In this document: one piece after another, positions 1 to 64,000 of the stretch
Layout of the letters: every line of letters begins with the position of its first letter
Position numbering within the stretch: position 1 is the stretch's first letter
Source of the DNA: Gelidibacter salicanalis
GTDB taxonomy: Bacteria; Bacteroidota; Bacteroidia; Flavobacteriales; Flavobacteriaceae
NCBI RefSeq assembly: GCF_016469035.1
Contig: NZ_JAEHJZ010000049.1
Span: 1-64,000 of the forward strand
DNA: 64,000 bases
Direction: 5' to 3'
Made by a program: the position numbers and the translations under genes
Notes under the pieces: model-generated
Seen by the model: only the letters and a program-made list of their open reading frames with translations
Told to the model about the DNA's origin: nothing
The model's database searches: none

Positions 1-19
1 TTTTTTGTCATGTACTTAA

Positions 20-310
20 AAAAATGCTAAAGGTTTTGCCTCCTTTATCACCTTGCTATATTTTCCTGACGAAACACCTTTAGCCTACAAGAAAACGCCA
101 GTATATAATCGGAATGATGTGTTGTTAAAAGATGAAGATGTCGAAGCGGTCACATTGACCATTGAAGACACAACATACACTGTTGTTGTGGTTCATAATT
201 CGCCAGCACCTGCAGCGCATTTCTTTAAAGTGAACGGTCAATTTGTGAGTGGGGAAGTCATATTAATTGAAAAAAGAAATAACAAGACACGGATTCATGT
301 GATTAAGTAA
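20..310 (+). pseudogene. C-terminal remnant, possibly a heparinase II/III-type polysaccharide lyase
   Basis: The frame is open from just after an in-frame TAA at 17-19 to a TAA at 308-310 and has no ATG; the first usable start would be TTG at 53. The peptide reads like the beta-sandwich tail of a secreted polysaccharide lyase (a FASFITLLYF stretch, then alternating hydrophobic strands such as YTVVVVHN and a basic end). It is not a recognisable complete protein. It lies just upstream of a sulfatase and uronate catabolism genes, which is where a lyase gene would be expected. The lyase assignment is inference. Because the stop at 17 is so near the window edge, a frameshifted longer gene and a genuine fragment cannot be told apart. 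Confidence 0.35.
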
Positions 311-593
311 TAGGTGTCAATTATACCCTGTTCATGGAACAAATATTTCTTGACAATTTCAAAATGTCCTAGAAATTGCGATTTGATTAAATGAGAAACT
401 TTTGATTAGGCCAAAGTAGAGGGTGTTTTTATGAATGGCTATAAAAATGCTTCATAGTGATGGTTTCAAAGGATAGTTTATTTTGAGCAGTCGTATGGGG
501 CGTTGTATTCAGTGATAAACCAATTAAATGGGAATGTAAATTAAAAAAAGTCTGTATATTCGACTTTTTGTGTGCAATATAAAAATCGATATT

Positions 594-1316
594 ATGAAAA
601 AAACAAAAAAAATATTAAACTGGTTTTTTGGAGGAATTAGCTTGACCTATATTCTGATAATTATTTTTCCTCAATTCATTTTTGCCAATAAATTAGAGTA
701 CAAGAATTTTTCTGTTTACTATCATTCTAATGAAATTAATACAGAAAATCTAAAATCGGTTTTAGAAGAATCACAAAAATTACTAATGACTACCAAACTC
801 TTTGAAACCGAAATCAATCAAGATGTTTTTATTTGTAATAGCTATAATGAGTTTTCTTTTTTCGCACTTTTATCCCGCAAAGCGTTTGCCGTACACTATC
901 CAATAACTCAAAACATTTTTCTATCTAAATCTTCTATTTCAGATAATTATATTTTAAGAAATGGAGAGAGAAATAACAAAAGAACATTAAGCGGTGTTAT
1001 TGCTCATGAAACAACTCATTCGCTTTTGGAAAACAAATTAGGGACTTTAAAATATAAATTACTTCCTACTTGGAAAGTTGAAGGCTATTGTGATTTTGTT
1101 GCTAATGAAAGTTCTCTTAACGAACAGAAAGGGTTCAAAGATATTTGTATTGATAAAGAGAATTCAAATAGTCTGGCTTTTAAATATTTCAAGTACAGAA
1201 TCTCAACACAATACTTATTCAATGAAAGAAAAATATCAATGGAGGAATTTCTGAATAATAATTTTGACTTGAACGAAATAAATGAGAATCTGAAGGAAAA
1301 ATATTGCACACAATAA
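594..1316 (+). CDS. membrane-anchored gluzincin-like metallopeptidase, function unknown
   Basis: A 240-residue protein with an N-terminal hydrophobic segment (residues about 9-30) that should anchor it in the membrane or act as a signal peptide. The body holds a HETTH sequence (His138, Glu139, His142), followed 21 residues later by Glu163 in the context KVEGYCDF. This HExxH plus downstream Glu arrangement is the zinc site of gluzincin metallopeptidases of the peptidase MA type. I chose the ATG at 594; the open frame also reaches a GTG at 570, but the ATG starts directly with a basic signal-like MKKTKK. It stands alone, followed by a small hairpin. No named family was recognised beyond the zinc motif, so substrate and role are unknown. 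Confidence 0.6.
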   Translation: MKKTKKILNWFFGGISLTYILIIIFPQFIFANKLEYKNFSVYYHSNEINTENLKSVLEESQKLLMTTKLFETEINQDVFICNSYNEFSFFALLSRKAFAVHYPITQNIFLSKSSISDNYILRNGERNNKRTLSGVIAHETTHSLLENKLGTLKYKLLPTWKVEGYCDFVANESSLNEQKGFKDICIDKENSNSLAFKYFKYRISTQYLFNERKISMEEFLNNNFDLNEINENLKEKYCTQ

Positions 1317-1326
1317 AATATATAAA

Positions 1327-1346
1327 AAACACTCATTTTGGTGTTT
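1327..1346 (+). terminator. candidate hairpin terminator after the metallopeptidase gene
   Basis: Six-base arms AAACAC and GTGTTT flank an 8-base loop just after the stop codon at 1316, in AT-rich sequence. The stem is short and the following T tract is weak, so this is only a candidate. Confidence 0.35.
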
Positions 1347-1457
1347 ATTCGAAATGAAGTGCGTGTTAACTATATCTGATTTACCCAAGATAAATCTGCT
1401 AACACAAACCTGAAAATTTCAAATATACATAACATAACCAAACTAAAATTTAATAGA

Positions 1458-2954
1458 ATGAAAAAAATCCTCAGTTTTACATTCTTATTTTTTGGAGCTT
1501 TAACTTTAACAGCACAACAAAAACCAAACGTCATTTTTATTTTAGCAGATGATTTGGGCTATGGCGATGTCAGCAGTTATGGAGCCACAAAAATAAACAC
1601 TCCAAATCTAGATAAGCTGTCAGATCAGGGCGTTCGGTTTACGAACGCACACGCCACTTCTGCCACTTGTACACCCTCCCGATATGCGATTATGACGGGA
1701 GAATATCCATGGCGTCAAAGCGGTACCGGAATTTTACCTGGAGACGCTGCGTTGATTGTTCCAACCGACCAACCTACCTTACCTAAAATCTTTAAGCAAG
1801 CAGGTTATAAAACGGCAATTGTTGGCAAATGGCATTTGGGTCTTGGAGATGCGGTAGCAAAGAATTGGAACGGAGAAGTAAAGCCTGGACCTAATGAAAC
1901 CGGGTTTGATTATTCCTTTATTTTTCCGGCAACGGCCGACCGTGTGCCGACGGTATTTATGGAAAATCATCATGTTGTGGCTTTAGATCCCACAGATCCC
2001 ATTGAAGTGGATTACAGAAAGAAAGTAGGAAACGACCCAACAGGTTTGGAAAATCCGGAGTTGCTTAAAATGCATTCTTCACCAAACCACGGGCATAATA
2101 ATACGATTGTAAACGGGATTGGTCGCATTGGTTATATGAGTGGCGGCAATAGAGCACGATGGACCGATGAAGAAATGCCAATGACTTTTCTTTACAAAGC
2201 CACTGAATATATCCAAAATAATAAGGAAGAACCATTTTTCTTATTTTATGCATTAACCGAGCCACATGTGCCACGGATGCCTTCCACAATGTTTAAGGAT
2301 AAAAGTGGATTAGGCTATCGTGGCGATGCCATTCTTCAATTGGACTGGGCTGTAGGAGAAATTATGAAACAATTGGAATACTTAGGTATTGAAGAAAACA
2401 CGATTCTTATATTTTCAAGTGATAACGGCCCTGTATTGGATGATGGCTATATCGATGGAGCTGTGACACAACTTAATGGACACACGCCTTGGGGACCTTT
2501 AAGAGGAGGGAAGTATTCTGTTTTTGAAGCAGGAACAAGAGTTCCAATGATGGTGAGTTGGCCAGGAACAATAGCGCCCCAGGTTTCTAATGCACTCATC
2601 TCGCAAATAGATTTAATGGCCACTTTTTCGAAAATGTTTGATATAAAAACAAATACCAGAGATAGCCATGATATGCTTGAGGTGTTCTTAGGTAAATCCA
2701 CCCAAGATCGAGAATTTTTGATAGAACAAGGGATTACCGATAACTTGGCTATTATTCAAGGGAATTGGAAATATATTGCTCCGTCTGAAGGCCGCAAAAA
2801 GAACGAACTTGTCAATATTGAATTGGGAAATTCGTTACAACCGCAATTGTATGATCTGGGCAAAGACATTGGTGAAACTACAAATCTCGCCGATAAATAT
2901 CCGAAGAAAGTTAAAGAATTACAGAAGAAATTGGAGGCCATAAGAAAATTATAA
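1458..2954 (+). CDS. secreted S1-family sulfatase (arylsulfatase-like)
   Basis: A 498-residue sulfatase with a cleavable signal peptide (residues about 1-20, ending TLTAQQ). The sulfatase signature CTPSR begins at Cys71, the residue expected to be converted to formylglycine by an FGE-type maturase, with Arg75 in the right place. Metal-site residues are visible as ADD (Asp31, Asp32) and SSDNGP (Asp322, Asn323), and the VGKWHLG motif supplies Lys124 and His126. The family removes sulfate esters from carbohydrates in the periplasm or outside the cell. The neighbouring uronate genes suggest a sulfated uronic-acid glycan such as ulvan or a glycosaminoglycan-like polymer, but the exact linkage cannot be read from the sequence. 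No maturase gene is in the window. Confidence 0.92.
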   Translation: MKKILSFTFLFFGALTLTAQQKPNVIFILADDLGYGDVSSYGATKINTPNLDKLSDQGVRFTNAHATSATCTPSRYAIMTGEYPWRQSGTGILPGDAALIVPTDQPTLPKIFKQAGYKTAIVGKWHLGLGDAVAKNWNGEVKPGPNETGFDYSFIFPATADRVPTVFMENHHVVALDPTDPIEVDYRKKVGNDPTGLENPELLKMHSSPNHGHNNTIVNGIGRIGYMSGGNRARWTDEEMPMTFLYKATEYIQNNKEEPFFLFYALTEPHVPRMPSTMFKDKSGLGYRGDAILQLDWAVGEIMKQLEYLGIEENTILIFSSDNGPVLDDGYIDGAVTQLNGHTPWGPLRGGKYSVFEAGTRVPMMVSWPGTIAPQVSNALISQIDLMATFSKMFDIKTNTRDSHDMLEVFLGKSTQDREFLIEQGITDNLAIIQGNWKYIAPSEGRKKNELVNIELGNSLQPQLYDLGKDIGETTNLADKYPKKVKELQKKLEAIRKL

Positions 2955-3049
2955 AATTTTTTGATTGTGCGAAAATATTATAAAACTATAAATTGTCACG
3001 TTATAGTAATTTTCAGATATCGTCATCAAAAACAAATATTCGTTTTTAT

Positions 3050-3133
3050 TCTGCGTGAATCTGAGTGAATCTGCGGGATAACTTCTGCATTCGCATGTTT
3101 TTATTTCCCGCTGATTTCGCAAATGTTCGCAGA
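3050..3133. repeat. imperfect inverted repeat in a 430-bp intergenic region
   Basis: The gap 2955-3384 contains no convincing gene. Within it, arms at 3050-3078 and 3106-3133 pair imperfectly: the left ends in CTGCGGGA and the right begins TCCCGCTGA, with TCTGCG at the outer edge. Short CTGCGTGAATCTG-type repeats like this are, from general experience, common between genes in Bacteroidota. It could fold as a long hairpin between the sulfatase and the uronate operon. The rest of the gap is AT-rich with nothing recognisable apart from a possible -7 box near its end. Confidence 0.5.
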
Positions 3134-3334
3134 TTTTTTTACTGATATGACCACATACGGACATGTCATAAATTTTAAAGGTATTTTAGATTTTGAAATC
3201 TTGGTGAATTTATAAAGGTCAGATTAGCTATATTTTATAAAGGATGCGTCCTTCGATGCCCTCTTAATTGGTTAGTGAGACCCCCTTGAATATGTGGCTG
3301 TTTTCCCAATTTAGCATATTAGCAAAGTTGCCAT

Positions 3335-3342
3335 TAATTTTG
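3335..3342 (+). promoter_or_regulatory. candidate -7 box for the uronate operon
   Basis: TAATTTTG fits the Bacteroidota -7 consensus TAnnTTTG and lies 42 bp before the KDG kinase ATG. A good -33 element is not obvious. Confidence 0.4.
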
Positions 3343-3384
3343 TTAATTTAGAGGCAGCTTTCATATAAACTAATACTCACAACA

Positions 3385-4407
3385 ATGCAAAAAGTAGTCA
3401 CCTTTGGAGAAATCATGTTACGTCTTTCTACGGAGCGCCATCTAAGATTTTCCCAAGCTAATTTTTTTATGGCCAATTACGGAGGTGGCGAATTTAATGT
3501 GGCAGTATCCTTGTCCAATTATGGTATTCCCACGGAATTTGTCACAAGACTTCCAGATAACGACATTGGACAATCGGCCTTAATGGAAATCCGCAAGCGT
3601 AATGTGTCCTCAGAACATATTATTTATGGCGGCGACCGTCTGGGCATCTATTTTTTAGAAACTGGCGCCGGAACACGTGGGAGCAAAGTAGTATATGACC
3701 GAAATCATTCGGCCATTGCTGATATTAACGTCGGTATGATTGATTGGGAAAAGGTTTTCCAAAATACCAGTGTTTTTCATTGGAGTGGCGTAACGCCTGC
3801 AATTTCCCAAAATGCTGCTGATGTTTGCCTTGAGGCAATTAAAGTTGCAAAGAAAATGGGTGTTATGATCACTTCAGATCTTAATTACCGATCAAAACTA
3901 TGGCAATACGGAAAACAACCGAAAGACATCATGCCAGAACTTTTAAAATACAGTGATGTTATTTTAGGTGATCTTGATACGGCATTTATGATGTTGGGCA
4001 AGGATAAAGTCAATCCAGATTACAAAGCTACTGAAAGTCTGCCGCGCTTTTATAATTTACTCTTTGAATACTGTCCTAATTTGAAATATGTGGCCACGAC
4101 TTTGCGCTATTCCATCAGCGCCTCACACCAACAAATAGGCGGCATTTTTTACGATAAAGATCAGATTTATACTGCTGCGCTAAGAGAGGTGACACCTGTT
4201 GTGGACAGAGTTGGAAGTGGCGATGCGTTTATGGGTGGTATTATTTACGGACTGCTGAAACAGGAATTTGATCCTCAGCACACCATCAATTTTGCGGTGG
4301 CTGCGTGCTGTTTGAAACATACTATTTCGGGCGATTTTAATTTGGCAACGATTGATGAGGTTGAAGAGATGGTAAAAGGCAATACCTCAGGTATTGTTTC
4401 AAGATAA
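3385..4407 (+). CDS. kdgK: 2-keto-3-deoxygluconate kinase (PfkB family)
   Basis: Phosphorylates 2-keto-3-deoxy-D-gluconate to KDPG in the cytoplasm, the penultimate step before aldol cleavage. The 340-residue protein has the PfkB/ribokinase fold signatures: an N-terminal GEIMLRL strand, the substrate-binding GGGEFNVA region, and the C-terminal signature RVGSGDAFMGG, in which Asp280 is the predicted catalytic base. The KDPG aldolase gene follows after 35 bp and a TRAP transporter after that, which fixes the substrate better than sequence alone would. Length and start (ATG after an AT-rich leader) are normal. Other sugar kinases of the PfkB family are the only serious alternative. Confidence 0.9.
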   Translation: MQKVVTFGEIMLRLSTERHLRFSQANFFMANYGGGEFNVAVSLSNYGIPTEFVTRLPDNDIGQSALMEIRKRNVSSEHIIYGGDRLGIYFLETGAGTRGSKVVYDRNHSAIADINVGMIDWEKVFQNTSVFHWSGVTPAISQNAADVCLEAIKVAKKMGVMITSDLNYRSKLWQYGKQPKDIMPELLKYSDVILGDLDTAFMMLGKDKVNPDYKATESLPRFYNLLFEYCPNLKYVATTLRYSISASHQQIGGIFYDKDQIYTAALREVTPVVDRVGSGDAFMGGIIYGLLKQEFDPQHTINFAVAACCLKHTISGDFNLATIDEVEEMVKGNTSGIVSR

Positions 4408-4442
4408 TTTAGAACTAATAGAATAGAACTACACTACAATTT

Positions 4443-5111
4443 ATGGCACAATTTTCAAGAATAGAAGTGGCAACCATCATGAAGGAAACTGGCTTAGTGC
4501 CTTTATTCTTTAGCCAAGATTTAGAATTGAGCAAACAGGTGCTTAAAGCCTGTTATGACGGTGGCGCACGCTTAATGGAATTTACTGCGCGTGGCGATTT
4601 TGCCCACGAAACGTTTGGCGAATTAACCAAATATGCGATTAAAGAATTACCTGGGATGGTAATGGGGGTTGGCTCTGTAACGGATGCTGCCGCCGCGTCA
4701 TTATATATGGCTTTGGGAGCTAATTTTATCGTTACCCCTGTGTTTCGAAAAGATATCGCCATAGTTTGCAACCGACGGAAAGTATTATGGTCGCCCGGCT
4801 GTGGGTCCTTAACGGAAATAGCCCAAGCAGAAGAAATGGGCTGTGAAATCGTAAAATTATTTCCTGGCGATAGTTTTGGTGCAAAATTCATCAAAAACAT
4901 CAAAGGACCGCAACCTTGGACCAACATCATGCCTACGGGCGGTGTCTCTCCAGATAAAGACAACCTTAAAGGATGGTTTGATGCAGGCGCCACTTGTGTA
5001 GGTATGGGGTCGCAATTAATTACCAAAGACATTTTGAATCAGAAGGATTTTAATAAGTTGGAAGCACAAGTAAAATGGACTTTAGCAACTATCGCAGCCT
5101 TGAGAGCTTAA
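4443..5111 (+). CDS. kdgA: KDPG/KHG aldolase
   Basis: Cleaves 2-keto-3-deoxy-6-phosphogluconate into pyruvate and glyceraldehyde 3-phosphate. At 222 residues it has the usual length of this class I aldolase. The Schiff-base lysine is Lys138 in the motif EIVKLFPG, the phosphate-binding region follows (IMPTGGVSPD), and the EFTARGD segment near residue 40 supplies the conserved acidic residue. It is co-directional with kdgK (35 bp apart) and with dctP (13 bp apart), so the operon is most likely kdgK-kdgA-dctPQM. No isomerase or oxidoreductase for the upper uronate pathway lies in the window; those steps must be encoded elsewhere. Confidence 0.92.
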   Translation: MAQFSRIEVATIMKETGLVPLFFSQDLELSKQVLKACYDGGARLMEFTARGDFAHETFGELTKYAIKELPGMVMGVGSVTDAAAASLYMALGANFIVTPVFRKDIAIVCNRRKVLWSPGCGSLTEIAQAEEMGCEIVKLFPGDSFGAKFIKNIKGPQPWTNIMPTGGVSPDKDNLKGWFDAGATCVGMGSQLITKDILNQKDFNKLEAQVKWTLATIAALRA

Positions 5112-5124
5112 GCAAACCGAAATT

Positions 5125-6108
5125 ATGAAAAAGGTATATTTTTTAAAATTTATAGTAGTGCTTCTTCTTTTTGGGACATCGTCTTGTGATACAATCCAAA
5201 AGAGAAAAACCATAAAAATGGCTCACGGTTTAGATGAAAATCATCCGGTACACAAGGCCATGGTTTTTATGGGAAAAGAGCTAGAAACAAATTCAGGAGG
5301 CACCATGAAATTAGAAATTTATCCAAATCAACAATTAGGATCTGAACGCCAATGCTTAGAACTCTTACAAATTGGAAGCTTGGGAATGACCAAAGTATCA
5401 GCCGCCGTAATGGAAAATTTTTCACCAAATATGAAAGTCTTCGGATTGCCTTATTTGTTTAAAGATCGAGAGCAAACGTTTAGAGTTTTGGATGGCTCTA
5501 TTGGCAAGGAACTTTTGGACGGTGCCGAAAAATATTGGTTAAAAGGATTAGGGTATTATGATGCTGGAAGCAGAAGTTTCTATACTGTAAAAGCCCCTGT
5601 TACCACGCCAGACGATTTAAAAGGTTTAAAAATTAGGGTGATGGAGAGTGTCACAGCCATGAACATGATTAAGAGTATGGGCGGGGCACCAACACCAATT
5701 TCGTCGGGCGAACTGTATACAGCGCTGCAACAAGGTGTTGTGGATGGCGCTGAAAATAATCCGCCAACCTTTTTTTTAACCCGAGATTATGAGGTCTGTA
5801 AATTTTTCTCTTTGGATGAACATACCACCATCCCTGATGTGTTTATAATGAGCACACACCTATGGAATTCATTGAGTAAGGAAGAACAAACTTGGGTGCA
5901 AGACGCCGCGGATGCCTCAGTAGAATACCAACGAAAATTGTGGGCAGAGGCTGAAAAAGACGCTATTGCAGCGGTTGAAAAAGAAGGTGTTACGGTTTCA
6001 AGACCCGATAAGGCCTTGTTTAAAGCGAAAGTACAACCGGTGTATGATGCTTATAAAGACAACAAAGAAATATATAGCCTGATTCAGCGCATACAGGCGA
6101 TAGAATAA
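5125..6108 (+). CDS. dctP: TRAP transporter solute-binding lipoprotein
   Basis: The 327-residue extracytoplasmic binding subunit of a TRAP transporter. The N-terminus is a lipoprotein signal ending in the lipobox GTSSC with Cys21 as the lipidation site, so the protein is probably membrane-tethered rather than free in the periplasm. DctP family features are visible: NQQLGSERQ, LKGLKIRV with Arg171 as the conserved carboxylate-binding arginine, and ELYTALQQGVVDGAEN. It binds an organic acid, and the kdgK-kdgA neighbours point to a uronate or KDG-like sugar acid. The membrane subunits follow after a 149-bp gap. Confidence 0.92.
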   Translation: MKKVYFLKFIVVLLLFGTSSCDTIQKRKTIKMAHGLDENHPVHKAMVFMGKELETNSGGTMKLEIYPNQQLGSERQCLELLQIGSLGMTKVSAAVMENFSPNMKVFGLPYLFKDREQTFRVLDGSIGKELLDGAEKYWLKGLGYYDAGSRSFYTVKAPVTTPDDLKGLKIRVMESVTAMNMIKSMGGAPTPISSGELYTALQQGVVDGAENNPPTFFLTRDYEVCKFFSLDEHTTIPDVFIMSTHLWNSLSKEEQTWVQDAADASVEYQRKLWAEAEKDAIAAVEKEGVTVSRPDKALFKAKVQPVYDAYKDNKEIYSLIQRIQAIE

Positions 6109-6257
6109 GTAAGTATTCTGAGCGATTATTTTATAGCGTGATGGAAGATAGACCAAGTGCTAAACGTCCACAACATCTTAACCAAATCGATAGCTTTATT
6201 TGTAAAACATATAAGCTCCTTCATTGAAAATAGGAGGTATTAAACATAAAACCAATT

Positions 6258-6722
6258 ATGAACATCAGAAGTAAAATAGACGCGTATTTAGGGTACGTAC
6301 TAGCCATAATTATGGGTGTGATGGTGCTTAACGTACTTTGGCAGGTATTTACACGATTTGTAATGGGCGCACCAAGTTCCTTCACTGATGAATTGGCACG
6401 TTACCTGATGATTTGGATAGGCGTTCTTGGTGCCGCTTACATTTCAGGGAGGCGGATGCACGTTGCAATCGATCTGTTACCGATGCGTTTAAATAAAGAG
6501 AAACAAGTAAAGCTGAAGATTTTTGTTAATTGTATCATCATTCTTTTTTGCTTTGCCGCTTTAGTGGTCGGCGGATTAAGATTGGTTTATATCACGTCTA
6601 TCCTCGACCAGCGCTCACCGGCATTGCAAATTCCACTATCCGTGGTTTATGCAATCATTCCAATTAGTGGCGCCCTTATCATTTACTACAAACTATCAGA
6701 CATTTACCTTAAACAATTCTAA
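6258..6722 (+). CDS. dctQ: TRAP transporter small membrane subunit
   Basis: A 154-residue protein with four predicted membrane helices and the DctQ hallmarks FTDELARYLMIW and a following ISGRRMHVAID. It forms the membrane complex with DctM and takes substrate from DctP using a sodium gradient. Its stop codon is immediately followed by the dctM ATG with no intervening base, so the two are certainly translated from one message. Confidence 0.92.
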   Translation: MNIRSKIDAYLGYVLAIIMGVMVLNVLWQVFTRFVMGAPSSFTDELARYLMIWIGVLGAAYISGRRMHVAIDLLPMRLNKEKQVKLKIFVNCIIILFCFAALVVGGLRLVYITSILDQRSPALQIPLSVVYAIIPISGALIIYYKLSDIYLKQF

Positions 6723-8024
6723 ATGGAATACCTACCTATAATCGTTTTAGTGGTCAGTTTTGTTGGATTATTGCTCATTGGTGTTCCCGTGGCATGGAGC
6801 ATTGCCATCTCGGCTTTACTGACCATGATGACCAGTATTTCAATGTTGCCAGCCCTTACAACCGTATCTCAACGTATAGCCACGGGTTTAGATAGTTTTG
6901 CGCTCTTGGCCATCCCATTTTTTGTACTCTCTGGGCAGTTGATGAATAAGGGTGGGATTGCCCATCGCTTAATTGATTTTGCAAAAACCTTAATAGGATC
7001 TTTACCAGGTGGATTAGCACTTATCAATGTGGTTGCCGCCATGCTAATGGGCGCTATCGCTGGGTCTGCAATGGCATCTGCATCTGCTATGGGTAGTATT
7101 TTGGGGCCTGAAATGGAAAAGGAAGGCTATTCTAAAGAGTTTGGTGCTGCCGTTAATATTACGTCATCTACCGTTGGTTTGGTGATTCCGCCAAGTAATG
7201 TATTAATTGTGTATTCGCTTGCCAGTGGAGGCGTATCCATTGCGGCCTTATTTTTGGCAGGCTACATTCCTGGAATTTTGACAGGTCTTTTCCTAATGAT
7301 AGTCGCCTCATTCTGGGCAAAAAAGAAAGGATTTAAAAGAGGGGAAAGAAGTTCGATGAAAGCTGTTGTTAGAACATTTGTCAGAGCATTTCCTAGTTTG
7401 ATGTTGTTGGTAGTGGTTATGGGAGGTATCGTAGCTGGTATTTTTACCGCGACAGAAGCCTCGGCAATTGCGGTACTTTACACCCTGGTTTTAGGCTATT
7501 ATTATAAGGAAATTAAAACAAAGGATCTACCACAGATTTTGTTGGAATCTTCTGGTACAACAGCCATCGTGATGTTGTTGATTGGTGCTTCCATGAGCAT
7601 GTCTTGGGTCTTGTCTTATGAAAATATTCCTCAGGATTTAAGTAATCTGTTATTAGGATTAAGTGATAACCCTATTGTAATTCTTCTAATTATAAATGTG
7701 TTGCTGCTGCTCGTTGGGATCTTTATGGACATGACGCCAGCTGTACTGATATTCACGCCAATATTCTTGCCTATTATTGAAAAATTGGGAATGGATCCTG
7801 TACATTTTGGAATAGTAATGGTTCTCAATTTGTGTATTGGGCTTTGTACGCCACCCGTGGGTTCAGTGCTATTTGTGGGTGTAGGAATCGCCAATACCAC
7901 TATTGAAAAAGTGGTCAAACCATTGATGCCGCTTTTTGTAGCGATGATTATTGCGTTGCTACTAGTAACTTATATTCCTGAATTGAGTTTATGGTTGCCA
8001 GGGTTATTCGGACTTTTAAATTAA
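6723..8024 (+). CDS. dctM: TRAP transporter large membrane subunit
   Basis: A 433-residue, highly hydrophobic permease subunit with many predicted helices. Family motifs include AIPFFVLSG, AGSAMASASAMGSI and the repeated glycine-rich VIPPSN and CTPPVGSVLF hairpins that form the two scoop regions of the elevator mechanism. The start at 6723 abuts the dctQ stop codon. It is the last gene of the uronate operon; the insertion sequence begins 118 bp further on. Confidence 0.93.
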   Translation: MEYLPIIVLVVSFVGLLLIGVPVAWSIAISALLTMMTSISMLPALTTVSQRIATGLDSFALLAIPFFVLSGQLMNKGGIAHRLIDFAKTLIGSLPGGLALINVVAAMLMGAIAGSAMASASAMGSILGPEMEKEGYSKEFGAAVNITSSTVGLVIPPSNVLIVYSLASGGVSIAALFLAGYIPGILTGLFLMIVASFWAKKKGFKRGERSSMKAVVRTFVRAFPSLMLLVVVMGGIVAGIFTATEASAIAVLYTLVLGYYYKEIKTKDLPQILLESSGTTAIVMLLIGASMSMSWVLSYENIPQDLSNLLLGLSDNPIVILLIINVLLLLVGIFMDMTPAVLIFTPIFLPIIEKLGMDPVHFGIVMVLNLCIGLCTPPVGSVLFVGVGIANTTIEKVVKPLMPLFVAMIIALLLVTYIPELSLWLPGLFGLLN

Positions 8025-8142
8025 AATTTTTTTCTGTATTTACCTCATAGCATACAAGTGTAAACAGATGGTCTTGGATAGATGAAGATATATCGAATTA
8101 ATGAATTTGGTCCTATTAGGGGCGCTTTAAGGGTATGTTCAA

Positions 8143-9429
8143 CTTAGTATTCGTTAAGAAATAAGTAGTACATTTGTATCAAAATTAATTTGATGGAAAC
8201 GGATATAGCACTACAAAAGAAATATGAAAAACTTTTGCCAATTTTAGATGAGCATACTGCCCGCCTGTATTTGGCAAGTGAGGCAGAAAGTTTGGGAAGA
8301 GGTGGCAAACAAAGGGTTTCTAGGCTTGCAAAAGTCAGCAGGGTCCGTATAGATAAAGGGATCCAGGAATTAAATAGCCCTTTGTTGGAAAAAAGTGATA
8401 ACAATCGGCGGATTAGAAAATCTGGTGGGGGTCGTAAGAAATTAAAAGAAATCAATTCAAAATTAGTATCGGCCTTAGAATCCATAGTTTCTCCTCATAC
8501 AATGGGAGACCCTATGAAAGTTTTGTTGTGGACAAACAAAAGCCTGCGCAATGTTGCAAAAGTTTTAAATGACAAGGGATTTGTAATTAGCTATGTGACT
8601 GTTGGCGATATTCTTAAATCAATGGGATTTAGTCTGCAGGTTAATAAAAAGACCGAAGAGGGAGGTAAAGATCCAGATAGAAACAATCAATTTGAGTACA
8701 TAAATGAAACATCCATATCATTTATGGAAGCCGGCCAGCCCGTAATTTCGGTTGATTGTAAAAAAAAGGAATTGATTGGGAACTTCAAAAATGCGGGTTC
8801 GGAATGGTTTCCAAAAGGAGAGGCACCCAATGTGGAGGTATATGGTTTTATTGATAAAGAGCTGGGGAAAGCCGTGCCTTATGGTGTGTATGATGTTGCA
8901 AAAAATGATGGTTGGGTAAGTGCTGGGATTAGTAAGGATACAGCGGCATTTGCAGTAAATAGTATCAGAAATTGGTGGCAAGAAATGGGCAGGGAAAAAT
9001 ATCCGTTTGCTGCTAAAATCTTAATAACTGCAGATGGAGGAGGAAGCAATAGCTCGAGAAGTAGGCTATGGAAGAGAGAGCTGCAGGTTTTGGCAAACGA
9101 GTTGAAAATGGAAATACACGTGTGCCATTTCCCCCCTGGCACAAGCAAGTGGAATAAAATAGAGCATAGGATGTTTTCTCATATTACAAAAAATTGGAGA
9201 GCAAGACCGTTGTTGAGTTTGGAAATTATTGTGAATCTAATAGCCAATACCACAACGTCAAAAGGCTTGACAATAAATGCAAAAGCAGATGAAAATCAGT
9301 ATGAAAAAGGAATTAAGGTAACAGATGAAGAATTGAAAGAAATAAACCTAACAAACAAAGATTTTAAAGGAAATTGGAATTATAAAATAACGCCTAGAAC
9401 ATAACGTTTATTCTTTAACAGATACTAAG
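8143..9429 (+). mobile_element. ISAzo13-family insertion sequence (about 1.29 kb)
   Basis: The element is bounded by imperfect terminal inverted repeats: the left end reads CTTAGTATTCGTTAAGAAAT and the reverse complement of the right end reads CTTAGTATCTGTTAAAGAAT. One transposase gene fills the interior. No target-site duplication is visible: the left flank ends TTCAA and the right flank begins GTAAT. That suggests a deletion or rearrangement next to the element, or a site duplication too short to see. On the right it interrupts a lipoprotein gene on the minus strand. Confidence 0.85.
8193..9404 (+). CDS. ISAzo13-family DDE transposase
   Basis: A 403-residue transposase with an N-terminal helix-turn-helix region and an RNase H-like DDE core. 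The catalytic acids are visible in ISVDCKK (Asp188), ITADGGGSN and WNKIEHRMFS, the last being the characteristic Glu of this family (Rhodopirellula-type transposase domain). I take the ATG at 8193; a TTG lies one codon upstream. A TACATTTG at 8169-8176 matches the -7 box, so the element carries its own promoter. The frame is intact, so the copy may still be active. Confidence 0.9.
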   Translation: METDIALQKKYEKLLPILDEHTARLYLASEAESLGRGGKQRVSRLAKVSRVRIDKGIQELNSPLLEKSDNNRRIRKSGGGRKKLKEINSKLVSALESIVSPHTMGDPMKVLLWTNKSLRNVAKVLNDKGFVISYVTVGDILKSMGFSLQVNKKTEEGGKDPDRNNQFEYINETSISFMEAGQPVISVDCKKKELIGNFKNAGSEWFPKGEAPNVEVYGFIDKELGKAVPYGVYDVAKNDGWVSAGISKDTAAFAVNSIRNWWQEMGREKYPFAAKILITADGGGSNSSRSRLWKRELQVLANELKMEIHVCHFPPGTSKWNKIEHRMFSHITKNWRARPLLSLEIIVNLIANTTTSKGLTINAKADENQYEKGIKVTDEELKEINLTNKDFKGNWNYKITPRT

Positions 9430-9572
9430 GTAATTAGTTCCCAAGTGGATTGTGTAATTTCAAGTAGAGCCTCCATATTATTTTCACTTGTTGTACTTGA
9501 TGTATTTTTAGCACTATTACAACCTGCTAGTGCTAGTGCGACTATCGTCAATGTCAATATTTGTTTTTTCAT
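9408..9572 (-). pseudogene. truncated small lipoprotein, possibly META/HslJ-like
   Basis: Reading leftwards from an ATG at 9572 gives a 54-codon frame with a lipoprotein signal (LALAGC, lipidated Cys18), a Ser/Thr/Asn-rich linker and a segment QSTWELIT. At that point the frame runs into the right end of the insertion sequence, adds six IS-encoded residues and stops at 9408-9410. The junction is at 9429/9430. The W-E-L-I motif after a linker is what the start of a META (HslJ-like) domain looks like, but so little remains that this is a guess. The missing 3' part is not recognisable left of the element. Its promoter and operator survive at 9833-9869. Confidence 0.65.
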
Positions 9573-9592
9573 TTTAATATTTTAAATCATGA

Positions 9593-9796
9593 GTGTCCGG
9601 TAAAACAAGTAAAAAGTTTACAAAGCCCATTAAAGTAAGACCTGATAAGAGATATTAAAAATGGTACCTTGCTTTTGAAACCAATTTCACTTAGAGTGAT
9701 TGGGCAAATTTAATTTAGAATAACGATTGTTTATCAGTCAGTTATAATCAAATCTCTATTCTATAAGCGCAGCGATCTTTATTCTTTATCGGACAA
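9593..9796. repeat. possible MITE or IS relic with inverted ends
   Basis: A non-coding stretch of about 204 bp has matching ends: GTGTCCGGTAAAAC at the left, and at the right a sequence whose reverse complement is TTGTCCGATAAAGA. It lies between the operator/promoter at 9833-9869 and the start codon of the truncated lipoprotein at 9572, so it appears inserted into that gene's leader. A similar orphan end (reverse complement TTGTCCGACAAAGA) occurs near 19980-19993. The whole gap 9573-9922 holds only this element and the operator. Confidence 0.4.
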
Positions 9797-9832
9797 TAAT
9801 GATTTTAAATATTTGTGTTCTAAATTAAAGCA

Positions 9833-9869
9833 CAAAAGTACATTTAGTTCGTAACTACACGAACTAAAT
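9833..9869 (-). promoter_or_regulatory. promoter with 28-bp palindromic operator for the truncated lipoprotein gene
   Basis: Perfect 11-bp arms ATTTAGTTCGT (9842-9852) and ACGAACTAAAT (9859-9869) surround a 6-bp spacer. On the minus strand the palindrome is followed after one base by TACTTTTG (9833-9840), a canonical -7 box. The same arrangement, at the same spacing, precedes the neighbouring GbsR-type regulator gene, so this is almost certainly the regulator's binding site. Confidence 0.75.
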
Positions 9870-9922
9870 TGTATTAAAATATTGTTAAAGTTTGATTGTC
9901 AGTATTTAAGAAGAGGTAAGGC

Positions 9923-10411
9923 TTATTGTTTCTCGCTTTCGCGAAAGTGTTTCATTTTGTTTATAACACCTTCTAAGAGCTTTTGCTTTTCAAGTAAATA
10001 GGCTTCAAAGATGTTGCCCAAGGTATTTTCATCTACAAACTTATCAGAATGATATTTTTTATTGTAGGTATTTATTTTCTCTACCATTTCCATTTCTATA
10101 TCAATTTTCTGAAGTTCCGTCTCAAGTGAAACTACTTGAGAATATTTGGCAAGTTTAAAATAACGCTTACGGTCGCCTGGCTTGGTATAAGAAGCCACGT
10201 AATTTAATTGCATAAGTACATTAACATTTACAGAAGTAGCACTCTTACTAGCGTTTAGCGTTTCTCTTATATCATCAAAAGTAAGACCCTCGTAAGAGGA
10301 TAAAATTAAAAGTGTATAGATTCTTGAGGCCAATGGAGACAACTTTAGCCGTTCTTCAAGTCCAAAACCAACTTGCTCTATAAGTTGAGCTTGTTCTTTT
10401 TGCTGGGACAT
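9923..10411 (-). CDS. GbsR/MarR-type winged-helix transcriptional regulator
   Basis: A 162-residue protein with an N-terminal winged helix-turn-helix: LASRIYTLLILSSYEGLTFDDIRETLNASKSATSVNV spans the recognition helix, and GDRKRYFKL is the wing. The C-terminal half is a long helical, charged dimerisation region. This layout fits the GbsR subgroup of the MarR superfamily. The gene is preceded by an operator palindrome at 10446-10473, 35 bp upstream of its ATG, and an equivalent one controls the lipoprotein promoter beyond its 3' end. That implies autoregulation plus control of the lipoprotein. The inducer is unknown. Confidence 0.8.
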   Translation of the reverse strand: MSQQKEQAQLIEQVGFGLEERLKLSPLASRIYTLLILSSYEGLTFDDIRETLNASKSATSVNVNVLMQLNYVASYTKPGDRKRYFKLAKYSQVVSLETELQKIDIEMEMVEKINTYNKKYHSDKFVDENTLGNIFEAYLLEKQKLLEGVINKMKHFRESEKQ

Positions 10412-10436
10412 TATAGGATCATTTTATATTGAAACA

Positions 10437-10473
10437 CTAAAATACATTTAGTTCTTATCTAAACGAACCAAAA
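10437..10473 (-). promoter_or_regulatory. autoregulatory promoter and operator of the GbsR-type regulator
   Basis: Imperfect 11-bp arms ATTTAGTTCTT (10446-10456) and ACGAACCAAAA (10463-10473) have a 6-bp spacer, the same 28-bp geometry as the copy at 9842-9869. On the minus strand TATTTTAG (10437-10444) follows after one base in the -7 position. The arms are less perfect than in the other copy, as is common for an autoregulated site. Confidence 0.7.
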
Positions 10474-10545
10474 GTTAATAAATTTATGTTAAATTCATAA
10501 TAGTTTGTATTTTTACGAGCAGTTTTCCAGCAGGATCTGGCATAG

Positions 10546-10713
10546 AATCGTTATGTGAAAAATGATGCGGATTTGGCTCAAGTCAAGAACGGAAATCAAT
10601 ATATAAAGGCTCATTGGAATAACGGTACCGATCTACCTGAAACGGCTGTCATTAAAACCAGAGATAAATTCAGTTTTAAATATGGGATGGCAATGCTGAA
10701 TATAAAGACTTAA
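10546..10713 (+). other. short orphan reading frame, probable gene remnant
   Basis: The gap 10474-10828 holds no complete gene. A frame of 55 codons without a start, bounded by TAG at 10543 and TAA at 10711, gives a protein-like peptide (for example AVIKTRDKFSFKYG) with coding-like composition. It matches no family I can name. It is probably the tail of a deleted gene. Confidence 0.3.
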
Positions 10714-10814
10714 ATGAACCAGTTCGATTGAGCTCAATGGGGGGAACCTCACAGTAATTCTAAGTTTTAGTCAATAATTATTAAAGCACACATGGTTTCT
10801 AGAAGTAAATAATA

Positions 10815-10822
10815 TATATTTG
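10815..10822 (+). promoter_or_regulatory. -7 box of the first metal-efflux operon
   Basis: TATATTTG matches TAnnTTTG exactly and ends 6 bp before the ATG at 10829, giving a very short or absent leader. Confidence 0.5.
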
Positions 10823-10828
10823 TAATTC

Positions 10829-11263
10829 ATGCAAAAGCACAATAACATAAAGGCATTGTTCTTATTAGGCTTATTTAGCCTATTACTTCTGCATAATTTA
10901 GCACCTCATTTACATCATCAACATGAAACTGAGCATGAACATAGTGCTATTTCTCATAGTGATGGTCATAGTCATCACCACAATACTCCAGAGAAAGAAA
11001 ATTCTAAAGGTGGTCTTTTAGATCTATTTTTGGAAGTACACATCCATTCCTTGGTTTCCAATGAGATCTTAACCATTCAGGAAAGTAATGTAAAGCACCT
11101 CAAATTTAAAATAGATGTATTAACAGCTTTTTCTGTCAACCCTTATAGTCTTTTAATAAACTATGATGAAATTGAAAAAGTTGCAGTCTATCATCCACCC
11201 AATAATTATTTCAATTCTTATCTCTCTTCCCTCGATACACGAGGGCCTCCCGTTTTAGGTTAA
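10829..11263 (+). CDS. His-rich periplasmic accessory protein of a metal-efflux operon
   Basis: A 144-residue protein with a hydrophobic signal segment (residues about 9-22), followed by a strongly His-rich stretch (residues about 27-53, with HLHHQHETEHEH and SHHHN) and a second part ending in DTRGPPVLG. His clusters of this kind bind zinc, cobalt, nickel or copper. It is the first gene before a TolC-like factor, a second His-rich lipoprotein, CusB and CusA. A role as periplasmic metal buffer or sensor for that system is inferred from composition and position. A smaller protein with a comparable layout (21802-22194) precedes the second efflux system. Confidence 0.7.
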   Translation: MQKHNNIKALFLLGLFSLLLLHNLAPHLHHQHETEHEHSAISHSDGHSHHHNTPEKENSKGGLLDLFLEVHIHSLVSNEILTIQESNVKHLKFKIDVLTAFSVNPYSLLINYDEIEKVAVYHPPNNYFNSYLSSLDTRGPPVLG

Positions 11264-11383
11264 TCACTTAGGAATATATTGTTATTACAGTATTATTCTA
11301 TTTATAAGTTTAGGCCTGTATGCCCGCCCAGATGAACCGTTCGGACGGCCCGACAGGTATGATTAAACCTAAAATTCCACACA

Positions 11384-12568
11384 ATGAATAAAAACGTCGT
11401 GTCCGCAATTTGCGGATGCCTGTTCTTTGTTAATAGTTTCTCACAGGATAAAAACATAGAGGAACTACTTAATGAAATAGAACAGAACAATACAGAGTTA
11501 AAAGGCTATCAATCCTATATGGAAAGCCAGCAGCTCGAAAACAGGAGCAACAACAATTTGCCCGACCCACAGCTTTCTGGTTACTATTTGCCCTTTGGCG
11601 ATAACGCAACTGGAGATTATACCGAATATCAACTATCTCAATCTTTTGAATTCCCAACGGTATATGCTGCACGTGGCAAATGGAACGAATCTAAATCGCA
11701 ACAGTTGGCGTTAGCCAATGCTAACAAAAGACAGGAAGTCTTATTGAAAGCAAAAAATGCGCTTTTGGAACTTACTTTCTTGCAAAAGCAAAAAGCTATT
11801 GAAACGGAAAGAAAAACCCAGAGCAAACGGGTTTTGGACCAAATTCAAAAACTTTTTGATGCAGAACAAGTTGGAATTTTAGATTTGAATAAAGCAAACA
11901 TTGCTTGGATTCAAGAGCAGTTTGTTGTAGAACAGATTGACAGCGAAATTCAAATTTTGCTATCCAAACTCAAAACCTTCAACGGAGGCAATGCAATTGA
12001 TGGTGTTACATCAGAACTTGCATTACCTATTAAAGTTGGTGCGGTGGAAAGTCTTTGGCAAGAAAAACTAACCAAAGACCCTCTATTGCAGGAACTGAAG
12101 ACGAATGAAGCTGCAACCCTTCAGAAAATAAAACTTGAGAAAAATAAGATACTACCAAACATAGCACTCGGCTATAACTACCAAGGGGTTAGTGGTAATA
12201 ATTATTCTGGTATTTATGGTGGTCTTTCAATTCCGCTTTGGAGCAGTAAGAACAAAGTAAAAGCTGCCAAAGCTAATTATGAGTATCAGCAATCTGCCAC
12301 GCACGTAATCACAACTGCGCTTTACACACAATTTCAGGAAACGTACAATCGCTACCAACTGATGCTCGAAAAGTACACCGAATATCAGAGAACAATGGGC
12401 AATTTAAATAGTGAGCAACTGCTTTTTAAGGCTTATATGTTGGGAGAATATTCGTTTATGGACTATTATTTGGAGCTTCAGTTTTATAGAGATGCATCAG
12501 ATAGGATGCTGCAAATGGAAAAGGACTTGCAACTACTCCAAGCGCAATTGCTAAAACATCAATTATAA
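11384..12568 (+). CDS. cusC: TolC/CusC-family outer-membrane efflux factor
   Basis: A 394-residue outer-membrane channel subunit of the first CusABC-type system. It has a signal peptide (ending NSFSQ), two helix-rich repeats typical of OEP domains, and the SGIYGGLSIPLWSSKNKVKAAKANYEYQ-type strand-helix turn that recurs in the family (quoted only in part: GGLSIPLWS, KVKAAKANYE). It should pair with the adaptor at 13046 and the RND permease at 15215 to export divalent or monovalent metal ions. The leader upstream (11264-11383) contains a GC-rich hairpin-like stretch around 11310-11360 (CCTGT ... ACAGG). Confidence 0.85.
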   Translation: MNKNVVSAICGCLFFVNSFSQDKNIEELLNEIEQNNTELKGYQSYMESQQLENRSNNNLPDPQLSGYYLPFGDNATGDYTEYQLSQSFEFPTVYAARGKWNESKSQQLALANANKRQEVLLKAKNALLELTFLQKQKAIETERKTQSKRVLDQIQKLFDAEQVGILDLNKANIAWIQEQFVVEQIDSEIQILLSKLKTFNGGNAIDGVTSELALPIKVGAVESLWQEKLTKDPLLQELKTNEAATLQKIKLEKNKILPNIALGYNYQGVSGNNYSGIYGGLSIPLWSSKNKVKAAKANYEYQQSATHVITTALYTQFQETYNRYQLMLEKYTEYQRTMGNLNSEQLLFKAYMLGEYSFMDYYLELQFYRDASDRMLQMEKDLQLLQAQLLKHQL

Positions 12569-12679
12569 CATTTAAAGTACACAATCATGAAATCGCCAAA
12601 AACATGAAGTTTGCTTGCAAACACCTATAAAAATAAAGCGATACCATATAACATTTAAAAAACAAATAAATATTTATAT

Positions 12680-12916
12680 ATGAAAACATCAAAAGTAATA
12701 TTCGCAATACTCACACTCTCATTTATTACCATAACATCTTGTAGAGACACAAAATCTGAATCAACTGAAGACCACGGGCACGAACACGATGCTGATGGCG
12801 GTCATATGCACGACGAGACAGTAGAGCAAGAAGAGTTTAAAGTAGGAAAAGATTCTATGGAAATGAAAACTGAAACCCATAAACACGACGATGGCGCTGA
12901 ACACCACGACCATTAA
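12680..12916 (+). CDS. small His/Asp-rich lipoprotein, metal-binding
   Basis: Seventy-eight residues: a lipoprotein signal (ITITSC, Cys21), then a short polar body in which His, Asp and Glu dominate (DHGHEHDADGGHMHDE, THKHDDGAEHHDH). There is no folded domain to speak of. It is encoded between the outer-membrane factor and the adaptor of the first efflux system, so periplasmic metal capture for delivery to the pump is a reasonable inference. Confidence 0.7.
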   Translation: MKTSKVIFAILTLSFITITSCRDTKSESTEDHGHEHDADGGHMHDETVEQEEFKVGKDSMEMKTETHKHDDGAEHHDH

Positions 12917-13045
12917 TAATCAGATAGAAATAAAGTATAAAACGAGCGTGCAAAAGGTTAATTATCCATCGAAATGGTTAATCTGCCAGCCGGACAGGCG
13001 TGTAGCCACCAGCAAGTGACCGTTAAAAACAATAAATAAATACAC

Positions 13046-14548
13046 ATGAAATATATAATAATTGTGCTCGCCTTTTTGGCAATGTCTTGTAACAACAGGG
13101 CAGAAGATGCACACGCACATAAGGCCGATGGCAGCCACGCAGGAGAAGAAATTCCGCGATTGAGCCATACCATCTGGACGGAAAAGACTGAACTGTTTGT
13201 AGAATTTCCCGCCTTAATTGTAGGGAATCCAAGCAGGTTTGCAGCCCACTTTACGGTATTGGACAAGCACCAACCCATTCGTGAAGGTTCGGTTACGGTT
13301 AGTTTGATTCAAGATGATAATGGCATTCGCAACACTGCCGATGCGCCTTCATCTCCGGGCATATTCTCGCCTACCATTCAACCGAAAGAAGCCGGTAGTT
13401 ACCAGCTTGTTTTTGAATTGAAAACACCTGGGTATTCCGATAAAATAATGATAGACGATGTTACGGTTTATGCCAATACAGACGAAGCCATAAACGCCTT
13501 GGGTGATGCTGAAGATGATGGAAGTATCTCATTTTTAAAGGAGCAGGCTTGGAAACTGGATTTTCAAACCGCACCCGTGGTTTCTGGTGAAATTTACGAT
13601 GTCATAAACACTTCCGGTGTGTGGATGCCCTCACCAGGTTCTGTAAAGTCTTTGGCAGCAAAGGCTAACGGCGTGGTCGATTTTCAAGTGGCTAATCTCA
13701 CCGAGGGTACGGCAGTAAAACAGGGACAGCTGTTAATGAGTTTGAACAGTCAAGGTCTGGCAGCCAATAATTTGAGTATGGATATCGCTTCCGCGAAGGC
13801 AAAATTCCAACAAGCCGAATCTGAATATGAACGAAAAAAACAACTTTACGAATCGAAAATTGTCCCAAAATCTGAATTTGAAAAGGTGGAGAGCAATTTT
13901 GAGATCGCCAAGGCCAATTTTCAATCGTTGACATCGGGCGTTTCGGGAGGGCGCAAACAAATCCGTGCACCTTTTGATGGTTTCATTAAGTCCATTAATG
14001 TTTCCAATGGCGATTATGTAGCGCAAGGCGTGGCATTGGTTGCTATTGGTACACATCAATCTAAAGTGTTAAAAACCCAGTTGGCACCCAATTACGGACT
14101 TACGGTGGAGAACGTGCAGGGTATTTGGTATCAAGGTAATGACGGCCAATGGAAAGATATAACAGACGCCGACGGCAAAATTCTTTCCATCGGTAAAGAT
14201 GTGGAGCGCGAAAACCCGCTGATTTCTGTTTTTGCTCAGGTAAACGCACAAGTCGATATGCCAGATGGAAGCCTAACGCCCGTTCAGATTGCTATGGGAA
14301 ACGCTACTCAAAACACAATGATTCCTGTAAATGCTCTGTTGGAGGATTATGGAAGCTATTCCGTTATCGTGCAGCTTTCAGGAGAAAGTTTTGAAAGACG
14401 ACCTGTGAAAATAGGAAAGCGTAATGGTGAGAATGTAGAAATAATGCAAGGTCTGGAAGTTGGTGAGGTTGTAGTAACTACAGGTGCCTATCAAGTTAAA
14501 ATGGCTTCAATGTCTGGTTCAACACCTGCACACGGGCATGAACACTAA
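13046..14548 (+). CDS. cusB: CusB/HlyD-family efflux adaptor lipoprotein
   Basis: The 500-residue periplasmic membrane-fusion protein of the first efflux system. It is a lipoprotein (LAFLAMSC, Cys15) with a His-containing linker and an extra N-terminal beta domain (residues about 35-145). Next come the lipoyl/barrel-sandwich halves (KANGVVDFQVANLTEG and IRAPFDGFIKSINVSNGD) separated by a helical hairpin (residues about 245-285), then a beta-barrel and a C-terminal domain ending in a His tail (HGHEH). It is longer than a plain HlyD adaptor because of the N-terminal domain, as in several CusB-type proteins. The operon continues to cusA, but a repeat-flanked extra gene is inserted between them. 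Confidence 0.88.
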   Translation: MKYIIIVLAFLAMSCNNRAEDAHAHKADGSHAGEEIPRLSHTIWTEKTELFVEFPALIVGNPSRFAAHFTVLDKHQPIREGSVTVSLIQDDNGIRNTADAPSSPGIFSPTIQPKEAGSYQLVFELKTPGYSDKIMIDDVTVYANTDEAINALGDAEDDGSISFLKEQAWKLDFQTAPVVSGEIYDVINTSGVWMPSPGSVKSLAAKANGVVDFQVANLTEGTAVKQGQLLMSLNSQGLAANNLSMDIASAKAKFQQAESEYERKKQLYESKIVPKSEFEKVESNFEIAKANFQSLTSGVSGGRKQIRAPFDGFIKSINVSNGDYVAQGVALVAIGTHQSKVLKTQLAPNYGLTVENVQGIWYQGNDGQWKDITDADGKILSIGKDVERENPLISVFAQVNAQVDMPDGSLTPVQIAMGNATQNTMIPVNALLEDYGSYSVIVQLSGESFERRPVKIGKRNGENVEIMQGLEVGEVVVTTGAYQVKMASMSGSTPAHGHEH

Positions 14549-14578
14549 TGAAATGTTGAATTATAAATTTTGAATTTT

Positions 14579-14703
14579 GAATTATGAGTTATGAATTGTG
14601 AGTTATGAATTAAAGACCATTCAGCATTCAGCATTAAAAATTCAACATTAAACATTCAACATTAAAAATTCAGCATTAAAAATTCAGCATTAAAAAATTA
14701 TAG
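14579..14703. repeat. left repeat block flanking the four-helix-bundle gene
   Basis: Low-complexity tandem units: first GAATTATGAGTTATGAATTG-type repeats (block A), then units like CATTCAGCATTAAAAATT and CAACATTAAACATT (block B). The same A-then-B order recurs after the gene at 15061-15210; a 21-bp core of block A is identical at 14591-14611 and 15073-15093. Confidence 0.75.
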
Positions 14704-14708
14704 AAATT

Positions 14709-15062
14709 ATGACCAAAGACAATATCATTTTAACCAAGTCCTTCGATTTTGCTCTGCAAATAATTGAGCTTTATAAGCAAATGAAAGCTCAAAATGAGTT
14801 TGTGCTTTCCAAACAAGTATTACGAAGCGGTACAAGTATAGGAGCCAATATTGAGGAGGCCACAGCAGGGATTAGTAAGCGTGATTTTGTGCATAAAATG
14901 TCAATATCCTCAAAGGAGGCGCGCGAGACAAAATACTGGTTAAGGCTTATCCAACATAGTAAAATTGTGGATGTGGAAGTTACAAATCTGTTAGTTCAGG
15001 TAGAAGAATTAATCAAAATACTAACCTCTATTGTAAAAACGTCCCAAAGTTCGATTAAGTGA
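14709..15062 (+). CDS. four-helix-bundle protein (23S rRNA IVS / S23 family)
   Basis: A 117-residue all-helical protein of the family annotated as 23S rRNA intervening-sequence protein. Family hallmarks are SFDFALQIIELYKQM, LRSGTSIGANIEEA and SKEARETKYWLRLI. Members are found in 23S rRNA insertions, as Avd-like accessory proteins, and as stand-alone genes between repeats; their biochemical function is unsettled. Here it splits cusB from cusA and is bracketed by the same two repeat blocks in direct orientation, so it looks like an inserted cassette rather than part of the efflux machinery. No reverse transcriptase or rRNA gene is nearby. Confidence 0.85.
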   Translation: MTKDNIILTKSFDFALQIIELYKQMKAQNEFVLSKQVLRSGTSIGANIEEATAGISKRDFVHKMSISSKEARETKYWLRLIQHSKIVDVEVTNLLVQVEELIKILTSIVKTSQSSIK

Positions 15063-15210
15063 ATTATCAATTATGAATTGTGAGTTATGAATTGTGAATA
15101 GGAAATGTCAACACTAAACATTAAGCATTCAAAATTCAACATTAACCATTCCACATTGACCATTCCACTTTGACCATTCAACATTAAAAATTCAGCATTA
15201 AAAATTATTA
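15061..15210. repeat. right repeat block flanking the four-helix-bundle gene
   Basis: Repeats the A block (GAATTGTGAGTTATGAATTG core) and then the B block (units CATTCAACATTAACCATT, ACATTGACCATTCC, TTCAGCATTAAAAATT) found left of the gene. It runs up to 4 bp before the cusA start codon. Confidence 0.75.
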
Positions 15211-15214
15211 AACG

Positions 15215-18200
15215 ATGTTAAACAAAATATTATCAATTTCACTTCACAACAGATTGCTCATTCTATTGGGGGCGGTTGCATTGAGCGTGTTGGGTATTTA
15301 TTATGCCCGGACAATGAATGTGGACGTATTTCCAGACCTGACAGCGCCCACGGTAACCATTCTTACCGAAGCGCACGGAATGGAATCTGAAGAAGTAGAA
15401 AAATTAGTGACCTATCAATTGGAAACAGCCTTAAATGGTTCGCCAAATGTGAGACGAATCCGTTCGTCGTCAGCAGCTGGAGTTTCCATTGTTTGGATAG
15501 AATTTGAATGGGGAACCGATATTTATCGGGCACGCCAAATTGTAAGTGAACGCATCCCAATGGTGAGAGAGAATTTGCCTGAAGGCATTGGAGCACCAAC
15601 AATGGCACCTATTTCATCCATTATGGGCGAAATAATGTTATTGGGCGTAACATCAGATATTTTGTCCCCCATGGAATTAAGAACCTTATCAGACTGGACA
15701 ATTCGCCCACGCATTAAAGCTCTTGGCGGTATTGCCAATGTGGTGGTCATCGGTGGAGACTATAAGCAATACCAAGTATTTGCCAATCCTGAAAAGTTGA
15801 AGCATTACGACGTTAGTCTTTCAGAACTCGTAGGGAAGGTTAAGGAAGCAAACACAAATGCACCGGGCGGTATCATCAACCAATATGGCAATCAATATAT
15901 CATAAAAGGAAGTGGTAGAGCTTATGCTCTGGAAGATTTGCAAGAAGCAGTTTTAAAACAGGTCAATGGACAAACCATAAAAATTAAAGACGTAGCAACA
16001 GTTAGAATTGGGGCTGCCGACAAAATTGGCGATGGCTCATTAAATGCTAAACCTGCCGTTATTTTAACCATTGCAAAACAACCCGATGTCAACACATTGG
16101 AACTGACAGATAGATTGGATCAGGCTATTGCCGATTTGGAAAAAACCTTGCCAAAGGGTGTCAACATTAAAAATCACATTTTTAGGCAGTCTGATTTTAT
16201 CGATGCTTCCATCAGCAATTTGAATCAGACTTTATTGGAAGGGGCCTTTTTTGTAATGATTATCCTGTTCATCTTTTTAATGAATTGGAGAACGACCTTG
16301 ATTTCCTTATTGGCAATTCCTATTTCATTATTGGTGTCCATCATTATTTTAAAATGGATGGGTTACACCATAAATACGATGAGTTTGGGTGGAATGGCAA
16401 TCGCCATAGGGGCTTTGGTTGATGATGCCATTATTGATGTGGAAAATGTGTATAAACGCTTGCGCGAAAACATCCGGAAACCAAAGGCTGAACGAGAAAC
16501 TACCTTGACCGTGGTGCGTGATGCTTCGGTTGAAATAAGAAGTTCTATCATTATAGCTACGTTGATTATTATTGTCTCATTTATCCCGTTATTCTTTTTA
16601 AGCGGCATGGAAGGTCGTTTGTTGCAGCCGTTGGGAATAGCATTTGTTACCTCGGTTTTAACATCATTGATAGTTGCTGTAACAGTTACCCCAATTCTAT
16701 GTTCCTATCTGCTGGATGATGAGAAGCTATTGAACAAACAAGCTGATGGTACACGTGTGGAGCGTTGGTTGCAAAAACATTATGGCAACCTCTTGGAACG
16801 GGCCACAAATATTCCAAAAACCATTATAGGAGTCACAATTGTTGCCTTTATCATTAGTCTTTTGGTGTTAACGCAATTGGGAAGAAGTTTTCTACCTGAA
16901 TTCAATGAAGGCTCCTTGGTAATAAGTGTGGTGGGACCTCCCGCAATGTCTTTGGAAGAAAGCAACAAAACAGGAAAATTAATAGAAACATTATTACTGG
17001 ATTTGCCCGAAGTGGAAGTTGTTACCCGAAGACAAGGCCGTGCCGAATTGGACGAACACGCTCAAGGCGTCAATGCCTCGGAAATAGATGTGCCTTTTGT
17101 ACTCGACGGAAAAACCAAGGAGGAATTTTTTGAGGAAGTCCGAAACAAATTGAGCATTGCACCTGGCGTTAATATTACTTTGGGTCAACCCATCGCACAC
17201 CGTATTGACCATATGCTTTCGGGAACACGCGCCAATATAGCAATCAAGATATTTGGTTCAGATTTACAACGTTTGTTTGAAGTAGGTAAAAGCGTGGAGC
17301 AGAGTATCAAGGAAATCGATGGATTGGCAGATGTGGCGGTTGACCAGCAAATTGAAGTGCCGCAAATACGGATCAAGCCCAAACGCCAGATTCTATCAGC
17401 TTACGGTATGACCGCTGGTGACTTGATGCAACAAGTGGATATTGCTTTTGCAGGCGAAGAAGCAGGAGAGATTTATGAAGGCCAACAGTATTTTGATTTG
17501 GTAGTTCGGTACGAAAAACCCTTTCGAGATGATATTGAGAACATTGGAAATGCTTTAATCAGTTTGCCTAATGGTGGCCAAACCACTTTGGGCGAACTGG
17601 CAATTATACAATCCGTTAGCAGTCCAAATACTATCAATAGGGAAGATGTACAACGTAAAATTGTAGTTGCCGCCAATGTACAAGGTAGAGATTTGCGCGG
17701 TGCTGTAAATGAAATAAAGGAAGTGGTTGCCAACAATGTAAATATGCCAGAAGGCTACCGGGTTGAATATGGCGGTCAATTTGAAAGCGAATCCAAGGCA
17801 TCTCAATTACTTATGATAACGGCAATTGTTGCCATTGCTATCATTTTCCTGTTACTGTATTATGAATTTAAAGATGTAAAATTGGCTTTTGTCGTATTGA
17901 TCAATTTACCCTTAGCTTTAATAGGTGGAATCTTGATTGTGTATTTCACATCGGGAATCATCAGTATCGCAGCAACCATCGGATTTATTAGTCTGTTTGG
18001 AATTGCCACCCGTAACGGTATTTTATTGGTGTCTCGATATGAAGATCTAAGAAAGGAAGGGATGCAAGGCTTTCAGTTGATCAAAACTGGAGCTTTAGAT
18101 AGACTGAACCCTATTTTAATGACCGCCTTTACAACAGGTTTAGCGTTGATACCATTAGCCTTGAAAGGAGGTGAACCAGGAAGTGAAATTCAAAGTCCGA

Positions 18201-18325
18201 TGGCAGTTGTTATTTTGGGTGGTCTGTTGACAGCTACTATTTTAAACTTGGTGGTGATACCTTGTGTGTATCAATTGGTGGTTAAGAAGCGTCATTACAC
18301 AGAAAATAATGAATTGAGAGAATAG
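15215..18325 (+). CDS. cusA: CusA/CzcA-family heavy-metal RND efflux permease
   Basis: A 1036-residue inner-membrane proton/metal antiporter of the HME-RND family. It begins with a short cytoplasmic segment and TM1, followed by a large periplasmic domain, TM2-6, a second periplasmic domain and TM8-12. The TM4 motif GALVDDAIIDVENV (Asp403, Asp404, Asp408, Glu410) carries the proton-relay acids characteristic of metal RND pumps; GPPAMSLEESNK and QGVNASEIDV are conserved periplasmic stretches. It works with the adaptor and outer-membrane factor encoded upstream. The MFS gene follows after 1 bp. The metal (Cu/Ag or Co/Zn/Cd) cannot be fixed from the residues read here. Confidence 0.9.
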   Translation: MLNKILSISLHNRLLILLGAVALSVLGIYYARTMNVDVFPDLTAPTVTILTEAHGMESEEVEKLVTYQLETALNGSPNVRRIRSSSAAGVSIVWIEFEWGTDIYRARQIVSERIPMVRENLPEGIGAPTMAPISSIMGEIMLLGVTSDILSPMELRTLSDWTIRPRIKALGGIANVVVIGGDYKQYQVFANPEKLKHYDVSLSELVGKVKEANTNAPGGIINQYGNQYIIKGSGRAYALEDLQEAVLKQVNGQTIKIKDVATVRIGAADKIGDGSLNAKPAVILTIAKQPDVNTLELTDRLDQAIADLEKTLPKGVNIKNHIFRQSDFIDASISNLNQTLLEGAFFVMIILFIFLMNWRTTLISLLAIPISLLVSIIILKWMGYTINTMSLGGMAIAIGALVDDAIIDVENVYKRLRENIRKPKAERETTLTVVRDASVEIRSSIIIATLIIIVSFIPLFFLSGMEGRLLQPLGIAFVTSVLTSLIVAVTVTPILCSYLLDDEKLLNKQADGTRVERWLQKHYGNLLERATNIPKTIIGVTIVAFIISLLVLTQLGRSFLPEFNEGSLVISVVGPPAMSLEESNKTGKLIETLLLDLPEVEVVTRRQGRAELDEHAQGVNASEIDVPFVLDGKTKEEFFEEVRNKLSIAPGVNITLGQPIAHRIDHMLSGTRANIAIKIFGSDLQRLFEVGKSVEQSIKEIDGLADVAVDQQIEVPQIRIKPKRQILSAYGMTAGDLMQQVDIAFAGEEAGEIYEGQQYFDLVVRYEKPFRDDIENIGNALISLPNGGQTTLGELAIIQSVSSPNTINREDVQRKIVVAANVQGRDLRGAVNEIKEVVANNVNMPEGYRVEYGGQFESESKASQLLMITAIVAIAIIFLLLYYEFKDVKLAFVVLINLPLALIGGILIVYFTSGIISIAATIGFISLFGIATRNGILLVSRYEDLRKEGMQGFQLIKTGALDRLNPILMTAFTTGLALIPLALKGGEPGSEIQSPMAVVILGGLLTATILNLVVIPCVYQLVVKKRHYTENNELRE

Positions 18326-18326
18326 A

Positions 18327-19559
18327 ATGAGGCTGTCAAAACTATTAGAGCCATTCCAAGCGCTACGCAACGGCTTATTTGCTAAACTATATTTAGCGCA
18401 GACCATAAGTTTATTGGGCGATGCCTTTACGTGGGTTGGCTTGGCATTATTGGCATATCAGTTTGGAGAAGAAAGGGCTGCCGTCATTTTGGCGACAGCC
18501 CTAACTTTAAGAGTCACTGCCTTTATAATATTTTCGCCTTTTGCGGGCGTGTTGGCAGATAGGATAAGCCGAAAGAAAATACTGTACACCACACATTTTA
18601 TAAGAATGGCCATCGTGGGTTGTTTACCCTTTGTAACCGAAGAATGGCAAATTTATGTCCTGATTTTTCTAATGAATGTATTCAATGCCTTTTTTAGTCC
18701 AACCTATCGGTCTATCATTCCGCAAATTGTAGATAAATCCATATACCGGCAAGCTATAGGACTATCAGCAGCCACCTATCAATTGTTGGGTGTGTTGGGC
18801 CCAGGATTGGCTGGGATTTTAGCCATCTGGCTAGGTGCCAGGGAAATATTCTTTGTAGATGCCGCTACGTTTGTTATCGCAGGTATTTTATTGCTGAGTC
18901 TTCCAAAAAGTAAGTTGGATGTTGTTCCAAAAGAAGTAGAAGATGAGATAAAACCAACCACGTGGCAAGATGTTCTAAAGGGTATTAATCTATTGTTTTC
19001 GAATCAATATGTGCGTTTTGCGTTGTTTATTGAATTGGTTTCTGCGGTTGCAGGTGCATTTATTTTGGTCAACACCATCGTTTTGGTCAAAGGCGGTTTA
19101 CAATTGACAGATAAAGATTATGGAATCATAATGGCTGCCTTCGGCATTGGTGCAACAGTAGCAGCATTTGTTTCCGGAGCAATTGATAAATCCAAATCCA
19201 GACGTGTCTCACTGATTGTTGGGGCACTCGTATTGGGAGTCGCTATCAGTGCTGCCAACTATTTAAATTTTTCTATGCTGTTCATCGTATGGATTGTCGC
19301 AGGGCTCGGTCAAAGCCTCGCGGAAATCCCATCTGAAACGCTTATTGGTGAAACAGTGCCTATCCAGGAACAAGGTAAAGTATATGGCTCCCATTTTGCG
19401 TTTTCACATCTTTGGTGGGCATTTGCATATCCCTTGGCAGGATTTTTGGGAACGACATTTCCAAATCAAAGTTTTCTTTATGGTGGCCTCATTACATTAG
19501 CAGTATTGCTGCTGGTGGTTACTTTTTTAAGACCTAAAAACAGTCATTACAAACACTAA
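18327..19559 (+). CDS. MFS transporter, NreB/nickel-resistance-like
   Basis: A 410-residue, 12-helix major facilitator protein. The loop 2-3 signature appears as GVLADRISRKKIL, and FRLSAATYQLLGVLGPGLAG-like regions occur mid-protein (AATYQLLGVLGPGLAG). Overall resemblance is to the NreB/NrsD and enterobactin-exporter-type group. Position one base after cusA and before a small ferredoxin gene argues for export of metal ions, most likely nickel or cobalt, although the His-rich tail typical of NreB is reduced here to the terminal HYKH. Substrate is inference. Confidence 0.7.
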   Translation: MRLSKLLEPFQALRNGLFAKLYLAQTISLLGDAFTWVGLALLAYQFGEERAAVILATALTLRVTAFIIFSPFAGVLADRISRKKILYTTHFIRMAIVGCLPFVTEEWQIYVLIFLMNVFNAFFSPTYRSIIPQIVDKSIYRQAIGLSAATYQLLGVLGPGLAGILAIWLGAREIFFVDAATFVIAGILLLSLPKSKLDVVPKEVEDEIKPTTWQDVLKGINLLFSNQYVRFALFIELVSAVAGAFILVNTIVLVKGGLQLTDKDYGIIMAAFGIGATVAAFVSGAIDKSKSRRVSLIVGALVLGVAISAANYLNFSMLFIVWIVAGLGQSLAEIPSETLIGETVPIQEQGKVYGSHFAFSHLWWAFAYPLAGFLGTTFPNQSFLYGGLITLAVLLLVVTFLRPKNSHYKH

Positions 19560-19563
19560 TATT

Positions 19564-19812
19564 ATGGAAAATTCTAAGAATAATAAGCCCGTCATTTATC
19601 GATGTAATGGTGTAAACTGCCGAAAGAAAAAAGGCAAGCTATTGGATTACTATATAAAGAAATATAAACTGAAAGATAAAATTGAGATTGACAAAATGGA
19701 ATGTAACAATAAATGTGAACAGGCCCCCGTGCTTCATCTTCATCCTGAGGATATATGGTTTTCGGAGAAAGATTTAGGAACAATAGTTAAAAGGCACATT
19801 CTAAATAAATAG
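19564..19812 (+). CDS. small thioredoxin-like [2Fe-2S] ferredoxin
   Basis: An 82-residue protein whose four cysteines form the C-x4-C ... C-x3-C spacing (YRCNGVNCRKK and MECNNKCEQAP) typical of thioredoxin-fold [2Fe-2S] ferredoxins. It lacks any signal peptide, so it is cytoplasmic. It is the last gene of the first metal operon, 4 bp after the MFS gene, and is followed by a strong terminator. Why a ferredoxin belongs there is unclear; metal sensing or repair of damaged clusters are possibilities but unproven. Confidence 0.75.
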   Translation: MENSKNNKPVIYRCNGVNCRKKKGKLLDYYIKKYKLKDKIEIDKMECNNKCEQAPVLHLHPEDIWFSEKDLGTIVKRHILNK

Positions 19813-19878
19813 GCATTTCATTTTTTGTGATAAGCTCAGTAAAAACACCTAAATGAGTAATCCATATTTTAAAGAAAT

Positions 19879-19913
19879 AAAGGAAGTCTACAGTAAATAT
19901 ATAGACTTCCTTT
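19879..19913 (+). terminator. intrinsic terminator of the first metal operon
   Basis: A perfect 12-bp stem (AAAGGAAGTCTA and TAGACTTCCTTT) with an 11-base loop is followed by a T-rich run. It lies 66 bp after the ferredoxin stop codon. Confidence 0.85.
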
Positions 19914-20033
19914 TTATTTGTATCTCAAATTTTTTAAAATAAGAATTTAGGGATTTTAAGGCATTGAAAATAATAACTCTTTGTCGGACAATACTAAAAA
20001 ATAATGTTATTTTCTTGCCTTTATTTTTCTTTA

Positions 20034-20049
20034 ATCGTAATATTGCGAT
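20034..20049. promoter_or_regulatory. ArsR-type operator candidate
   Basis: ATCGTAATATTGCGAT is palindromic except for one base pair and lies 23 bp before the arsenate reductase ATG. ArsR/SmtB-family repressors use AT-rich dyads of this size. No arsR gene is present in the window, so the regulator would act from elsewhere. Confidence 0.5.
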
Positions 20050-20072
20050 AAAGTAATAGATAAATAACTAAT

Positions 20073-20705
20073 ATGATCACAAACAACACAACCCTATTTT
20101 CTGAAATAGAAAATTTAATTAAAGAATTAAACCCTCAAACAATTTCAGGCGAACGTAAGGCAGTTTTACAACCGCTTACCGAATTTATCCAAGCAAAAGT
20201 TTCAAAAGATCAAGAAATTCGTCTCAACTTTATCTGTACTCACAATTCACGAAGAAGTCACTTATCACAAGTTTGGGCACAAGCAATGGCTAACTATTTT
20301 AATATTAAAAATGTGTTTTGTTATTCAGGCGGAACAGAAGCTACAGCACTTTTTCCAATGGTTGCAGAAACTCTACAAAAATCAGGTTTCGAAGTCCAAA
20401 CGATTTCAGAAGGTTTTAACCCAATTTACAGCATTAAATATGCTGGCAATGAACATCCTATTATTGGGTTTTCTAAAAAATTTGATGATGACTTTAATCC
20501 AAAATCTGAATTTGCAGCCATTATGACCTGCGATTCGGCAAATGAGGCGTGTCCCTTTGTTCCAGGTTCAGAAAAACGCATTACAATAACTTTTGATGAC
20601 CCAAAGACATTTGACAATTCACCACAACAGGCTGAAAAATACCATGAAAGAAGCCTGCAAATAGCAACTGAATTAGTGTATGTTTTCTCTCAAATAAATT
20701 CATAA
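20073..20705 (+). CDS. arsC: low-molecular-weight phosphatase-type arsenate reductase
   Basis: A 210-residue protein with the phosphatase/arsenate reductase P-loop CTHNSRRS (Cys55 to Arg61, the C-x5-R motif) after about 50 N-terminal residues. Further cysteines occur in IMTCDSANEACPF, the resolving-cysteine region, and FDDPK resembles the conserved DP loop. It would reduce arsenate to arsenite in the cytoplasm. The arsenite exporter gene follows after 3 bp, which makes the arsenic role very likely. A protein-tyrosine phosphatase function is the only alternative by family. Confidence 0.85.
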   Translation: MITNNTTLFSEIENLIKELNPQTISGERKAVLQPLTEFIQAKVSKDQEIRLNFICTHNSRRSHLSQVWAQAMANYFNIKNVFCYSGGTEATALFPMVAETLQKSGFEVQTISEGFNPIYSIKYAGNEHPIIGFSKKFDDDFNPKSEFAAIMTCDSANEACPFVPGSEKRITITFDDPKTFDNSPQQAEKYHERSLQIATELVYVFSQINS

Positions 20706-20708
20706 AAA

Positions 20709-21743
20709 ATGGCAACAAAAAAATTAAGTTTTCTGGACAGAAATCTGACGTTGTGGATATTTGTAGCGATGGCAATTGGAGTTGGACTTGGTTATTTTAT
20801 ACCTACATTCCCTAACATCATAAACTCATTTAGTAGTGGAACAACTAATATTCCGATTGCAATTGGTTTGATATTAATGATGTATCCACCTTTGGCAAAA
20901 GTTAATTATGCGTTGTTGCCTAAAGTTTTTAGAAACACTAAAATCCTTTCCATTTCGCTCATTCTGAATTGGATAATTGGCCCTATTTTGATGTTTTTAT
21001 TGGCAATTACGTTTTTGCGGGATTATCCAGAATATATGGTCGGTGTTATTTTAATCGGTTTGGCACGTTGTATCGCTATGGTTTTAGTCTGGAACGACCT
21101 TGCAGACGGCAATAGCGAATATGGTGCAGGTCTGGTGGCTTTAAATAGTGTTTTTCAAGTCTTTGCATATAGTTTCTATGCTTGGATTTTTATAACGGTT
21201 CTTCCACCGTATTTTGGATTTGATGGCGCTATTGTGGATGTTTCAATTGGAACAGTGGCTGAAAGTGTCGCTATCTATTTAGGGTTACCGTTTTTAATGG
21301 GGATCTTAAGCCGAATAATTTTGGTAAAACTAAAGGGAGAGGACTGGTACATACAAAAATTTATTCCTGCCATTTCGCCAATGACGTTAATTGCGCTTCT
21401 ATTTACCATTGTAATTATGTTCTCGCTCAAGGGAGAATTAATTGTTGAAATTCCAATGGATGTTTTAATCGTTGCTGTTCCCCTTATAATCTATTTTAGT
21501 CTAATGTTCATCATTAGCTTTTTTACAACCAAAGCATTGGGGGCTTCTTATGAGGAAAACGCAGCGGTTTCATTTACAGCGGCCGGAAATAACTTTGAAT
21601 TGGCGATTGCAGTTGCCATAGCAGTTTTTGGACTAAATTCGGGACAGGCCTTTGCAGGAGTCATTGGGCCATTGGTAGAGGTTCCTGTTCTAATCTTTTT
21701 AGTCCGGGTTTCTTTTTGGTTAAAAAGAAAATACTATGTGTAA
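20709..21743 (+). CDS. acr3: ACR3-family arsenite efflux permease
   Basis: A 344-residue permease with about ten predicted membrane helices. The ACR3 hallmarks are [20 protein letters not shown], including the conserved helix-4 cysteine, and [19 protein letters not shown] near the C-terminus (quoted in two separate parts). It exports arsenite, the product of the adjacent reductase. With the reductase it forms a two-gene ars operon behind a possible ArsR site. The usual arsR gene is missing. Confidence 0.92.
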
Positions 21744-21784
21744 GGTTTGATTCTTTTTGCACAGCAGTTGCATCTGTTAATTTG

Positions 21785-21792
21785 TATCTTTG
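21785..21792 (+). promoter_or_regulatory. -7 box of the second metal-efflux operon
   Basis: TATCTTTG fits TAnnTTTG and ends 9 bp before the ATG at 21802, leaving room for only a few bases of leader, so the message may be nearly leaderless. Confidence 0.55.
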
Positions 21793-21801
21793 TTAAAATT
21801 T

Positions 21802-22194
21802 ATGAAAATAATCGCTTCCATCTCAATGTCTTTTTTATTCTTTTTTCAAGGAATTAGCGTCGATTTGGATTTATGTGAAACATTTCATAGAATTTCAAGT
21901 TTTATCACCCATTATCAAGACCATAAAGTTTATGGCGACTCTTTTTTTGAATATGTAGTAGAAGATTACCTAGAAAATGATTCAAAAAGTGAAGAGCACC
22001 ATAATAATTCAGATAATGAGAATCTGCCTGTCCATTCCCATCATCAATGTTGTCATCCTGTAGTGTTTCTTGTAAAAATAAATACAACTCAAACCAATCG
22101 ATTAAAGATTGAAGAAAAAGAGCAATTTCATTTGCGCACGGTCAACTTCAATTCCAGATATCTGGAATCTATTTTCCAACCCCCTAAAGTATAA
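21802..22194 (+). CDS. small His/Cys-containing exported protein preceding an RND operon
   Basis: A 130-residue protein with an N-terminal signal peptide (MKIIASISMSFLFFFQGISV) and a His-rich segment ending in a HSHHQCCHP cluster. It resembles short proteins of unknown function that precede metal RND operons in Flavobacteriia. I took the ATG at 21802 because a TTG at 21790 overlaps the -7 box. It is probably a periplasmic metal-binding accessory, judged from composition and position only. Confidence 0.65.
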   Translation: MKIIASISMSFLFFFQGISVDLDLCETFHRISSFITHYQDHKVYGDSFFEYVVEDYLENDSKSEEHHNNSDNENLPVHSHHQCCHPVVFLVKINTTQTNRLKIEEKEQFHLRTVNFNSRYLESIFQPPKV

Positions 22195-22312
22195 TTCAGT
22201 TTTTTTTAAGGATACTTATATCCTAACGTGATGCTTTTTAAAGTAGGCATTGCTTTATAAATACGTTGCACCTCTACGCATCGTAAATTTTCAACTGAAT
22301 TAATACTTATTT

Positions 22313-25300
22313 ATGATTAATAAAATCATCTCATTTTCCATTAATAATAAATTTATTATTGGGCTTTTTATAGTTGTGCTTGTCGGTACAGGTATTTGGT
22401 CTATGGCTACCATAAATCTGGGTTCTGTACCCGATATTACCAACAATCAAGTACAAGTGATTACCACTGCGGCAAACCTTGGCACAGAGGATATTGAGCA
22501 ATTTGTAACCTTTCCTGTAGAATTGGCAATGGCCAACCTTCCTGACGTTATCGAGCTGCGTTCAGTCTCTCGTTTTGGTCTGTCTGTGGTAACCATTGTT
22601 TTTAAAGATGAAGCAGGAACCTATCTGCCAAGACAATTGGTGCAAGAGAAATTAACCGAAGTTGCTGGCGAAATCCCCGAAGGTTTTGGCACGCCATTTA
22701 TGGCGCCAATTACAACAGGTTTGGGAGAAATCTATCAGTACACCCTAAGAGTAAAGGTAGGTTATGAAGAGAAATATGATGCAACGGAGCTTCGTACCAT
22801 CCAGGATTGGATCGTTAAACGGCAAATGGCGCTAGTGCCTGGAGTTGTTGAAGTAAATGCCTTTGGAGGTTATGTAAAACAATATGAGGTGGCTCTAAAC
22901 CCCGATAAGCTTAAAAGCTTTGGCCTCACAATGAGCCAGGTCTTTGAAGCATTAAACGTAAATAATGCCAACACCGGAGGTGCCTATATTGAAAAAAACC
23001 ATCAGGCCAATTTCATCCGTGGCGAAGGGTTGGCACGTAGCATAGCCGATTTGGAAAATACAGTGGTCTCTACACAAAACGGTAGTCCCGTGTTAATTCG
23101 TGATGTGGCTGAAAAGGTTGGATTTGGCAGCCAAGTGCGATATGGGGCTTTTACACAGGACGGTCATGAATCTGTAGGTGGACAAATATTAATGCTGAAG
23201 GGCCAAAGTCCTGGCAACGTCATAAATAATGTCGAAAAGCGTATCACCGAAATCCAGAAATCCTTACCTGAAGGCGTTTATATCGATACGTTTTTAAGCC
23301 AAAGTGACCTTATTGAAAGAACTACAAGTACCGTAAAAACAAATCTGATTGAAGGGGCGCTCATCGTAATATTTGTTTTGGTACTTCTTTTGGGAAGTTT
23401 TCGGGGTGGATTGATAACAGCTTCGATAATCCCTTTATGCTTATTGTTCGCATTTATTTTAATGAAACAATTCGGAGTCTGGGCAAACCTTATGTCGTTG
23501 GGTGCGATTGATTTTGGGATTATTGTTGATGGTGCGGTAATTATTGTGGAAGGAATGGTTTTTCACATTCATCAACGGGTTAAAAGATCCAATGCAGTTA
23601 TAGGACAATCTGAGATGGATGAAATAGCCTATGATTCTGCGAGTAAAATGATGAATTCGGCTTTTTTCGGTCAATTAATCATTCTCATTGTTTTCACACC
23701 TATTTTGTTTTTAACAGGCGTGGAGGGGAAAATGTTCCGACCTATGGCGTTTACTTTTGGTTTTGCCGTTTTAGGGGCGATAATTCTTTGTCTTACGTAT
23801 GTCCCAATGATGTCTTCATTATTTTTAAAACCTGCGACAGATCAAAATAGTTGGTTTGCCAAATTTGAGAACAGGATGGATAGGATCAGTGATAGGATTA
23901 TGGGCGTTTTAAACCGTGCCTATTTGCCCATACTGAATTTTGCACTCCGTTTTAAAGCGGGTGTCATAATTGGAGCGGTGGCGCTTCTCTTAATTGCCGG
24001 AGTTGTTTTTAGCAATATGGGGGGCGAATTTATCCCAAAATTCGATGAAGGGGATATTGCGTTTCAAGCATTGATAAAACCTGGAAGTAGTCTGACGGAA
24101 TCCATAGAGGCTTCCAAAAAACTTCAGAATTTGATTAATGAATTTCCGGAGGTGAAAACTGTAGTTTCAAGAATTGGGGTGGCCGAAATACCTACAGATC
24201 CAATGCCTATGGATATTGCCGATAGTTATATTATTCTTGAAAAGGACAAGAGTAAATGGACTTCAGCAGACAGTAAAGAGGAGCTCATAGAAAAAATTCA
24301 GGAAAAAATTGCGGTTATACCTGGCGTAAACTTCGTATTTACCCAACCTGTAGAACTTCGTTTTAATGAATTGCTAACTGGTGTTCGTGAGGATGTGGCA
24401 ATCAAACTATATGGAGAAGATTTGGACGTGTTGGCAGACAAGGTACAGGAAATGGCTGCGGTAATACGGAAAGTTCCGGGGGCGGCAGACCTTAACGTAG
24501 AAGCAACAAGCGGTTTACCACAAATGACGGTGGTGTATAACCGTCCAAAAATGGCACAATACGGCGTTACCGTCAATAAACTGAACGATTATGTAAGTGC
24601 TGCCTTTTCAGGCCAAAAGGCTGGTGTCATATTTGAAGGTGAAAAACGATTTGATGTAGTCATGCGGTTGGGAGAGGAATTTCGGCAAGATATCAATAGC
24701 CTTAAAAATCTTTACGTAGACCTGCCAAACGGAGCTCAAATACCATTAAAGGAAGTGGCAGATATCAGCTATAAACCTGGACCGATGCAGATTTCAAGGG
24801 ATAATACCTCTCGTCGTATTTCGGTTGGTGTGAATGTTCGTGGCCGCGATGTAAAATCGATGGTTGAAGAAATTCAGCAAAAATTGGAATCTGAAGTGCA
24901 ATTGCCACCTGGTTATTATGTAACCTACGGAGGGTCTTTCGAAAACCTACAAAGGGCATCAGACCGTTTAATGATTGTAGTGCCCATCGTCTTATTATCA
25001 ATACTTATTCTGCTTTATTTTGCTTTGAATTCTTTTTCACAGGCCCTGATGATCTATATGGCAGTGCCTTTGGCGGCTATCGGAGGCGTTTTCGTTCTGT
25101 GGATTCGTGGAATGCCTTTCAGTATTTCGGCAGGTGTCGGATTTATCGTTCTCTTTGGAGTTGCCGTGTTAAATGGACTCATACTTATAAACAAATTCAA
25201 TGAACTAAAAGAGAGTGGAATGACCAATTTAAAAAAGCGTATATACGAGGCCACGCACGAACGTTTACGACCTATCCTATTGACCGCCATTACAACAATT

Positions 25301-26728
25301 ATGGGCTTTATCCCCATGGCCGTTTCCACTTCTGGTGGTGCAGAAGTGCAGCGACCTTTGGCAACAGTAGTCATTGGAGGAATGCTTACGGCAACATTTC
25401 TGACCTTAGTGGTTCTACCTATACTTTATTATTGGCTGGAATCGAGAAAGGAACGAAACAATACGGATGGAGGTGTAAGCTATGTCAACAAATCAACTAC
25501 TATTGTAACCGTATTATTGATGGTTAGTGGTTTGATGGTTTCTGGAACTGCTTTTGCCCAAGACACCAACCAAGATGGCACAATTGCAACATCCTTGACT
25601 GTAGAAGAGGCCATTGCTATGGCAAAACGGAATTATCCATCGCTTAAGGAAAGTCAGGCATTTATTGAACGTGAAAAAGCACTAAAGGCAACGAGTTTTG
25701 ACCTTGGTAGTACACAAATTTTTACGGGTAAAGAAGAATATGGGAATAATCTTCCTGGGGTGCAGACCACCGTTGGTGTGCAACAGGGCAATATTGATTT
25801 GCTTTCCGGTTTTTCAAAATCCAAGTTTTACAAAGAGCGTATTGTCTTGGGAGAGAAAAATTATGTGGCTAATGAACAACAGTTGGTGCGCAATGTGATG
25901 CAGGCCTATGACCAAATTAATTATTACAAGGCACAGCTGCGTTTTGCGAATCAATTGGACAGTGTTTATGCCAATTTTAAGACCGCTGCCCAGCTTCGGT
26001 ATGACACTGGAGAAACAGGCAAGTTGGAATTTATTTCAGCCTCTTCCGAATTTCAACAGATTCAGGTGTTAAGGCAACAAGCTTTTGATGATATTGAAAT
26101 TGCCAAACGCGCCTTAAAGCAATATTTGGGAATAGAGGATACCATCGAGACAGTAGAGGGCTTTTACGAGCCTTTGGATTTTATGGCATCATTGGGTGCA
26201 AGTTCAGTGGCCAATAACCCAATGTTGCAATATGCCTTGCAGAATACCGAAGTAAGTAAAGCAAATGTGGGCGTTGAAAAATCGCAATTCCTACCGAAAT
26301 TCAGTTTATCGTATGGCAGACAGGTTGTGGATGATGTTTCGGGGTTTAACACCTATCAGGCAGGCATTAGCATTCCGTTGTGGTTTTTACCGCAGCAGTC
26401 GAGAGTCAGGGCGGCCAAAGCAGACGCAAGGGTAGTAGAGAATCAATATTTGGAACAAAAAGCGGTTATAGAAAGTCGGGTGTCGCAATTGACCAAATCA
26501 ATAGCCAAAACAAAGAAGATTCTGCAATTTTACGAAGAAGGTGCACTATTGTTGGCAGAAGAACAAATTACTACAGCGCAATTGGCATCTAAAGAAGGTG
26601 AAATAGATTATGTCAATTACATCACGATTCTCAACAGCGCCATCCAGATTAAACAAAACCATTTACAATACATCAATCAGTATAACCAGCAGACCATCGA
26701 TTTGCAGTATCAATTGGGCAACCTATAA
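22313..26728 (+). CDS. CzcA-family RND permease fused to a TolC-like outer-membrane factor
   Basis: A 1471-residue fusion. Residues 1 to about 1045 are a complete HME-RND permease; the TM4 motif DFGIIVDGAVIIVEG places Asp400, Asp406 and Glu413 where CzcA has its essential acids. After the last permease helix comes a linker, then a hydrophobic stretch VTVLLMVSGLMVSGTAFAQ that looks exactly like a signal peptide with an AFAQ cleavage site (about residues 1065-1083). The remaining 390 residues form an OEP/TolC domain. One gene therefore encodes inner-membrane pump and outer-membrane channel, probably separated after translation by signal peptidase. The adaptor gene follows after 18 bp. Confidence 0.9.
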   Translation: MINKIISFSINNKFIIGLFIVVLVGTGIWSMATINLGSVPDITNNQVQVITTAANLGTEDIEQFVTFPVELAMANLPDVIELRSVSRFGLSVVTIVFKDEAGTYLPRQLVQEKLTEVAGEIPEGFGTPFMAPITTGLGEIYQYTLRVKVGYEEKYDATELRTIQDWIVKRQMALVPGVVEVNAFGGYVKQYEVALNPDKLKSFGLTMSQVFEALNVNNANTGGAYIEKNHQANFIRGEGLARSIADLENTVVSTQNGSPVLIRDVAEKVGFGSQVRYGAFTQDGHESVGGQILMLKGQSPGNVINNVEKRITEIQKSLPEGVYIDTFLSQSDLIERTTSTVKTNLIEGALIVIFVLVLLLGSFRGGLITASIIPLCLLFAFILMKQFGVWANLMSLGAIDFGIIVDGAVIIVEGMVFHIHQRVKRSNAVIGQSEMDEIAYDSASKMMNSAFFGQLIILIVFTPILFLTGVEGKMFRPMAFTFGFAVLGAIILCLTYVPMMSSLFLKPATDQNSWFAKFENRMDRISDRIMGVLNRAYLPILNFALRFKAGVIIGAVALLLIAGVVFSNMGGEFIPKFDEGDIAFQALIKPGSSLTESIEASKKLQNLINEFPEVKTVVSRIGVAEIPTDPMPMDIADSYIILEKDKSKWTSADSKEELIEKIQEKIAVIPGVNFVFTQPVELRFNELLTGVREDVAIKLYGEDLDVLADKVQEMAAVIRKVPGAADLNVEATSGLPQMTVVYNRPKMAQYGVTVNKLNDYVSAAFSGQKAGVIFEGEKRFDVVMRLGEEFRQDINSLKNLYVDLPNGAQIPLKEVADISYKPGPMQISRDNTSRRISVGVNVRGRDVKSMVEEIQQKLESEVQLPPGYYVTYGGSFENLQRASDRLMIVVPIVLLSILILLYFALNSFSQALMIYMAVPLAAIGGVFVLWIRGMPFSISAGVGFIVLFGVAVLNGLILINKFNELKESGMTNLKKRIYEATHERLRPILLTAITTIMGFIPMAVSTSGGAEVQRPLATVVIGGMLTATFLTLVVLPILYYWLESRKERNNTDGGVSYVNKSTTIVTVLLMVSGLMVSGTAFAQDTNQDGTIATSLTVEEAIAMAKRNYPSLKESQAFIEREKALKATSFDLGSTQIFTGKEEYGNNLPGVQTTVGVQQGNIDLLSGFSKSKFYKERIVLGEKNYVANEQQLVRNVMQAYDQINYYKAQLRFANQLDSVYANFKTAAQLRYDTGETGKLEFISASSEFQQIQVLRQQAFDDIEIAKRALKQYLGIEDTIETVEGFYEPLDFMASLGASSVANNPMLQYALQNTEVSKANVGVEKSQFLPKFSLSYGRQVVDDVSGFNTYQAGISIPLWFLPQQSRVRAAKADARVVENQYLEQKAVIESRVSQLTKSIAKTKKILQFYEEGALLLAEEQITTAQLASKEGEIDYVNYITILNSAIQIKQNHLQYINQYNQQTIDLQYQLGNL

Positions 26729-26746
26729 TTTAAAACGAAACAAAAA

Positions 26747-27961
26747 ATGAAATATATATTTATAATTAGTGTAGCACTAGTAACCTCCTTATTGATAGGT
26801 TGCAATAATAAGGAAGATTCTAAAGATGGTCAAAATGAGGAAAATGCATCTACAGAAAAAATGCACGATACCGAAAATGACCCCAATTTAGAAGGCGTTG
26901 TCCAACTTACTAAGCAACAGGCTGAAACCATTGGTTTGGAAATGAAACCTTTGGAGGAGCGGAATTTAGGGAACAATATTAAAGTAACAGGTACGTTGGA
27001 GCTTTTTCCACAGGACAAGGCGAATATCAGTCCGTTTATTGGGGGTAATGTAAGTTCTATAAAAGTCATACCGGGAGATAATGTAAGTAAAGGGCAGGTG
27101 TTGGCATATATAGAACACCCAGATATCATTGCAATGCAACAGGAATATCAGGAAAGAAATAACGAACTGGTATTTTTGAAACAGGATTTTGAGCGCAAGC
27201 AGATTCTATATGACAAAGGTGTTTCTTCTGGAAAGGAATTTCAAATGGCGCAGTCAAAATTTCGTTCTACCACCTCCAGCGTCAATGGTTTGCGGTCCCA
27301 ATTGAGACTGTTGGGGATTAATCCGGATAAAGTGGCTGCCGGCCAAATCTATTCCGCTGTTCCCATTACCACACCTATAAGTGGCTATGTGGATGAAGTT
27401 ATGATTAGCCTTGGCGATTTTGTTGCGCAACAATCCAAAATGTTCTCAATAAGCGACAATTCAAAGATTTATGTCAACTTCAAAGTATATGAGAAGGACA
27501 TAAAACAAATCAAAAAAGGGCAGCAGATATATTTTTCAACCGCCTCCCGTCCAGATGAATTGCTTGAGGCAACAGTACGTTCTATTGGTAAAACCTTCAA
27601 TACCGACCCAAAAGCCTTGGAAGTTCTGGCAGATATTGAAAACAAGGATAAAAACCTATTGCCAGGTATGTACGTGCAAGGGCGCATAGTTCAGGGTGAG
27701 AAAAAAGCTTTTGCCGTACCGGAAGCTGCCATAATAAAAGAAGGCGAGCAATCCTTTATTTTTATTTTGGAGGAGGATAAAAAAATGGATGCCAACAAAA
27801 TGGAATTTGAAATGGTACCCGTAACAGTTGGAATTACTGATTTGGGATTTGTTGAGATTAATCTTCCTGCCGAAGTTTCAAAAAACGCCAAAGTTGTCAT
27901 AAGCGGAGCTTACAACCTGTTTTCGGAAATGGTTAAAGGCGAACTGGAACACGGACATTAA
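26747..27961 (+). CDS. efflux RND adaptor (HlyD/CzcB-like) lipoprotein
   Basis: The 404-residue periplasmic adaptor for the fused pump upstream. The lipobox is SLLIGC (Cys19), followed by an acidic linker. The barrel-sandwich halves (INPFIGGNVSS-like ISPFIGGNVSSIKV and TTPISGYVDEVMIS) flank a helical hairpin of about 80 residues, then beta-barrel and membrane-proximal domains follow. It lacks a large extra N-terminal domain, unlike the first system's adaptor. It ends in HGH. Function in metal export follows from pairing with the CzcA-type permease. Confidence 0.88.
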   Translation: MKYIFIISVALVTSLLIGCNNKEDSKDGQNEENASTEKMHDTENDPNLEGVVQLTKQQAETIGLEMKPLEERNLGNNIKVTGTLELFPQDKANISPFIGGNVSSIKVIPGDNVSKGQVLAYIEHPDIIAMQQEYQERNNELVFLKQDFERKQILYDKGVSSGKEFQMAQSKFRSTTSSVNGLRSQLRLLGINPDKVAAGQIYSAVPITTPISGYVDEVMISLGDFVAQQSKMFSISDNSKIYVNFKVYEKDIKQIKKGQQIYFSTASRPDELLEATVRSIGKTFNTDPKALEVLADIENKDKNLLPGMYVQGRIVQGEKKAFAVPEAAIIKEGEQSFIFILEEDKKMDANKMEFEMVPVTVGITDLGFVEINLPAEVSKNAKVVISGAYNLFSEMVKGELEHGH

Positions 27962-28068
27962 TTCAATAATGATCAAAGGTTTTGATTCCGGGTTTGTTAT
28001 TTTTCTTAATTAATTAGTTAAAAATTAAAGATACGGGCTCGGTTCAAAATCGGCTAAAAATTTATAAT

Positions 28069-28410
28069 ATGAAGGAAATCAAAGCATTTATAAAACCCAA
28101 CCGAATCCAAAGAGTAATTGAAGCCCTAACAGATAAAGGATTTAAAAGCATGACTCTTTCACAAGCGGAAGGTACTGGAGCCTTTAAGTCAAAAGGTGCA
28201 AGACCCTCGTTGGACTTTCATGTTACCGACAGTCCGGTAGTCAAGTTGGAACTGGTTTGCCAGAAAGGGGAAGCCCAAGCGGCAATTGAAATAATTTTGG
28301 CAAATGCTAAAACTGAAGGTCCAGGAGATGGAATTGTTTATATAGCAACTATTGAGGATGCCATTCAGATTAAAACGGGCGCATCCTTAAAACGGAATAA
28401 TAAGGAGTAA
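28069..28410 (+). CDS. PII-like protein of the metal-efflux-associated group
   Basis: A 113-residue protein with the PII/GlnB fold pattern: MKEIKAFIKPNRIQRVIEAL at the start and GPGDGIVYIATIEDAIQI at the C-terminus, which corresponds to the nucleotide-binding B/C-loop region. The T-loop segment (AEGTGAFKSKGARPSLDF) is shorter than in GlnB and has no tyrosine at the uridylylation position. A PII-like family encoded beside CzcABC-type pumps is known from comparative work. This one sits 107 bp after an RND adaptor, so it may sense nucleotide or metal status for the pump rather than nitrogen. Confidence 0.82.
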   Translation: MKEIKAFIKPNRIQRVIEALTDKGFKSMTLSQAEGTGAFKSKGARPSLDFHVTDSPVVKLELVCQKGEAQAAIEIILANAKTEGPGDGIVYIATIEDAIQIKTGASLKRNNKE

Positions 28411-28465
28411 ACCTAATTTAACTAAGTATAGAACATACGAAATAAAATCCTTGAAGTTGGGCCAT

Positions 28466-28849
28466 ATGTCAATACTAAAAAACATAAAAAATAAATCCAA
28501 AAAGCTGATGCAGGAACTCATTGTCCTACATCTTGCCTATAAAAACCCGAAAACACCTTGGACGGCCAAAGCCTTGATTGTTTTAATTATTGGGTATGCC
28601 TTAAGCCCCATAGATTTGATCCCGGATTTTATCCCCGTAATCGGACTGCTCGATGATTTGATTCTTCTGCCTTTGGTTATTTATTGGGCAATCAAGCTTA
28701 TTCCAAAAGACATCCTGGAAGAATGTAGGGTAAAGGCGAAAACGCATCAATGGAACAAAAGAAAGAGTTGGACGGCGGCTATAATAATTGCTATAATTTG
28801 GATTTTGATTGTGTATTTTATTATACATGCGCTGTTCCTTAATAAATGA
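28466..28849 (+). CDS. YkvA/DUF1232-family small membrane protein
   Basis: A 127-residue protein with the DUF1232 core YALSPIDLIPDFIPVIGLLDD, which is diagnostic for this family (motif given in part: SPIDLIPDFIPVIG), flanked by hydrophobic helices and followed by a C-terminal membrane helix. The function of the family is not established. The start is set at the ATG 28466; a TTG five codons upstream is also in frame. Its stop overlaps the next gene's ATG (ATGA), so it is cotranslated with the Fur-type regulator. Confidence 0.75.
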   Translation: MSILKNIKNKSKKLMQELIVLHLAYKNPKTPWTAKALIVLIIGYALSPIDLIPDFIPVIGLLDDLILLPLVIYWAIKLIPKDILEECRVKAKTHQWNKRKSWTAAIIIAIIWILIVYFIIHALFLNK

Positions 28850-29268
28850 TTACGATGACAGAAATAGAGAGATTTTTAGAAGATAAAAAAGTTCGTCCTA
28901 CCGCAATGCGGATCCTTGTCTATAAATATATGGCGAAAAGGCAAATTTCAGTGGCCTTATCAGATATTGAAAACGCATTTACCAAGGCAGAAAGAACGAC
29001 CTTGTATCGCACGCTGAAAACGTTTGAAGAAAACGGAATCGTACATCAAATAGATGATGGTACGGGAATAACTAAATATGCCTTATGTGAAATAGGGTGC
29101 AATTGCGAAATTGAACAGGATTTACACCTACATTTTCATTGCAATAATTGCCAAGAAACGGTGTGCCTTACAGCGCATAAAATTCCACATATTAATTTAC
29201 CGGAAGGTTATTTGGCCAAAGATGTAAACCTTGTGGTAAAAGGTTTATGCAAAAATTGTAGTAACTAA
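28846..29268 (+). CDS. Fur-family metal-responsive repressor (Zur-like)
   Basis: A 140-residue regulator of the Fur family. The N-terminal winged helix contains RPTAMRILVYKYM and KAERTTLYRTLKTFEENGIV (recognition helix). The C-terminal dimerisation/metal domain has HLHFHCNNC with a second CKNC pair at the end, giving the structural Cys4 zinc site, while HLHFH supplies sensing ligands. It overlaps the DUF1232 gene by 4 bp and precedes a Zn/Cd-type P-ATPase, so control of metal export or homeostasis is likely. Which metal it senses cannot be decided from the sequence. Confidence 0.85.
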   Translation: MITMTEIERFLEDKKVRPTAMRILVYKYMAKRQISVALSDIENAFTKAERTTLYRTLKTFEENGIVHQIDDGTGITKYALCEIGCNCEIEQDLHLHFHCNNCQETVCLTAHKIPHINLPEGYLAKDVNLVVKGLCKNCSN

Positions 29269-29312
29269 TAAATGCACTTCCCTTGCATTAAATAAATTAA
29301 GAAATTGCACTT

Positions 29313-31295
29313 ATGAAAAAGAAAAATGTAAACCTTCAGGACCTCAATACGCAAGAGCATAAAGGAGAACATACTCATGCCAACCCGCTGGGGGAGGATG
29401 ACGGCCACAACCACAGCAGCCCGGAAAGTCTAGGGAAACTTAAAACCTATTTACCTGCAATTTTTAGCTTTATATTGTTAATGGCAGGTATTGGATTGGA
29501 TTATTTTGAAGTTTCATTTTTTAAAGATTGGGTACGCATCGTCTGGTACGTCGCGGCATACCTTCCTGTGGGATTTCCTGTAATAAAGGAAGGGTGGAAA
29601 AGCATTATCAATGGCGATTTTTTTACTGAATTTCTATTGATGTCCATCGCCACCATAGGTGCGTTCGCCATTGGCGAGTATCCCGAAGGGGTGGCGGTTA
29701 TGCTTTTTTATGCCGTCGGTGAACTCTTCCAGAACGCAGCCGTGAATCGGGCAAAATCAAATATAAAAGCCTTATTGGACGTAAGGCCAAATGAAGCTTT
29801 GGTATACCGTAATAATGATTATGTCTCGGTAAATCCCGAGACCGTCAAAATTGGAGAAAAAGTTCAAGTCCGTGTAGGCGAAAAAATCCCTTTGGATGGT
29901 ATCTTACTTTCTGAAAAAGGTTCGTTCAATACCGCAGCCTTAACAGGCGAAAGCAAGCCTGATACCATTGCAAAAGGCGAAAAGGTTTTTGCAGGAAGCA
30001 TCAATCTAGATGGCGTTATTGAAATTGAGACCACCAAAGAATTTAAGGACAGTTCCATTGCCCGAATCTTGGATATGGTTCAGAATGCTACCGCACGTAA
30101 ATCAAAAACTGAATTGTTTATTAGAAAATTTGCTAGAATTTATACACCTATTGTGGTGTTCTTGGCTATTGGACTGACATTTTTACCTTACTTTTTTGTG
30201 GACGGCTATGTCTTTAATGAATGGTTGTACAGAGCATTGATTTTCTTGGTGATTTCCTGTCCGTGTGCTTTGGTAATCTCTATTCCATTAGGTTATTTTG
30301 GTGGATTGGGCGCAGCATCAAAAAATGGCATTCTTTTTAAGGGGGCTTCATTTTTAGATGAAATGACAAAGGTAAACACCGTCGTAATGGACAAAACGGG
30401 AACTGTAACCAAAGGTGTTTTTAAAATCAAGGACATAAAACCAATTGATTGGAAAGCACCTGAATTTATGAAATATCTAATGGCAATGGAAGAACAATCT
30501 ACGCATCCCATCGCCAAGGCAATTATGGAATATAAAGCCGAAGGCGAAGATTTTCAAGCTTCTGAAGTCACTGAAATAGCAGGCAAAGGTCTGAAGGGAA
30601 CAGTAAACGGCAAAACAGTTTTGGTCGGAAATAAACTATTGATGACTTCAAACGGTATTGAAGTTCCATCAGCAACCGACAACATTGTGGAATCTATCGT
30701 TATGGTCTCCATTGAAGGTGAATTTGCTGGCTATGTAATTATCGCAGACGAGTTAAAGGATGATGCCCACCAAGCCATTAAGCAAATTAGGGAATCTGGT
30801 ATTTCCAAAATTATAATGCTATCTGGAGACAAGGATTCCATTACCCAGCAAGTTGCCCAAGAAATGGGTGTTGATTGGGCAAAAGGAGGTCTGCTTCCTG
30901 AAGATAAATTAGCAGAAGTTGAAAAACTGATGTCCGAAAACGATACTAAAGTGGCTTTTATTGGCGATGGTATTAACGATGCGCCAGTATTGGCGGCAAG
31001 TGACGTTGGTATTGCCATGGGTGGTTTAGGAAGTGATGTAGCCATAGAAACAGCAGACGTTATCATTCAGACCGACCAACCCAGTAAAATCGCAAAAGCC
31101 ATTAAAATAGGACGTTCCACACGTCGCATTGTTTGGCAGAACATTGGTTTGGCGTTTGGAGTTAAAGCGGTAGTTTTAGTTTTGGGAGCAGGTGGTCTGG
31201 CGACAATGTGGGAGGCTGTATTTGCGGATGTTGGAGTGGCTTTGTTAGCGATATTGAATGCTGTGAGATTGCAGAAAATGAAATGGAAGGTATAA
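29313..31295 (+). CDS. P1B-type heavy-metal-exporting ATPase (ZntA/CadA-like)
   Basis: A 660-residue P1B-type ATPase. In order: a His-rich cytosolic N-terminus (HKGEHTHANPLGEDDGHNH) in place of the usual ferredoxin-like HMA domain, the actuator motif TGES, the membrane metal-site CPC (residues 316-318), the phosphorylation motif DKTGT (Asp360), the HP motif (STHPIAKA) and GDGINDAP. CPC plus a His-rich N-terminus fits export of Zn, Cd, Co or Pb. It follows the Fur-type gene by 44 bp and probably belongs to the same unit as the PII-like and DUF1232 genes. Confidence 0.92.
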   Translation: MKKKNVNLQDLNTQEHKGEHTHANPLGEDDGHNHSSPESLGKLKTYLPAIFSFILLMAGIGLDYFEVSFFKDWVRIVWYVAAYLPVGFPVIKEGWKSIINGDFFTEFLLMSIATIGAFAIGEYPEGVAVMLFYAVGELFQNAAVNRAKSNIKALLDVRPNEALVYRNNDYVSVNPETVKIGEKVQVRVGEKIPLDGILLSEKGSFNTAALTGESKPDTIAKGEKVFAGSINLDGVIEIETTKEFKDSSIARILDMVQNATARKSKTELFIRKFARIYTPIVVFLAIGLTFLPYFFVDGYVFNEWLYRALIFLVISCPCALVISIPLGYFGGLGAASKNGILFKGASFLDEMTKVNTVVMDKTGTVTKGVFKIKDIKPIDWKAPEFMKYLMAMEEQSTHPIAKAIMEYKAEGEDFQASEVTEIAGKGLKGTVNGKTVLVGNKLLMTSNGIEVPSATDNIVESIVMVSIEGEFAGYVIIADELKDDAHQAIKQIRESGISKIIMLSGDKDSITQQVAQEMGVDWAKGGLLPEDKLAEVEKLMSENDTKVAFIGDGINDAPVLAASDVGIAMGGLGSDVAIETADVIIQTDQPSKIAKAIKIGRSTRRIVWQNIGLAFGVKAVVLVLGAGGLATMWEAVFADVGVALLAILNAVRLQKMKWKV

Positions 31296-31341
31296 GACCG
31301 GATTTCATTTAAACTGATACTAACGGGCGTATATTGTAAAG

Positions 31342-31376
31342 CTTAAGATCTTCTTTAGAATTGACATGTATTTTTA
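31342..31376 (+). promoter_or_regulatory. PmrA-like box and -7 element, RND operon copy
   Basis: Half-sites CTTAAGA (31342) and CTTTAGAATTG (31353) are 11 bp apart; the -7 box TATTTTTA starts at 31369, exactly 16 bp after the second half-site. It lies 24 bp before the TTG start of the TolC-like gene. It is one of six matching sites in the window. Confidence 0.75.
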
Positions 31377-31399
31377 TGACTTAATTCAAATCTGTTGTT

Positions 31400-32680
31400 T
31401 TGAAGCCTATCTTCTTTTTGTTTTGTATAAGTCTTGCGGTAACCATAAGCTTTGCCCAACATAATGCCAAACTTGATACTTTTATAAAGTTGGCAAAAAT
31501 GAACGCGCCCAATTTAATTGAAAATGGCAATTTTTTAAAAATTGGCAATTTGCAAGACCGGCTTATAACGGCCCAAAACAATTCGTTTCAGGTCAATGCA
31601 ACTTCAGAGATTCTCTTAGCCCCATATTTTGATAATAATGGAAAGATTATAGACATCTCTACAGCTCCTTCAAGTACAGCTTTTGGATACGATGTGGGCA
31701 TCACCAATGGTGGTTTATATTCCGCACAAATCAATGTGACTAAAAATCTGTTCAATCAGGCCATAACTGGTAATTTATTGTTTCAAAATAAAATTCTGAA
31801 CAATACCATCTCGCTTTCTTCCGAAGAAATCTCCCATACTATTGTAAAGAATATTACGGATACCTATGTCATGGCGTATCAGTTTCAGTTGCAGGAGGCC
31901 TTCACAAACCAAATTCTTAAAGACCTTGAAAATAGGTTACAGGTTGTAGAATTATTGGTGAAGCGAGCTGTTTTAATGGAGAGTGATTATTTATTGTTGC
32001 AATTGGATATTGATGGTAAAAAATTAGAACTGCTACAAATCCAAAACAATCTAGGGGTAGCCATAAATCAGTTGTTCACTTTGAGTGGTGTCCCCGCCGA
32101 AACTATAGACCAGTTAGAACCACCCTTGATTAATGATAATCAAAGTCCTTCACAATTTTTCTACGAGAAAAAATTTGAGAATGACAGATTGCAAATAGTT
32201 GGAAATCAGCGCGTCTTTGAAAATCAATATAAACCACAAGTTTCTGCTTATGCCAATACAGGTTTGAATGCAATAGAGATTCCAAATATCTATCGAAAGT
32301 TTGGGGTAAGTGCCGGGCTGCGATTGACAATTCCGATTTATGATGGACAACAGCGCAAGTATAACGCGCAACAAAGTCTTTTGAAAGAAGAAAGTTTAGA
32401 ATTTTACAGGGAGAATTCAAAAGTACAGATTGACAATAACCTCAAAAGTATCGAAGAACAAATTCAAGCATTGGAAATCTCCCTGCAATTGCTTGACAAA
32501 CAATTGAAAAAACAAGAAAACATTTTGGAAATCTATAAAGGGAAATTGGTTCAAGGCCAAGTATCTATCGTGGATTACTTAAATGTCATTCAGAATTACA
32601 AACTAAATGGGTATACAAAACTTCAAATGCAAACCAATTTTTGGTTATTACAAAATCAATATAACTTTATAAACTGGTAA
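31400..32680 (+). CDS. TolC-family outer-membrane efflux factor (third RND system)
   Basis: A 426-residue outer-membrane factor. The N-terminus is a clean signal peptide (MKPIFFLFCISLAVTISFAQ), which requires initiation at TTG 31400 because no ATG is available; the start therefore rests on the signal peptide. Two OEP repeats with long helices follow. It is the first gene of an operon with an adaptor and an RND permease, controlled by the composite promoter just upstream. It differs clearly from the two OMF sequences of the metal island, so substrates may be drugs, lipids or peptides rather than metals. Confidence 0.82.
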   Translation: MKPIFFLFCISLAVTISFAQHNAKLDTFIKLAKMNAPNLIENGNFLKIGNLQDRLITAQNNSFQVNATSEILLAPYFDNNGKIIDISTAPSSTAFGYDVGITNGGLYSAQINVTKNLFNQAITGNLLFQNKILNNTISLSSEEISHTIVKNITDTYVMAYQFQLQEAFTNQILKDLENRLQVVELLVKRAVLMESDYLLLQLDIDGKKLELLQIQNNLGVAINQLFTLSGVPAETIDQLEPPLINDNQSPSQFFYEKKFENDRLQIVGNQRVFENQYKPQVSAYANTGLNAIEIPNIYRKFGVSAGLRLTIPIYDGQQRKYNAQQSLLKEESLEFYRENSKVQIDNNLKSIEEQIQALEISLQLLDKQLKKQENILEIYKGKLVQGQVSIVDYLNVIQNYKLNGYTKLQMQTNFWLLQNQYNFINW

Positions 32681-32686
32681 TTGATT

Positions 32687-33607
32687 ATGAGCATTCAATA
32701 CTTTAAATATATAGCCACTTTATTGATAGTTGTAAATTTATCTGCCTGTAAGAAAAAGGTGGACACGGTTTCAGAAAAAAAAGCACCAATCGTTGTAACC
32801 GCTGTTAAAGTTCAGCAAAATGAGATCAAGGAATACCTCACGTTTAATGGCGTTACCCAATACCAAAAAAAGGAAAATATACGCTCGAATGTAACGGGCT
32901 ATATTTCTTGGATGAACTATAAGATTGGTGATAACATTCGAAGCGGACAGACTTTTGCATCCGTTAGAACGAAAGAACAGGACGCTCTTAAAGAAGCTGT
33001 CAAAATAGATAGCTCGTTATCAAAGTTTGTGAATCCCATAACTATTAGAAGTAATGCTGCTGGCGTTTTTACAGGGCTTAATGTGACTGTAAATGATTAT
33101 GTAGCCGAGGGGGATGTATTGGCAACTGTTGTACAACCAAAATCATTAGTGATACAAGTGAATGTGCCTTACGAATATGAAGATGCTATCCAAATAGGGA
33201 CATCCTGCGAAATTATGTTGCAAAATGGTGAAATGCTTACTGCAAAAGTAACGGGAACGTTACCAACCATTGACCCTGTCGCGCAATCGCAGGTTTTTTT
33301 AATTGCGCTGCCGGACGCAAATCTTCCTGAAAATTTGAATGTTCAAGTGCGGACTATTTATAAAGAAGATGCAACCGCAATGACCATTCCCAAAAAAGCT
33401 TTACAAACCAATGAATTGTTGTCTGAATTTTGGGTCATGAAAGTGATACATGATTCCCTGGCATTAAAGCAGAAAGTCGTACCACTGCTTAAAAATGATA
33501 CTCTGGTTCAAGTAAAATCTCAGGGTCTCAAAATAAATGACTTGGTCATTACTGAAGGTAGTTATCAAATGCAGGATTCAACCATTGTAAGCATTATAAA
33601 ACAATGA
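32687..33607 (+). CDS. efflux RND periplasmic adaptor lipoprotein (third system)
   Basis: A 306-residue adaptor, short for its class. The lipobox is VNLSAC (Cys21 from the ATG at 32687; a TTG two codons earlier touches the previous stop codon). The lipoyl halves are SNVTGYISWMNYKIGDNI and SNAAGVFTGLNVTVNDYV, with almost no helical hairpin between them, which means it must contact its outer-membrane factor differently from hairpin-bearing adaptors. It overlaps the permease gene by 4 bp (ATGA). Confidence 0.8.
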   Translation: MSIQYFKYIATLLIVVNLSACKKKVDTVSEKKAPIVVTAVKVQQNEIKEYLTFNGVTQYQKKENIRSNVTGYISWMNYKIGDNIRSGQTFASVRTKEQDALKEAVKIDSSLSKFVNPITIRSNAAGVFTGLNVTVNDYVAEGDVLATVVQPKSLVIQVNVPYEYEDAIQIGTSCEIMLQNGEMLTAKVTGTLPTIDPVAQSQVFLIALPDANLPENLNVQVRTIYKEDATAMTIPKKALQTNELLSEFWVMKVIHDSLALKQKVVPLLKNDTLVQVKSQGLKINDLVITEGSYQMQDSTIVSIIKQ

Positions 33608-36603
33608 AAAATCTGCACTCGAATTACAAATTCCCACTACTTGCCATTGGTATTCTCATACTCATTGGTGGATTTTTTACCTATCAGAATCTAAAAACAG
33701 GCTTGTTTCCGGATATTACATTTCCAAAAATTAAAGTGATTGCTGATGCAGGACAGCAACCTGTGGACAAAATGATGACCACGGTAACGATTCCGTTGGA
33801 AAACATCATTCGCAGAACGGAAGGATTGCAGTACATACGCAGTACAACGTCCCGCGGGAGTTGCGAGATTTCTGTTTTCTTGGACTGGAACATGGATATC
33901 AATACCGCAAAAGCACAAATAGAATCCTTCATCAATCAATCACAAGGAAGTATTCTGCCAAATACGGTGTTTTTCGTAGAAAAAATGAATCCGTCCATCT
34001 TGCCCGTTATGGGCTATTCTTTGGAAGGTGAGGGGATGTCCCAAGTGGATTTAAAGAAAATTGCAAAATATCAGGTCAAACCCTATTTGGCGGCGACACC
34101 TGGTGTTTCTGATATTGCCGTAATAGGGGGCAAGGACAAAGAATATCAGGTGGTTCTAAAACCGGATATGATCAAATCCCTCGGAATTTCTATTTCAACG
34201 ATTCAAAGTGCGATTATCAATTCTAATGTATTGCAGTCCAATGGGTACATCACAGATTACAATAGAATGTATCTCACCCTTACTGATAATGCGGTGGATG
34301 ATATTGAAGATTTACAAAACCTCGTCATTATAAATAGTCCCAACCGATTGATTCGTTTAAGGGACATTGCTGACATTGAAGTCAAAGAAGTAAAGGAATA
34401 TGTAAAAATCCTTGCCAACGGTAAGAATGTGCCAATAATCGCGGTGGTAAAGCAACCGAATGCGAACCTTATTGAAGTCAATAACACAATAGAACAGAAA
34501 GTTGCCGAACTCTCAAACATGCTCCCTAAAGGCGTCGTGTTGAAACCCTATTACAAACAGGCTGATTTTGTAAACACGAGCATTGCAAGTATTAAAGACG
34601 TTCTATGGATCGGTTTGGTATTGGCGCTTTTGGTGGTTATATTTTTCCTGCGCTCGTTTTCAGCAAGTATGGTCGTGCTATTTACCATTCCTATATCCTT
34701 ATCCTTGACACTAATTGTTCTTGACATTATAGGCTACACTTTTAATATTATGTCCCTAGGTGCAGTTGCTGCGGCCATTGGGTTGATGATAGATGATGTG
34801 GTCATCATCATAGAACAAATCCATAAAATTAGGGAAGAACATCCAGAAGAATCAATGGGTTGGATAGCCCACGAAGCGATAACGCATTTGTTTCCTGCAA
34901 TGATTGGTTCATCCTTGAGTACGCTTGTTATTTTCATCCCTTTTGTGTTGATGACCGGTGTGGCAGGAGCTTATTTTCAGGTCATGGCATTTAGTATGAT
35001 AATTGCTTTATCAGCATCCTTTTTGGTCACTTGGTTAATTGTTCCTGTATTGTCGATTTTATTCACAAGGGAGAAATCGGTCATACGTAAGCACGAGCCA
35101 AAAACGAAATGGATTCATCGGGTTTTGGGTAAACCAATTATTGGGATTTCCTTTTTGTTGGTTTGTGTGGTCATCCTTATCATTATACCTTCCAAATTGC
35201 CTTCTGGGTTTTTACCAGAAATGGATGAAGGAAGTATTGTTTTGGATTATAACAGCCCCTCAGGCACGACATTGGAAGAGACTGACAGGATGCTGCAAAT
35301 CGTAAACGGGGTTTTGGATTCCCAACCTGAAGTAGAAGCTTATTCCGCACGATTGGGAACACAAATGGGGTTTTTTATTACAGAACCCAACCGAGGCGAT
35401 TATTTAATCAAACTCAAAAACAAGCGAAACAGGACTACAACCGAGGTTTCTGACGACATAAGAAAACGCATAGAAGAAAAATTACCACAATTGACCATTG
35501 ATTTTGGACAGGTGATTGGCGATATGTTGGGTGATTTGATGAGTTCCGTTCAGCCCATAGAAATTAAAGTATTTGGAAACGACATCCACCAGCTGGAGGA
35601 ATTGTCTAAAAAAATTGCTGCCGAAGTTGAAACAGTTCAAGGTACAGCAGATGTTAACGATGGAATTATTGTTGCAGGGCCAAGTTTATCCATTATTCCA
35701 AATGTCCCCGTACTCGCACAATTGGGAATGACCGTTGCCGATTTCCAACTGCAGTTACAAACGCAAATTGAAGGAACAGTTGTAAGTTCGATGATTGATA
35801 AAGAACAAATAGTTGATATTCGACTTATTTATCCTGATGCGCTTAAAACGTCGGTTTCAGATATTAGAAATACCACTATTTTATTGCCAAATGGTTCCAG
35901 TGTCCCCATCAATACAATTGCAACTGTTGAAATGGGCAAGGGCGTGGCTGAAAATAATAGAGAAAATCAAAAATCGATGGGTGTTATTACGGCCCGACTC
36001 AACAATCGTGATTTGGGCTCAACCCTAAAGGATATTCAAAACCATTTGAGCAAAAACCTGTCCCTTCCAGCGGGTTATTCTATTGCATATGGAGGTGCGT
36101 ACAAAGAGCAACAGAAGGCTTTTAAAGAATTAATGATGATTTTAATTTCGGCGATACTGCTGGTGTTTATCGTGATATTGTTTCTTTTTAGAAAGATAAA
36201 GATTGCCTTGGCCATTATTGTCATTGCCGTTTTGGGAGTTGCTGGAAGTTTGTTGAGTTTATACGTAACTGGAACACCCTTGAATGTTGGTAGCTATACA
36301 GGAATTATTATGATTGTAGGAATCATTGGAGAGAACTCCATTTTTACCTATCGACAGTATCAGGAGAGTGATGAATCCCTATTGCATATTGAAAAAATCG
36401 AATATGCCATCGCAGCACGATTGCGTCCTAAATTAATGACTGCGTTTGCGGACATAATGGCATTGGCGCCATTGGCTTTAGGCATTGGAGCAGGGGCACA
36501 ATTACATCAGCCTTTGGCCATTGCTGTGATTGGGGGATTGGTGTTTGCATTACCACTATTACTTGTGGTGTTGCCTACGATTCTGAAACTCATAAAGGAA
36601 TAA
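33604..36603 (+). CDS. RND-family efflux permease (third system)
   Basis: A 999-residue RND pump with the usual two sets of helices and periplasmic domains. The TM4 motif is AIGLMIDDVVIIIEQIH, containing the acids needed for proton relay but differing from the two CzcA/CusA pumps in the window. Other conserved pieces are FLPEMDEGSIVLDY and SPSGTTLEETDRM-like sequence after TM7. It is translationally coupled to the adaptor. Being driven by the same box as the lipid A and two-component genes, it is more plausibly an envelope-stress or antimicrobial exporter than a metal pump, but that is inference. Confidence 0.85.
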   Translation: MKNLHSNYKFPLLAIGILILIGGFFTYQNLKTGLFPDITFPKIKVIADAGQQPVDKMMTTVTIPLENIIRRTEGLQYIRSTTSRGSCEISVFLDWNMDINTAKAQIESFINQSQGSILPNTVFFVEKMNPSILPVMGYSLEGEGMSQVDLKKIAKYQVKPYLAATPGVSDIAVIGGKDKEYQVVLKPDMIKSLGISISTIQSAIINSNVLQSNGYITDYNRMYLTLTDNAVDDIEDLQNLVIINSPNRLIRLRDIADIEVKEVKEYVKILANGKNVPIIAVVKQPNANLIEVNNTIEQKVAELSNMLPKGVVLKPYYKQADFVNTSIASIKDVLWIGLVLALLVVIFFLRSFSASMVVLFTIPISLSLTLIVLDIIGYTFNIMSLGAVAAAIGLMIDDVVIIIEQIHKIREEHPEESMGWIAHEAITHLFPAMIGSSLSTLVIFIPFVLMTGVAGAYFQVMAFSMIIALSASFLVTWLIVPVLSILFTREKSVIRKHEPKTKWIHRVLGKPIIGISFLLVCVVILIIIPSKLPSGFLPEMDEGSIVLDYNSPSGTTLEETDRMLQIVNGVLDSQPEVEAYSARLGTQMGFFITEPNRGDYLIKLKNKRNRTTTEVSDDIRKRIEEKLPQLTIDFGQVIGDMLGDLMSSVQPIEIKVFGNDIHQLEELSKKIAAEVETVQGTADVNDGIIVAGPSLSIIPNVPVLAQLGMTVADFQLQLQTQIEGTVVSSMIDKEQIVDIRLIYPDALKTSVSDIRNTTILLPNGSSVPINTIATVEMGKGVAENNRENQKSMGVITARLNNRDLGSTLKDIQNHLSKNLSLPAGYSIAYGGAYKEQQKAFKELMMILISAILLVFIVILFLFRKIKIALAIIVIAVLGVAGSLLSLYVTGTPLNVGSYTGIIMIVGIIGENSIFTYRQYQESDESLLHIEKIEYAIAARLRPKLMTAFADIMALAPLALGIGAGAQLHQPLAIAVIGGLVFALPLLLVVLPTILKLIKE

Positions 36604-36738
36604 TATTTTCGTAAATTTTACATCATGATATGAAATTGGAAAATTATTACAAAAAGAGTAGTGTTTGCCTACAGTCAACTGTTTTCATCGAGCGCTTTGT
36701 CAGATATCTTTTCTGGGATTAATGGGCTGATGATAACC

Positions 36739-37698
36739 TCAAAAAGTCGTTTTTAATATGACCACTAACGAAAGGACTGAAATAAACACCCAAACGCCTA
36801 TGGCGAGAAACAATGGTTTGGCACCCACTTCTTTCAGGGATGAAAAGCTCAAACTTGTCCCTATTAGGAAAAGTACCAGAGTCAACGCCACTTTAGAAGC
36901 AGAAACAATGTAAGGCGCTACAATTTCAATATTTGGCACATAGGTATTAGCTATGATAGCCAGTATGAATAAGCCAATGAAATAGGGGGTTTTAATTTTT
37001 TTGACACTTCCTCCGGAGAATAGAACAAAGACCATTGATATTGGCAAAATCCATAAGGCTCTCGCCAATTTTACAGTCGTCGCAACTTCAAGGGCTTTTG
37101 CACCATAAACATCGGCAGCGCCTATAACTGAACTTGTGTCGTGTATAGCGATGGCGCTCCACAAACCAAATTGATGTTGAGAGAGGTCAAGATAATGCCC
37201 TATTGCTGGAAATATAAAAAGTGCTATCGAATTCAATAAAAACACAATTCCTATGGAGATGGAGATCTGTTTAGCGTCTGCCTTGATAATTGGTGACAGG
37301 GCTGCAATTGCGCTCCCGCCACAAATAGCAGTACCAACAGAAATCATCTGGATTATTTTTTTATCGATCCCCAAAAGTTTTCCAAAGGCAAGACCCAAAG
37401 AAAGCGTAAGTGTAATGGAAGCCACGGTAAATAAAAATCCCTGTTTGCCTGCTGAAAGAGCACTGCTAACGCTCATCCCAAACCCCAAACCAATAACAGC
37501 TATCTTCAATAACCATTGTACGGCTTTATGGCTCAAATCGCTAAACGGGTTTTCAATAACCTGTGCTATGATTAATCCCACAACCAGCGCTATCGGTGGC
37601 GACATAAAAGGGAAAAGGCATAAAAGAGCCAATCCGATGTAAAGCAGTTGTGCCTTTGAAATCCGTTTACCAAACATTTGTACACATGTGTCAGTCAT
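36739..37698 (-). CDS. YeiH-family putative sulfate/sulfite exporter
   Basis: A 319-residue membrane protein with about ten helices and the family signatures GTAICGGSAIAA and AIHDTSSVIGAA (Cons_hypoth698/YeiH). Homologues are thought to export sulfate or sulfite-like anions. A LysR regulator gene lies 74 bp upstream on the same strand, the same pairing as yeiE-yeiH in enterobacteria. The pair runs against the surrounding genes and separates the third RND operon from the two-component system. Confidence 0.85.
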   Translation of the reverse strand: MTDTCVQMFGKRISKAQLLYIGLALLCLFPFMSPPIALVVGLIIAQVIENPFSDLSHKAVQWLLKIAVIGLGFGMSVSSALSAGKQGFLFTVASITLTLSLGLAFGKLLGIDKKIIQMISVGTAICGGSAIAALSPIIKADAKQISISIGIVFLLNSIALFIFPAIGHYLDLSQHQFGLWSAIAIHDTSSVIGAADVYGAKALEVATTVKLARALWILPISMVFVLFSGGSVKKIKTPYFIGLFILAIIANTYVPNIEIVAPYIVSASKVALTLVLFLIGTSLSFSSLKEVGAKPLFLAIGVWVFISVLSLVVILKTTF

Positions 37699-37772
37699 CA
37701 GTTATAAGTTTTAACTGGTGTAAAGGTACTGGGTTCAAGAAGTCCAATCAAATGATAAAAAGTAATCTGCTA

Positions 37773-38669
37773 TTACGATAGGTTATAATGGAAATGAATA
37801 AAGTTTAAAAATAGGTGAGACAAAGTTGCCTGATGTCCTTGTTGTTGAATGTAGCTAAATTGACGATTGATGCTAAAATCGTTAATATCCACAATGCCTA
37901 AAGTGCCAGACTTGAGTTCGTCAAGTATCGTGTTAATACTCAAAAACGCGACGCTTTCTTTGTCCTTTAGATAGGATTTGATGCTTTCTGAACTCCCCAA
38001 GTGCATTTCTATTTTCAAATGAACTTCGGAAATAGATACATTCTTTAGTGAATTCATAATGACCTCTAAACTTCCTGACCCTTTTTCACGAAGTACCAAA
38101 GGCAGATTTTTGATGGCATTGACATGAATTGCTTGGCTATTGAACAACGAGTGTCCTTGAGCTACCACCAGTACTATTTCGTCCTCCAAAAACACACGAT
38201 AAGCCAACTCTCTATTCTTGACAGTGCCTTCAATAAAGCCTATGTCGGCATTTCCGTCCAAAATATCCTTTTCAACCCGTTCTGTATTTGCGCTGAATAA
38301 AGAGACATTTATTTTAGGGTATTTCTTATGGAATTTTGCAAGAACTTCAGGTAGTATATACTGGGCAATGGTAGTACTCGCAGCAATACGTAAGGTGCCT
38401 TCGGTTTTATCGATAAGCGCATTCATATCAAATTGCAACGTCCTATGCATCTGCTCCAACGCTTTGCAATGCCCCAATAAGATGCTGCCTGCGTACGTAA
38501 GGTTGATGCTGTTTCCTTTGCGTTCAAATAACTTTTGGTTAAAATGAGTTTCCAATTGTTGGATGTGCCTTGTAATCGCAGGCTGCGTAATGTACAAGTC
38601 TTCGGCTGCCTTTGAGAAGCTTGACCGAGTAGCCACCGTCAAAAAGATATGAAGTTTATAGTCGAACAT
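37773..38669 (-). CDS. LysR-type transcriptional regulator (YeiE/CysB-like role)
   Basis: A 298-residue LysR protein. The N-terminal helix-turn-helix is typical (TRSSFSKAAEDLYITQPAIT, then HIQQLETHFNQKLFER), and a periplasmic-binding-protein-like effector domain follows. I use the ATG at 38669; the frame extends three codons to a TTG. It probably controls the adjacent yeiH-like gene in response to a sulfur-oxyanion signal, by analogy with YeiE. Confidence 0.85.
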   Translation of the reverse strand: MFDYKLHIFLTVATRSSFSKAAEDLYITQPAITRHIQQLETHFNQKLFERKGNSINLTYAGSILLGHCKALEQMHRTLQFDMNALIDKTEGTLRIAASTTIAQYILPEVLAKFHKKYPKINVSLFSANTERVEKDILDGNADIGFIEGTVKNRELAYRVFLEDEIVLVVAQGHSLFNSQAIHVNAIKNLPLVLREKGSGSLEVIMNSLKNVSISEVHLKIEMHLGSSESIKSYLKDKESVAFLSINTILDELKSGTLGIVDINDFSINRQFSYIQQQGHQATLSHLFLNFIHFHYNLS

Positions 38670-38992
38670 TATAAGCAAAGGTAATACTTAAAATAAAATA
38701 TTGGGTATAAGTGCATTTGGAATTTTATTAAATTTTCAGTAAGTTCAGTAAAAAGTTTTGTTGTGCCTAAAACGATGAATGACGCAACTGCTATAATAAT
38801 GACATACGGCAGCTTCTCATTGTGTTTGCCTAATATTCTATATAAACAGGCTCTGCATTTATCTACAATTATTTTAGGCCCATTTTGTAGGGATCGATAG
38901 AAAATTAGTATGCAGTTTATAGTCGTAAAAAGAGAACAAAATATGATGCTTCTAGAGAAAATTTAAACTCGTATGTCCAATTCTATTTTTTG

Positions 38993-39027
38993 CTTTAATA
39001 TTCCTTTAGAATCACATAGTAATTTTA
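38993..39027 (+). promoter_or_regulatory. PmrA-like box and -7 element, two-component operon copy
   Basis: Half-sites CTTTAATATTC (38993) and CTTTAGAATCA (39004), 11 bp apart, then TAATTTTA at 39020, 16 bp after the second half-site. The site lies 20 bp before the response regulator ATG, consistent with autoregulation. Apart from this, the 377-bp gap 38670-39046 shows nothing I can assign. Confidence 0.75.
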
Positions 39028-39046
39028 TTGTCTTAATTTTATAATT

Positions 39047-39721
39047 ATGAAATACTTAATAGCCGAAGACGAACTCGATTTACAACAATCAATCGTTACA
39101 TATTTACAGCGTGACGGTCATGTTTGTGAAGTTGCTTCTGACTTTCACGAAGCATCGGAAAAAGTCCATATGTATGATTATGATCTCATAATTTTAGACA
39201 TCAACTTGATTTCTGGAAGCGGTATAGATATTTTGAAAATATTGAGGAAAGAAAATAAAAGGTCTGGTGTCATCATTATCTCGGCTAACAATTCACTCAA
39301 TGATAAGTTAGAAGGGCTTGACCTGGGTGCTGATGATTATATTACAAAACCGTTTCATCTGGCGGAACTCAACTCAAGGATAACAGCAGTTTTAAGAAGG
39401 GGAAAGTTTGGCGGCGATGAGAGGATTGAATTTAATGAAATAAGTATCGATACCAAATCTAGAACTGCTTACATAGACGAAAAGTCAATGGCTTTGACAA
39501 AAAAAGAATACGATTTGTTGGTGTTCTTTATTTCGAATAAAGGACGTGTACTTTCAAAAGAGATTATCGCCGAACATCTTTGGGGAGACCATAGTGATTT
39601 GCTGGATAATTTTGATTTTATTTACGTGCACATCAATAATTTACGAAAAAAACTGACCTCTGCAGGGGCCAAATACATCAAGACAGCTTATGGTAGTGGC
39701 TATAAATTTATAGAAGATTAG
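39047..39721 (+). CDS. OmpR/PmrA-family response regulator
   Basis: A 224-residue response regulator. The receiver domain (about residues 1-120) has the phosphoacceptor Asp51 in LIILDINL, the conserved Lys in DYITKPFHLAEL and an acidic pair near the N-terminus (EDE). The C-terminal winged helix is of the OmpR type (LTKKEYDLLVFFISNKGRVLSK and HINNLRKKL, ending GSGYKFIED). OmpR-family members bind direct repeats with 11-bp periodicity, exactly the pattern found upstream of this gene and five other units. The kinase gene follows after 3 bp. Confidence 0.93.
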   Translation: MKYLIAEDELDLQQSIVTYLQRDGHVCEVASDFHEASEKVHMYDYDLIILDINLISGSGIDILKILRKENKRSGVIIISANNSLNDKLEGLDLGADDYITKPFHLAELNSRITAVLRRGKFGGDERIEFNEISIDTKSRTAYIDEKSMALTKKEYDLLVFFISNKGRVLSKEIIAEHLWGDHSDLLDNFDFIYVHINNLRKKLTSAGAKYIKTAYGSGYKFIED

Positions 39722-39724
39722 AAA

Positions 39725-40975
39725 GTGATAAAAAAAACGAGCCTTATAAAAAAAACGTCTAAAGCCTTCCTTTTGACAGGATTTGTTTTGACAATATTAA
39801 GTTCCATCGCGTTATATTTTTATACTAAAAATTTGTTGCAAAATGAAGTTGAGGAAGAATTGTATTCTACTGAAGCAAGAGTGGAAGCAGCACTTAATTC
39901 CAACAGGCAGTTATTTTCATTGCCACCTGTTGTCGAGGTCAAATCGGTTCAAAACTTATTGCCCAAAGTCCTAAAAGACACCATAATTTATGACCCTTCC
40001 CAAGATGAAATGGAGCTTTTTCGCGAGCTTTCGACTTATAAAGAGCTAAACAATGAATATTACCATATTACGGTTAGAACATTAGTCGTAGAATCAGAAG
40101 ATATTTTAATGGCCCTTGTTTTCTCGAACATAACCATATTTGTGATTGCATTTGTTTTTCTGTTTTATTTCAACACCACAAGAAATTTACGACTCTGGAA
40201 GCCTTTCTTCGATAATTTGGAACAGATGAAGACATTTTCATTAACAAAGAAAGACCCAATCACTCTGTCAGATAGTGAAATAATCGAATTTTCAGAATTG
40301 AAAGACCAAATCATGTTATTTACCAATAAAGTAAGGGATGATTATGAAAGTTTAAAACAGTTCACAGAAGATGTTTCCCACGAAATGCAAACACCTTTGG
40401 CAATCATTCAAGCAAAAATTGATAATATTATTAATGAACATGAGATAAACGATAAGCAGTTTGAGCAAGTAACTTCAATTCAAAAGGACATTCAGCGTTT
40501 AAAGCAATTGAATAAAAGAATCACTACGTTGACAAAAATTGACAATAATCAATTCACGAATATTGAAACTATAAATCTGACGGACTTGATTGATGAAAAG
40601 ATTGAAAGTTTTAAAGAGCTTCAATTTGTAAACCTCGTTCATAATTCAAAAAAGAAACTTTTTGTTTCCATGGATGTTTATCTTGCGGATATGTTGATTA
40701 ATAATCTTCTTTCCAATGCAATCAAACATAGTAAGAACAAAGAGGAGATTACTCTTGTTACAATGGACAATAGGCTTGTCATTTCTAATTTTGGTGAAGA
40801 AGCTTTGGTGCATCCTGAAAATCTGTTTTTGAGATTTTACAGGGAATCAAGAGCAAACCAATCTACAGGTTTGGGACTTGCAATCGTCAAGAAAATCTGT
40901 GATTTATATGGCTTTAAAATCTCCTATCAATTTGAAGTGGACCATCATGTCTTTTCTATAGATTTCTCTAAATAA
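39725..40975 (+). CDS. sensor histidine kinase
   Basis: A 416-residue kinase starting with GTG. It has two membrane helices (about residues 12-32 and 130-155) enclosing a periplasmic sensor loop of about 95 residues. A short linker leads to the dimerisation domain with phosphoacceptor His219 in EDVSHEMQTPLAI, and the ATP-binding domain has LLSNAIKHSKNKE (N box) and STGLGLAIVKKICDLYG (G2 box). It lacks a clear G1 DxGxG motif: the corresponding place reads VISNFGEEA. The periplasmic loop carries several acidic residues but no motif of a known sensor. Its partner is the regulator encoded directly upstream. Confidence 0.9.
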   Translation: MIKKTSLIKKTSKAFLLTGFVLTILSSIALYFYTKNLLQNEVEEELYSTEARVEAALNSNRQLFSLPPVVEVKSVQNLLPKVLKDTIIYDPSQDEMELFRELSTYKELNNEYYHITVRTLVVESEDILMALVFSNITIFVIAFVFLFYFNTTRNLRLWKPFFDNLEQMKTFSLTKKDPITLSDSEIIEFSELKDQIMLFTNKVRDDYESLKQFTEDVSHEMQTPLAIIQAKIDNIINEHEINDKQFEQVTSIQKDIQRLKQLNKRITTLTKIDNNQFTNIETINLTDLIDEKIESFKELQFVNLVHNSKKKLFVSMDVYLADMLINNLLSNAIKHSKNKEEITLVTMDNRLVISNFGEEALVHPENLFLRFYRESRANQSTGLGLAIVKKICDLYGFKISYQFEVDHHVFSIDFSK

Positions 40976-41069
40976 ATTCAGTCGTTTTAACATTATGGGG
41001 TGTATACTTTATATCCATTTAGATTTCAGTTCTATTTCTATAAAAAGGAAGAATAAACAGGGCTCAATG

Positions 41070-41440
41070 GCGTAGTAGGTTTGTCTTTTGGACTGGGAGC
41101 GTTATCAAAATGTAAGTAAGATACGCCTACAGATTATGGAAGTTCTTTAGTACATCCGAAATTGATTCCGAGTTTTAACCTTAATTACAGAACGAAAAAG
41201 TTGAAGCGCATGTTGCAGGATTGTATTACTGAAACGAAATATTCCGCAAATGGAAGAATTGGCAGGTTTTTCAGCTGATTTTGGATTGAAGAAATCATCT
41301 AGGATAAAAAAGGGGAAATAGCATTGTCGGCAAGTGACTTATTTAAAAATTTGGTTTAAGACAACCCATTATGGGAGAAAAGTTTACAGCGCTCTACGAA
41401 AACTATTATGAAACGCAGATTATATAATTTGGAATGAAGT
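41070..41440 (+). pseudogene. relic of a TonB-receptor-like outer-membrane beta-barrel protein
   Basis: The 590-bp gap 40976-41564 has no intact gene, but pieces in shifting frames recall the C-terminal barrel of outer-membrane proteins: GVVGLSFGLGAL, SFNLNYRTKKLK, ALSASDLFKN and FTALYENYYETQII followed by FGMKCGF, the last resembling the terminal beta-strands. Several stops and frameshifts separate them. It is beyond repair and probably the end of a deleted receptor gene. Confidence 0.45.
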
Positions 41441-41510
41441 GTGGTTTTGATTGTTTCAAGTATAAACTAAGATAATTTCGTCTACTTGTCGCTTTTGCGT
41501 ATAAATTATA

Positions 41511-41545
41511 ATTTATATTTACTTTAGAATTGATTACTATTATTG
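41511..41545 (+). promoter_or_regulatory. PmrA-like box and -7 element, lipid A glycosylation operon copy
   Basis: Second half-site CTTTAGAATTG at 41522 is intact; the first (ATTTATA at 41511) is degenerate. TATTATTG at 41538 occupies the -7 position, again 16 bp after the second half-site. The site lies 19 bp before the TTG start of the glycosyltransferase. Confidence 0.65.
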
Positions 41546-41564
41546 TAAGTTAAAATACACTGAT

Positions 41565-42284
41565 TTGACGATAAATCACACACTAACAGTCATTATTCCG
41601 GTCTACAACGAGCAAGATAATCTTGAACGTGTACAAAAAGAGATGCAAGCCTACATTGAGATTGCACTAGTCCCTACACAAGTCCTTTTTGTAAATGATG
41701 GCTCAAAAGATAATAGCCAGCAGATGATTGAAAAAATCTGTTGCTCAAATACAGATTTCCACTATATTTTGTTGGATAAAAACTATGGGTTAAGTGCAGC
41801 ACTCAAAGCTGGTTTTGATACTATCAGGACGAGCTTAACAGGTTATATGGATGCAGATTTACAAACGACTCCCCAAGACTTTAATGTGTTGCTAAAACAC
41901 ATAGAAAATAATGACCTGGTTACTGGTGAGAGAACATCACGAAAAGACTCTTTTATAAAAAACACATCCTCGAAAATCGCAAATGGTATCCGACGTGCTT
42001 TTACACATGACGGTATGGATGATACAGGTTGCCCTCTTAAGATTATAAAAACAGAATACGCCCAACGCATTCCTATGTTTAGAGGATTACACCGTTTTCT
42101 TCCTGCAATGGTATTATTACAAAACGGGCACATAAAACAGGTTCCTGTAAGTCACTTTGAACGTATTGCAGGTAGAGGAAATTTTGGTGTTTGGAACCGT
42201 CTTATAGGACCGTTGGTGGATTGCTTCGCTTATCTCTGGATGAAGAAAAAATACATAAATTATAAAATAAGGAAACAAGGATGA
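41565..42284 (+). CDS. ArnC/DPM1-like GT2 glycosyltransferase
   Basis: A 239-residue family 2 glycosyltransferase that should load a sugar onto undecaprenyl phosphate at the cytoplasmic face. The GT-A nucleotide-binding features are VIIPVYNEQDN, FVNDGSKDNS and the metal-binding YMDADLQTTP. Unlike ArnC it lacks the two C-terminal membrane helices and ends with a basic tail. Initiation is at TTG; no ATG gives the conserved MTINHTLTVIIPV start. The next gene overlaps by 4 bp. With LAB_N and ArnT-like proteins downstream, the product sugar is probably passed to lipid A. Confidence 0.85.
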   Translation: MTINHTLTVIIPVYNEQDNLERVQKEMQAYIEIALVPTQVLFVNDGSKDNSQQMIEKICCSNTDFHYILLDKNYGLSAALKAGFDTIRTSLTGYMDADLQTTPQDFNVLLKHIENNDLVTGERTSRKDSFIKNTSSKIANGIRRAFTHDGMDDTGCPLKIIKTEYAQRIPMFRGLHRFLPAMVLLQNGHIKQVPVSHFERIAGRGNFGVWNRLIGPLVDCFAYLWMKKKYINYKIRKQG

Positions 42285-42898
42285 GTAATTGGATAATACT
42301 CACTATAGGCTTTACCGCACAGTCATTGTTTTTTGGACGCTCTATCCTACAATGGATCGTTTCAGAAAAAAACAAGAAAGTACTCATACCTGTTCTCTTC
42401 TGGCACTTAAGTCTGATCGCTTCATTTCTTTTATTTGTTTATGGATATCTACGCGATGATTTTGCCATTATGTTAGGGCAATCACTTACCTATTTTATCT
42501 ATATACGTAACATACAATTACAAAAGCAATGGCATCTGTTCCCAAAATTAATGCGATGGTCTTTATATATATTTCCAACCCTAGTGTTGATCATTGGCTA
42601 TAACAATTCCATTTATGACAGAGAATCACTCTTCCATAACGAAGATATTCCATTGTGGTTATTGATTTTAGGGGTAGCGGCTCAAATTATTTTCACGTTG
42701 CGTTTTGTCTACCAATGGTTTTATTCAGAAAAACGTAAAGAGTCCTCATTACCGATGGGTTTTTGGTTGCTAAGCCTTACTGGATCTTTCTTGATTCTAA
42801 CTTATGCTGTATTGCGAGAAGACTTAGTACTCTTTTCTGGACATTTATTAGGTACCGTTATGTATGCACGCAATATAATACTACTCAAAAAGATATGA
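42281..42898 (+). CDS. tandem LAB_N-domain membrane protein
   Basis: A 205-residue protein made of two copies of the small membrane domain found at the N-terminus of some lipid A disaccharide synthases. The internal repeat is visible: RSILQWIVSEKNKK..PVLFWHLSL in the first half and RFVYQWFYSEKRKE..PMGFWLLSL in the second, each followed by a Y-x-R-D/E-D motif and a closing YIRNIQL / MYARNII segment. It has about six helices. It overlaps both neighbours by 4 bp. Flipping the lipid-linked sugar across the membrane, the job of ArnE/ArnF in enterobacteria, is a reasonable but unproven role. Confidence 0.82.
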   Translation: MSNWIILTIGFTAQSLFFGRSILQWIVSEKNKKVLIPVLFWHLSLIASFLLFVYGYLRDDFAIMLGQSLTYFIYIRNIQLQKQWHLFPKLMRWSLYIFPTLVLIIGYNNSIYDRESLFHNEDIPLWLLILGVAAQIIFTLRFVYQWFYSEKRKESSLPMGFWLLSLTGSFLILTYAVLREDLVLFSGHLLGTVMYARNIILLKKI

Positions 42899-44526
42899 GA
42901 AATACCATAGAAAAATATCCATACTTAACTATTACTGTTCTTTGGTTATTTGTGTACCTATCACATCTGGGTCTGCTTTACCCCAATATTATGGAGGCAC
43001 GTAATTTTATTACAGCCCGAGAAATGCTAACAGATGGTAATTGGCTACTCACCACAATGGATGGTTTGCCACGTTATGAAAAACCCCCATTGCCTACATG
43101 GATAGCAGCAATCTTTGGAAGTGTGTTTGGAATTGAGAATATAGCTGCACTTCGTTTTCCTTCTGCATTAATTACCTTAATATTATTGTTTATGTTCTTT
43201 AGGCTTTCGCGAAAGCTTACTCAAAACAAGCTATATGCCTTAATTTCGACTCTGATATTGGGTACTTCTTTCTTTATAATTTTCGCTGGACGCAATGGTA
43301 CTTGGGACATTTTTACACATTCATTTATGTTGTGTGGTATATATTATCTATTTCAATTTTTTCAAAATCAATATAAAAGTTACACCTACTCGTTGCTCGC
43401 AGGTCTTTTTATTGGGCTTTCATTTATGAGCAAAGGTCCTGTTTCACATTATGCACTACTGCTTCCTTTTTTGATATCTTATGGTATTGTTTATAAATTC
43501 GATAGCTTTAAAAAGCAATGGTTACCCTTGTTTATAATGCTCATCATTGTAGGATTTATTTCTTCGTGGTGGGCCTATTATATCTATGTAAATGATGTTG
43601 CGGATGCAACTCGCATTGCCGAGAAAGAATCTAGTAGATGGCTTGGTTATGAAGTAAAACCATTTTATTACTACTGGAGCTTTTTTACGCAATCTGGTGT
43701 ATGGACAATTCCTGCCTTTGTCTCATTAATTTATCCATATTTGAAAAAACGTGTAACACACCTTAAACCCTACAGGTTTGCATTATTATGGACGATAAGC
43801 TCTGTAATACTACTATCCCTGATTCCTACAAAAAAATCCCGGTATTTATTACCCGTACTTATTCCTCTGGCACTAACAGTTGGTTTTTACTCAGAGTATC
43901 TATTTACAGCGTTTAAAACAAAGATTTCTAAATGGGAAAAACTGCCCGTTTATTTTAATTATGGTCTTATAGGTACCATAGGGGTTATATTTCCTCTTGG
44001 AGCATATTTGTATTTTGGAGAAAAATTGGAAGGTTATTATTTGTGGTATGGTCTCTTATCTCTTGCTCTATTTGCCATAGGGGTATTTTTATGGATTCAC
44101 TTACTAAAACGTAATTTTCCATTTGTTTTTTATGGAACCGTTGCTTTCATAATGTTTGTCATTAATCTTGGTTTTCCTTTAGTAAACGCAATTTTGGGAA
44201 ATCCATCGTACAATGCAATTTCAAAATTATCTGATAGCCCAATTCCGGTTTATGTTTTAGATGGACTTGCACCAGAGCTGGTTTGGAATTACGGTAAGGT
44301 TTCAGTACGTAAAACAAAAGACGAATTACTCAGCGAAGATCTCGAAGATACTTTTGGCGTGCTGACATATTCTGCTGAAATGAAGACTGAACTTTCTTTT
44401 TTGAATAATAATTATCTGGTTAAATATAAGGAAACATTTGACCTGAACCCTGTAGATAGTACAAAACGAGGTTATAAGAACAGACTGAAGGCAGATTATT
44501 ATATTGTTACAAAACAAGAAAAATAG
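42895..44526 (+). CDS. ArnT-like lipid A glycosyltransferase (PMT fold)
   Basis: A 543-residue integral membrane transferase beginning at the ATG that overlaps the LAB_N stop codon; the open frame extends further upstream but inside the previous gene. The first periplasmic loop holds LYPNIMEARNFITAREML and the acidic/RYEKPPLPTW region, which is characteristic of ArnT and other GT83 enzymes (family: GEARYAEIARE.. YFEKPPL). About 12 helices and a C-terminal periplasmic domain follow. It should transfer a sugar from undecaprenyl phosphate to lipid A, altering surface charge. Confidence 0.87.
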   Translation: MRNTIEKYPYLTITVLWLFVYLSHLGLLYPNIMEARNFITAREMLTDGNWLLTTMDGLPRYEKPPLPTWIAAIFGSVFGIENIAALRFPSALITLILLFMFFRLSRKLTQNKLYALISTLILGTSFFIIFAGRNGTWDIFTHSFMLCGIYYLFQFFQNQYKSYTYSLLAGLFIGLSFMSKGPVSHYALLLPFLISYGIVYKFDSFKKQWLPLFIMLIIVGFISSWWAYYIYVNDVADATRIAEKESSRWLGYEVKPFYYYWSFFTQSGVWTIPAFVSLIYPYLKKRVTHLKPYRFALLWTISSVILLSLIPTKKSRYLLPVLIPLALTVGFYSEYLFTAFKTKISKWEKLPVYFNYGLIGTIGVIFPLGAYLYFGEKLEGYYLWYGLLSLALFAIGVFLWIHLLKRNFPFVFYGTVAFIMFVINLGFPLVNAILGNPSYNAISKLSDSPIPVYVLDGLAPELVWNYGKVSVRKTKDELLSEDLEDTFGVLTYSAEMKTELSFLNNNYLVKYKETFDLNPVDSTKRGYKNRLKADYYIVTKQEK

Positions 44527-44600
44527 ATCTTATAACGTCATGGCAAGTTCAATGAGGGTTTCAGAATTTCACTTTCTTTAATAAGTTCTAAAACTCTCAT

Positions 44601-44646
44601 CTTTAGAATCTCTCTAATATTTCTTTAGAATTGGGCACTACATTTA
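44601..44646 (+). promoter_or_regulatory. PmrA-like box with three half-sites and -7 element, PepSY gene copy
   Basis: Three half-sites at exact 11-bp steps: CTTTAGAATCT (44601), CTCTAATATTT (44612) and CTTTAGAATTG (44623). TACATTTA starts at 44639, 16 bp after the last. The extra upstream half-site could bind a further regulator protomer. The ATG is 28 bp downstream. Confidence 0.8.
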
Positions 44647-44674
44647 TATCATTATTAATTTATAAAACGATACC

Positions 44675-45139
44675 ATGAAGACCTTAAAAATTATTTTAGG
44701 TACATTTTTAACTTGTGCCATTTTTGCCTTCTCTTCAGGAGGAGATCAAGCCCCACAAAAGGTTAAAGATGCCTTTGCTAAGAAATTCCCTACTGCTAAG
44801 AATGTAAAATGGGATAAAGAGAACGCTACAGAATGGGAAGCTGAATTTAAAATGAATAAAACAGAATATTCAGCTAATTTTCTTGAAGACGGTACCTGGA
44901 AAGAAACGGAGCATGAGATTGATGAAAGGGAGATTCCCCAGAATGTGAAATCGTCATTAATGACAGAATATTCTGGATATAAAATCAAGGAATCTGAACT
45001 GTCAGAAACTAAAGACGGAATGCTCTATGAGTTTGAGATTAAAAAAGGAGAACGTATGATGGAAATTTCCGTTGATTCGACTGGCAACATTGTAAAAAAG
45101 GAAGTCATAAAAGAAAATGGTGAAGGAGATAAAGATTAG
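44675..45139 (+). CDS. PepSY-like (BLIP-type) periplasmic protein
   Basis: A 154-residue exported protein with a signal peptide (ending AIFAFSSGG) and two copies of the short PepSY-like/DUF2874 repeat: VKDAFAKKFPTAKNVKWDKE..WEAEFKMNKTEYSANF and VKSSLMTEYSGYKIKESEL..YEFEIKKGERMMEISV (quoted in pieces). Such proteins bind ligands or partner proteins in the periplasm; their function is not known. Close association with two-component systems is common in Bacteroidota. Here it has its own strong box and a terminator, so it should be made in quantity when the system is on. Confidence 0.82.
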   Translation: MKTLKIILGTFLTCAIFAFSSGGDQAPQKVKDAFAKKFPTAKNVKWDKENATEWEAEFKMNKTEYSANFLEDGTWKETEHEIDEREIPQNVKSSLMTEYSGYKIKESELSETKDGMLYEFEIKKGERMMEISVDSTGNIVKKEVIKENGEGDKD

Positions 45140-45170
45140 TTAAATTTTCATAGTTGGTTGGTTTAGTGCC

Positions 45171-45204
45171 AAAAACCCAGAGCATTTATTTGTTTTGGGT
45201 TTTT
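45171..45204 (+). terminator. intrinsic terminator after the PepSY-like gene
   Basis: Nine-base arms AAAAACCCA and TGGGTTTTT with a 16-base loop, followed by further T residues, 32 bp after the stop codon. Confidence 0.75.
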
Positions 45205-45228
45205 GTTTAAATAGCGGTCAGGAACAAT

Positions 45229-45263
45229 CTTTAATTTTTCTTTAGAATTGGAGGCTACTTTTA
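45229..45263 (+). promoter_or_regulatory. PmrA-like box and -7 element, LtaS-like/DagK operon copy
   Basis: Half-sites CTTTAATTTTT (45229) and CTTTAGAATTG (45240), 11 bp apart; TACTTTTA starts at 45256, 16 bp after the second. This is the best-conserved copy. The LtaS-like start codon lies 31 bp downstream. Confidence 0.8.
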
Positions 45264-45294
45264 AGCTTGATTAACCTTAAAAAGTCCATTCTTA

Positions 45295-47274
45295 ATGTCA
45301 TTTAAACTATTTCCTTCACGTTTTGCGTTGCTTAAAGCCTTTATTGGCTTATTTCTGGTGTTATCTTTTTTGGTAAGATTAACTTTTTTGATTTGGAATT
45401 TTTCAGAAGTTGATATGGGATTTTTTGCTTTGGGCAATACGTTCTTTATTGGTTTTTTATTTGATATCGCAACGATTTCCTTCTTTGCAATTCCTTACCT
45501 AATTTATTTGGTGATTTTTCCAAAACGCTTTTATGGTAATGTTGTAGATAAAATAATCACATATTTTGGATTTTCAATTGGCGTGCTCATTCTGTTCTTT
45601 TCATTCTTTGGAGAAATTACTTTTTGGGATGAGTTTGAACGACGTTTTAATTTTATTGCTGTCGATTATCTGATTTATACTTATGAAGTCGTAAAGAACA
45701 TCAATGAATCCTATCCTTTGCCAATACTGATTTCTGGAATGATCATACTTGTATTGGGCAGTATTCTGTTGGTCTATAAAATGGACTATTTCCGTAGGAC
45801 ATTTAGTAGTGAAACCACCTTTAGGCCGAAATTAGTTGCAGCCATTCCTTGGGTTATTCTTGTAGTTATTTGCAGTATATTCCTTACGAACAAACAAGCT
45901 GATTTTTCGGAAAACCGCTATAATAATGAACTGGCAAAATCTGGAATCTATTCGTTTTTTTCAGCGTTCAGAAATAATGAACTACCCTATTCTGAATTTT
46001 ATAAAACCATTCCTCAAGAAGAAGCCTACACTACAGTAAAAGAAAGTTATTCGGACTCAAATACAACTTTCGTGAATTCAAGGGAGAATTCCATTTACAG
46101 GTATATGAAAAATTCTGATAGTTTGAGCAATCCAGTAAGACCAAACGTTATATTCATATGTATTGAAAGTTTGAGTGGCGATTTTTTAAAGGCATTTGGA
46201 AATGAAGATAGCATCACGCCCACGCTGGACTCTTTGGTAAATAACAGCTTGTTTTTCGAAAACCTTTATGCCACGGGAACGCGAACAGTTAGAGGAATGG
46301 AGGCAATAACATTATCTATTCCTCCGACACCAGGGAGAAGTATCGTAAAGCGTAAGAATAATCAAGGCTTGTTCACGATTGGAGAGGTTTTTAAACAGCA
46401 AGGTTATGAACGTAATTTCTTCTATGGGGGTGATGGCTATTTTGATAATATGAATACCTATTTTGGAGGAAATGGCTTCAATATTATTGATAGGGGGCGT
46501 GGGTTTTTATTGGATAAAAGTATTACTGCAACACGTACTAACATTGAGGATGATGAAGTGACATTTGAAAATGCTTGGGGGGTTTGTGATATGGATATCT
46601 ACAATAAGGTGTTGAAGGAAGCTGATAAAGCGCATAACTTGGGAAAACCATTCTTTGATTTTGTGATGACCACTTCAAACCACAAGCCTTATACCTATCC
46701 TGAAGGTGATATCGACATTCCTTCCGGAACGGGCCGAAATGGTGCTGTAAAATATACCGATTATGCCATTGGAGAATTCATAAAAAAAGCAAAACAAAAA
46801 CCGTGGTTTGAAAATACGGTCTTCGTCATCATGAGCGACCATTGCGCAAGTAGCGCAGGACGTTGGGAATTGGATGTAAAAAACTACCATATTCCTGCCT
46901 TAATATTCAATTTACCCAATAAGGCACCAGAGAAAATCAATAGGCTTTCTTCGCAAATAGATGTATTTCCAACGTTGTTTTCTCTATTGAAATGGGATTA
47001 CAAATCCAATCTATTAGGTAAAAATATTCTTGAAATGACCCCCAAAGATGAGAGAGCCTTTATTGGAAATTACAGAAAGTTGGGATATCTAAAAGACAAC
47101 AAAGTTCTTATTTTGGACGAACAGGCAAATGCCAATTTTTACTCATGGAACCCAACCACTAATAGTTTGAAGTCAATTCCATCTGACCAGACATTTGAGG
47201 ATAATGGTATTTCCTTTTATCAAGTTGCAGACGATTTATATAGGAATGGCGGTTTAAAATTGAGCGATGAATAA
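45295..47274 (+). CDS. LtaS/MdoB-like membrane phosphotransferase (sulfatase superfamily)
   Basis: A 659-residue protein with five N-terminal membrane helices and a periplasmic alkaline-phosphatase/sulfatase-fold domain (from about residue 270). The nucleophile lies in the motif ATGTRTVRGMEA (Thr329 or Thr331). Metal ligands are suggested by VIFICIESLSGD near the domain start and by VIMSDHCASS. Family members transfer phosphoglycerol or phosphoethanolamine from a phospholipid to a surface acceptor. Gram-negative homologues modify periplasmic glucans or lipid A, and the by-product of phosphatidylglycerol-dependent transfer is diacylglycerol. The last 8 bp overlap a diacylglycerol kinase gene, matching that chemistry. 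Confidence 0.87.
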   Translation: MSFKLFPSRFALLKAFIGLFLVLSFLVRLTFLIWNFSEVDMGFFALGNTFFIGFLFDIATISFFAIPYLIYLVIFPKRFYGNVVDKIITYFGFSIGVLILFFSFFGEITFWDEFERRFNFIAVDYLIYTYEVVKNINESYPLPILISGMIILVLGSILLVYKMDYFRRTFSSETTFRPKLVAAIPWVILVVICSIFLTNKQADFSENRYNNELAKSGIYSFFSAFRNNELPYSEFYKTIPQEEAYTTVKESYSDSNTTFVNSRENSIYRYMKNSDSLSNPVRPNVIFICIESLSGDFLKAFGNEDSITPTLDSLVNNSLFFENLYATGTRTVRGMEAITLSIPPTPGRSIVKRKNNQGLFTIGEVFKQQGYERNFFYGGDGYFDNMNTYFGGNGFNIIDRGRGFLLDKSITATRTNIEDDEVTFENAWGVCDMDIYNKVLKEADKAHNLGKPFFDFVMTTSNHKPYTYPEGDIDIPSGTGRNGAVKYTDYAIGEFIKKAKQKPWFENTVFVIMSDHCASSAGRWELDVKNYHIPALIFNLPNKAPEKINRLSSQIDVFPTLFSLLKWDYKSNLLGKNILEMTPKDERAFIGNYRKLGYLKDNKVLILDEQANANFYSWNPTTNSLKSIPSDQTFEDNGISFYQVADDLYRNGGLKLSDE

Positions 47275-48160
47275 AATAATTGACATTCATTTTATCATCA
47301 ATCCCATTGCGGGTTCGGGCAATACGATCCTTTCCGAAAGCTTTTTGGAATTTTTTTTTCCCAGAAAGAGGTATAAGATTAAAGTGAAGCCTTCCCAGTA
47401 TAAAGGAAATTCAATACTACTAACTCAAAGATCCATTCAAGAAGGTGCTGATATAATCGTTGCCTGTGGTGGCGACGGCACAGTAAATGAAGTGGCTTCG
47501 ACGTTGATTGGAAGTGATATTCCCCTTGGTATTATTCCGATTGGCTCTGGAAATGGATTGGCTTCAAATTTAAAAATCCCAAAAAACATTGAAGCTGCCA
47601 TTGCGGCCATAAAAACTTCAAAGATTGAAAAAATCGATGTAGGATGTCTGAACGAGCACTATTTTTTTAGCAATACTGGTTTTGGTTTTGATGCAAGTGT
47701 CATCAAATACTACGAAGCTTCTGAGAAACGGACACTTTTACGATATCTCAAAGCTTCCATTAAGTCATTTCAACACTATCATAAACAGAATGAGGTTCGA
47801 ATGACGGTTGATGGTAATCCAGAAATCGTAAATCCGTTTCTAATATTTATTTCCAACTCCAATGAACTGGGATATAATGTGAGTTTAACCCCAAAAGCAT
47901 CCTTGCAGGATGGGTTGTTAGATGTCGTTGTTGTTCCTCAAATAAGTAAATTAAAGATGATGTTATTTGGTGTTTTGGTATTCTTTAATAAACACTCACT
48001 ACTAAAAGAAGTGAACTGTTTTCAAACAGCGAAAATGACTATCTCAAGAGGTCATGGTGATTATTTTCAATCGCAACTTGATGGAGAGTTTTTTAAAATT
48101 GAAGAAAAAACAGTCCAGATTTCTATTAAACCGAAGTCTTTGCTTGTCATTGTCTTATAG
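47267..48160 (+). CDS. diacylglycerol/lipid kinase (DGK catalytic family)
   Basis: A 297-residue soluble lipid kinase related to DgkB/YegS. The ATP-binding signature is complete: INPIAGSGN near the N-terminus, VACGGDGTVNEVA and PIGSGNGLASNL. It phosphorylates diacylglycerol or a related lipid to phosphatidate in the cytoplasm, returning it to phospholipid synthesis. The start codon lies inside the LtaS-like gene (8-bp overlap), so the two are translationally coupled: one probably releases diacylglycerol and the other recycles it. Confidence 0.88.
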   Translation: MNKIIDIHFIINPIAGSGNTILSESFLEFFFPRKRYKIKVKPSQYKGNSILLTQRSIQEGADIIVACGGDGTVNEVASTLIGSDIPLGIIPIGSGNGLASNLKIPKNIEAAIAAIKTSKIEKIDVGCLNEHYFFSNTGFGFDASVIKYYEASEKRTLLRYLKASIKSFQHYHKQNEVRMTVDGNPEIVNPFLIFISNSNELGYNVSLTPKASLQDGLLDVVVVPQISKLKMMLFGVLVFFNKHSLLKEVNCFQTAKMTISRGHGDYFQSQLDGEFFKIEEKTVQISIKPKSLLVIVL

Positions 48161-48182
48161 AATTTAATTGTGTCAATTCTCA

Positions 48183-48217
48183 CTTTAATTTTTCTTTAGA
48201 TTTCAAGCCTATATTTG
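48183..48217 (+). promoter_or_regulatory. PmrA-like box and -7 element, phosphatase cluster copy
   Basis: Half-sites CTTTAATTTTT (48183) and CTTTAGATTTC (48194), 11 bp apart; TATATTTG, a perfect -7 box, starts at 48210, again 16 bp after the second half-site. It lies 73 bp before the degenerate PAP2 gene. Confidence 0.78.
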
Positions 48218-48289
48218 AGTTACAAACCATAAAGCTGTATATCGATTCATAGAAATACTTCAATTTAATTTATTCTACACACTAACTCT

Positions 48290-48847
48290 ATGAGTAAACA
48301 TTTTTTTTTTACCGATGACAGCATTACTTCCTTTTTTAAATTTCAAAAAGTAAGCGCGCAAAAAACGAGTATTGAAACTGCTGCAAATATAGGATTGATT
48401 GAGGTTCCTGCAGCCGCACATTCCTTTACATTGTCTAAAGGGAATGGTCAGCAAACATTCCAGTTTACCAAAGGTTTTCTACTCAACCAATCAATTATCT
48501 ATAGCCTAAAAGTAGGGATTAACAACCCACTATCTTTTAACCACGGCGCTAATGCATGTCCTGCCGGACATACTTCTACATTACATTTTTTCAATCTGCA
48601 TGATTCATCTACAAACGGTATGGTTTTAAATATAGTATTTGCTATTAATGCCTTTTCAGGGTTTACGACTTTTAGTAATATAGATGCCCATAAACATGAC
48701 GGTAAGGAAATTTTGGAAGGTTGGGTCATTGGATGGGAAGCACTCCGCTCTTTAGAGCAGAGTATCAGTAAGAACACACAGAACTTGCTTTTAATAATAA
48801 GCACTATTATTTACTCAATTTTAAGTACAAATTTTAAATATAACTAA
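48290..48847 (+). CDS. degenerate PAP2-like protein lacking catalytic residues
   Basis: A 185-residue intact frame that can be aligned by eye with the PAP2 phosphatase encoded at 50289. There, KYAINKPRP...FPSGHT...RIEGIDDRHDGWDILGG holds the three catalytic motifs; here the matching places read KVGINNPLS, ACPAGHTST and FSNIDAHKHDGKEILEG. The K/R-P pair, the PSGH serine, the motif-3 Arg and the Asp are replaced; the His residues remain. It lacks a signal peptide and most hydrophobic helices. It is either a decaying gene with its frame still intact or a protein reused as a non-catalytic partner. It has its own regulator box. Confidence 0.6.
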   Translation: MSKHFFFTDDSITSFFKFQKVSAQKTSIETAANIGLIEVPAAAHSFTLSKGNGQQTFQFTKGFLLNQSIIYSLKVGINNPLSFNHGANACPAGHTSTLHFFNLHDSSTNGMVLNIVFAINAFSGFTTFSNIDAHKHDGKEILEGWVIGWEALRSLEQSISKNTQNLLLIISTIIYSILSTNFKYN

Positions 48848-48849
48848 AT

Positions 48850-50217
48850 ATGGCGAACGGAAGAAGAACCTTTATTAAAAACACGTTTTTAACCTCAATA
48901 GGACTGTTGGCATTAACGCGCTGTCGTTTTGATAATTCATTTGGACAAAGTGCAAATTCCAATAATCTAATTCTAGACCTGAAGGAATATCTGGATTTAC
49001 CTGAGGGATTTACTTATGAGATTATTTCAAAATCTGGAGATCAAATGAATGATGGTTTCTACGTTCCTGGTCGTCCGGATGGAATGGGAACATTTGAAGG
49101 TAAAAATACAGATGAAGTAATCATAGTGAGAAATCACGAAAATAGTCCAGAACCTTTTTCGAATAGTCCATACGGAATTGATAATGAATTGTTGGATACT
49201 ATAGACACCAGCAGTTTATATGATTCTGGAAATATGATTATGCCTGGTCTGGGGGGGACTACAACACTTATCTATAATGAAATCACTAGAAAGTTGGAGC
49301 ATCAACATTTAAGTCTGGCGGGAACTTACCGCAATTGTGCAGGTGGAATTACGCCATGGAAAAGTTGGTTGAGTTGTGAAGAAGATGTGACAAGAATTGG
49401 TAATAATATTGTAAAAGATCACGGTTTTGTTTTTGAAATCAGCGCTCTGGAAAAGGGCTTATCTGATCCTAAACCAATATTAGGTATGGGTAGATTTCAA
49501 CATGAAGCTGTGGCTGTTGATCCTATTTCAGGTATAGTTTACCTGACTGAAGATAGACATGACGGACTATTTTATAGATATGTTCCTAATGTTCAAGAAG
49601 AATTGCATCGAGGTGGAAAACTTCAAGTTTTAGCTGTCAAAAGCAGGAAAGCATTGGATACAAGAAATTGGGATGAACCCGTAATAAAAGTTAATGATAT
49701 TTTGGATGTAGAATGGCTTGATATAGACAACGTTTTATCACCTGATGATGATTTAAGATATCGCGGTTTTAATAGTGGAGCAGCCCGTTTTGCAAGAGGT
49801 GAAGGTATTTGGTTTGGCAAGAAAGAGCTCTATTTTGCGTGTACTAATGGAGGTGATGCACATTTAGGCCAGATTTTTAGATACAGATTGTCGCCCGATG
49901 AAGGAAGGGAGTCCCAAAAATCAATTTCTGGTAAATTGGAACTTTTTGTGGAATCCGAAGATAGGAATGTGTTGCATATGTGCGACAACTTGACAATCAC
50001 GCCTAATGGTAATCTACTGGTATGCGAAGACAATGGGGAATTGAATAGAATTTTATTAATAAATCAAAATGGTTCCATAAGTGTCTTTGCTTGTAACAAA
50101 AGCTCAAGTTCTGAATTTGCAGGCGTAGTTTTTTCTCCCTCGGGCAATACGATATTTGTAAATATTCAAGAAAATGGTGATACGTTGGCAATCACGGGTC
50201 CGTGTCGCACCCTATAA
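48850..50217 (+). CDS. PhoX-like (DUF839) Tat-exported phosphatase
   Basis: A 455-residue protein with a twin-arginine-type signal (GRRTFIKNTFLTS). The PhoX/DUF839 beta-propeller signatures are GGTTTLIYNE, LAGTYRNCAGGITPWKSWLSCEED and LTEDRHDGLFYRYVP (given in part). PhoX enzymes are calcium/iron-dependent alkaline phosphatases acting on phosphate esters in the periplasm. It starts 2 bp after the previous stop, so it belongs to the same transcript. In this setting, removal of phosphate from surface lipids or from released head groups is conceivable; the substrate is not known. Confidence 0.85.
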   Translation: MANGRRTFIKNTFLTSIGLLALTRCRFDNSFGQSANSNNLILDLKEYLDLPEGFTYEIISKSGDQMNDGFYVPGRPDGMGTFEGKNTDEVIIVRNHENSPEPFSNSPYGIDNELLDTIDTSSLYDSGNMIMPGLGGTTTLIYNEITRKLEHQHLSLAGTYRNCAGGITPWKSWLSCEEDVTRIGNNIVKDHGFVFEISALEKGLSDPKPILGMGRFQHEAVAVDPISGIVYLTEDRHDGLFYRYVPNVQEELHRGGKLQVLAVKSRKALDTRNWDEPVIKVNDILDVEWLDIDNVLSPDDDLRYRGFNSGAARFARGEGIWFGKKELYFACTNGGDAHLGQIFRYRLSPDEGRESQKSISGKLELFVESEDRNVLHMCDNLTITPNGNLLVCEDNGELNRILLINQNGSISVFACNKSSSSEFAGVVFSPSGNTIFVNIQENGDTLAITGPCRTL

Positions 50218-50288
50218 GGAAATAAAAATCTATTTGGCTGAAACCTAAATTTTAAGTTCTGCTCTTTCCAGTTAAATTATAATTTTAA

Positions 50289-50858
50289 ATGAAAACACTA
50301 TTTTGTCTATTCATCTGCATCGTTCCAATTATTGGTTTCTCACAAGAAATTCATACTCCTTTAGAAATTAGAAGAGAAACAACCTATCAGAATTTTGGAG
50401 ATTATGCACAACATGCTCCTGCACTAACAGCATTGATTGTAATCTTCGCTAAAAAAGATAAAATGGGTTTTTGGCAATTTACAAAATCTTATGGAGCTAC
50501 ATTAGGGCTAACCTATGTTTTGAAATATGCCATCAATAAACCTAGACCAGATGGAAGTACAGACGGCAAAGCGTTCCCTTCAGGCCATACCGCAGTCTCC
50601 TTTTCAGGAGCATCCTTTTTGCAACGTCGCTATGGTTGGGAATATGGAATCCCTGCATATGCTGTTGCTGGATTAGTGGCATATACGCGAATTGAAGGTA
50701 TAGATGATAGACATGATGGGTGGGATATTCTTGGAGGGATAGTAGTGGGAGTGGGAAGTACCTACTTATTTACCACACCTTATCAAAAGGAACATCTTGA
50801 ATTGTCCTTTAAAAGTGGCGGAGGTGATTATCTAATTGGTTTTAAATATAAATTTTAA
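50289..50858 (+). CDS. PAP2-family lipid phosphatase
   Basis: A 189-residue phosphatase with a signal-like N-terminal helix and all three PAP2 motifs intact: KYAINKPRP, FPSGHTAVSF and RIEGIDDRHDGWD. It should act on phosphatidate, lipid pyrophosphates or lipid A phosphates at the periplasmic face. Position in a cluster with an LtaS-like transferase, lipid kinase and ArnT-like enzyme suggests undecaprenyl pyrophosphate or lipid A dephosphorylation. The HD-domain gene starts 1 bp after its stop codon. Confidence 0.9.
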   Translation: MKTLFCLFICIVPIIGFSQEIHTPLEIRRETTYQNFGDYAQHAPALTALIVIFAKKDKMGFWQFTKSYGATLGLTYVLKYAINKPRPDGSTDGKAFPSGHTAVSFSGASFLQRRYGWEYGIPAYAVAGLVAYTRIEGIDDRHDGWDILGGIVVGVGSTYLFTTPYQKEHLELSFKSGGGDYLIGFKYKF

Positions 50859-50859
50859 A

Positions 50860-51495
50860 ATGGAAACAATAGAACTTCAAAACGAACAGATTATGAGTGC
50901 TTTGGATGTAAACAATGTGAAAGATTATTGTCTTGAGATTTTACGAAAAAGTAGGTGCAAAGCCTTACCGTTTCATGGGATTAAACATACCATAGAAGTT
51001 TTTGAGAACGTGATGTTAATGGGTGGTTATGAAAAACTAAATGAAGCAGAACAGGAGATATTGAAAATTGCGGCATTGTTCCATGATACAGGAATGTCTG
51101 AAACTTATATAGGTCATGAAAGTATAAGTGCTAATAATGCTAAATCATATTTACACGAAACCAACTATCCAAAGAAAAAGACGGAACACATCCTAAAGTG
51201 CATTCAAGCAACTAAAATGCCTCAAGATCCAAAAACACTTCTGCAATGTATTATCTGTGATGCCGATTTGTTTCATCTGGCAAGTACGAACTACATTTTT
51301 AAAAACGACCTGTTAAGAACTGAATGGGCAAATTATATGGATTTGGTATTTACGGATGAAGAATGGTATCAACTGAATTTGGAATTTCTGATGGAGCATA
51401 CATATCATACGGATTTTGGTAAAACCGTTCTGAAAGAAGGAAAGCAAAAAAATATTGCGCTTATGAAACGATTGAAGAATCAGGCTAACCAATAA
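50860..51495 (+). CDS. HD-domain phosphohydrolase
   Basis: A 211-residue cytoplasmic protein. The HD superfamily metal ligands are visible as GIKHTIEV (His), AALFHDTGMS (His-Asp) and ICDADLFHL (distal Asp). I use the ATG just after the PAP2 stop codon; the longer frame runs into that gene. HD proteins hydrolyse nucleotides, cyclic nucleotides or phosphate esters; the substrate here is unknown. It is the last gene of the regulated phosphatase cluster. Confidence 0.8.
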   Translation: METIELQNEQIMSALDVNNVKDYCLEILRKSRCKALPFHGIKHTIEVFENVMLMGGYEKLNEAEQEILKIAALFHDTGMSETYIGHESISANNAKSYLHETNYPKKKTEHILKCIQATKMPQDPKTLLQCIICDADLFHLASTNYIFKNDLLRTEWANYMDLVFTDEEWYQLNLEFLMEHTYHTDFGKTVLKEGKQKNIALMKRLKNQANQ

Positions 51496-51883
51496 ATGAT
51501 TTAATCATTTTTATCTTAGAGATGTGCTTTTGTTGTCCTTGCCGTTTTTGACACCCTTTATAACAATTGATTGATACGTGTTAGACCTTATTAATAAAAA
51601 TCTCCAGATCGCTATGCTTTACTGCGAAATCCTTTAAATTTATCTTTTATTATTTTTTAAACTTAAATTAATCATTTTCCAAAAAAGCTGTGTTCAATCA
51701 TGATGGGGTTTAGCGCCCTCTTTGATGTATCAGCAGAGTGGGTGGGGTACATTTATTCCTTCATCATATTGCGAAGAGTTTGAAGGGTAACGTTAATAAA
51801 ATATCAATCACCATGCAAAGAGTTTGTATGGATCTAAAATGTGCAATCGAACCTCCAGTAGGGTGTATCCTAATAAAAACGAA
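51496..51883. other. 388-bp intergenic region without a recognised gene
   Basis: AT-rich sequence between the HD-domain gene and the CDF transporter. No regulator box, palindrome or intact reading frame was seen. The CDF frame itself is open upstream of its ATG to 51824 but reads non-homologous residues there. Confidence 0.6.
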
Positions 51884-52759
51884 ATGAGTAACGAACAAAC
51901 TGCAATACGAACCACTTATTTCAGTATAATTGGAAATACTGTTTTAGCCCTGATAAAAGGTCTTGCAGGTTTTTTTGGAAACTCGTACGCTTTAATTGCA
52001 GATGCGATAGAATCTACGACGGATATATTGGCTTCATTATTAGTTTTATTGGGCTTTAAATATGCCAAACGACCTGCAGACGAAAACCATCCTTACGGAC
52101 ACGGGAAGATTGAACCCTTAATTACGTTTGGAGTTGTCGCATTTTTGGTAATCTCGGCTACAATAATCGCTTCAACGAGTATTGAAAATATTCAAACACC
52201 ACATCAGACCCCAAAATCTTGGACCCTGATTGTTTTAGGGTTGATAATTATATGGAAAGAGATCTCTTTTCAAGTGGTTATTCGGAAAAGCAGACAAACC
52301 AATAGCTCCTCACTTAAAGCGGATGCTTGGCATCACCGGAGCGATGCAATTACTTCTGTAATGGCTTTTATAGGAATCTCGATTGCCCTCATATTCGGAG
52401 AGGGATATGAAAATGCTGATGACTGGGCAGCGCTTTTTGCATCCGCCTTTATTTTATACAACAGCTATTTGATCTTAAGACCTGCATTGGGTGAAATTAT
52501 GGACGAACAGCTTTATGATGACCTAATACTGGAAATTAGAGCCAGGTCCATGGAAGTGCCGGGGGTTTTAGGAACGGAGAAGTGTTTGATACGGAAATCT
52601 GGAATGAAATTTCACGTTGATTTGCACGCCATTGTTAATGGAGAGATTCCTGTAAAAACGGGACATCATATATCACATAAGCTAAAAGACTATTTACAAA
52701 ATAAAATTCCGAATTTAGGGGAGGTGCTTATTCATATTGAGCCCAACAAATATGATTGA
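51884..52759 (+). CDS. cation diffusion facilitator family metal transporter
   Basis: A 291-residue CDF protein with six helices and a C-terminal cytoplasmic ferredoxin-like domain containing KFHVDLHAIV. The membrane metal site is made by ADAWHHRSDA in helix 5 (His and Asp four residues apart) and by ADAIESTTD in helix 2, where Glu takes the place usually held by His or Asp. The loop HPYGHGKIEP is the family signature. It exports zinc, iron, manganese or cobalt. The ATG at 51884 is chosen over an upstream start because the family consensus begins there. Confidence 0.88.
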   Translation: MSNEQTAIRTTYFSIIGNTVLALIKGLAGFFGNSYALIADAIESTTDILASLLVLLGFKYAKRPADENHPYGHGKIEPLITFGVVAFLVISATIIASTSIENIQTPHQTPKSWTLIVLGLIIIWKEISFQVVIRKSRQTNSSSLKADAWHHRSDAITSVMAFIGISIALIFGEGYENADDWAALFASAFILYNSYLILRPALGEIMDEQLYDDLILEIRARSMEVPGVLGTEKCLIRKSGMKFHVDLHAIVNGEIPVKTGHHISHKLKDYLQNKIPNLGEVLIHIEPNKYD

Positions 52760-52866
52760 TGATGAAGGGTTCATCTAATTTATGGGATTTAATTGAGCCT
52801 TTTGTAACAGATGAGGCTTGATTAAATAACTAAACTCGATTCTTTTTAAAATTTATAAATCAGATT

Positions 52867-53717
52867 ATGAAAATAGCAGTAACATCCGCAAGTGGACAGT
52901 TAGGGTCAACAATCGTAAAAGAGCTGATCAAAGAAATCGGCAAAGACAATGTCGTAGGCATAGCACGCACACCTGAAAACGCAAAGCATCTGGGCATTGA
53001 AATTAGAAAAGCAGACTATGATAATCGTCAAGATTTTGACAAAGCTTTACAAGATATTGATGCTGTTCTTTTGGTTTCGGGCATGGCTGAACCTCAAAAG
53101 AGAATTCAGCAGCACAGAAATGTTATTGAAGCTGCAAAAAGCAACGGCGTTAAAAAAATAGTTTATACCAGTATTGTTGGGGATGAAGAAAAAAATGCCT
53201 TTAGCCCTGTTGTGCAATCCAATCGCCAAACGGAAAAGGATGTGCAAAATTCAGGTCTCAATTGGTGCATTGGAAGAAACGGCATATACATTGAACCGGA
53301 TTTGGAGTATATAGATACGTATCTAAAAGAAGGCGAAATCAGAAATTGTGCAGGCGATGGAAAATGCACCTACACAAGTAGAGAAGAATTGGGAGTTGCT
53401 TACGCCAAAATACTAATAGAAGAAAAACATAATGGCCAAGTCTATAATCTTGTAGGCGACCCTATTCCCTAAACCCAACTTACAGAATATATCAACCAAG
53501 TCTATAACATCAGTCTTGTTTATAGTTCGATTTCAGTTGAACATTATGCCACAGAAAGAAAAAAGAATTGGGAGATTTTATGGAGACGATAATAGCGGGC
53601 TTCTACTAGGGGATTAAATCAGGTGCGAACGATGTCAATTCAGATTTTGATAGGGCTGCAGGAAGGCCACATAAATCGGCATTGGAAATAATTAAATATT
53701 TTAACAATAGGCACTAA
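52867..53717 (+). pseudogene. decayed NmrA/QorB-like NAD(P)H-dependent reductase gene
   Basis: The first 201 codons read as an NmrA-type Rossmann protein (ASGQLGSTIV dinucleotide motif; KKIVYTSIV). Translation stops at TAA 53470-53472 in the middle of the expected fold (PIP*TQLTEYIN). The same frame then continues with family-like sequence to a run of six A residues near 53558-53564, where one missing base shifts the frame. In the new frame ELGDFMETIIAGFY is followed by TAG (53607-53609) and then GIKSGANDVNSDF and AAGRPHKSALEII to a stop at 53715. Three independent lesions make this a clear pseudogene. Confidence 0.85.
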
Positions 53718-53823
53718 ATTTCGGCTTTGAAGCACCCACTAAATTTTGAAGAACTTAAAAACATTCATAATTAGCCCAAAATAATATCTAATAAAGAATT
53801 CAAATAACTATGTAGATACATAT

Positions 53824-54846
53824 TTAAACTTTATACGTAGAGTCTCTGATAATGAGATTGGTTTTAATTTCAATGGTTTTACTCGTTACGACGTTATTTG
53901 GTGTATCGATTTCTTCAATTAAATAATGTACTGCAGTTTTGCCAATGCGGTTACCAGGCTGGTCGATAGTGGTCAGTTGAGGCTCGATAATTGTTGAATT
54001 TGCATTATTGCTAAAACCTACAACGGCGATTTCTTCTGGAATTCTAACATTGAATTTTTTTAAAACCTTAATACAACCAATCGCAGCTGTGTCGGTTATG
54101 CAGAAAATGGCATCTGGGCGTTCTTTTAAGCTCAATAGAATATTGGTCATTCTTTTCCCTTCTTCCAAATTAATGTCTTCACAACTCAACACAATTTTTT
54201 CATCGAGAGGTATGTTGTGTTGCTTAAGAGCTTTTAAATATCCAGCAAACCGCTTTTCTGAATTATATGAAAACTCAAATTCCTTAATAATAGCAATTCG
54301 TTTCTTACCAATATTTATTAAATGTTCAACCGCATCAAACGCTGCTTCTTCATCATTGATGACTACCTGGGTACACGGAATTTTGCTGGAAACCTTATCA
54401 AATAAAATAAGTGGAATTCTATTTAATGTCCTTAAAACATTGTCAACATCCCGGGTCAGTTTTGAAAGGGAAAGCAAAATTCCATCGACTCCAAATTGAA
54501 TCATGGTATTTAACATCTCCGTTTGTTTTTCAATATCATTATTGGATTCAGAAATAATCACCCTATAACCTCGTGCCGCGGCTTCTTCAAGAATCCCTCT
54601 TATGATGGTGGTTGTATAATGATGTGTGACATTTGAAACCACAACGCCTATGATATTAGACCGATGTTGTCGAAATCCTTTTGCGAAAATATTTGGGATG
54701 TAATTCATTTCCTTGGCCAATTTTTTTACTTTTTCTTTAGTCTGGCTACTAATATCTTGATGGTCATTCAAAGCTCTAGAAACTGTTGAAATTGAAAGAT
54801 TTAGAGATTCAGCTATTTTTTTTAGGGTGGTGACATCTTTTTTCAT
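53824..54846 (-). CDS. LacI-family transcriptional repressor
   Basis: A 340-residue LacI/GalR regulator. The N-terminal helix-turn-helix reads TLKKIAESLNLSISTVSRAL with the hinge NYIPNIFAKGFRQ, and the sugar-binding core has VGFSNNANSTIIEPQLTTIDQP (partial motif). The ATG at 54846 is preferred; the frame extends to a TTG at 54864 that would lie inside the operator. It diverges from the TonB receptor gene across a perfect 12-bp palindrome, so it probably represses the receptor-hydrolase-symporter-kinase operon and itself. Confidence 0.9.
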   Translation of the reverse strand: MKKDVTTLKKIAESLNLSISTVSRALNDHQDISSQTKEKVKKLAKEMNYIPNIFAKGFRQHRSNIIGVVVSNVTHHYTTTIIRGILEEAAARGYRVIISESNNDIEKQTEMLNTMIQFGVDGILLSLSKLTRDVDNVLRTLNRIPLILFDKVSSKIPCTQVVINDEEAAFDAVEHLINIGKKRIAIIKEFEFSYNSEKRFAGYLKALKQHNIPLDEKIVLSCEDINLEEGKRMTNILLSLKERPDAIFCITDTAAIGCIKVLKKFNVRIPEEIAVVGFSNNANSTIIEPQLTTIDQPGNRIGKTAVHYLIEEIDTPNNVVTSKTIEIKTNLIIRDSTYKV

Positions 54847-54860
54847 ACTTAACTTAAATT

Positions 54861-54884
54861 GCAAACGTTACCGCAAACGTTTGC
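54861..54884. promoter_or_regulatory. LacI-type operator between the repressor and the TonB receptor
   Basis: GCAAACGTTTGC (54873-54884) is a perfect palindrome with the central CG step of LacI-family operators, and a second half-site GCAAACGTT starts at 54861. It lies 15-38 bp upstream of the repressor ATG and about 80 bp before the receptor ATG. Confidence 0.82.
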
Positions 54885-54964
54885 GTACAAATATCCTAAA
54901 ATTTAAGCATATTTACTGCATACTTATTACTTAATTGGTCAAAAGTTAACTAATTCTTAATATT

Positions 54965-57559
54965 ATGAAACAAATTATCTTAATGCTTATTAGTGTATTT
55001 AGCGTTTCTGCAATTTTTGCACAAACCGAAATATCAGGGACGGTAAAGGACAATGCAGGTGTACCTATAGCAGGAGCAAATGTCCTAATAATGGGGAGCG
55101 CCGAAGGTGCTAATTCAGATTTTGATGGCAATTTTAGTTTTACATCAGAGCTTGAAGGAGAGCAAATCCTACAAATATCTTATGTAGGATATGAAACTCG
55201 TACTCAAAAAATTATTTTAAGTGGAACTAAAATTGTCTTACAGATTACTTTAAAGGAAGGTGGAAACACTTTAGATGAAGTTGTCTTAACTGCAACATCT
55301 TCCACACGTTCTCAAAAAGAGACACCACTTTCAATTACTTCTATTGGAGCAAAACAGTTATCACAAACAAATACCAGTAGTCAAGCAGATATTTTGATGA
55401 GTGTTCCTGGTATTACTGCCGAAGGTGGTGGTGGCGAGGTGGCCTCAAATATATTTGTTAGAGGATTGCCTTCAGGTGGCCAATATCAGTTTAATCCACT
55501 ACAGATTGACGGAATGCCTGTTTTAGCAACATTTGGTTTAAACTCGTCTGCACATGATGTATATTTTAGAAACGATTTAGGAATTAAAAGTTTAGAATTT
55601 GTTAGAGGAGGTTCTTCAATATTGTACGGTGTGGGTTCAGTTGCCGGTATTATTAACTATACCAGTGTTACAGGAAACAGTCAACCAAAAAACATCATAA
55701 AAACTGAAGTAGCTTCCAATTCAAGATATAAAGCAGATTTTTTGACTAGTGGACCTTTGGGAGGCGAAAACTCCAATACGTTTTATGCGCTATCTGGTTT
55801 TTATAGATATGATGATGGCCCAATTAAAACGGGACTACCAACAGAAGGCTTTCAGTTGCGAGGTAACATAAAACAAGTGACCAAAAATGGCACAATAACT
55901 ATGTCTGGACAATTTATTGATGATAATGTCCAATTCTTTTTACCCTATCCGTTAAAAGGGGGTTCGAGAGATCGTCCTACGGGAAATGATGGCGAAACCA
56001 TCTATACCCTACAAACTTCAGCAGCATCTGATATTTCATATAAAACACCAAATGGCATCTATCAGTCTTCAATTGAGGATGGCGTGGCAACGAAAGGGGG
56101 TTACTTTTTAACAAATTTCAAGCACAATTTTGCTGATGATCTAAAACTCGATGCTAAACTAAGGTACTCAAGATATCAGCACCAATTTAATTTGTTTTTG
56201 GATGGCAGCGGTGTTTCTGGAGCAAAAGTGGTAGAAAGCCAACAGGAATATTTAGACGCCAGAGCGTTAACTTCAGGGGACTTTACATTACTGAATGGTC
56301 AACCATTACCTGCAAATGCACTAGTATTTGAAAACAGGATTTTGGACAGAAATAGACCCTTGCAAGAGTTGGTTGCGGATATTAAAATGACCAAAATAAA
56401 GAATGCCCATACCATTACATTAGGAACATTCATGTCCAGATCAAGTGCAGGAGATTTTAATGTGGTTACTAATTATTTAAGTGAATACAATGATAATCCT
56501 GATTTAGTAGAAGTTTCAGGATATTCCAAAAATGGGGTTACCAATAGAGGGACAAGCTATTCAAACAAGAATATATCGAGTAACAAAATTGCCTTATTCT
56601 TAACCGATGAGATCAAACTTGATCGTTGGAATCTTGATGTAGGCGTACGTTATGAAAGGGCTTCTGGTGATATAGAAGTTGAAGGGTCCGAATCCTATTT
56701 AGTTGATAATATAGGAATTGCAAATTTGGATAATGTAAGATGGGGAAATGGAAGCTGGACTAGAGGCCACGTTTCTGCAACTGGCTTTGCCTTTGCAGCC
56801 GCTGCTCTTTATAAAGTAAATGATAACTTGAGTGCTTACGGAAACTTTTCAAGAGGTTATTTTTTTCCAGAATTAAGAAGTGTAAAGTTTGATGGTTTAG
56901 GAAATCCAAATGCCTATGATACAGAGAAAATAAACCAGTTTGAAGCAGGTGTTAAGTATGGTCAAGGTAAATTTTCTGGAACAGCAGCCGTCTATGGGGT
57001 TACACTTAATGATAGAAGAAACGTAACCTTCATTAATGCTCCTGGTGGTGGTTTTATTGAAGAAGTAGATATTCAAAACACAAAAACTATAGGTATTGAA
57101 ACTACTTGGAAATATAAGTTTGCAGAAAACTTTGCCTTACAAGGTTCATTGACCTATCAAGACCATGAGATTACGAAATCTGACAGCAATCCGGATTTTG
57201 AGGGTAATGAGTTGGGAAGACAGCCTAAAATTTTGGGAAATTTAGGGCTTGATTTTGACAACTCTACTTTTGATGGAAGCTTTGTTTATAATTACACTGG
57301 AAAGAAATTCACTAATGATTCAAACAGTATTGAATTGGATGCCATTGGGATTGCAAATTTAAATCTTGGGTATACATTTCTAGTAGCAGAGACTGGAGAA
57401 ACGTTGAGATTGGGAGCCCAAGTTTACAATTTATTTAATTCAGAAGGCATCACGGAAGGATCTCCAAGACTTAACAATAGCCAGACAGAGGAAGAATATT
57501 TTGTTGGACGACCTATTCTTCCTACGCGAGTATTCCTAAATGCAACTTTTAATTTTTAA
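54965..57559 (+). CDS. TonB-dependent receptor with carboxypeptidase-like N-terminal domain
   Basis: An 864-residue outer-membrane receptor. Signal peptide (ending SAIFAQ), a CarboxypepD_reg-like beta-sandwich (ISGTVKDNAGVPIAGANV), then the plug domain (SQADILMSVPGI, IFVRGLPSG, EFVRGGSSILYG) and a 22-strand barrel ending in VFLNATFNF. It is not followed by a SusD-like gene, so it is not a classical SusCD pair; such receptors import small ligands. The following hydrolase, symporter and glycerate kinase suggest a glycosylated glycerate as ligand. A hairpin after the stop may reduce read-through into the next gene. Confidence 0.92.
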   Translation: MKQIILMLISVFSVSAIFAQTEISGTVKDNAGVPIAGANVLIMGSAEGANSDFDGNFSFTSELEGEQILQISYVGYETRTQKIILSGTKIVLQITLKEGGNTLDEVVLTATSSTRSQKETPLSITSIGAKQLSQTNTSSQADILMSVPGITAEGGGGEVASNIFVRGLPSGGQYQFNPLQIDGMPVLATFGLNSSAHDVYFRNDLGIKSLEFVRGGSSILYGVGSVAGIINYTSVTGNSQPKNIIKTEVASNSRYKADFLTSGPLGGENSNTFYALSGFYRYDDGPIKTGLPTEGFQLRGNIKQVTKNGTITMSGQFIDDNVQFFLPYPLKGGSRDRPTGNDGETIYTLQTSAASDISYKTPNGIYQSSIEDGVATKGGYFLTNFKHNFADDLKLDAKLRYSRYQHQFNLFLDGSGVSGAKVVESQQEYLDARALTSGDFTLLNGQPLPANALVFENRILDRNRPLQELVADIKMTKIKNAHTITLGTFMSRSSAGDFNVVTNYLSEYNDNPDLVEVSGYSKNGVTNRGTSYSNKNISSNKIALFLTDEIKLDRWNLDVGVRYERASGDIEVEGSESYLVDNIGIANLDNVRWGNGSWTRGHVSATGFAFAAAALYKVNDNLSAYGNFSRGYFFPELRSVKFDGLGNPNAYDTEKINQFEAGVKYGQGKFSGTAAVYGVTLNDRRNVTFINAPGGGFIEEVDIQNTKTIGIETTWKYKFAENFALQGSLTYQDHEITKSDSNPDFEGNELGRQPKILGNLGLDFDNSTFDGSFVYNYTGKKFTNDSNSIELDAIGIANLNLGYTFLVAETGETLRLGAQVYNLFNSEGITEGSPRLNNSQTEEEYFVGRPILPTRVFLNATFNF

Positions 57560-57584
57560 GTGTTTTTATAGTTGATTAGCAATT

Positions 57585-57622
57585 AAACTCATCACTCACA
57601 ACAGAGCATGACTGGTGAGTTT
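57585..57622 (+). terminator. hairpin between the TonB receptor and the glycoside hydrolase
   Basis: Arms AAACTCATCA and TGGTGAGTTT (one mismatch) with an 18-base loop are followed by a T-containing run. It could act as a partial terminator or mRNA-stabilising stem, giving more receptor than enzyme. Confidence 0.55.
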
Positions 57623-57640
57623 TATATAAAATTTTTATAG

Positions 57641-58951
57641 ATGGAAAAATTACAAAATAAAGCAAAAAGCGTTTTAAATAAAAACTGGAAAGATGGCTTC
57701 AGTGTGCCCTGCGCGAATTTATATCCCTTTCAATGGTTTTGGGATTCAGGTTTTATAGCCATCGGTTTTGCGCATTTTGATATGCCTAAAGCTGAAAAAG
57801 AAATAGAAACACTGTTGGATTCTCAATGGGATAACGGATTTATTCCACACATTATATTTCATACCGAGACTGATTCGTATTTCCCTGGTCCCGATTTTCA
57901 TCAGTCGGATTTGAGTTCGCAAGCTTCTAAAAAATACAAATCTACAGGTATGACACAACCTCCTGTTACAGGTTTTGTGTTGCAGGATATGTATAGGATA
58001 AGTAAAGATAAAAAAGCAACTTTAAAATTTATAGAAGGAGTTATTGATAAGGTTTACTTTAACCATAAATATTTCTATGAAAATAGGGATCCAAAAAATG
58101 AAGGGCTCGTTTATATTTACCATAACTGGGAATCTGGCACAGACAATTCACCTATTTGGGATGATATTTGGTCGACCATGGATCCACCAGAATACAGTTT
58201 TGTTAGAAGAGATACGTCACATGTTGATGCTTCACAACGACCTTCAAAAAGAGAATACGATCACTACTTACACATTATAGATATTGCTAAGGCACATCAG
58301 TATCGGGACGAAAAAATAGCGGAATTGTCGCCTTTTTTGGTACAAGACCCACTTTTTAATACCATGCTGATAAAATCCAATCAAAGTTTGATAGATTTAT
58401 ATCAACTTATTGGTAATAATGAAGATAAAATCCAGCAACTTAAAGAGTGGCAGGATAAAGCTATTAAGAGTTTTAACGAAAAATTGTTTGATAAGGATTT
58501 AGGTGTTTATATTCATTATGACTTAAGAAATGAAAAACCATTAAGACACATTTCGTCATCATCATTTTCACCGTTGTTTGCCAACATTCCTAGTAAAGAA
58601 CAAGCGGCATCCTTGGTTAATGTCATGATGGAAAAATTCGGGAATGACGATCAATATCTTTGTGCATCTTTTGACCCGACAAGTGAACGCTTCAATCCAA
58701 AAAAGTATTGGCGTGGTCCAGTTTGGGTGAACCTTAACTGGATACTTTATTATGGTTTAAAAAATTATGGATATGTTGATATTGCACAACGTGTAAAAAA
58801 AGACACTATTGAAATCATTGAAAAAGCAGGTTTTTATGAGTATTTCGACTCTCGAAAAGAGGAGTACAAAAATGGAAATACAGGTTATGGAGGCAATGAT
58901 TTCTCATGGAGTGCTGCATTATTGATTGATATGTTGCAAGACAACCACTAA
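57641..58951 (+). CDS. GH63-like mannosylglycerate/glucosylglycerate hydrolase
   Basis: A 436-residue (alpha/alpha)6-barrel enzyme without a signal peptide, so cytoplasmic. Family motifs are PFQWFWDSGF (residues 29-38), HNWESGTDNSPIWDD (161-175; Asp168 is the likely acid), YWRGPVWVNLNW and FYEYFDSR (Glu400 is the likely base) with GGNDFSWSAAL at the end. These match the bacterial GH63 hydrolases that cleave alpha-mannosylglycerate or alpha-glucosylglycerate to a sugar and glycerate. The adjacent glycerate kinase supports that reaction. Trehalase-like or other GH63/GH37 activity is the alternative. Confidence 0.8.
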   Translation: MEKLQNKAKSVLNKNWKDGFSVPCANLYPFQWFWDSGFIAIGFAHFDMPKAEKEIETLLDSQWDNGFIPHIIFHTETDSYFPGPDFHQSDLSSQASKKYKSTGMTQPPVTGFVLQDMYRISKDKKATLKFIEGVIDKVYFNHKYFYENRDPKNEGLVYIYHNWESGTDNSPIWDDIWSTMDPPEYSFVRRDTSHVDASQRPSKREYDHYLHIIDIAKAHQYRDEKIAELSPFLVQDPLFNTMLIKSNQSLIDLYQLIGNNEDKIQQLKEWQDKAIKSFNEKLFDKDLGVYIHYDLRNEKPLRHISSSSFSPLFANIPSKEQAASLVNVMMEKFGNDDQYLCASFDPTSERFNPKKYWRGPVWVNLNWILYYGLKNYGYVDIAQRVKKDTIEIIEKAGFYEYFDSRKEEYKNGNTGYGGNDFSWSAALLIDMLQDNH

Positions 58952-58963
58952 AACTTATAAATT

Positions 58964-60610
58964 ATGAATTGGCTTGACTATAGTATTGTAATTCTTTATA
59001 TCGGGTTCTTTTTGGGAATGGGCTTTTTCTTTAAAGACAACAAAGATTCCAAAGATTATTTTTTAGGCGGAAAAAGCATGAGTTGGTTTCCGTTAAGCCT
59101 TTCTACTATGGCTACCCAATTGTCGGCCATCAGTTTTATTTCAGCACCCGCGTTTGTTGGCCTTAAAGTGGGAGGAGGCATGAAATGGCTCAGCTTTGAG
59201 TTTGCTGTTCCGTTAGCGATGATTTTTATCATGATTGTCATCATTCCGCCCTTATTCAAGTCGGGTGTCGTGAGTATTTATGAGTTTGTAGAAAAACGCT
59301 TTCACGCTTCCACGCGTTTGGTGTTAAGCATAGTTTTTCAAATAAGTCGTGCGTTGGCTACGGGAGTGATGGTATATGCAGTTGCTATTATTCTCCAGGC
59401 CGTTTTAGATATCGATTTTGTTTATACCATTTTGATTATCTCTATTATAACAATCGTTTATTCTTGGCAAGGAGGAATGAAAGCTGTTGTTTATGGAGAT
59501 GCCATTCAGATGATTGTACTTTTTGCAGGCCTGATTATTTGTTTGTATTATGGATGGAATTTGTTGCAAGAACACGGTGGGTTGCCACAAGGTTTTGACC
59601 CGGAACGTTTAAAAGTGATAGATTATAATTTAGGAATTGGTGAAGGCAACGAATATGGCATATTACCTATGCTTTTGGGTGGTTTGTTTTTATATGCTTC
59701 CTACTATGGCTGCGACCAAACCCAAGCACAACGCATGTTATCTGCTAAAAACGAAAAAACCATCCGTCAATTATTATTGGCAAACGGATTACTTCGTTTC
59801 CCAGTGGTATTGATTTACTGTACTATGGGACTGGTTATTGGTGGCTTGGTTTCCATTGCGCCAGATTTTTTAAATGAAATTTCACTGACCACACAAAAAT
59901 ATTTTCCTGAAGAGTATGCAATAACAGGGATGAAAGTAGATTTAATGTTGCCGGTTTTCATCATAAAATATTTACCTCACGGACTGATAGGAATTTTAAT
60001 GGTTGGTATTCTTTCGGCAGCCATGTCGTCGTTGAGCTCCACCGTAAATTCGCTGTCAGCAGTCACTGTTGAAGACATCTTTAACAGAGGAAAAGTAAAG
60101 TTGAGCAACAAGAAATACATGTTTATTTCAAAAGGTTCCGTAGTATTTTGGGGCGTTGTTTGTATAGCGAGTGCGTTTTTATTTGGTGGCAGTAAGAGTG
60201 CAGTTATTGAAATCATAAACGCGGTGAGTTCGGTATTTTACGGTCCTGTATTGGTGACCTTTGTTCTTGCTTTCTTTTCAAAAAAAGTCAATCATATTGG
60301 GATGAATGCTGGTATCATTTCGGCTGTAGTTGTTAATCTGATTTTGTCCAAAACCATGCAACAAATATTCAATATAGATTTGGGGATTCACATTTTTTGG
60401 ATATGGTTAAATGTTACCGGAGTGATTATCTCGTTGGTTGTGGCCTATGTGGTAAGTGCTTTTACCAAAAATGTTGAAGTAAAAGAGATTTCTAATTTTA
60501 ATGTCGCCATTAAGAAAGAAGATTTTATGGTAAAAGAAGTCTATATTTTGGTGGTCTTTTTTATAGCTATTCTGATATTCAGTTATTTCATACCAACTAT
60601 TTTTAGTTAA
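58964..60610 (+). CDS. sodium:solute symporter (SSS family)
   Basis: A 548-residue symporter with about 13-14 helices. SSS features include the N-terminal DNKDSKDYFLGGKSMSW, ATQLSAISFISAPAF and GILSAAMSSLSSTVNSLS, the last lining the sodium site. It is encoded 12 bp after the hydrolase and 20 bp before the glycerate kinase, so it most likely brings the glycosylglycerate from the periplasm into the cytoplasm. Transport of mannose or glucose instead is possible if some hydrolysis occurs outside. Confidence 0.88.
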   Translation: MNWLDYSIVILYIGFFLGMGFFFKDNKDSKDYFLGGKSMSWFPLSLSTMATQLSAISFISAPAFVGLKVGGGMKWLSFEFAVPLAMIFIMIVIIPPLFKSGVVSIYEFVEKRFHASTRLVLSIVFQISRALATGVMVYAVAIILQAVLDIDFVYTILIISIITIVYSWQGGMKAVVYGDAIQMIVLFAGLIICLYYGWNLLQEHGGLPQGFDPERLKVIDYNLGIGEGNEYGILPMLLGGLFLYASYYGCDQTQAQRMLSAKNEKTIRQLLLANGLLRFPVVLIYCTMGLVIGGLVSIAPDFLNEISLTTQKYFPEEYAITGMKVDLMLPVFIIKYLPHGLIGILMVGILSAAMSSLSSTVNSLSAVTVEDIFNRGKVKLSNKKYMFISKGSVVFWGVVCIASAFLFGGSKSAVIEIINAVSSVFYGPVLVTFVLAFFSKKVNHIGMNAGIISAVVVNLILSKTMQQIFNIDLGIHIFWIWLNVTGVIISLVVAYVVSAFTKNVEVKEISNFNVAIKKEDFMVKEVYILVVFFIAILIFSYFIPTIFS

Positions 60611-60630
60611 ATATCTAATTCAATTTAAAA

Positions 60631-61758
60631 ATGAAGATTGTTCTCGCGCCAGATAAGTTCAAAGGTTCTTTAACAGGAATGCAATTTTGTGATGCCGTAG
60701 AAAAAGGTTTTAAAGAGATTTTGCCGTCTACAGAATTCATAAAGTTACCATTGGCCGATGGTGGCGACGGCACGATTCAAATTTTAGAATACCATTTAAA
60801 AGGGAAACGTCTTAAAGTTAAGGTGAATGACCCGTTATTTAGAGAAATTGAAGCCTCCTATCTTTATATGGACGCTACAAAAACCGCTTTTATTGAAATG
60901 GCGGAAGCTTCAGGAATGTATCTTTTAAAGCCTGAAGAGCAAAATTGTTTTTATACCACCACTTTAGGCACTGGAGAGTTGATATTGGATGCTATCAATA
61001 AAGGTGCTACAACCATTATTTTAGGAATTGGCGGTAGCGCTACCAATGATTGTGGGATTGGTATGGCAACTGCATTAGGTTATAGATTTGAAGATGCGCG
61101 TGGTAAGGAACTAAAACCTATCGGGAAGAATTTATCGAAAATAAGGATGATTAATACCAGTTATGCCATAGGTGCCTTAAAATCTGTTAATTTTAAAGTT
61201 GCCTGTGACGTAACAAATCCGTTATACGGAAAAGATGGTGCCGCATTTGTGTACGCGCCTCAAAAAGGAGCATCAGAAGTTGAAATAAAAGAATTAGATA
61301 AAGGGCTTAAAAATATCGCAAAACTGTTTAAAAGGCAATTTGTTATGGATGTTCAGAATATAAAAGGTGCTGGTGCAGCAGGAGGTATGGGAGCTGGCAC
61401 ATCAGTATTTTTAAATGCTGAATTAAAATCTGGAATTGATTTGGTAAAAAGTTTAGTGGCTTTTGATGAAAAAATAAAAGGCGCCGATTGGATTATTACT
61501 GGCGAAGGTAAGTTGGATTCTCAAACACTATCAGGTAAAACAATCCAAGGTGTTTTAGAATCGGCGAAAGCTTTTAACATCAAAGTAGCCGCTTTTTGTG
61601 GTGCTATTGATTTGGATGATAAAACAGCAAAGCGTTTTGGTATAGATTATAAGGACGCTGTTTTAAACCATGCCAAAAATTTAGAAGATGGCATTAAAAA
61701 CGGTTATGATTATATAAATGGAATGGCTAAACTTTTTGCAAGTGGATTTTTGAAATAA
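60631..61758 (+). CDS. glycerate 2-kinase (GlxK/GarK family)
   Basis: A 375-residue glycerate kinase of the type I family, forming 2-phosphoglycerate for glycolysis. Conserved motifs: LAPDKFKGSLTG at the N-terminus, LPLADGGDGT, ILGIGGSATNDCGIGMATALGY (in part) and GEGKLDSQTLSGKT. It is the last intact gene of the LacI-controlled operon, and its presence is the strongest local clue that the operon's substrate releases glycerate. Confidence 0.92.
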   Translation: MKIVLAPDKFKGSLTGMQFCDAVEKGFKEILPSTEFIKLPLADGGDGTIQILEYHLKGKRLKVKVNDPLFREIEASYLYMDATKTAFIEMAEASGMYLLKPEEQNCFYTTTLGTGELILDAINKGATTIILGIGGSATNDCGIGMATALGYRFEDARGKELKPIGKNLSKIRMINTSYAIGALKSVNFKVACDVTNPLYGKDGAAFVYAPQKGASEVEIKELDKGLKNIAKLFKRQFVMDVQNIKGAGAAGGMGAGTSVFLNAELKSGIDLVKSLVAFDEKIKGADWIITGEGKLDSQTLSGKTIQGVLESAKAFNIKVAAFCGAIDLDDKTAKRFGIDYKDAVLNHAKNLEDGIKNGYDYINGMAKLFASGFLK

Positions 61759-61782
61759 ACATCACAACTTTGAAATTAAAAT

Positions 61783-62007
61783 ATGGAATTATTTCCTTTA
61801 TAATGTGAACCCAATTACTGTTACCGAATATAGGGTGGGAATAAGTTAAAAACAATACTAAATAAAAATACAATCAAAAAAGTATAGGTGAATCTTGGGA
61901 GATTTCGGATATTGAAGACAACGAAACGCTTGTGTGCCAGGGTGATTTGAATGGAAGAACACTGAAGAGTTTGATTGAAAAATTCAAAAGCTATTTTGTT
62001 GGTAAAA
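61783..62007 (+). pseudogene. manA: remnant of a class I mannose-6-phosphate isomerase gene
   Basis: The 414-bp gap after the glycerate kinase holds the start of a ManA-like protein broken by frameshifts. An ATG at 61783 gives MELFPL; shifted frames then read NPITVTEYR and NKLKTILNKNTIKKV, and from 61890 ESWEISDIEDNETLVCQGDL and LNGRTLKSLIEKFKSYFVGK, which are the N-terminal landmarks of type I mannose-6-phosphate isomerases in this phylum. The rest of the gene is absent. Its position suggests that the operon once handled the mannose half of mannosylglycerate. Confidence 0.72.
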
Positions 62008-62172
62008 TGTTTATGAAACCTTTGTGTAGTGGAATATTTATTTTTCAGTATAATTAATCATAACATTTAAGTTTACAAGAAGTTCAGATTTTAAAAAGGC
62101 TACCGAAAGACCGCACAAAACACCGAAAGAAATATTGAAGTAAATAAAATTGGTAATTAAACAAATAGTACT

Positions 62173-63180
62173 ATGAAAGCAATAGGATACAAAAAAAACC
62201 TTCCAATAGAACATATTGAATCGTTACAAGACATAGAGTTAGACACACCGAAAGCCATGGGTAGAGATATATTAGTAGAAATAAAGGCGATATCTGTAAA
62301 TCCAGTCGATTATAAAGTTCGAGCCGGAATGCCCGTTGAAGGAGATGGCTGGAAAGTTATTGGTTGGGATGCAGCCGGAATTGTAAAAGAAGTTGGCGAA
62401 GATGTTAGCTTATTTAAGGTTGGAGATGAAGTTTGGTATGCTGGCGATTTTACACGGCAAGGTAGTTATGCACAATACCAAATAGTAGACGAACGTATTG
62501 TGGGTAAAAAACCATCAAGTATATCTTTTGTGGAAGCTGCTGCCTTGCCATTGACAACACTTACCGCTTGGGAACTATTATTTGATAGGCTACAAGTGAC
62601 TACCGACGATGCTAATAAATCTCTTTTAGTTATTGGTGCCGCTGGTGGTGTAGGTTCAATTTTAGTTCAATTGGCTAAAAAGCTAACAAAACTGAACATC
62701 ATTGGCACAGCTTCCAGAGAAGAAACCACCTCTTGGTTGAAAGAATTGGGTGCAGATTCAGTCATTAACCATAGACATAAATTAAGTGAAGAGTTTGAAA
62801 AGTATCAACTTCCTGCCCCAGATTACGTGGTAAGTTTAAATGGTACCGAGCAGCACGCAGAAGAGATTGTAAAAGTAATAAAACCTCAAGGTAAGTTTGG
62901 ATTTATTGATGACCCTAAATCCATGAACGTCATGCCTTTTAAACATAAAGCAGTTTCAACACATATAGAATTTATGTTTGCCAGATCCATGTTTCAAACA
63001 GAAGATATGCAAGAGCAACACAACATTTTAAATGAAGTGTCTACACTCATAGACAACGGAACCATTAAAACTACTTTAGGCGAAAATTTCGGAATTATTA
63101 ATGCTGAAAATCTTCGTAAAGCACATGCTTTCCTAGAAACAGGAAAGGCAAAAGGTAAAATAGTTTTAGAAGGATTTTAA
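62173..63180 (+). CDS. zinc-type alcohol dehydrogenase-like (MDR) quinone/enone reductase
   Basis: A 335-residue medium-chain dehydrogenase/reductase. Motifs are VGDEVWYAGDF, LTTLTAWELLFDRL and the nucleotide-binding VIGAAGGVGSILVQLAKK. The catalytic zinc ligands of classical alcohol dehydrogenases (a Cys near residue 40 and the four-Cys lobe) are missing, as in quinone oxidoreductases, so NADPH-dependent reduction of quinones or enones is likely. It stands alone, downstream of the ManA remnant. Confidence 0.87.
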   Translation: MKAIGYKKNLPIEHIESLQDIELDTPKAMGRDILVEIKAISVNPVDYKVRAGMPVEGDGWKVIGWDAAGIVKEVGEDVSLFKVGDEVWYAGDFTRQGSYAQYQIVDERIVGKKPSSISFVEAAALPLTTLTAWELLFDRLQVTTDDANKSLLVIGAAGGVGSILVQLAKKLTKLNIIGTASREETTSWLKELGADSVINHRHKLSEEFEKYQLPAPDYVVSLNGTEQHAEEIVKVIKPQGKFGFIDDPKSMNVMPFKHKAVSTHIEFMFARSMFQTEDMQEQHNILNEVSTLIDNGTIKTTLGENFGIINAENLRKAHAFLETGKAKGKIVLEGF

Positions 63181-63195
63181 TTTACCTTAAAAACC

Positions 63196-63610
63196 CACCT
63201 GGTTAGCAGGAATTGGTTGAGCAAGATATAAGAATGCTCTGTGAATGGAAGAGGTGTGAGGTTGAGGAGCTGCATGTTCAAGAGGATCATATTCATTTGT
63301 TGGTTTCAGTTCCACCCAAAGTTTCTATCTCAAAGTTGATGGCTACTTTAAAGGGTAAGACTGCGATAAAACTGTTCAAGAGTTATCCCAAACTGAAAAA
63401 GAAACCTTATTGGCGCAATCACTTTTGGGCTCGTGGTTATTTTGTGAGTACCGTTGGATTAGATGAGAAAATGATTAAAAAACATGTCTAATACCAAGAG
63501 AAAGAAGAAAAGCGGATTGAGGATCAACAACAAAGGTTTGGTTTTTGACCAATGCCCCTCTCGCCCGCTATGGGGCTATCTAAAGCCACCTTCTTAGAAG
63601 GTGTGATTTT
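63196..63610 (+). mobile_element. defective IS200/IS605-type element
   Basis: A remnant of a TnpA-only IS200 element. The right end keeps a typical subterminal hairpin (CACCTTCT, T, AGAAGGTG at 63587-63603); a small CCTG...CAGG hairpin near 63200 may be the left end. The transposase inside lacks its N-terminal third. Confidence 0.65.
63213..63548 (+). pseudogene. tnpA: truncated IS200-family Y1 transposase
   Basis: The frame retains the HUH motif (QEDHIHLLVSVPPK), YWRNHFWARGYFVSTVG with the catalytic Tyr region, and DEKMIKKHV. About 35 N-terminal residues are missing, and a TAA at 63489-63491 interrupts the C-terminal helix, after which YQEKEEKRIEDQQQRF continues in frame to 63548. It cannot be functional. 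Confidence 0.75.
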
Positions 63611-63742
63611 TAATTATTTTAAAGTTCTGTTTTGATTATCAATTTTGTCCTTGTTTTTCCCAATCTTCGCATGATTTAAATTGTTATATAGCTTTTGAGC
63701 ATATAACATGTCGGTGGACAAGACTTTATAGCCTGTAGTTTT

Positions 63743-64000
63743 TTAAAACCTTAGATGTGGAATAAAAGTGAGAAAAAGCATAGATGTGCGTACAATTTGA
63801 TAAGAAACCCAAGCGGTTAAAATTTTAAACATCCCTGTTCTTTCTCTAAGGGTGTCCAATGTAATTTCACTACACTCGTTTATAACCTTTTCAAAGTTTG
63901 AGTGAAGGTTTTTAGCAAATTCGACGGATTGAATTTCTACGTTCATTTCAATACTTCCATAACAGCTAAGACTGTTCAGATTAAACGAGCCTACAATAGA
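63743..64000 (-). CDS. C-terminal end of a phospholipase D-like protein (cardiolipin synthase-like), cut by the window edge
   Basis: On the minus strand the frame is open from the window end to a stop at 63743. The first visible residues are SIVGSFNLNSLSCYGSIE, the region just after the second HKD motif in cardiolipin synthases and related PLD enzymes, and then MNVEIQSVEFAKNLHSNFEKV, the usual C-terminal helix (given in part). The rest of the protein lies outside the window. A phospholipase D/transphosphatidylase function is probable. Confidence 0.75.
   Translation of the reverse strand, partial: SIVGSFNLNSLSCYGSIEMNVEIQSVEFAKNLHSNFEKVINECSEITLDTLRERTGMFKILTAWVSYQIVRTSMLFLTFIPHLRF

Follow-up and report, generated by a model that had tools for sequence, protein, structure and literature searches.

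Six transcription units in a 64,000-nucleotide stretch of the Gelidibacter salicanalis genome (the window) start with the same composite element, and judged from the sequence it is highly probable that each is a promoter that depends on an activator and that together they serve one self-regulated regulon around the two-component pair encoded at 39047-40975. The preliminary description had proposed such a regulon, and the proposal is strengthened by the retention of the autoregulatory site, the placement of the sites at operon heads, their co-occurrence with the regulator and the covariation of recognition helix and half-site. We infer that the regulator is phosphorylated, binds the sites and activates them, as well as what the products do biochemically and, from gene content, a role in envelope remodelling.

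The element consists of two half-sites and a -7 box, and all six copies are found where they had been described. The second half-site reads CTTTAG in all six (as CTTTAGA, starting at 31353, 39004, 41522, 44623, 45240 and 48194); the first lies exactly 11 bp upstream of it and the -7 box exactly 16 bp after its start, again in 6/6 sites, as had been claimed. The sequence proposed for the -7 box, TAnnTTTR, is seen in five sites and fails at 41538, where TATTATTG is found. That proposed for the first half-site, about CTTTAAT, is exact at 38993, 45229 and 48183 and nearly so at 44612 (CTCTAAT); it does not describe 41511 (ATTTATA, a poor match), and 31342 carries a variant (CTTAAGA, the only half-site reading CTTAAG). 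With the full matrix the six sites score 34.9-45.8 and the next window position 16.6, the best of 20 first-order Markov 128-kb random sequences reaching 16.2; a chance origin of the sites is rejected on this basis. Leave-one-out matrices rank no site lower than sixth among 127,930 window positions.

Half-site 2 together with the -7 box has seven exact matches in the 5.16-Mb genome, six of which are the window sites; the seventh, at C1:15645, lies inside a coding ORF and is without the first half. When one mismatch is allowed, the genome holds 37 matches against 19 for a reversed control, and lone weak matches therefore carry little meaning. A match at C423:95725 falls within an ORF that is read from the opposite strand. 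Allowing up to three mismatches, the full composite gives 21 genome matches, including the six, against 9 for the control. These counts reject the possibility, named in the preliminary description, that the matrix matches hundreds of promoters. A strong composite match upstream of a PAP2 gene on C262 belongs to the regulon as a further member. Four composite matches on C89 neighbour a regulator paralogue, and in three the second half is CTAAAG; one C89 box faces a small lipoprotein-like ORF, away from the BacA/UppP gene.

All window features given here lie on the + strand. Promoter 2 (38993-39027) precedes the regulator and kinase themselves, as had been noted, its second half-site beginning 43 bp before the regulator start. 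The regulator (39047-39721) is of the OmpR/PhoB type (PF00072 and PF00486 above cut-off), has the recognition helix VHINNLRKK and finds its best PDB match in BasR/PmrA (8jo2, E 5e-39); it stays under the cut-off of the QseB equivalog model NF007663 (133.3 bits, cut-off 345). The sensor histidine kinase (39725-40975) belongs to the PorY family (NF052314, 401.7 bits, cut-off 350), which alone among the 25 models listed for it exceeds its cut-off; the PmrB equivalog model NF008025 gives 60.5 bits, under a cut-off of 314. The kinase carries an acidic EVEEE after its first hydrophobic segment. An E-x-E-E patch, a possible counterpart of the ExxE metal-binding motif in the periplasmic loop of PmrB, is present in the majority of the close kinases aligned and absent from clade B. 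The signal may plausibly be a cation or a cationic peptide, given the acidic residues next to the first transmembrane segment.

Promoter 1 (31342-31376; half-sites at 31342 and 31353, -7 box at 31369) heads an RND operon of an outer-membrane efflux protein (OEP; 31400-32680, PF02321), a membrane-fusion protein of the HlyD/CusB type (MFP; 32681-33607, PF13437 and PF16576) and the permease (33604-36603). The latter scores about equally with the metal-type model TIGR00914 (468.9 bits) and the drug-type model NF033617 (468.7 bits), both below cut-off, and a regular-expression search for metal-type RND motifs, not diagnostic of type, gave no match. Promoter 3 (41511-41545, with the poor first half-site) is followed by an ArnC-like glycosyltransferase (41565-42284; PF00535; ArnC model 99.7 bits, under the cut-off of 529), a LAB_N membrane protein (42281-42898, PF07578) and an ArnT-like glycosyltransferase (42763-44526; PF13231; ArnT model 75.5 bits, under the cut-off of 567), whose real start is probably downstream of the listed TTG. 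These three proteins were found behind promoter 3 and no complete arn operon. Promoter 4 (44612-44646) precedes a PepSY_like protein (44675-45139, PF11396). Promoter 5 (45229-45263) precedes an LtaS/MdoB-like membrane phosphotransferase (45295-47274; PF00884), closer to PDB 3lxq (E 3e-74) than to the LTA synthase 2w8d (E 5e-12), and a YegS/DgkB-type diacylglycerol kinase (DagK; 47267-48160, PF00781 and PF19279). The last target had been called a lipid phosphatase cluster. The site, promoter 6 (48183-48217), and the phosphatases are there, namely a PhoX-family enzyme (48850-50217, PF05787), a PAP2 phosphatase (50289-50858; LpxE model 39 bits, cut-off 177) and an HD-domain phosphohydrolase (50836-51495, PF01966); the first gene (48290-48847) is a decaying PAP2 copy, with no Pfam match to the ORF and up to 50% identity to the L141 PAP2 in a two-frame alignment.

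Conservation in related genomes was assessed with a matrix built from the six window sites alone. It places a site before 13/13 intact close regulator orthologues, in agreement with an autoregulatory role of promoter 2, and before most PepSY-like (8/9), PAP2 (9/12), LtaS (4/5) and OEP (4/5) genes, as well as 2/4 ArnC and 1/7 ArnT genes. No site was found before the genes for the histidine kinase (0/15), MFP (0/5), RND permease (0/5), DagK (0/6), LAB_N (0/3) and HD protein (0/3). Among other genes 10/137 have a site, six of these ten at the TonB-receptor position. At single loci, L148 passes narrowly (score 12.8), the site of L151 is found by matrix and missed by the strict box pattern, and no site precedes LtaS in L152. 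In Nonlabens antarcticus, sites stand in front of the regulator, DUF347, PepSY-like and ArnC genes. Across 149 genomes, a relaxed composite pattern occurs in 15/16 genomes that have the regulator at 56% identity or more (45 matches) and in 25/133 others (27 matches), 72 matches in 40 genomes altogether, a co-occurrence with a Fisher p of 3.6e-9 at an identity boundary that was set after the gap in identities had been seen. The reversed control pattern has 17 matches in all 149 genomes; genomes without the regulator hold 0.20 pattern matches each, somewhat above this control (15 in 133).

Position 4 of the half-site, which corresponds to a base that PmrA is known to contact, holds a base that, from paralogue to paralogue, tends to follow one residue of the recognition helix, the residue to which PmrA His195 aligns. 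With Asn, base 4 is A or T in 87/90 half-sites, with Gly A or T in 10/10, with Ala A in 4/4 and with Lys in THIKN C in 4/4; with Arg, base 4 of half-site 1 is C in 43/44 boxes of small-RNA loci and in 17/19 boxes near regulators of the small-RNA genus, all counts being from related clades with few independent changes and for a rule spotted by eye before counting. The rule is incomplete: half-site 2 of the Arg clade has C at base 4 in only 24/44 boxes (T in 19, A in 1), and the AHIKN rows agree on no single base (2 C, 1 A, 1 T).

TTTG at -33 is the Bacteroidota sigma-A promoter consensus. Of the sigma-A features, the six sites have the -7 box; TTTG is absent at -33 and from the 30 bp upstream of the -7 box in all six, and the repeat would therefore substitute for the missing -33 element. 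In the mechanism that we propose, the kinase would sense an envelope signal and phosphorylate the OmpR-type regulator, two molecules of which would occupy the 11-bp direct repeat (about CTTTARAWT-N2-CTTTARAWT) in head-to-tail order, covering about -39 to -19 relative to the predicted start, and recruit sigma-A RNA polymerase to the -7 box. Predicted outputs are the regulator's own operon, the RND pump, lipid glycosylation of the ArnC/LAB_N/ArnT type, the PepSY-like protein, the LtaS-like phosphotransferase with the diacylglycerol kinase, which would recycle its by-product, and the lipid phosphatases; together they would change envelope charge and export toxic compounds.

A repeat lying over -39 to -19 might also block RNA polymerase, so that the regulator would repress the six promoters. 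We consider this unlikely, since the absence of TTTG at -33 is what is expected of activator-dependent promoters, and PMC4682146 describes BqsR of Pseudomonas aeruginosa as an activator that works from a like position, at TTAAG-N6-TTAAG with an 11-bp period and the downstream copy overlapping -35. An alternative sigma factor using the element as its promoter, or an unrelated factor binding it, would make the two-component pair just one target among others; this is very unlikely. A sigma factor with an upstream element of its own could indeed account for the constant distance to the -7 box; however, a head-to-tail 11-bp repeat is the geometry of the OmpR family, base 4 tends to vary with the recognition helix, occurrence tracks the regulator gene, and the -7 box is of the sigma-A type TAnnTTTG, as PMC9723704 reports for F. 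psychrophilum.

Still less probable is that the sites are promoter copies left by duplication inside the island, only some of them functional. Some islands do hold more than one copy of PAP2 and PepSY-like genes, and decay is seen at 41017-41448 and 48290-48847. Against this, the six sites share half-site 2, the spacing and the -7 box and differ in the letters between the conserved positions, and in other species the sites front different sets of genes.

The preliminary description had called the element PmrA-box-like. This holds for the mechanism, an 11-bp direct repeat, and does not extend to PmrA orthology, the regulator scoring 164.2 bits with the equivalog model NF007928 against a cut-off of 330. 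PMC3973317 gives the PmrA box of K. pneumoniae as CTTAAT-N5-CCTAAG, head-to-tail with an 11-bp period. Of the box YTTAAK-N5-YTTAAK, the six window sites show the 11-bp period, with CTTAAG in the first half-site at 31342 only and CTTTAG in every second half-site. PmrA (BasR)/PmrB and the present system share an OmpR-family regulator, 11-bp head-to-tail half-sites and, in the targets found here, ArnT/ArnC-like proteins; they differ in the core, here mostly CTTTARA, the PorY-family kinase, the -7 type promoter and the incomplete arn gene set. BqsR/BqsS is alike in its 11-bp-period direct repeat; its core is another, as is its type of promoter, and Fe(II) is the signal of that Pseudomonas system. 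The kinase recalls PorY/PorX of Bacteroidota, where PorY acts through PorX on the type IX secretion system (T9SS); in contrast to that system, its partner is the adjacent OmpR-type DNA-binding regulator, and no T9SS family of Pfam occurs among the box-bearing operons of the window. PAP2, lipid kinase and phosphotransferase genes are among the targets of ColRS-type envelope regulons. Proteobacteria have well-known envelope-defence regulons that are autoregulated and have a readable operator, and among the matches listed in the open-access literature there was none for such a regulon in Bacteroidota. If the regulon is real, it offers a marker promoter for the response and candidate lipid A and efflux genes in Bacteroidota, and its paralogues a natural series for the evolution of operator specificity.

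Between the kinase gene and promoter 3 lies a relic of a TonB-dependent receptor (41039-41448), in fragments in several frames with stops (tblastn with the receptors of relatives as queries, best E 8e-25). The weak box before it, at 41017 (41006-41040, matrix score 12.6), is rejected as a working seventh promoter; since it precedes the relic, it is treated as decayed, and relic and box are probably a decayed seventh member of the regulon. The island looks horizontally acquired while a native copy decays. It is tempting to join these observations to those on the helix, and we do so tentatively, with nearly as much belief as doubt. Self-contained islands would move horizontally in Flavobacteriaceae, regulator and promoters together; an island that arrives would displace the native one, already in decay, and may take over a target left behind by it; the operator code would largely be set by one helix residue (Asn, Gly or Ala for A/T, Arg or Lys for C at position 4, chiefly in half-site 1); and putative tandem small RNAs in one related clade, about 210 nt long and with a GAGGGGA loop, would form an RNA-output branch.

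That related clade, B, appears from its loci to drive the tandem small RNAs from the same type of promoter, and small RNA arrays would be an unexpected output for such a system. A small RNA of the clade-B type is rejected for the G. salicanalis genome (G000), which has 0 matches to the signature, and at gathering threshold Rfam matched nothing in the window. For six copies RNAalifold found no common structure (0 pairs), probably, as judged by eye, for misalignment by MAFFT. Single-copy folding of 25 copies used mononucleotide shuffles, a weaker control than dinucleotide ones, and the 3' end is wrong in at least three of the 25 (one copy of L212 and the two long ones of L192 and L200). Regulon loci were part of the pool from which the random control windows were drawn, which inflates their 99% quantile (22.7). 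One copy folds with a z of -5.6 against 200 dinucleotide shuffles. A possible structured leader was seen in L147, L006 and L141.

The six composite elements claimed by the preliminary description, each made up of two half-sites 11 bp apart and a −7 box, were all found in the window, with half-site 2 starting at 31353, 39004, 41522, 44623, 45240 and 48194. As described, half-site 2 starts with CTTTAGA and the −7 box lies 16 bp after it in every site. The proposed first half-site, about CTTTAAT, held in part: four sites have CTTTAAT or CTCTAAT, but CTTAAGA is found at 31342 and a poor ATTTATA at 41511. Leave-one-out matrix scans placed every site among the six best of the 127,930 window positions. 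The lowest score of the six was 34.9; outside them no position exceeded 16.6, close to the highest value in 20 random 128-kb sequences (16.2). The suggested whole-genome scan (5.16 Mb, 682 contigs) gave seven exact matches to the core pattern, six of them the window sites. With one mismatch, 37 matches were obtained versus 19 for a reversed control, and the full composite with up to three mismatches gave 21 versus 9. We consider it very probable that the sites are activator-dependent promoters of one self-regulated regulon.

Pfam and NCBIfam models identified an OmpR-type regulator (39047-39721), a kinase (39725-40975) scoring above the PorY family cut-off, an RND system, ArnC-like, LAB_N and ArnT-like proteins, a PepSY_like protein, an LtaS-like phosphotransferase with a YegS/DgkB-type lipid kinase, and PhoX, PAP2 and HD hydrolases. 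The nearest PDB entry to the LtaS-like protein is VP1736 (3lxq), followed by LTA synthases. The first ORF after the sixth promoter (48290-48847) has no Pfam match; intact PAP2 proteins of relatives align to this stretch in two frames, so it is a decaying PAP2 copy. In the gap 3' of the kinase gene, a TonB-dependent receptor has left a relic (about 41039-41448), with a weak box ahead of it at 41017. A receptor is present at this position in several relatives (Pfam-checked in four: L141, L147, L145 and L150), with a box 39-46 bp ahead of it. An ISAzo13-type transposase gene (8190-9404) lies left of the efflux clusters, and a 22-kb part of the window (15215-36603) encodes a P-type ATPase of the cadmium family and three RND-type permeases (at 15215, 22313 and 33604); in the one at 22313 the permease is fused to an OEP domain.

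Conservation, also proposed as a check, was examined in 20 fetched stretches, comprising 19 regulator neighbourhoods of other genomes (two from one genome) and the C262 locus of the present genome, to which seven named loci were added out of 80 returned by a further search. A matrix built on the six window sites alone was applied to the genes of 15 close loci, and an upstream score of at least 12 was taken as a match. All 13 intact close regulator orthologues have a site upstream. The remaining six regulator rows score below 12: one, in L142, is a distant paralogue, two are C262 fragments, and three come from L153, where a stop interrupts the close regulator. The distance from half-site 2 to the called start of the regulator is 41-45 bp for nine of these orthologues and 12-28 bp for the other four. 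Sites also precede genes for PepSY-like (8/9), PAP2 (9/12), LtaS (4/5), OEP (4/5), DUF347 (2/3), ArnC (2/4), epimerase-like (2/4), PhoX (1/2) and ArnT (1/7) proteins; none was found upstream of HK (0/15), MFP (0/5), RND (0/5), DagK (0/6), LAB_N (0/3) or HD (0/3) genes in these loci. Other genes had a site in 10 of 137 cases, of which six occupy the position of the TonB receptor. Nonlabens antarcticus (L006) has sites ahead of the regulator, a DUF347 protein, a PepSY-like protein and the ArnC operon.

The sites also co-occur with the regulator. When 149 genomes of the family were searched with a relaxed composite pattern, 15 of the 16 genomes with a regulator at least 56% identical had matches (45 in total), and 25 of the remaining 133 had 27. 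A reversed pattern gave 17 matches in all 149 genomes, two in regulator-positive genomes and 15 in others. Only two matches were found in 16 genomes whose regulator is just 45-54% identical.

Half-site position 4 (the free base in CTTN) tends to track the recognition-helix residue preceding NLRKK. With Asn (VHINN, the clade of the window), base 4 is T or A in 87 of 90 half-sites. With Arg (THMRN), it is C in half-site 1 of 43/44 boxes at small-RNA loci and in half-site 2 of 24/44; near regulators of the THMRN genus the counts are 17/19 and 7/19, the helix being readable in 17 of 20 regulator loci of that genus and THMRN in all 17. Gly (THMGN, genome G119) goes with A or T (10/10) and Ala (THLAN, the paralogue on contig C89) with A (4/4). 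Lys goes with C in THIKN (4/4) and is mixed in AHIKN (two C, one A, one T); one box counted among the Lys rows, from L153, may belong to the broken close regulator there. The helix classes are related clades and independent changes are few; in G119, Arg to Gly plus loss of C looks like one. The residue aligns to His195 of BasR/PmrA, which is named with His193 among the residues for specific recognition (PMC3973317). This covariation is the best link of the regulator to the boxes short of a binding test. The mixed half-site 2 counts slightly weaken the case for a single regulon and for the moving islands discussed below.

In F. psychrophilum the sigma-A TAnnTTTG box occupies −12 to −5 (PMC9723704), which would place the repeat here at about −39 to −19 and the starts 28 bp after the half-site 2 start. 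In all six window sites the 30 bp ahead of the −7 box lack TTTG, so the regulator would most likely take over the −33 contact. We infer that the window regulator is phosphorylated, binds these sites and activates. Such a replacement resembles BqsR, whose downstream pentamer overlaps −35 (PMC4682146). The mechanism would be that of PmrA and BqsR, but the pair is not assigned to PmrA/PmrB: it scores below the cut-off of both family models, and no complete arn operon was found behind the third promoter. No such regulon in Bacteroidota was seen among the open-access full texts listed in literature searches. An acidic patch follows the first hydrophobic segment of the kinase in most close orthologues and makes a cationic signal plausible, though it is not evidence of one. 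A regulator paralogue of this genome, on C89, is 51% identical to that of the window, and three boxes with a CTAAAG second half lie within 8 kb of it (L249, half-site 2 at 17022 (−), 17124 (+) and 10264 (−)), ahead of a methyltransferase-domain gene, a DUF218 gene and a small lipoprotein-like ORF. No strong box was seen in 20 kb around the C507 paralogue or its counterpart in the genus mate G013.

It is a real but tentative possibility that such regulons move horizontally as islands, with a specificity readable from one helix residue and a small-RNA output in one clade. Judged from sequence comparison, the window island is a mosaic. GyrB is 97% identical to that of G013 and 90% to that of genome G097; the regulator is 83% identical to that of G013 and 92% to that of G097. 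The RND permease shares 93% identity with that of G097, the kinase only 73% (80% with that of G125), and LtaS and DagK are absent from the G097 stretch. C262 carries a decayed locus (L160 7903-10175), collinear with the island of G013 and with flanks 84-88% identical. Its regulator gene is broken, the remnant being 86% identical to the regulator of G013 and 75% to that of the window; DagK is shortened, and the 20-kb stretch yielded neither a kinase gene nor an LtaS gene. The simplest reading would be that the window island was acquired and the native one on C262 is decaying. The C262 PAP2 gene has a strong box upstream (score 32); perhaps this last target of the native island was captured by the incoming one. 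A dispersed repeat of about 170 bp, with copies 75-81% identical, is present at 9586-9761 in the window, L160 7529-7702 and L144 4370-4533.

In a related clade, whose regulators are 56-58% identical to that of the window, no convincing ORF was found behind the boxes that lie between the gene for the kinase and gyrB in L001, L154 and L156. These boxes are CTTCAG-type composites, and each looks to be followed by a candidate small RNA with an intrinsic terminator; the candidates, of about 210 nt, are in tandem and share a GAGGGGA loop (L154 9424-9946 (−), L156 9260-10024 (−), L001 9170-9667 (+), and L192-L219). Rfam gave no family at threshold for L001, L154, L156, L155 and L147, and RNAalifold no common structure for a six-copy alignment. 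In a search for their signature, such copies were found in two of the 149 family genomes, where a third match, in G097, looks unrelated. In one genus 18 of 22 genomes have them; another family gave a single match, which is unrelated. Of the 27 distinct matches, 25, all but L208 and the unrelated L214, have within 330 bp upstream a box that scores above 14. For the 25 predicted RNAs, the median is 211 nt for length and −5.2 for the folding z (versus mononucleotide shuffles). GAGGGGA is 0.65 unpaired, compared with 0.34 overall, and in 24 of the 25 copies its value exceeds the mean of that copy. A possible structured leader RNA lies between box and gene at L147 12487-12713, L006 13151-13383 and L141 18273-18100 (−); its stem would end in CCTGT and TCAGGCA or the like, and z is −3.2 for L147.
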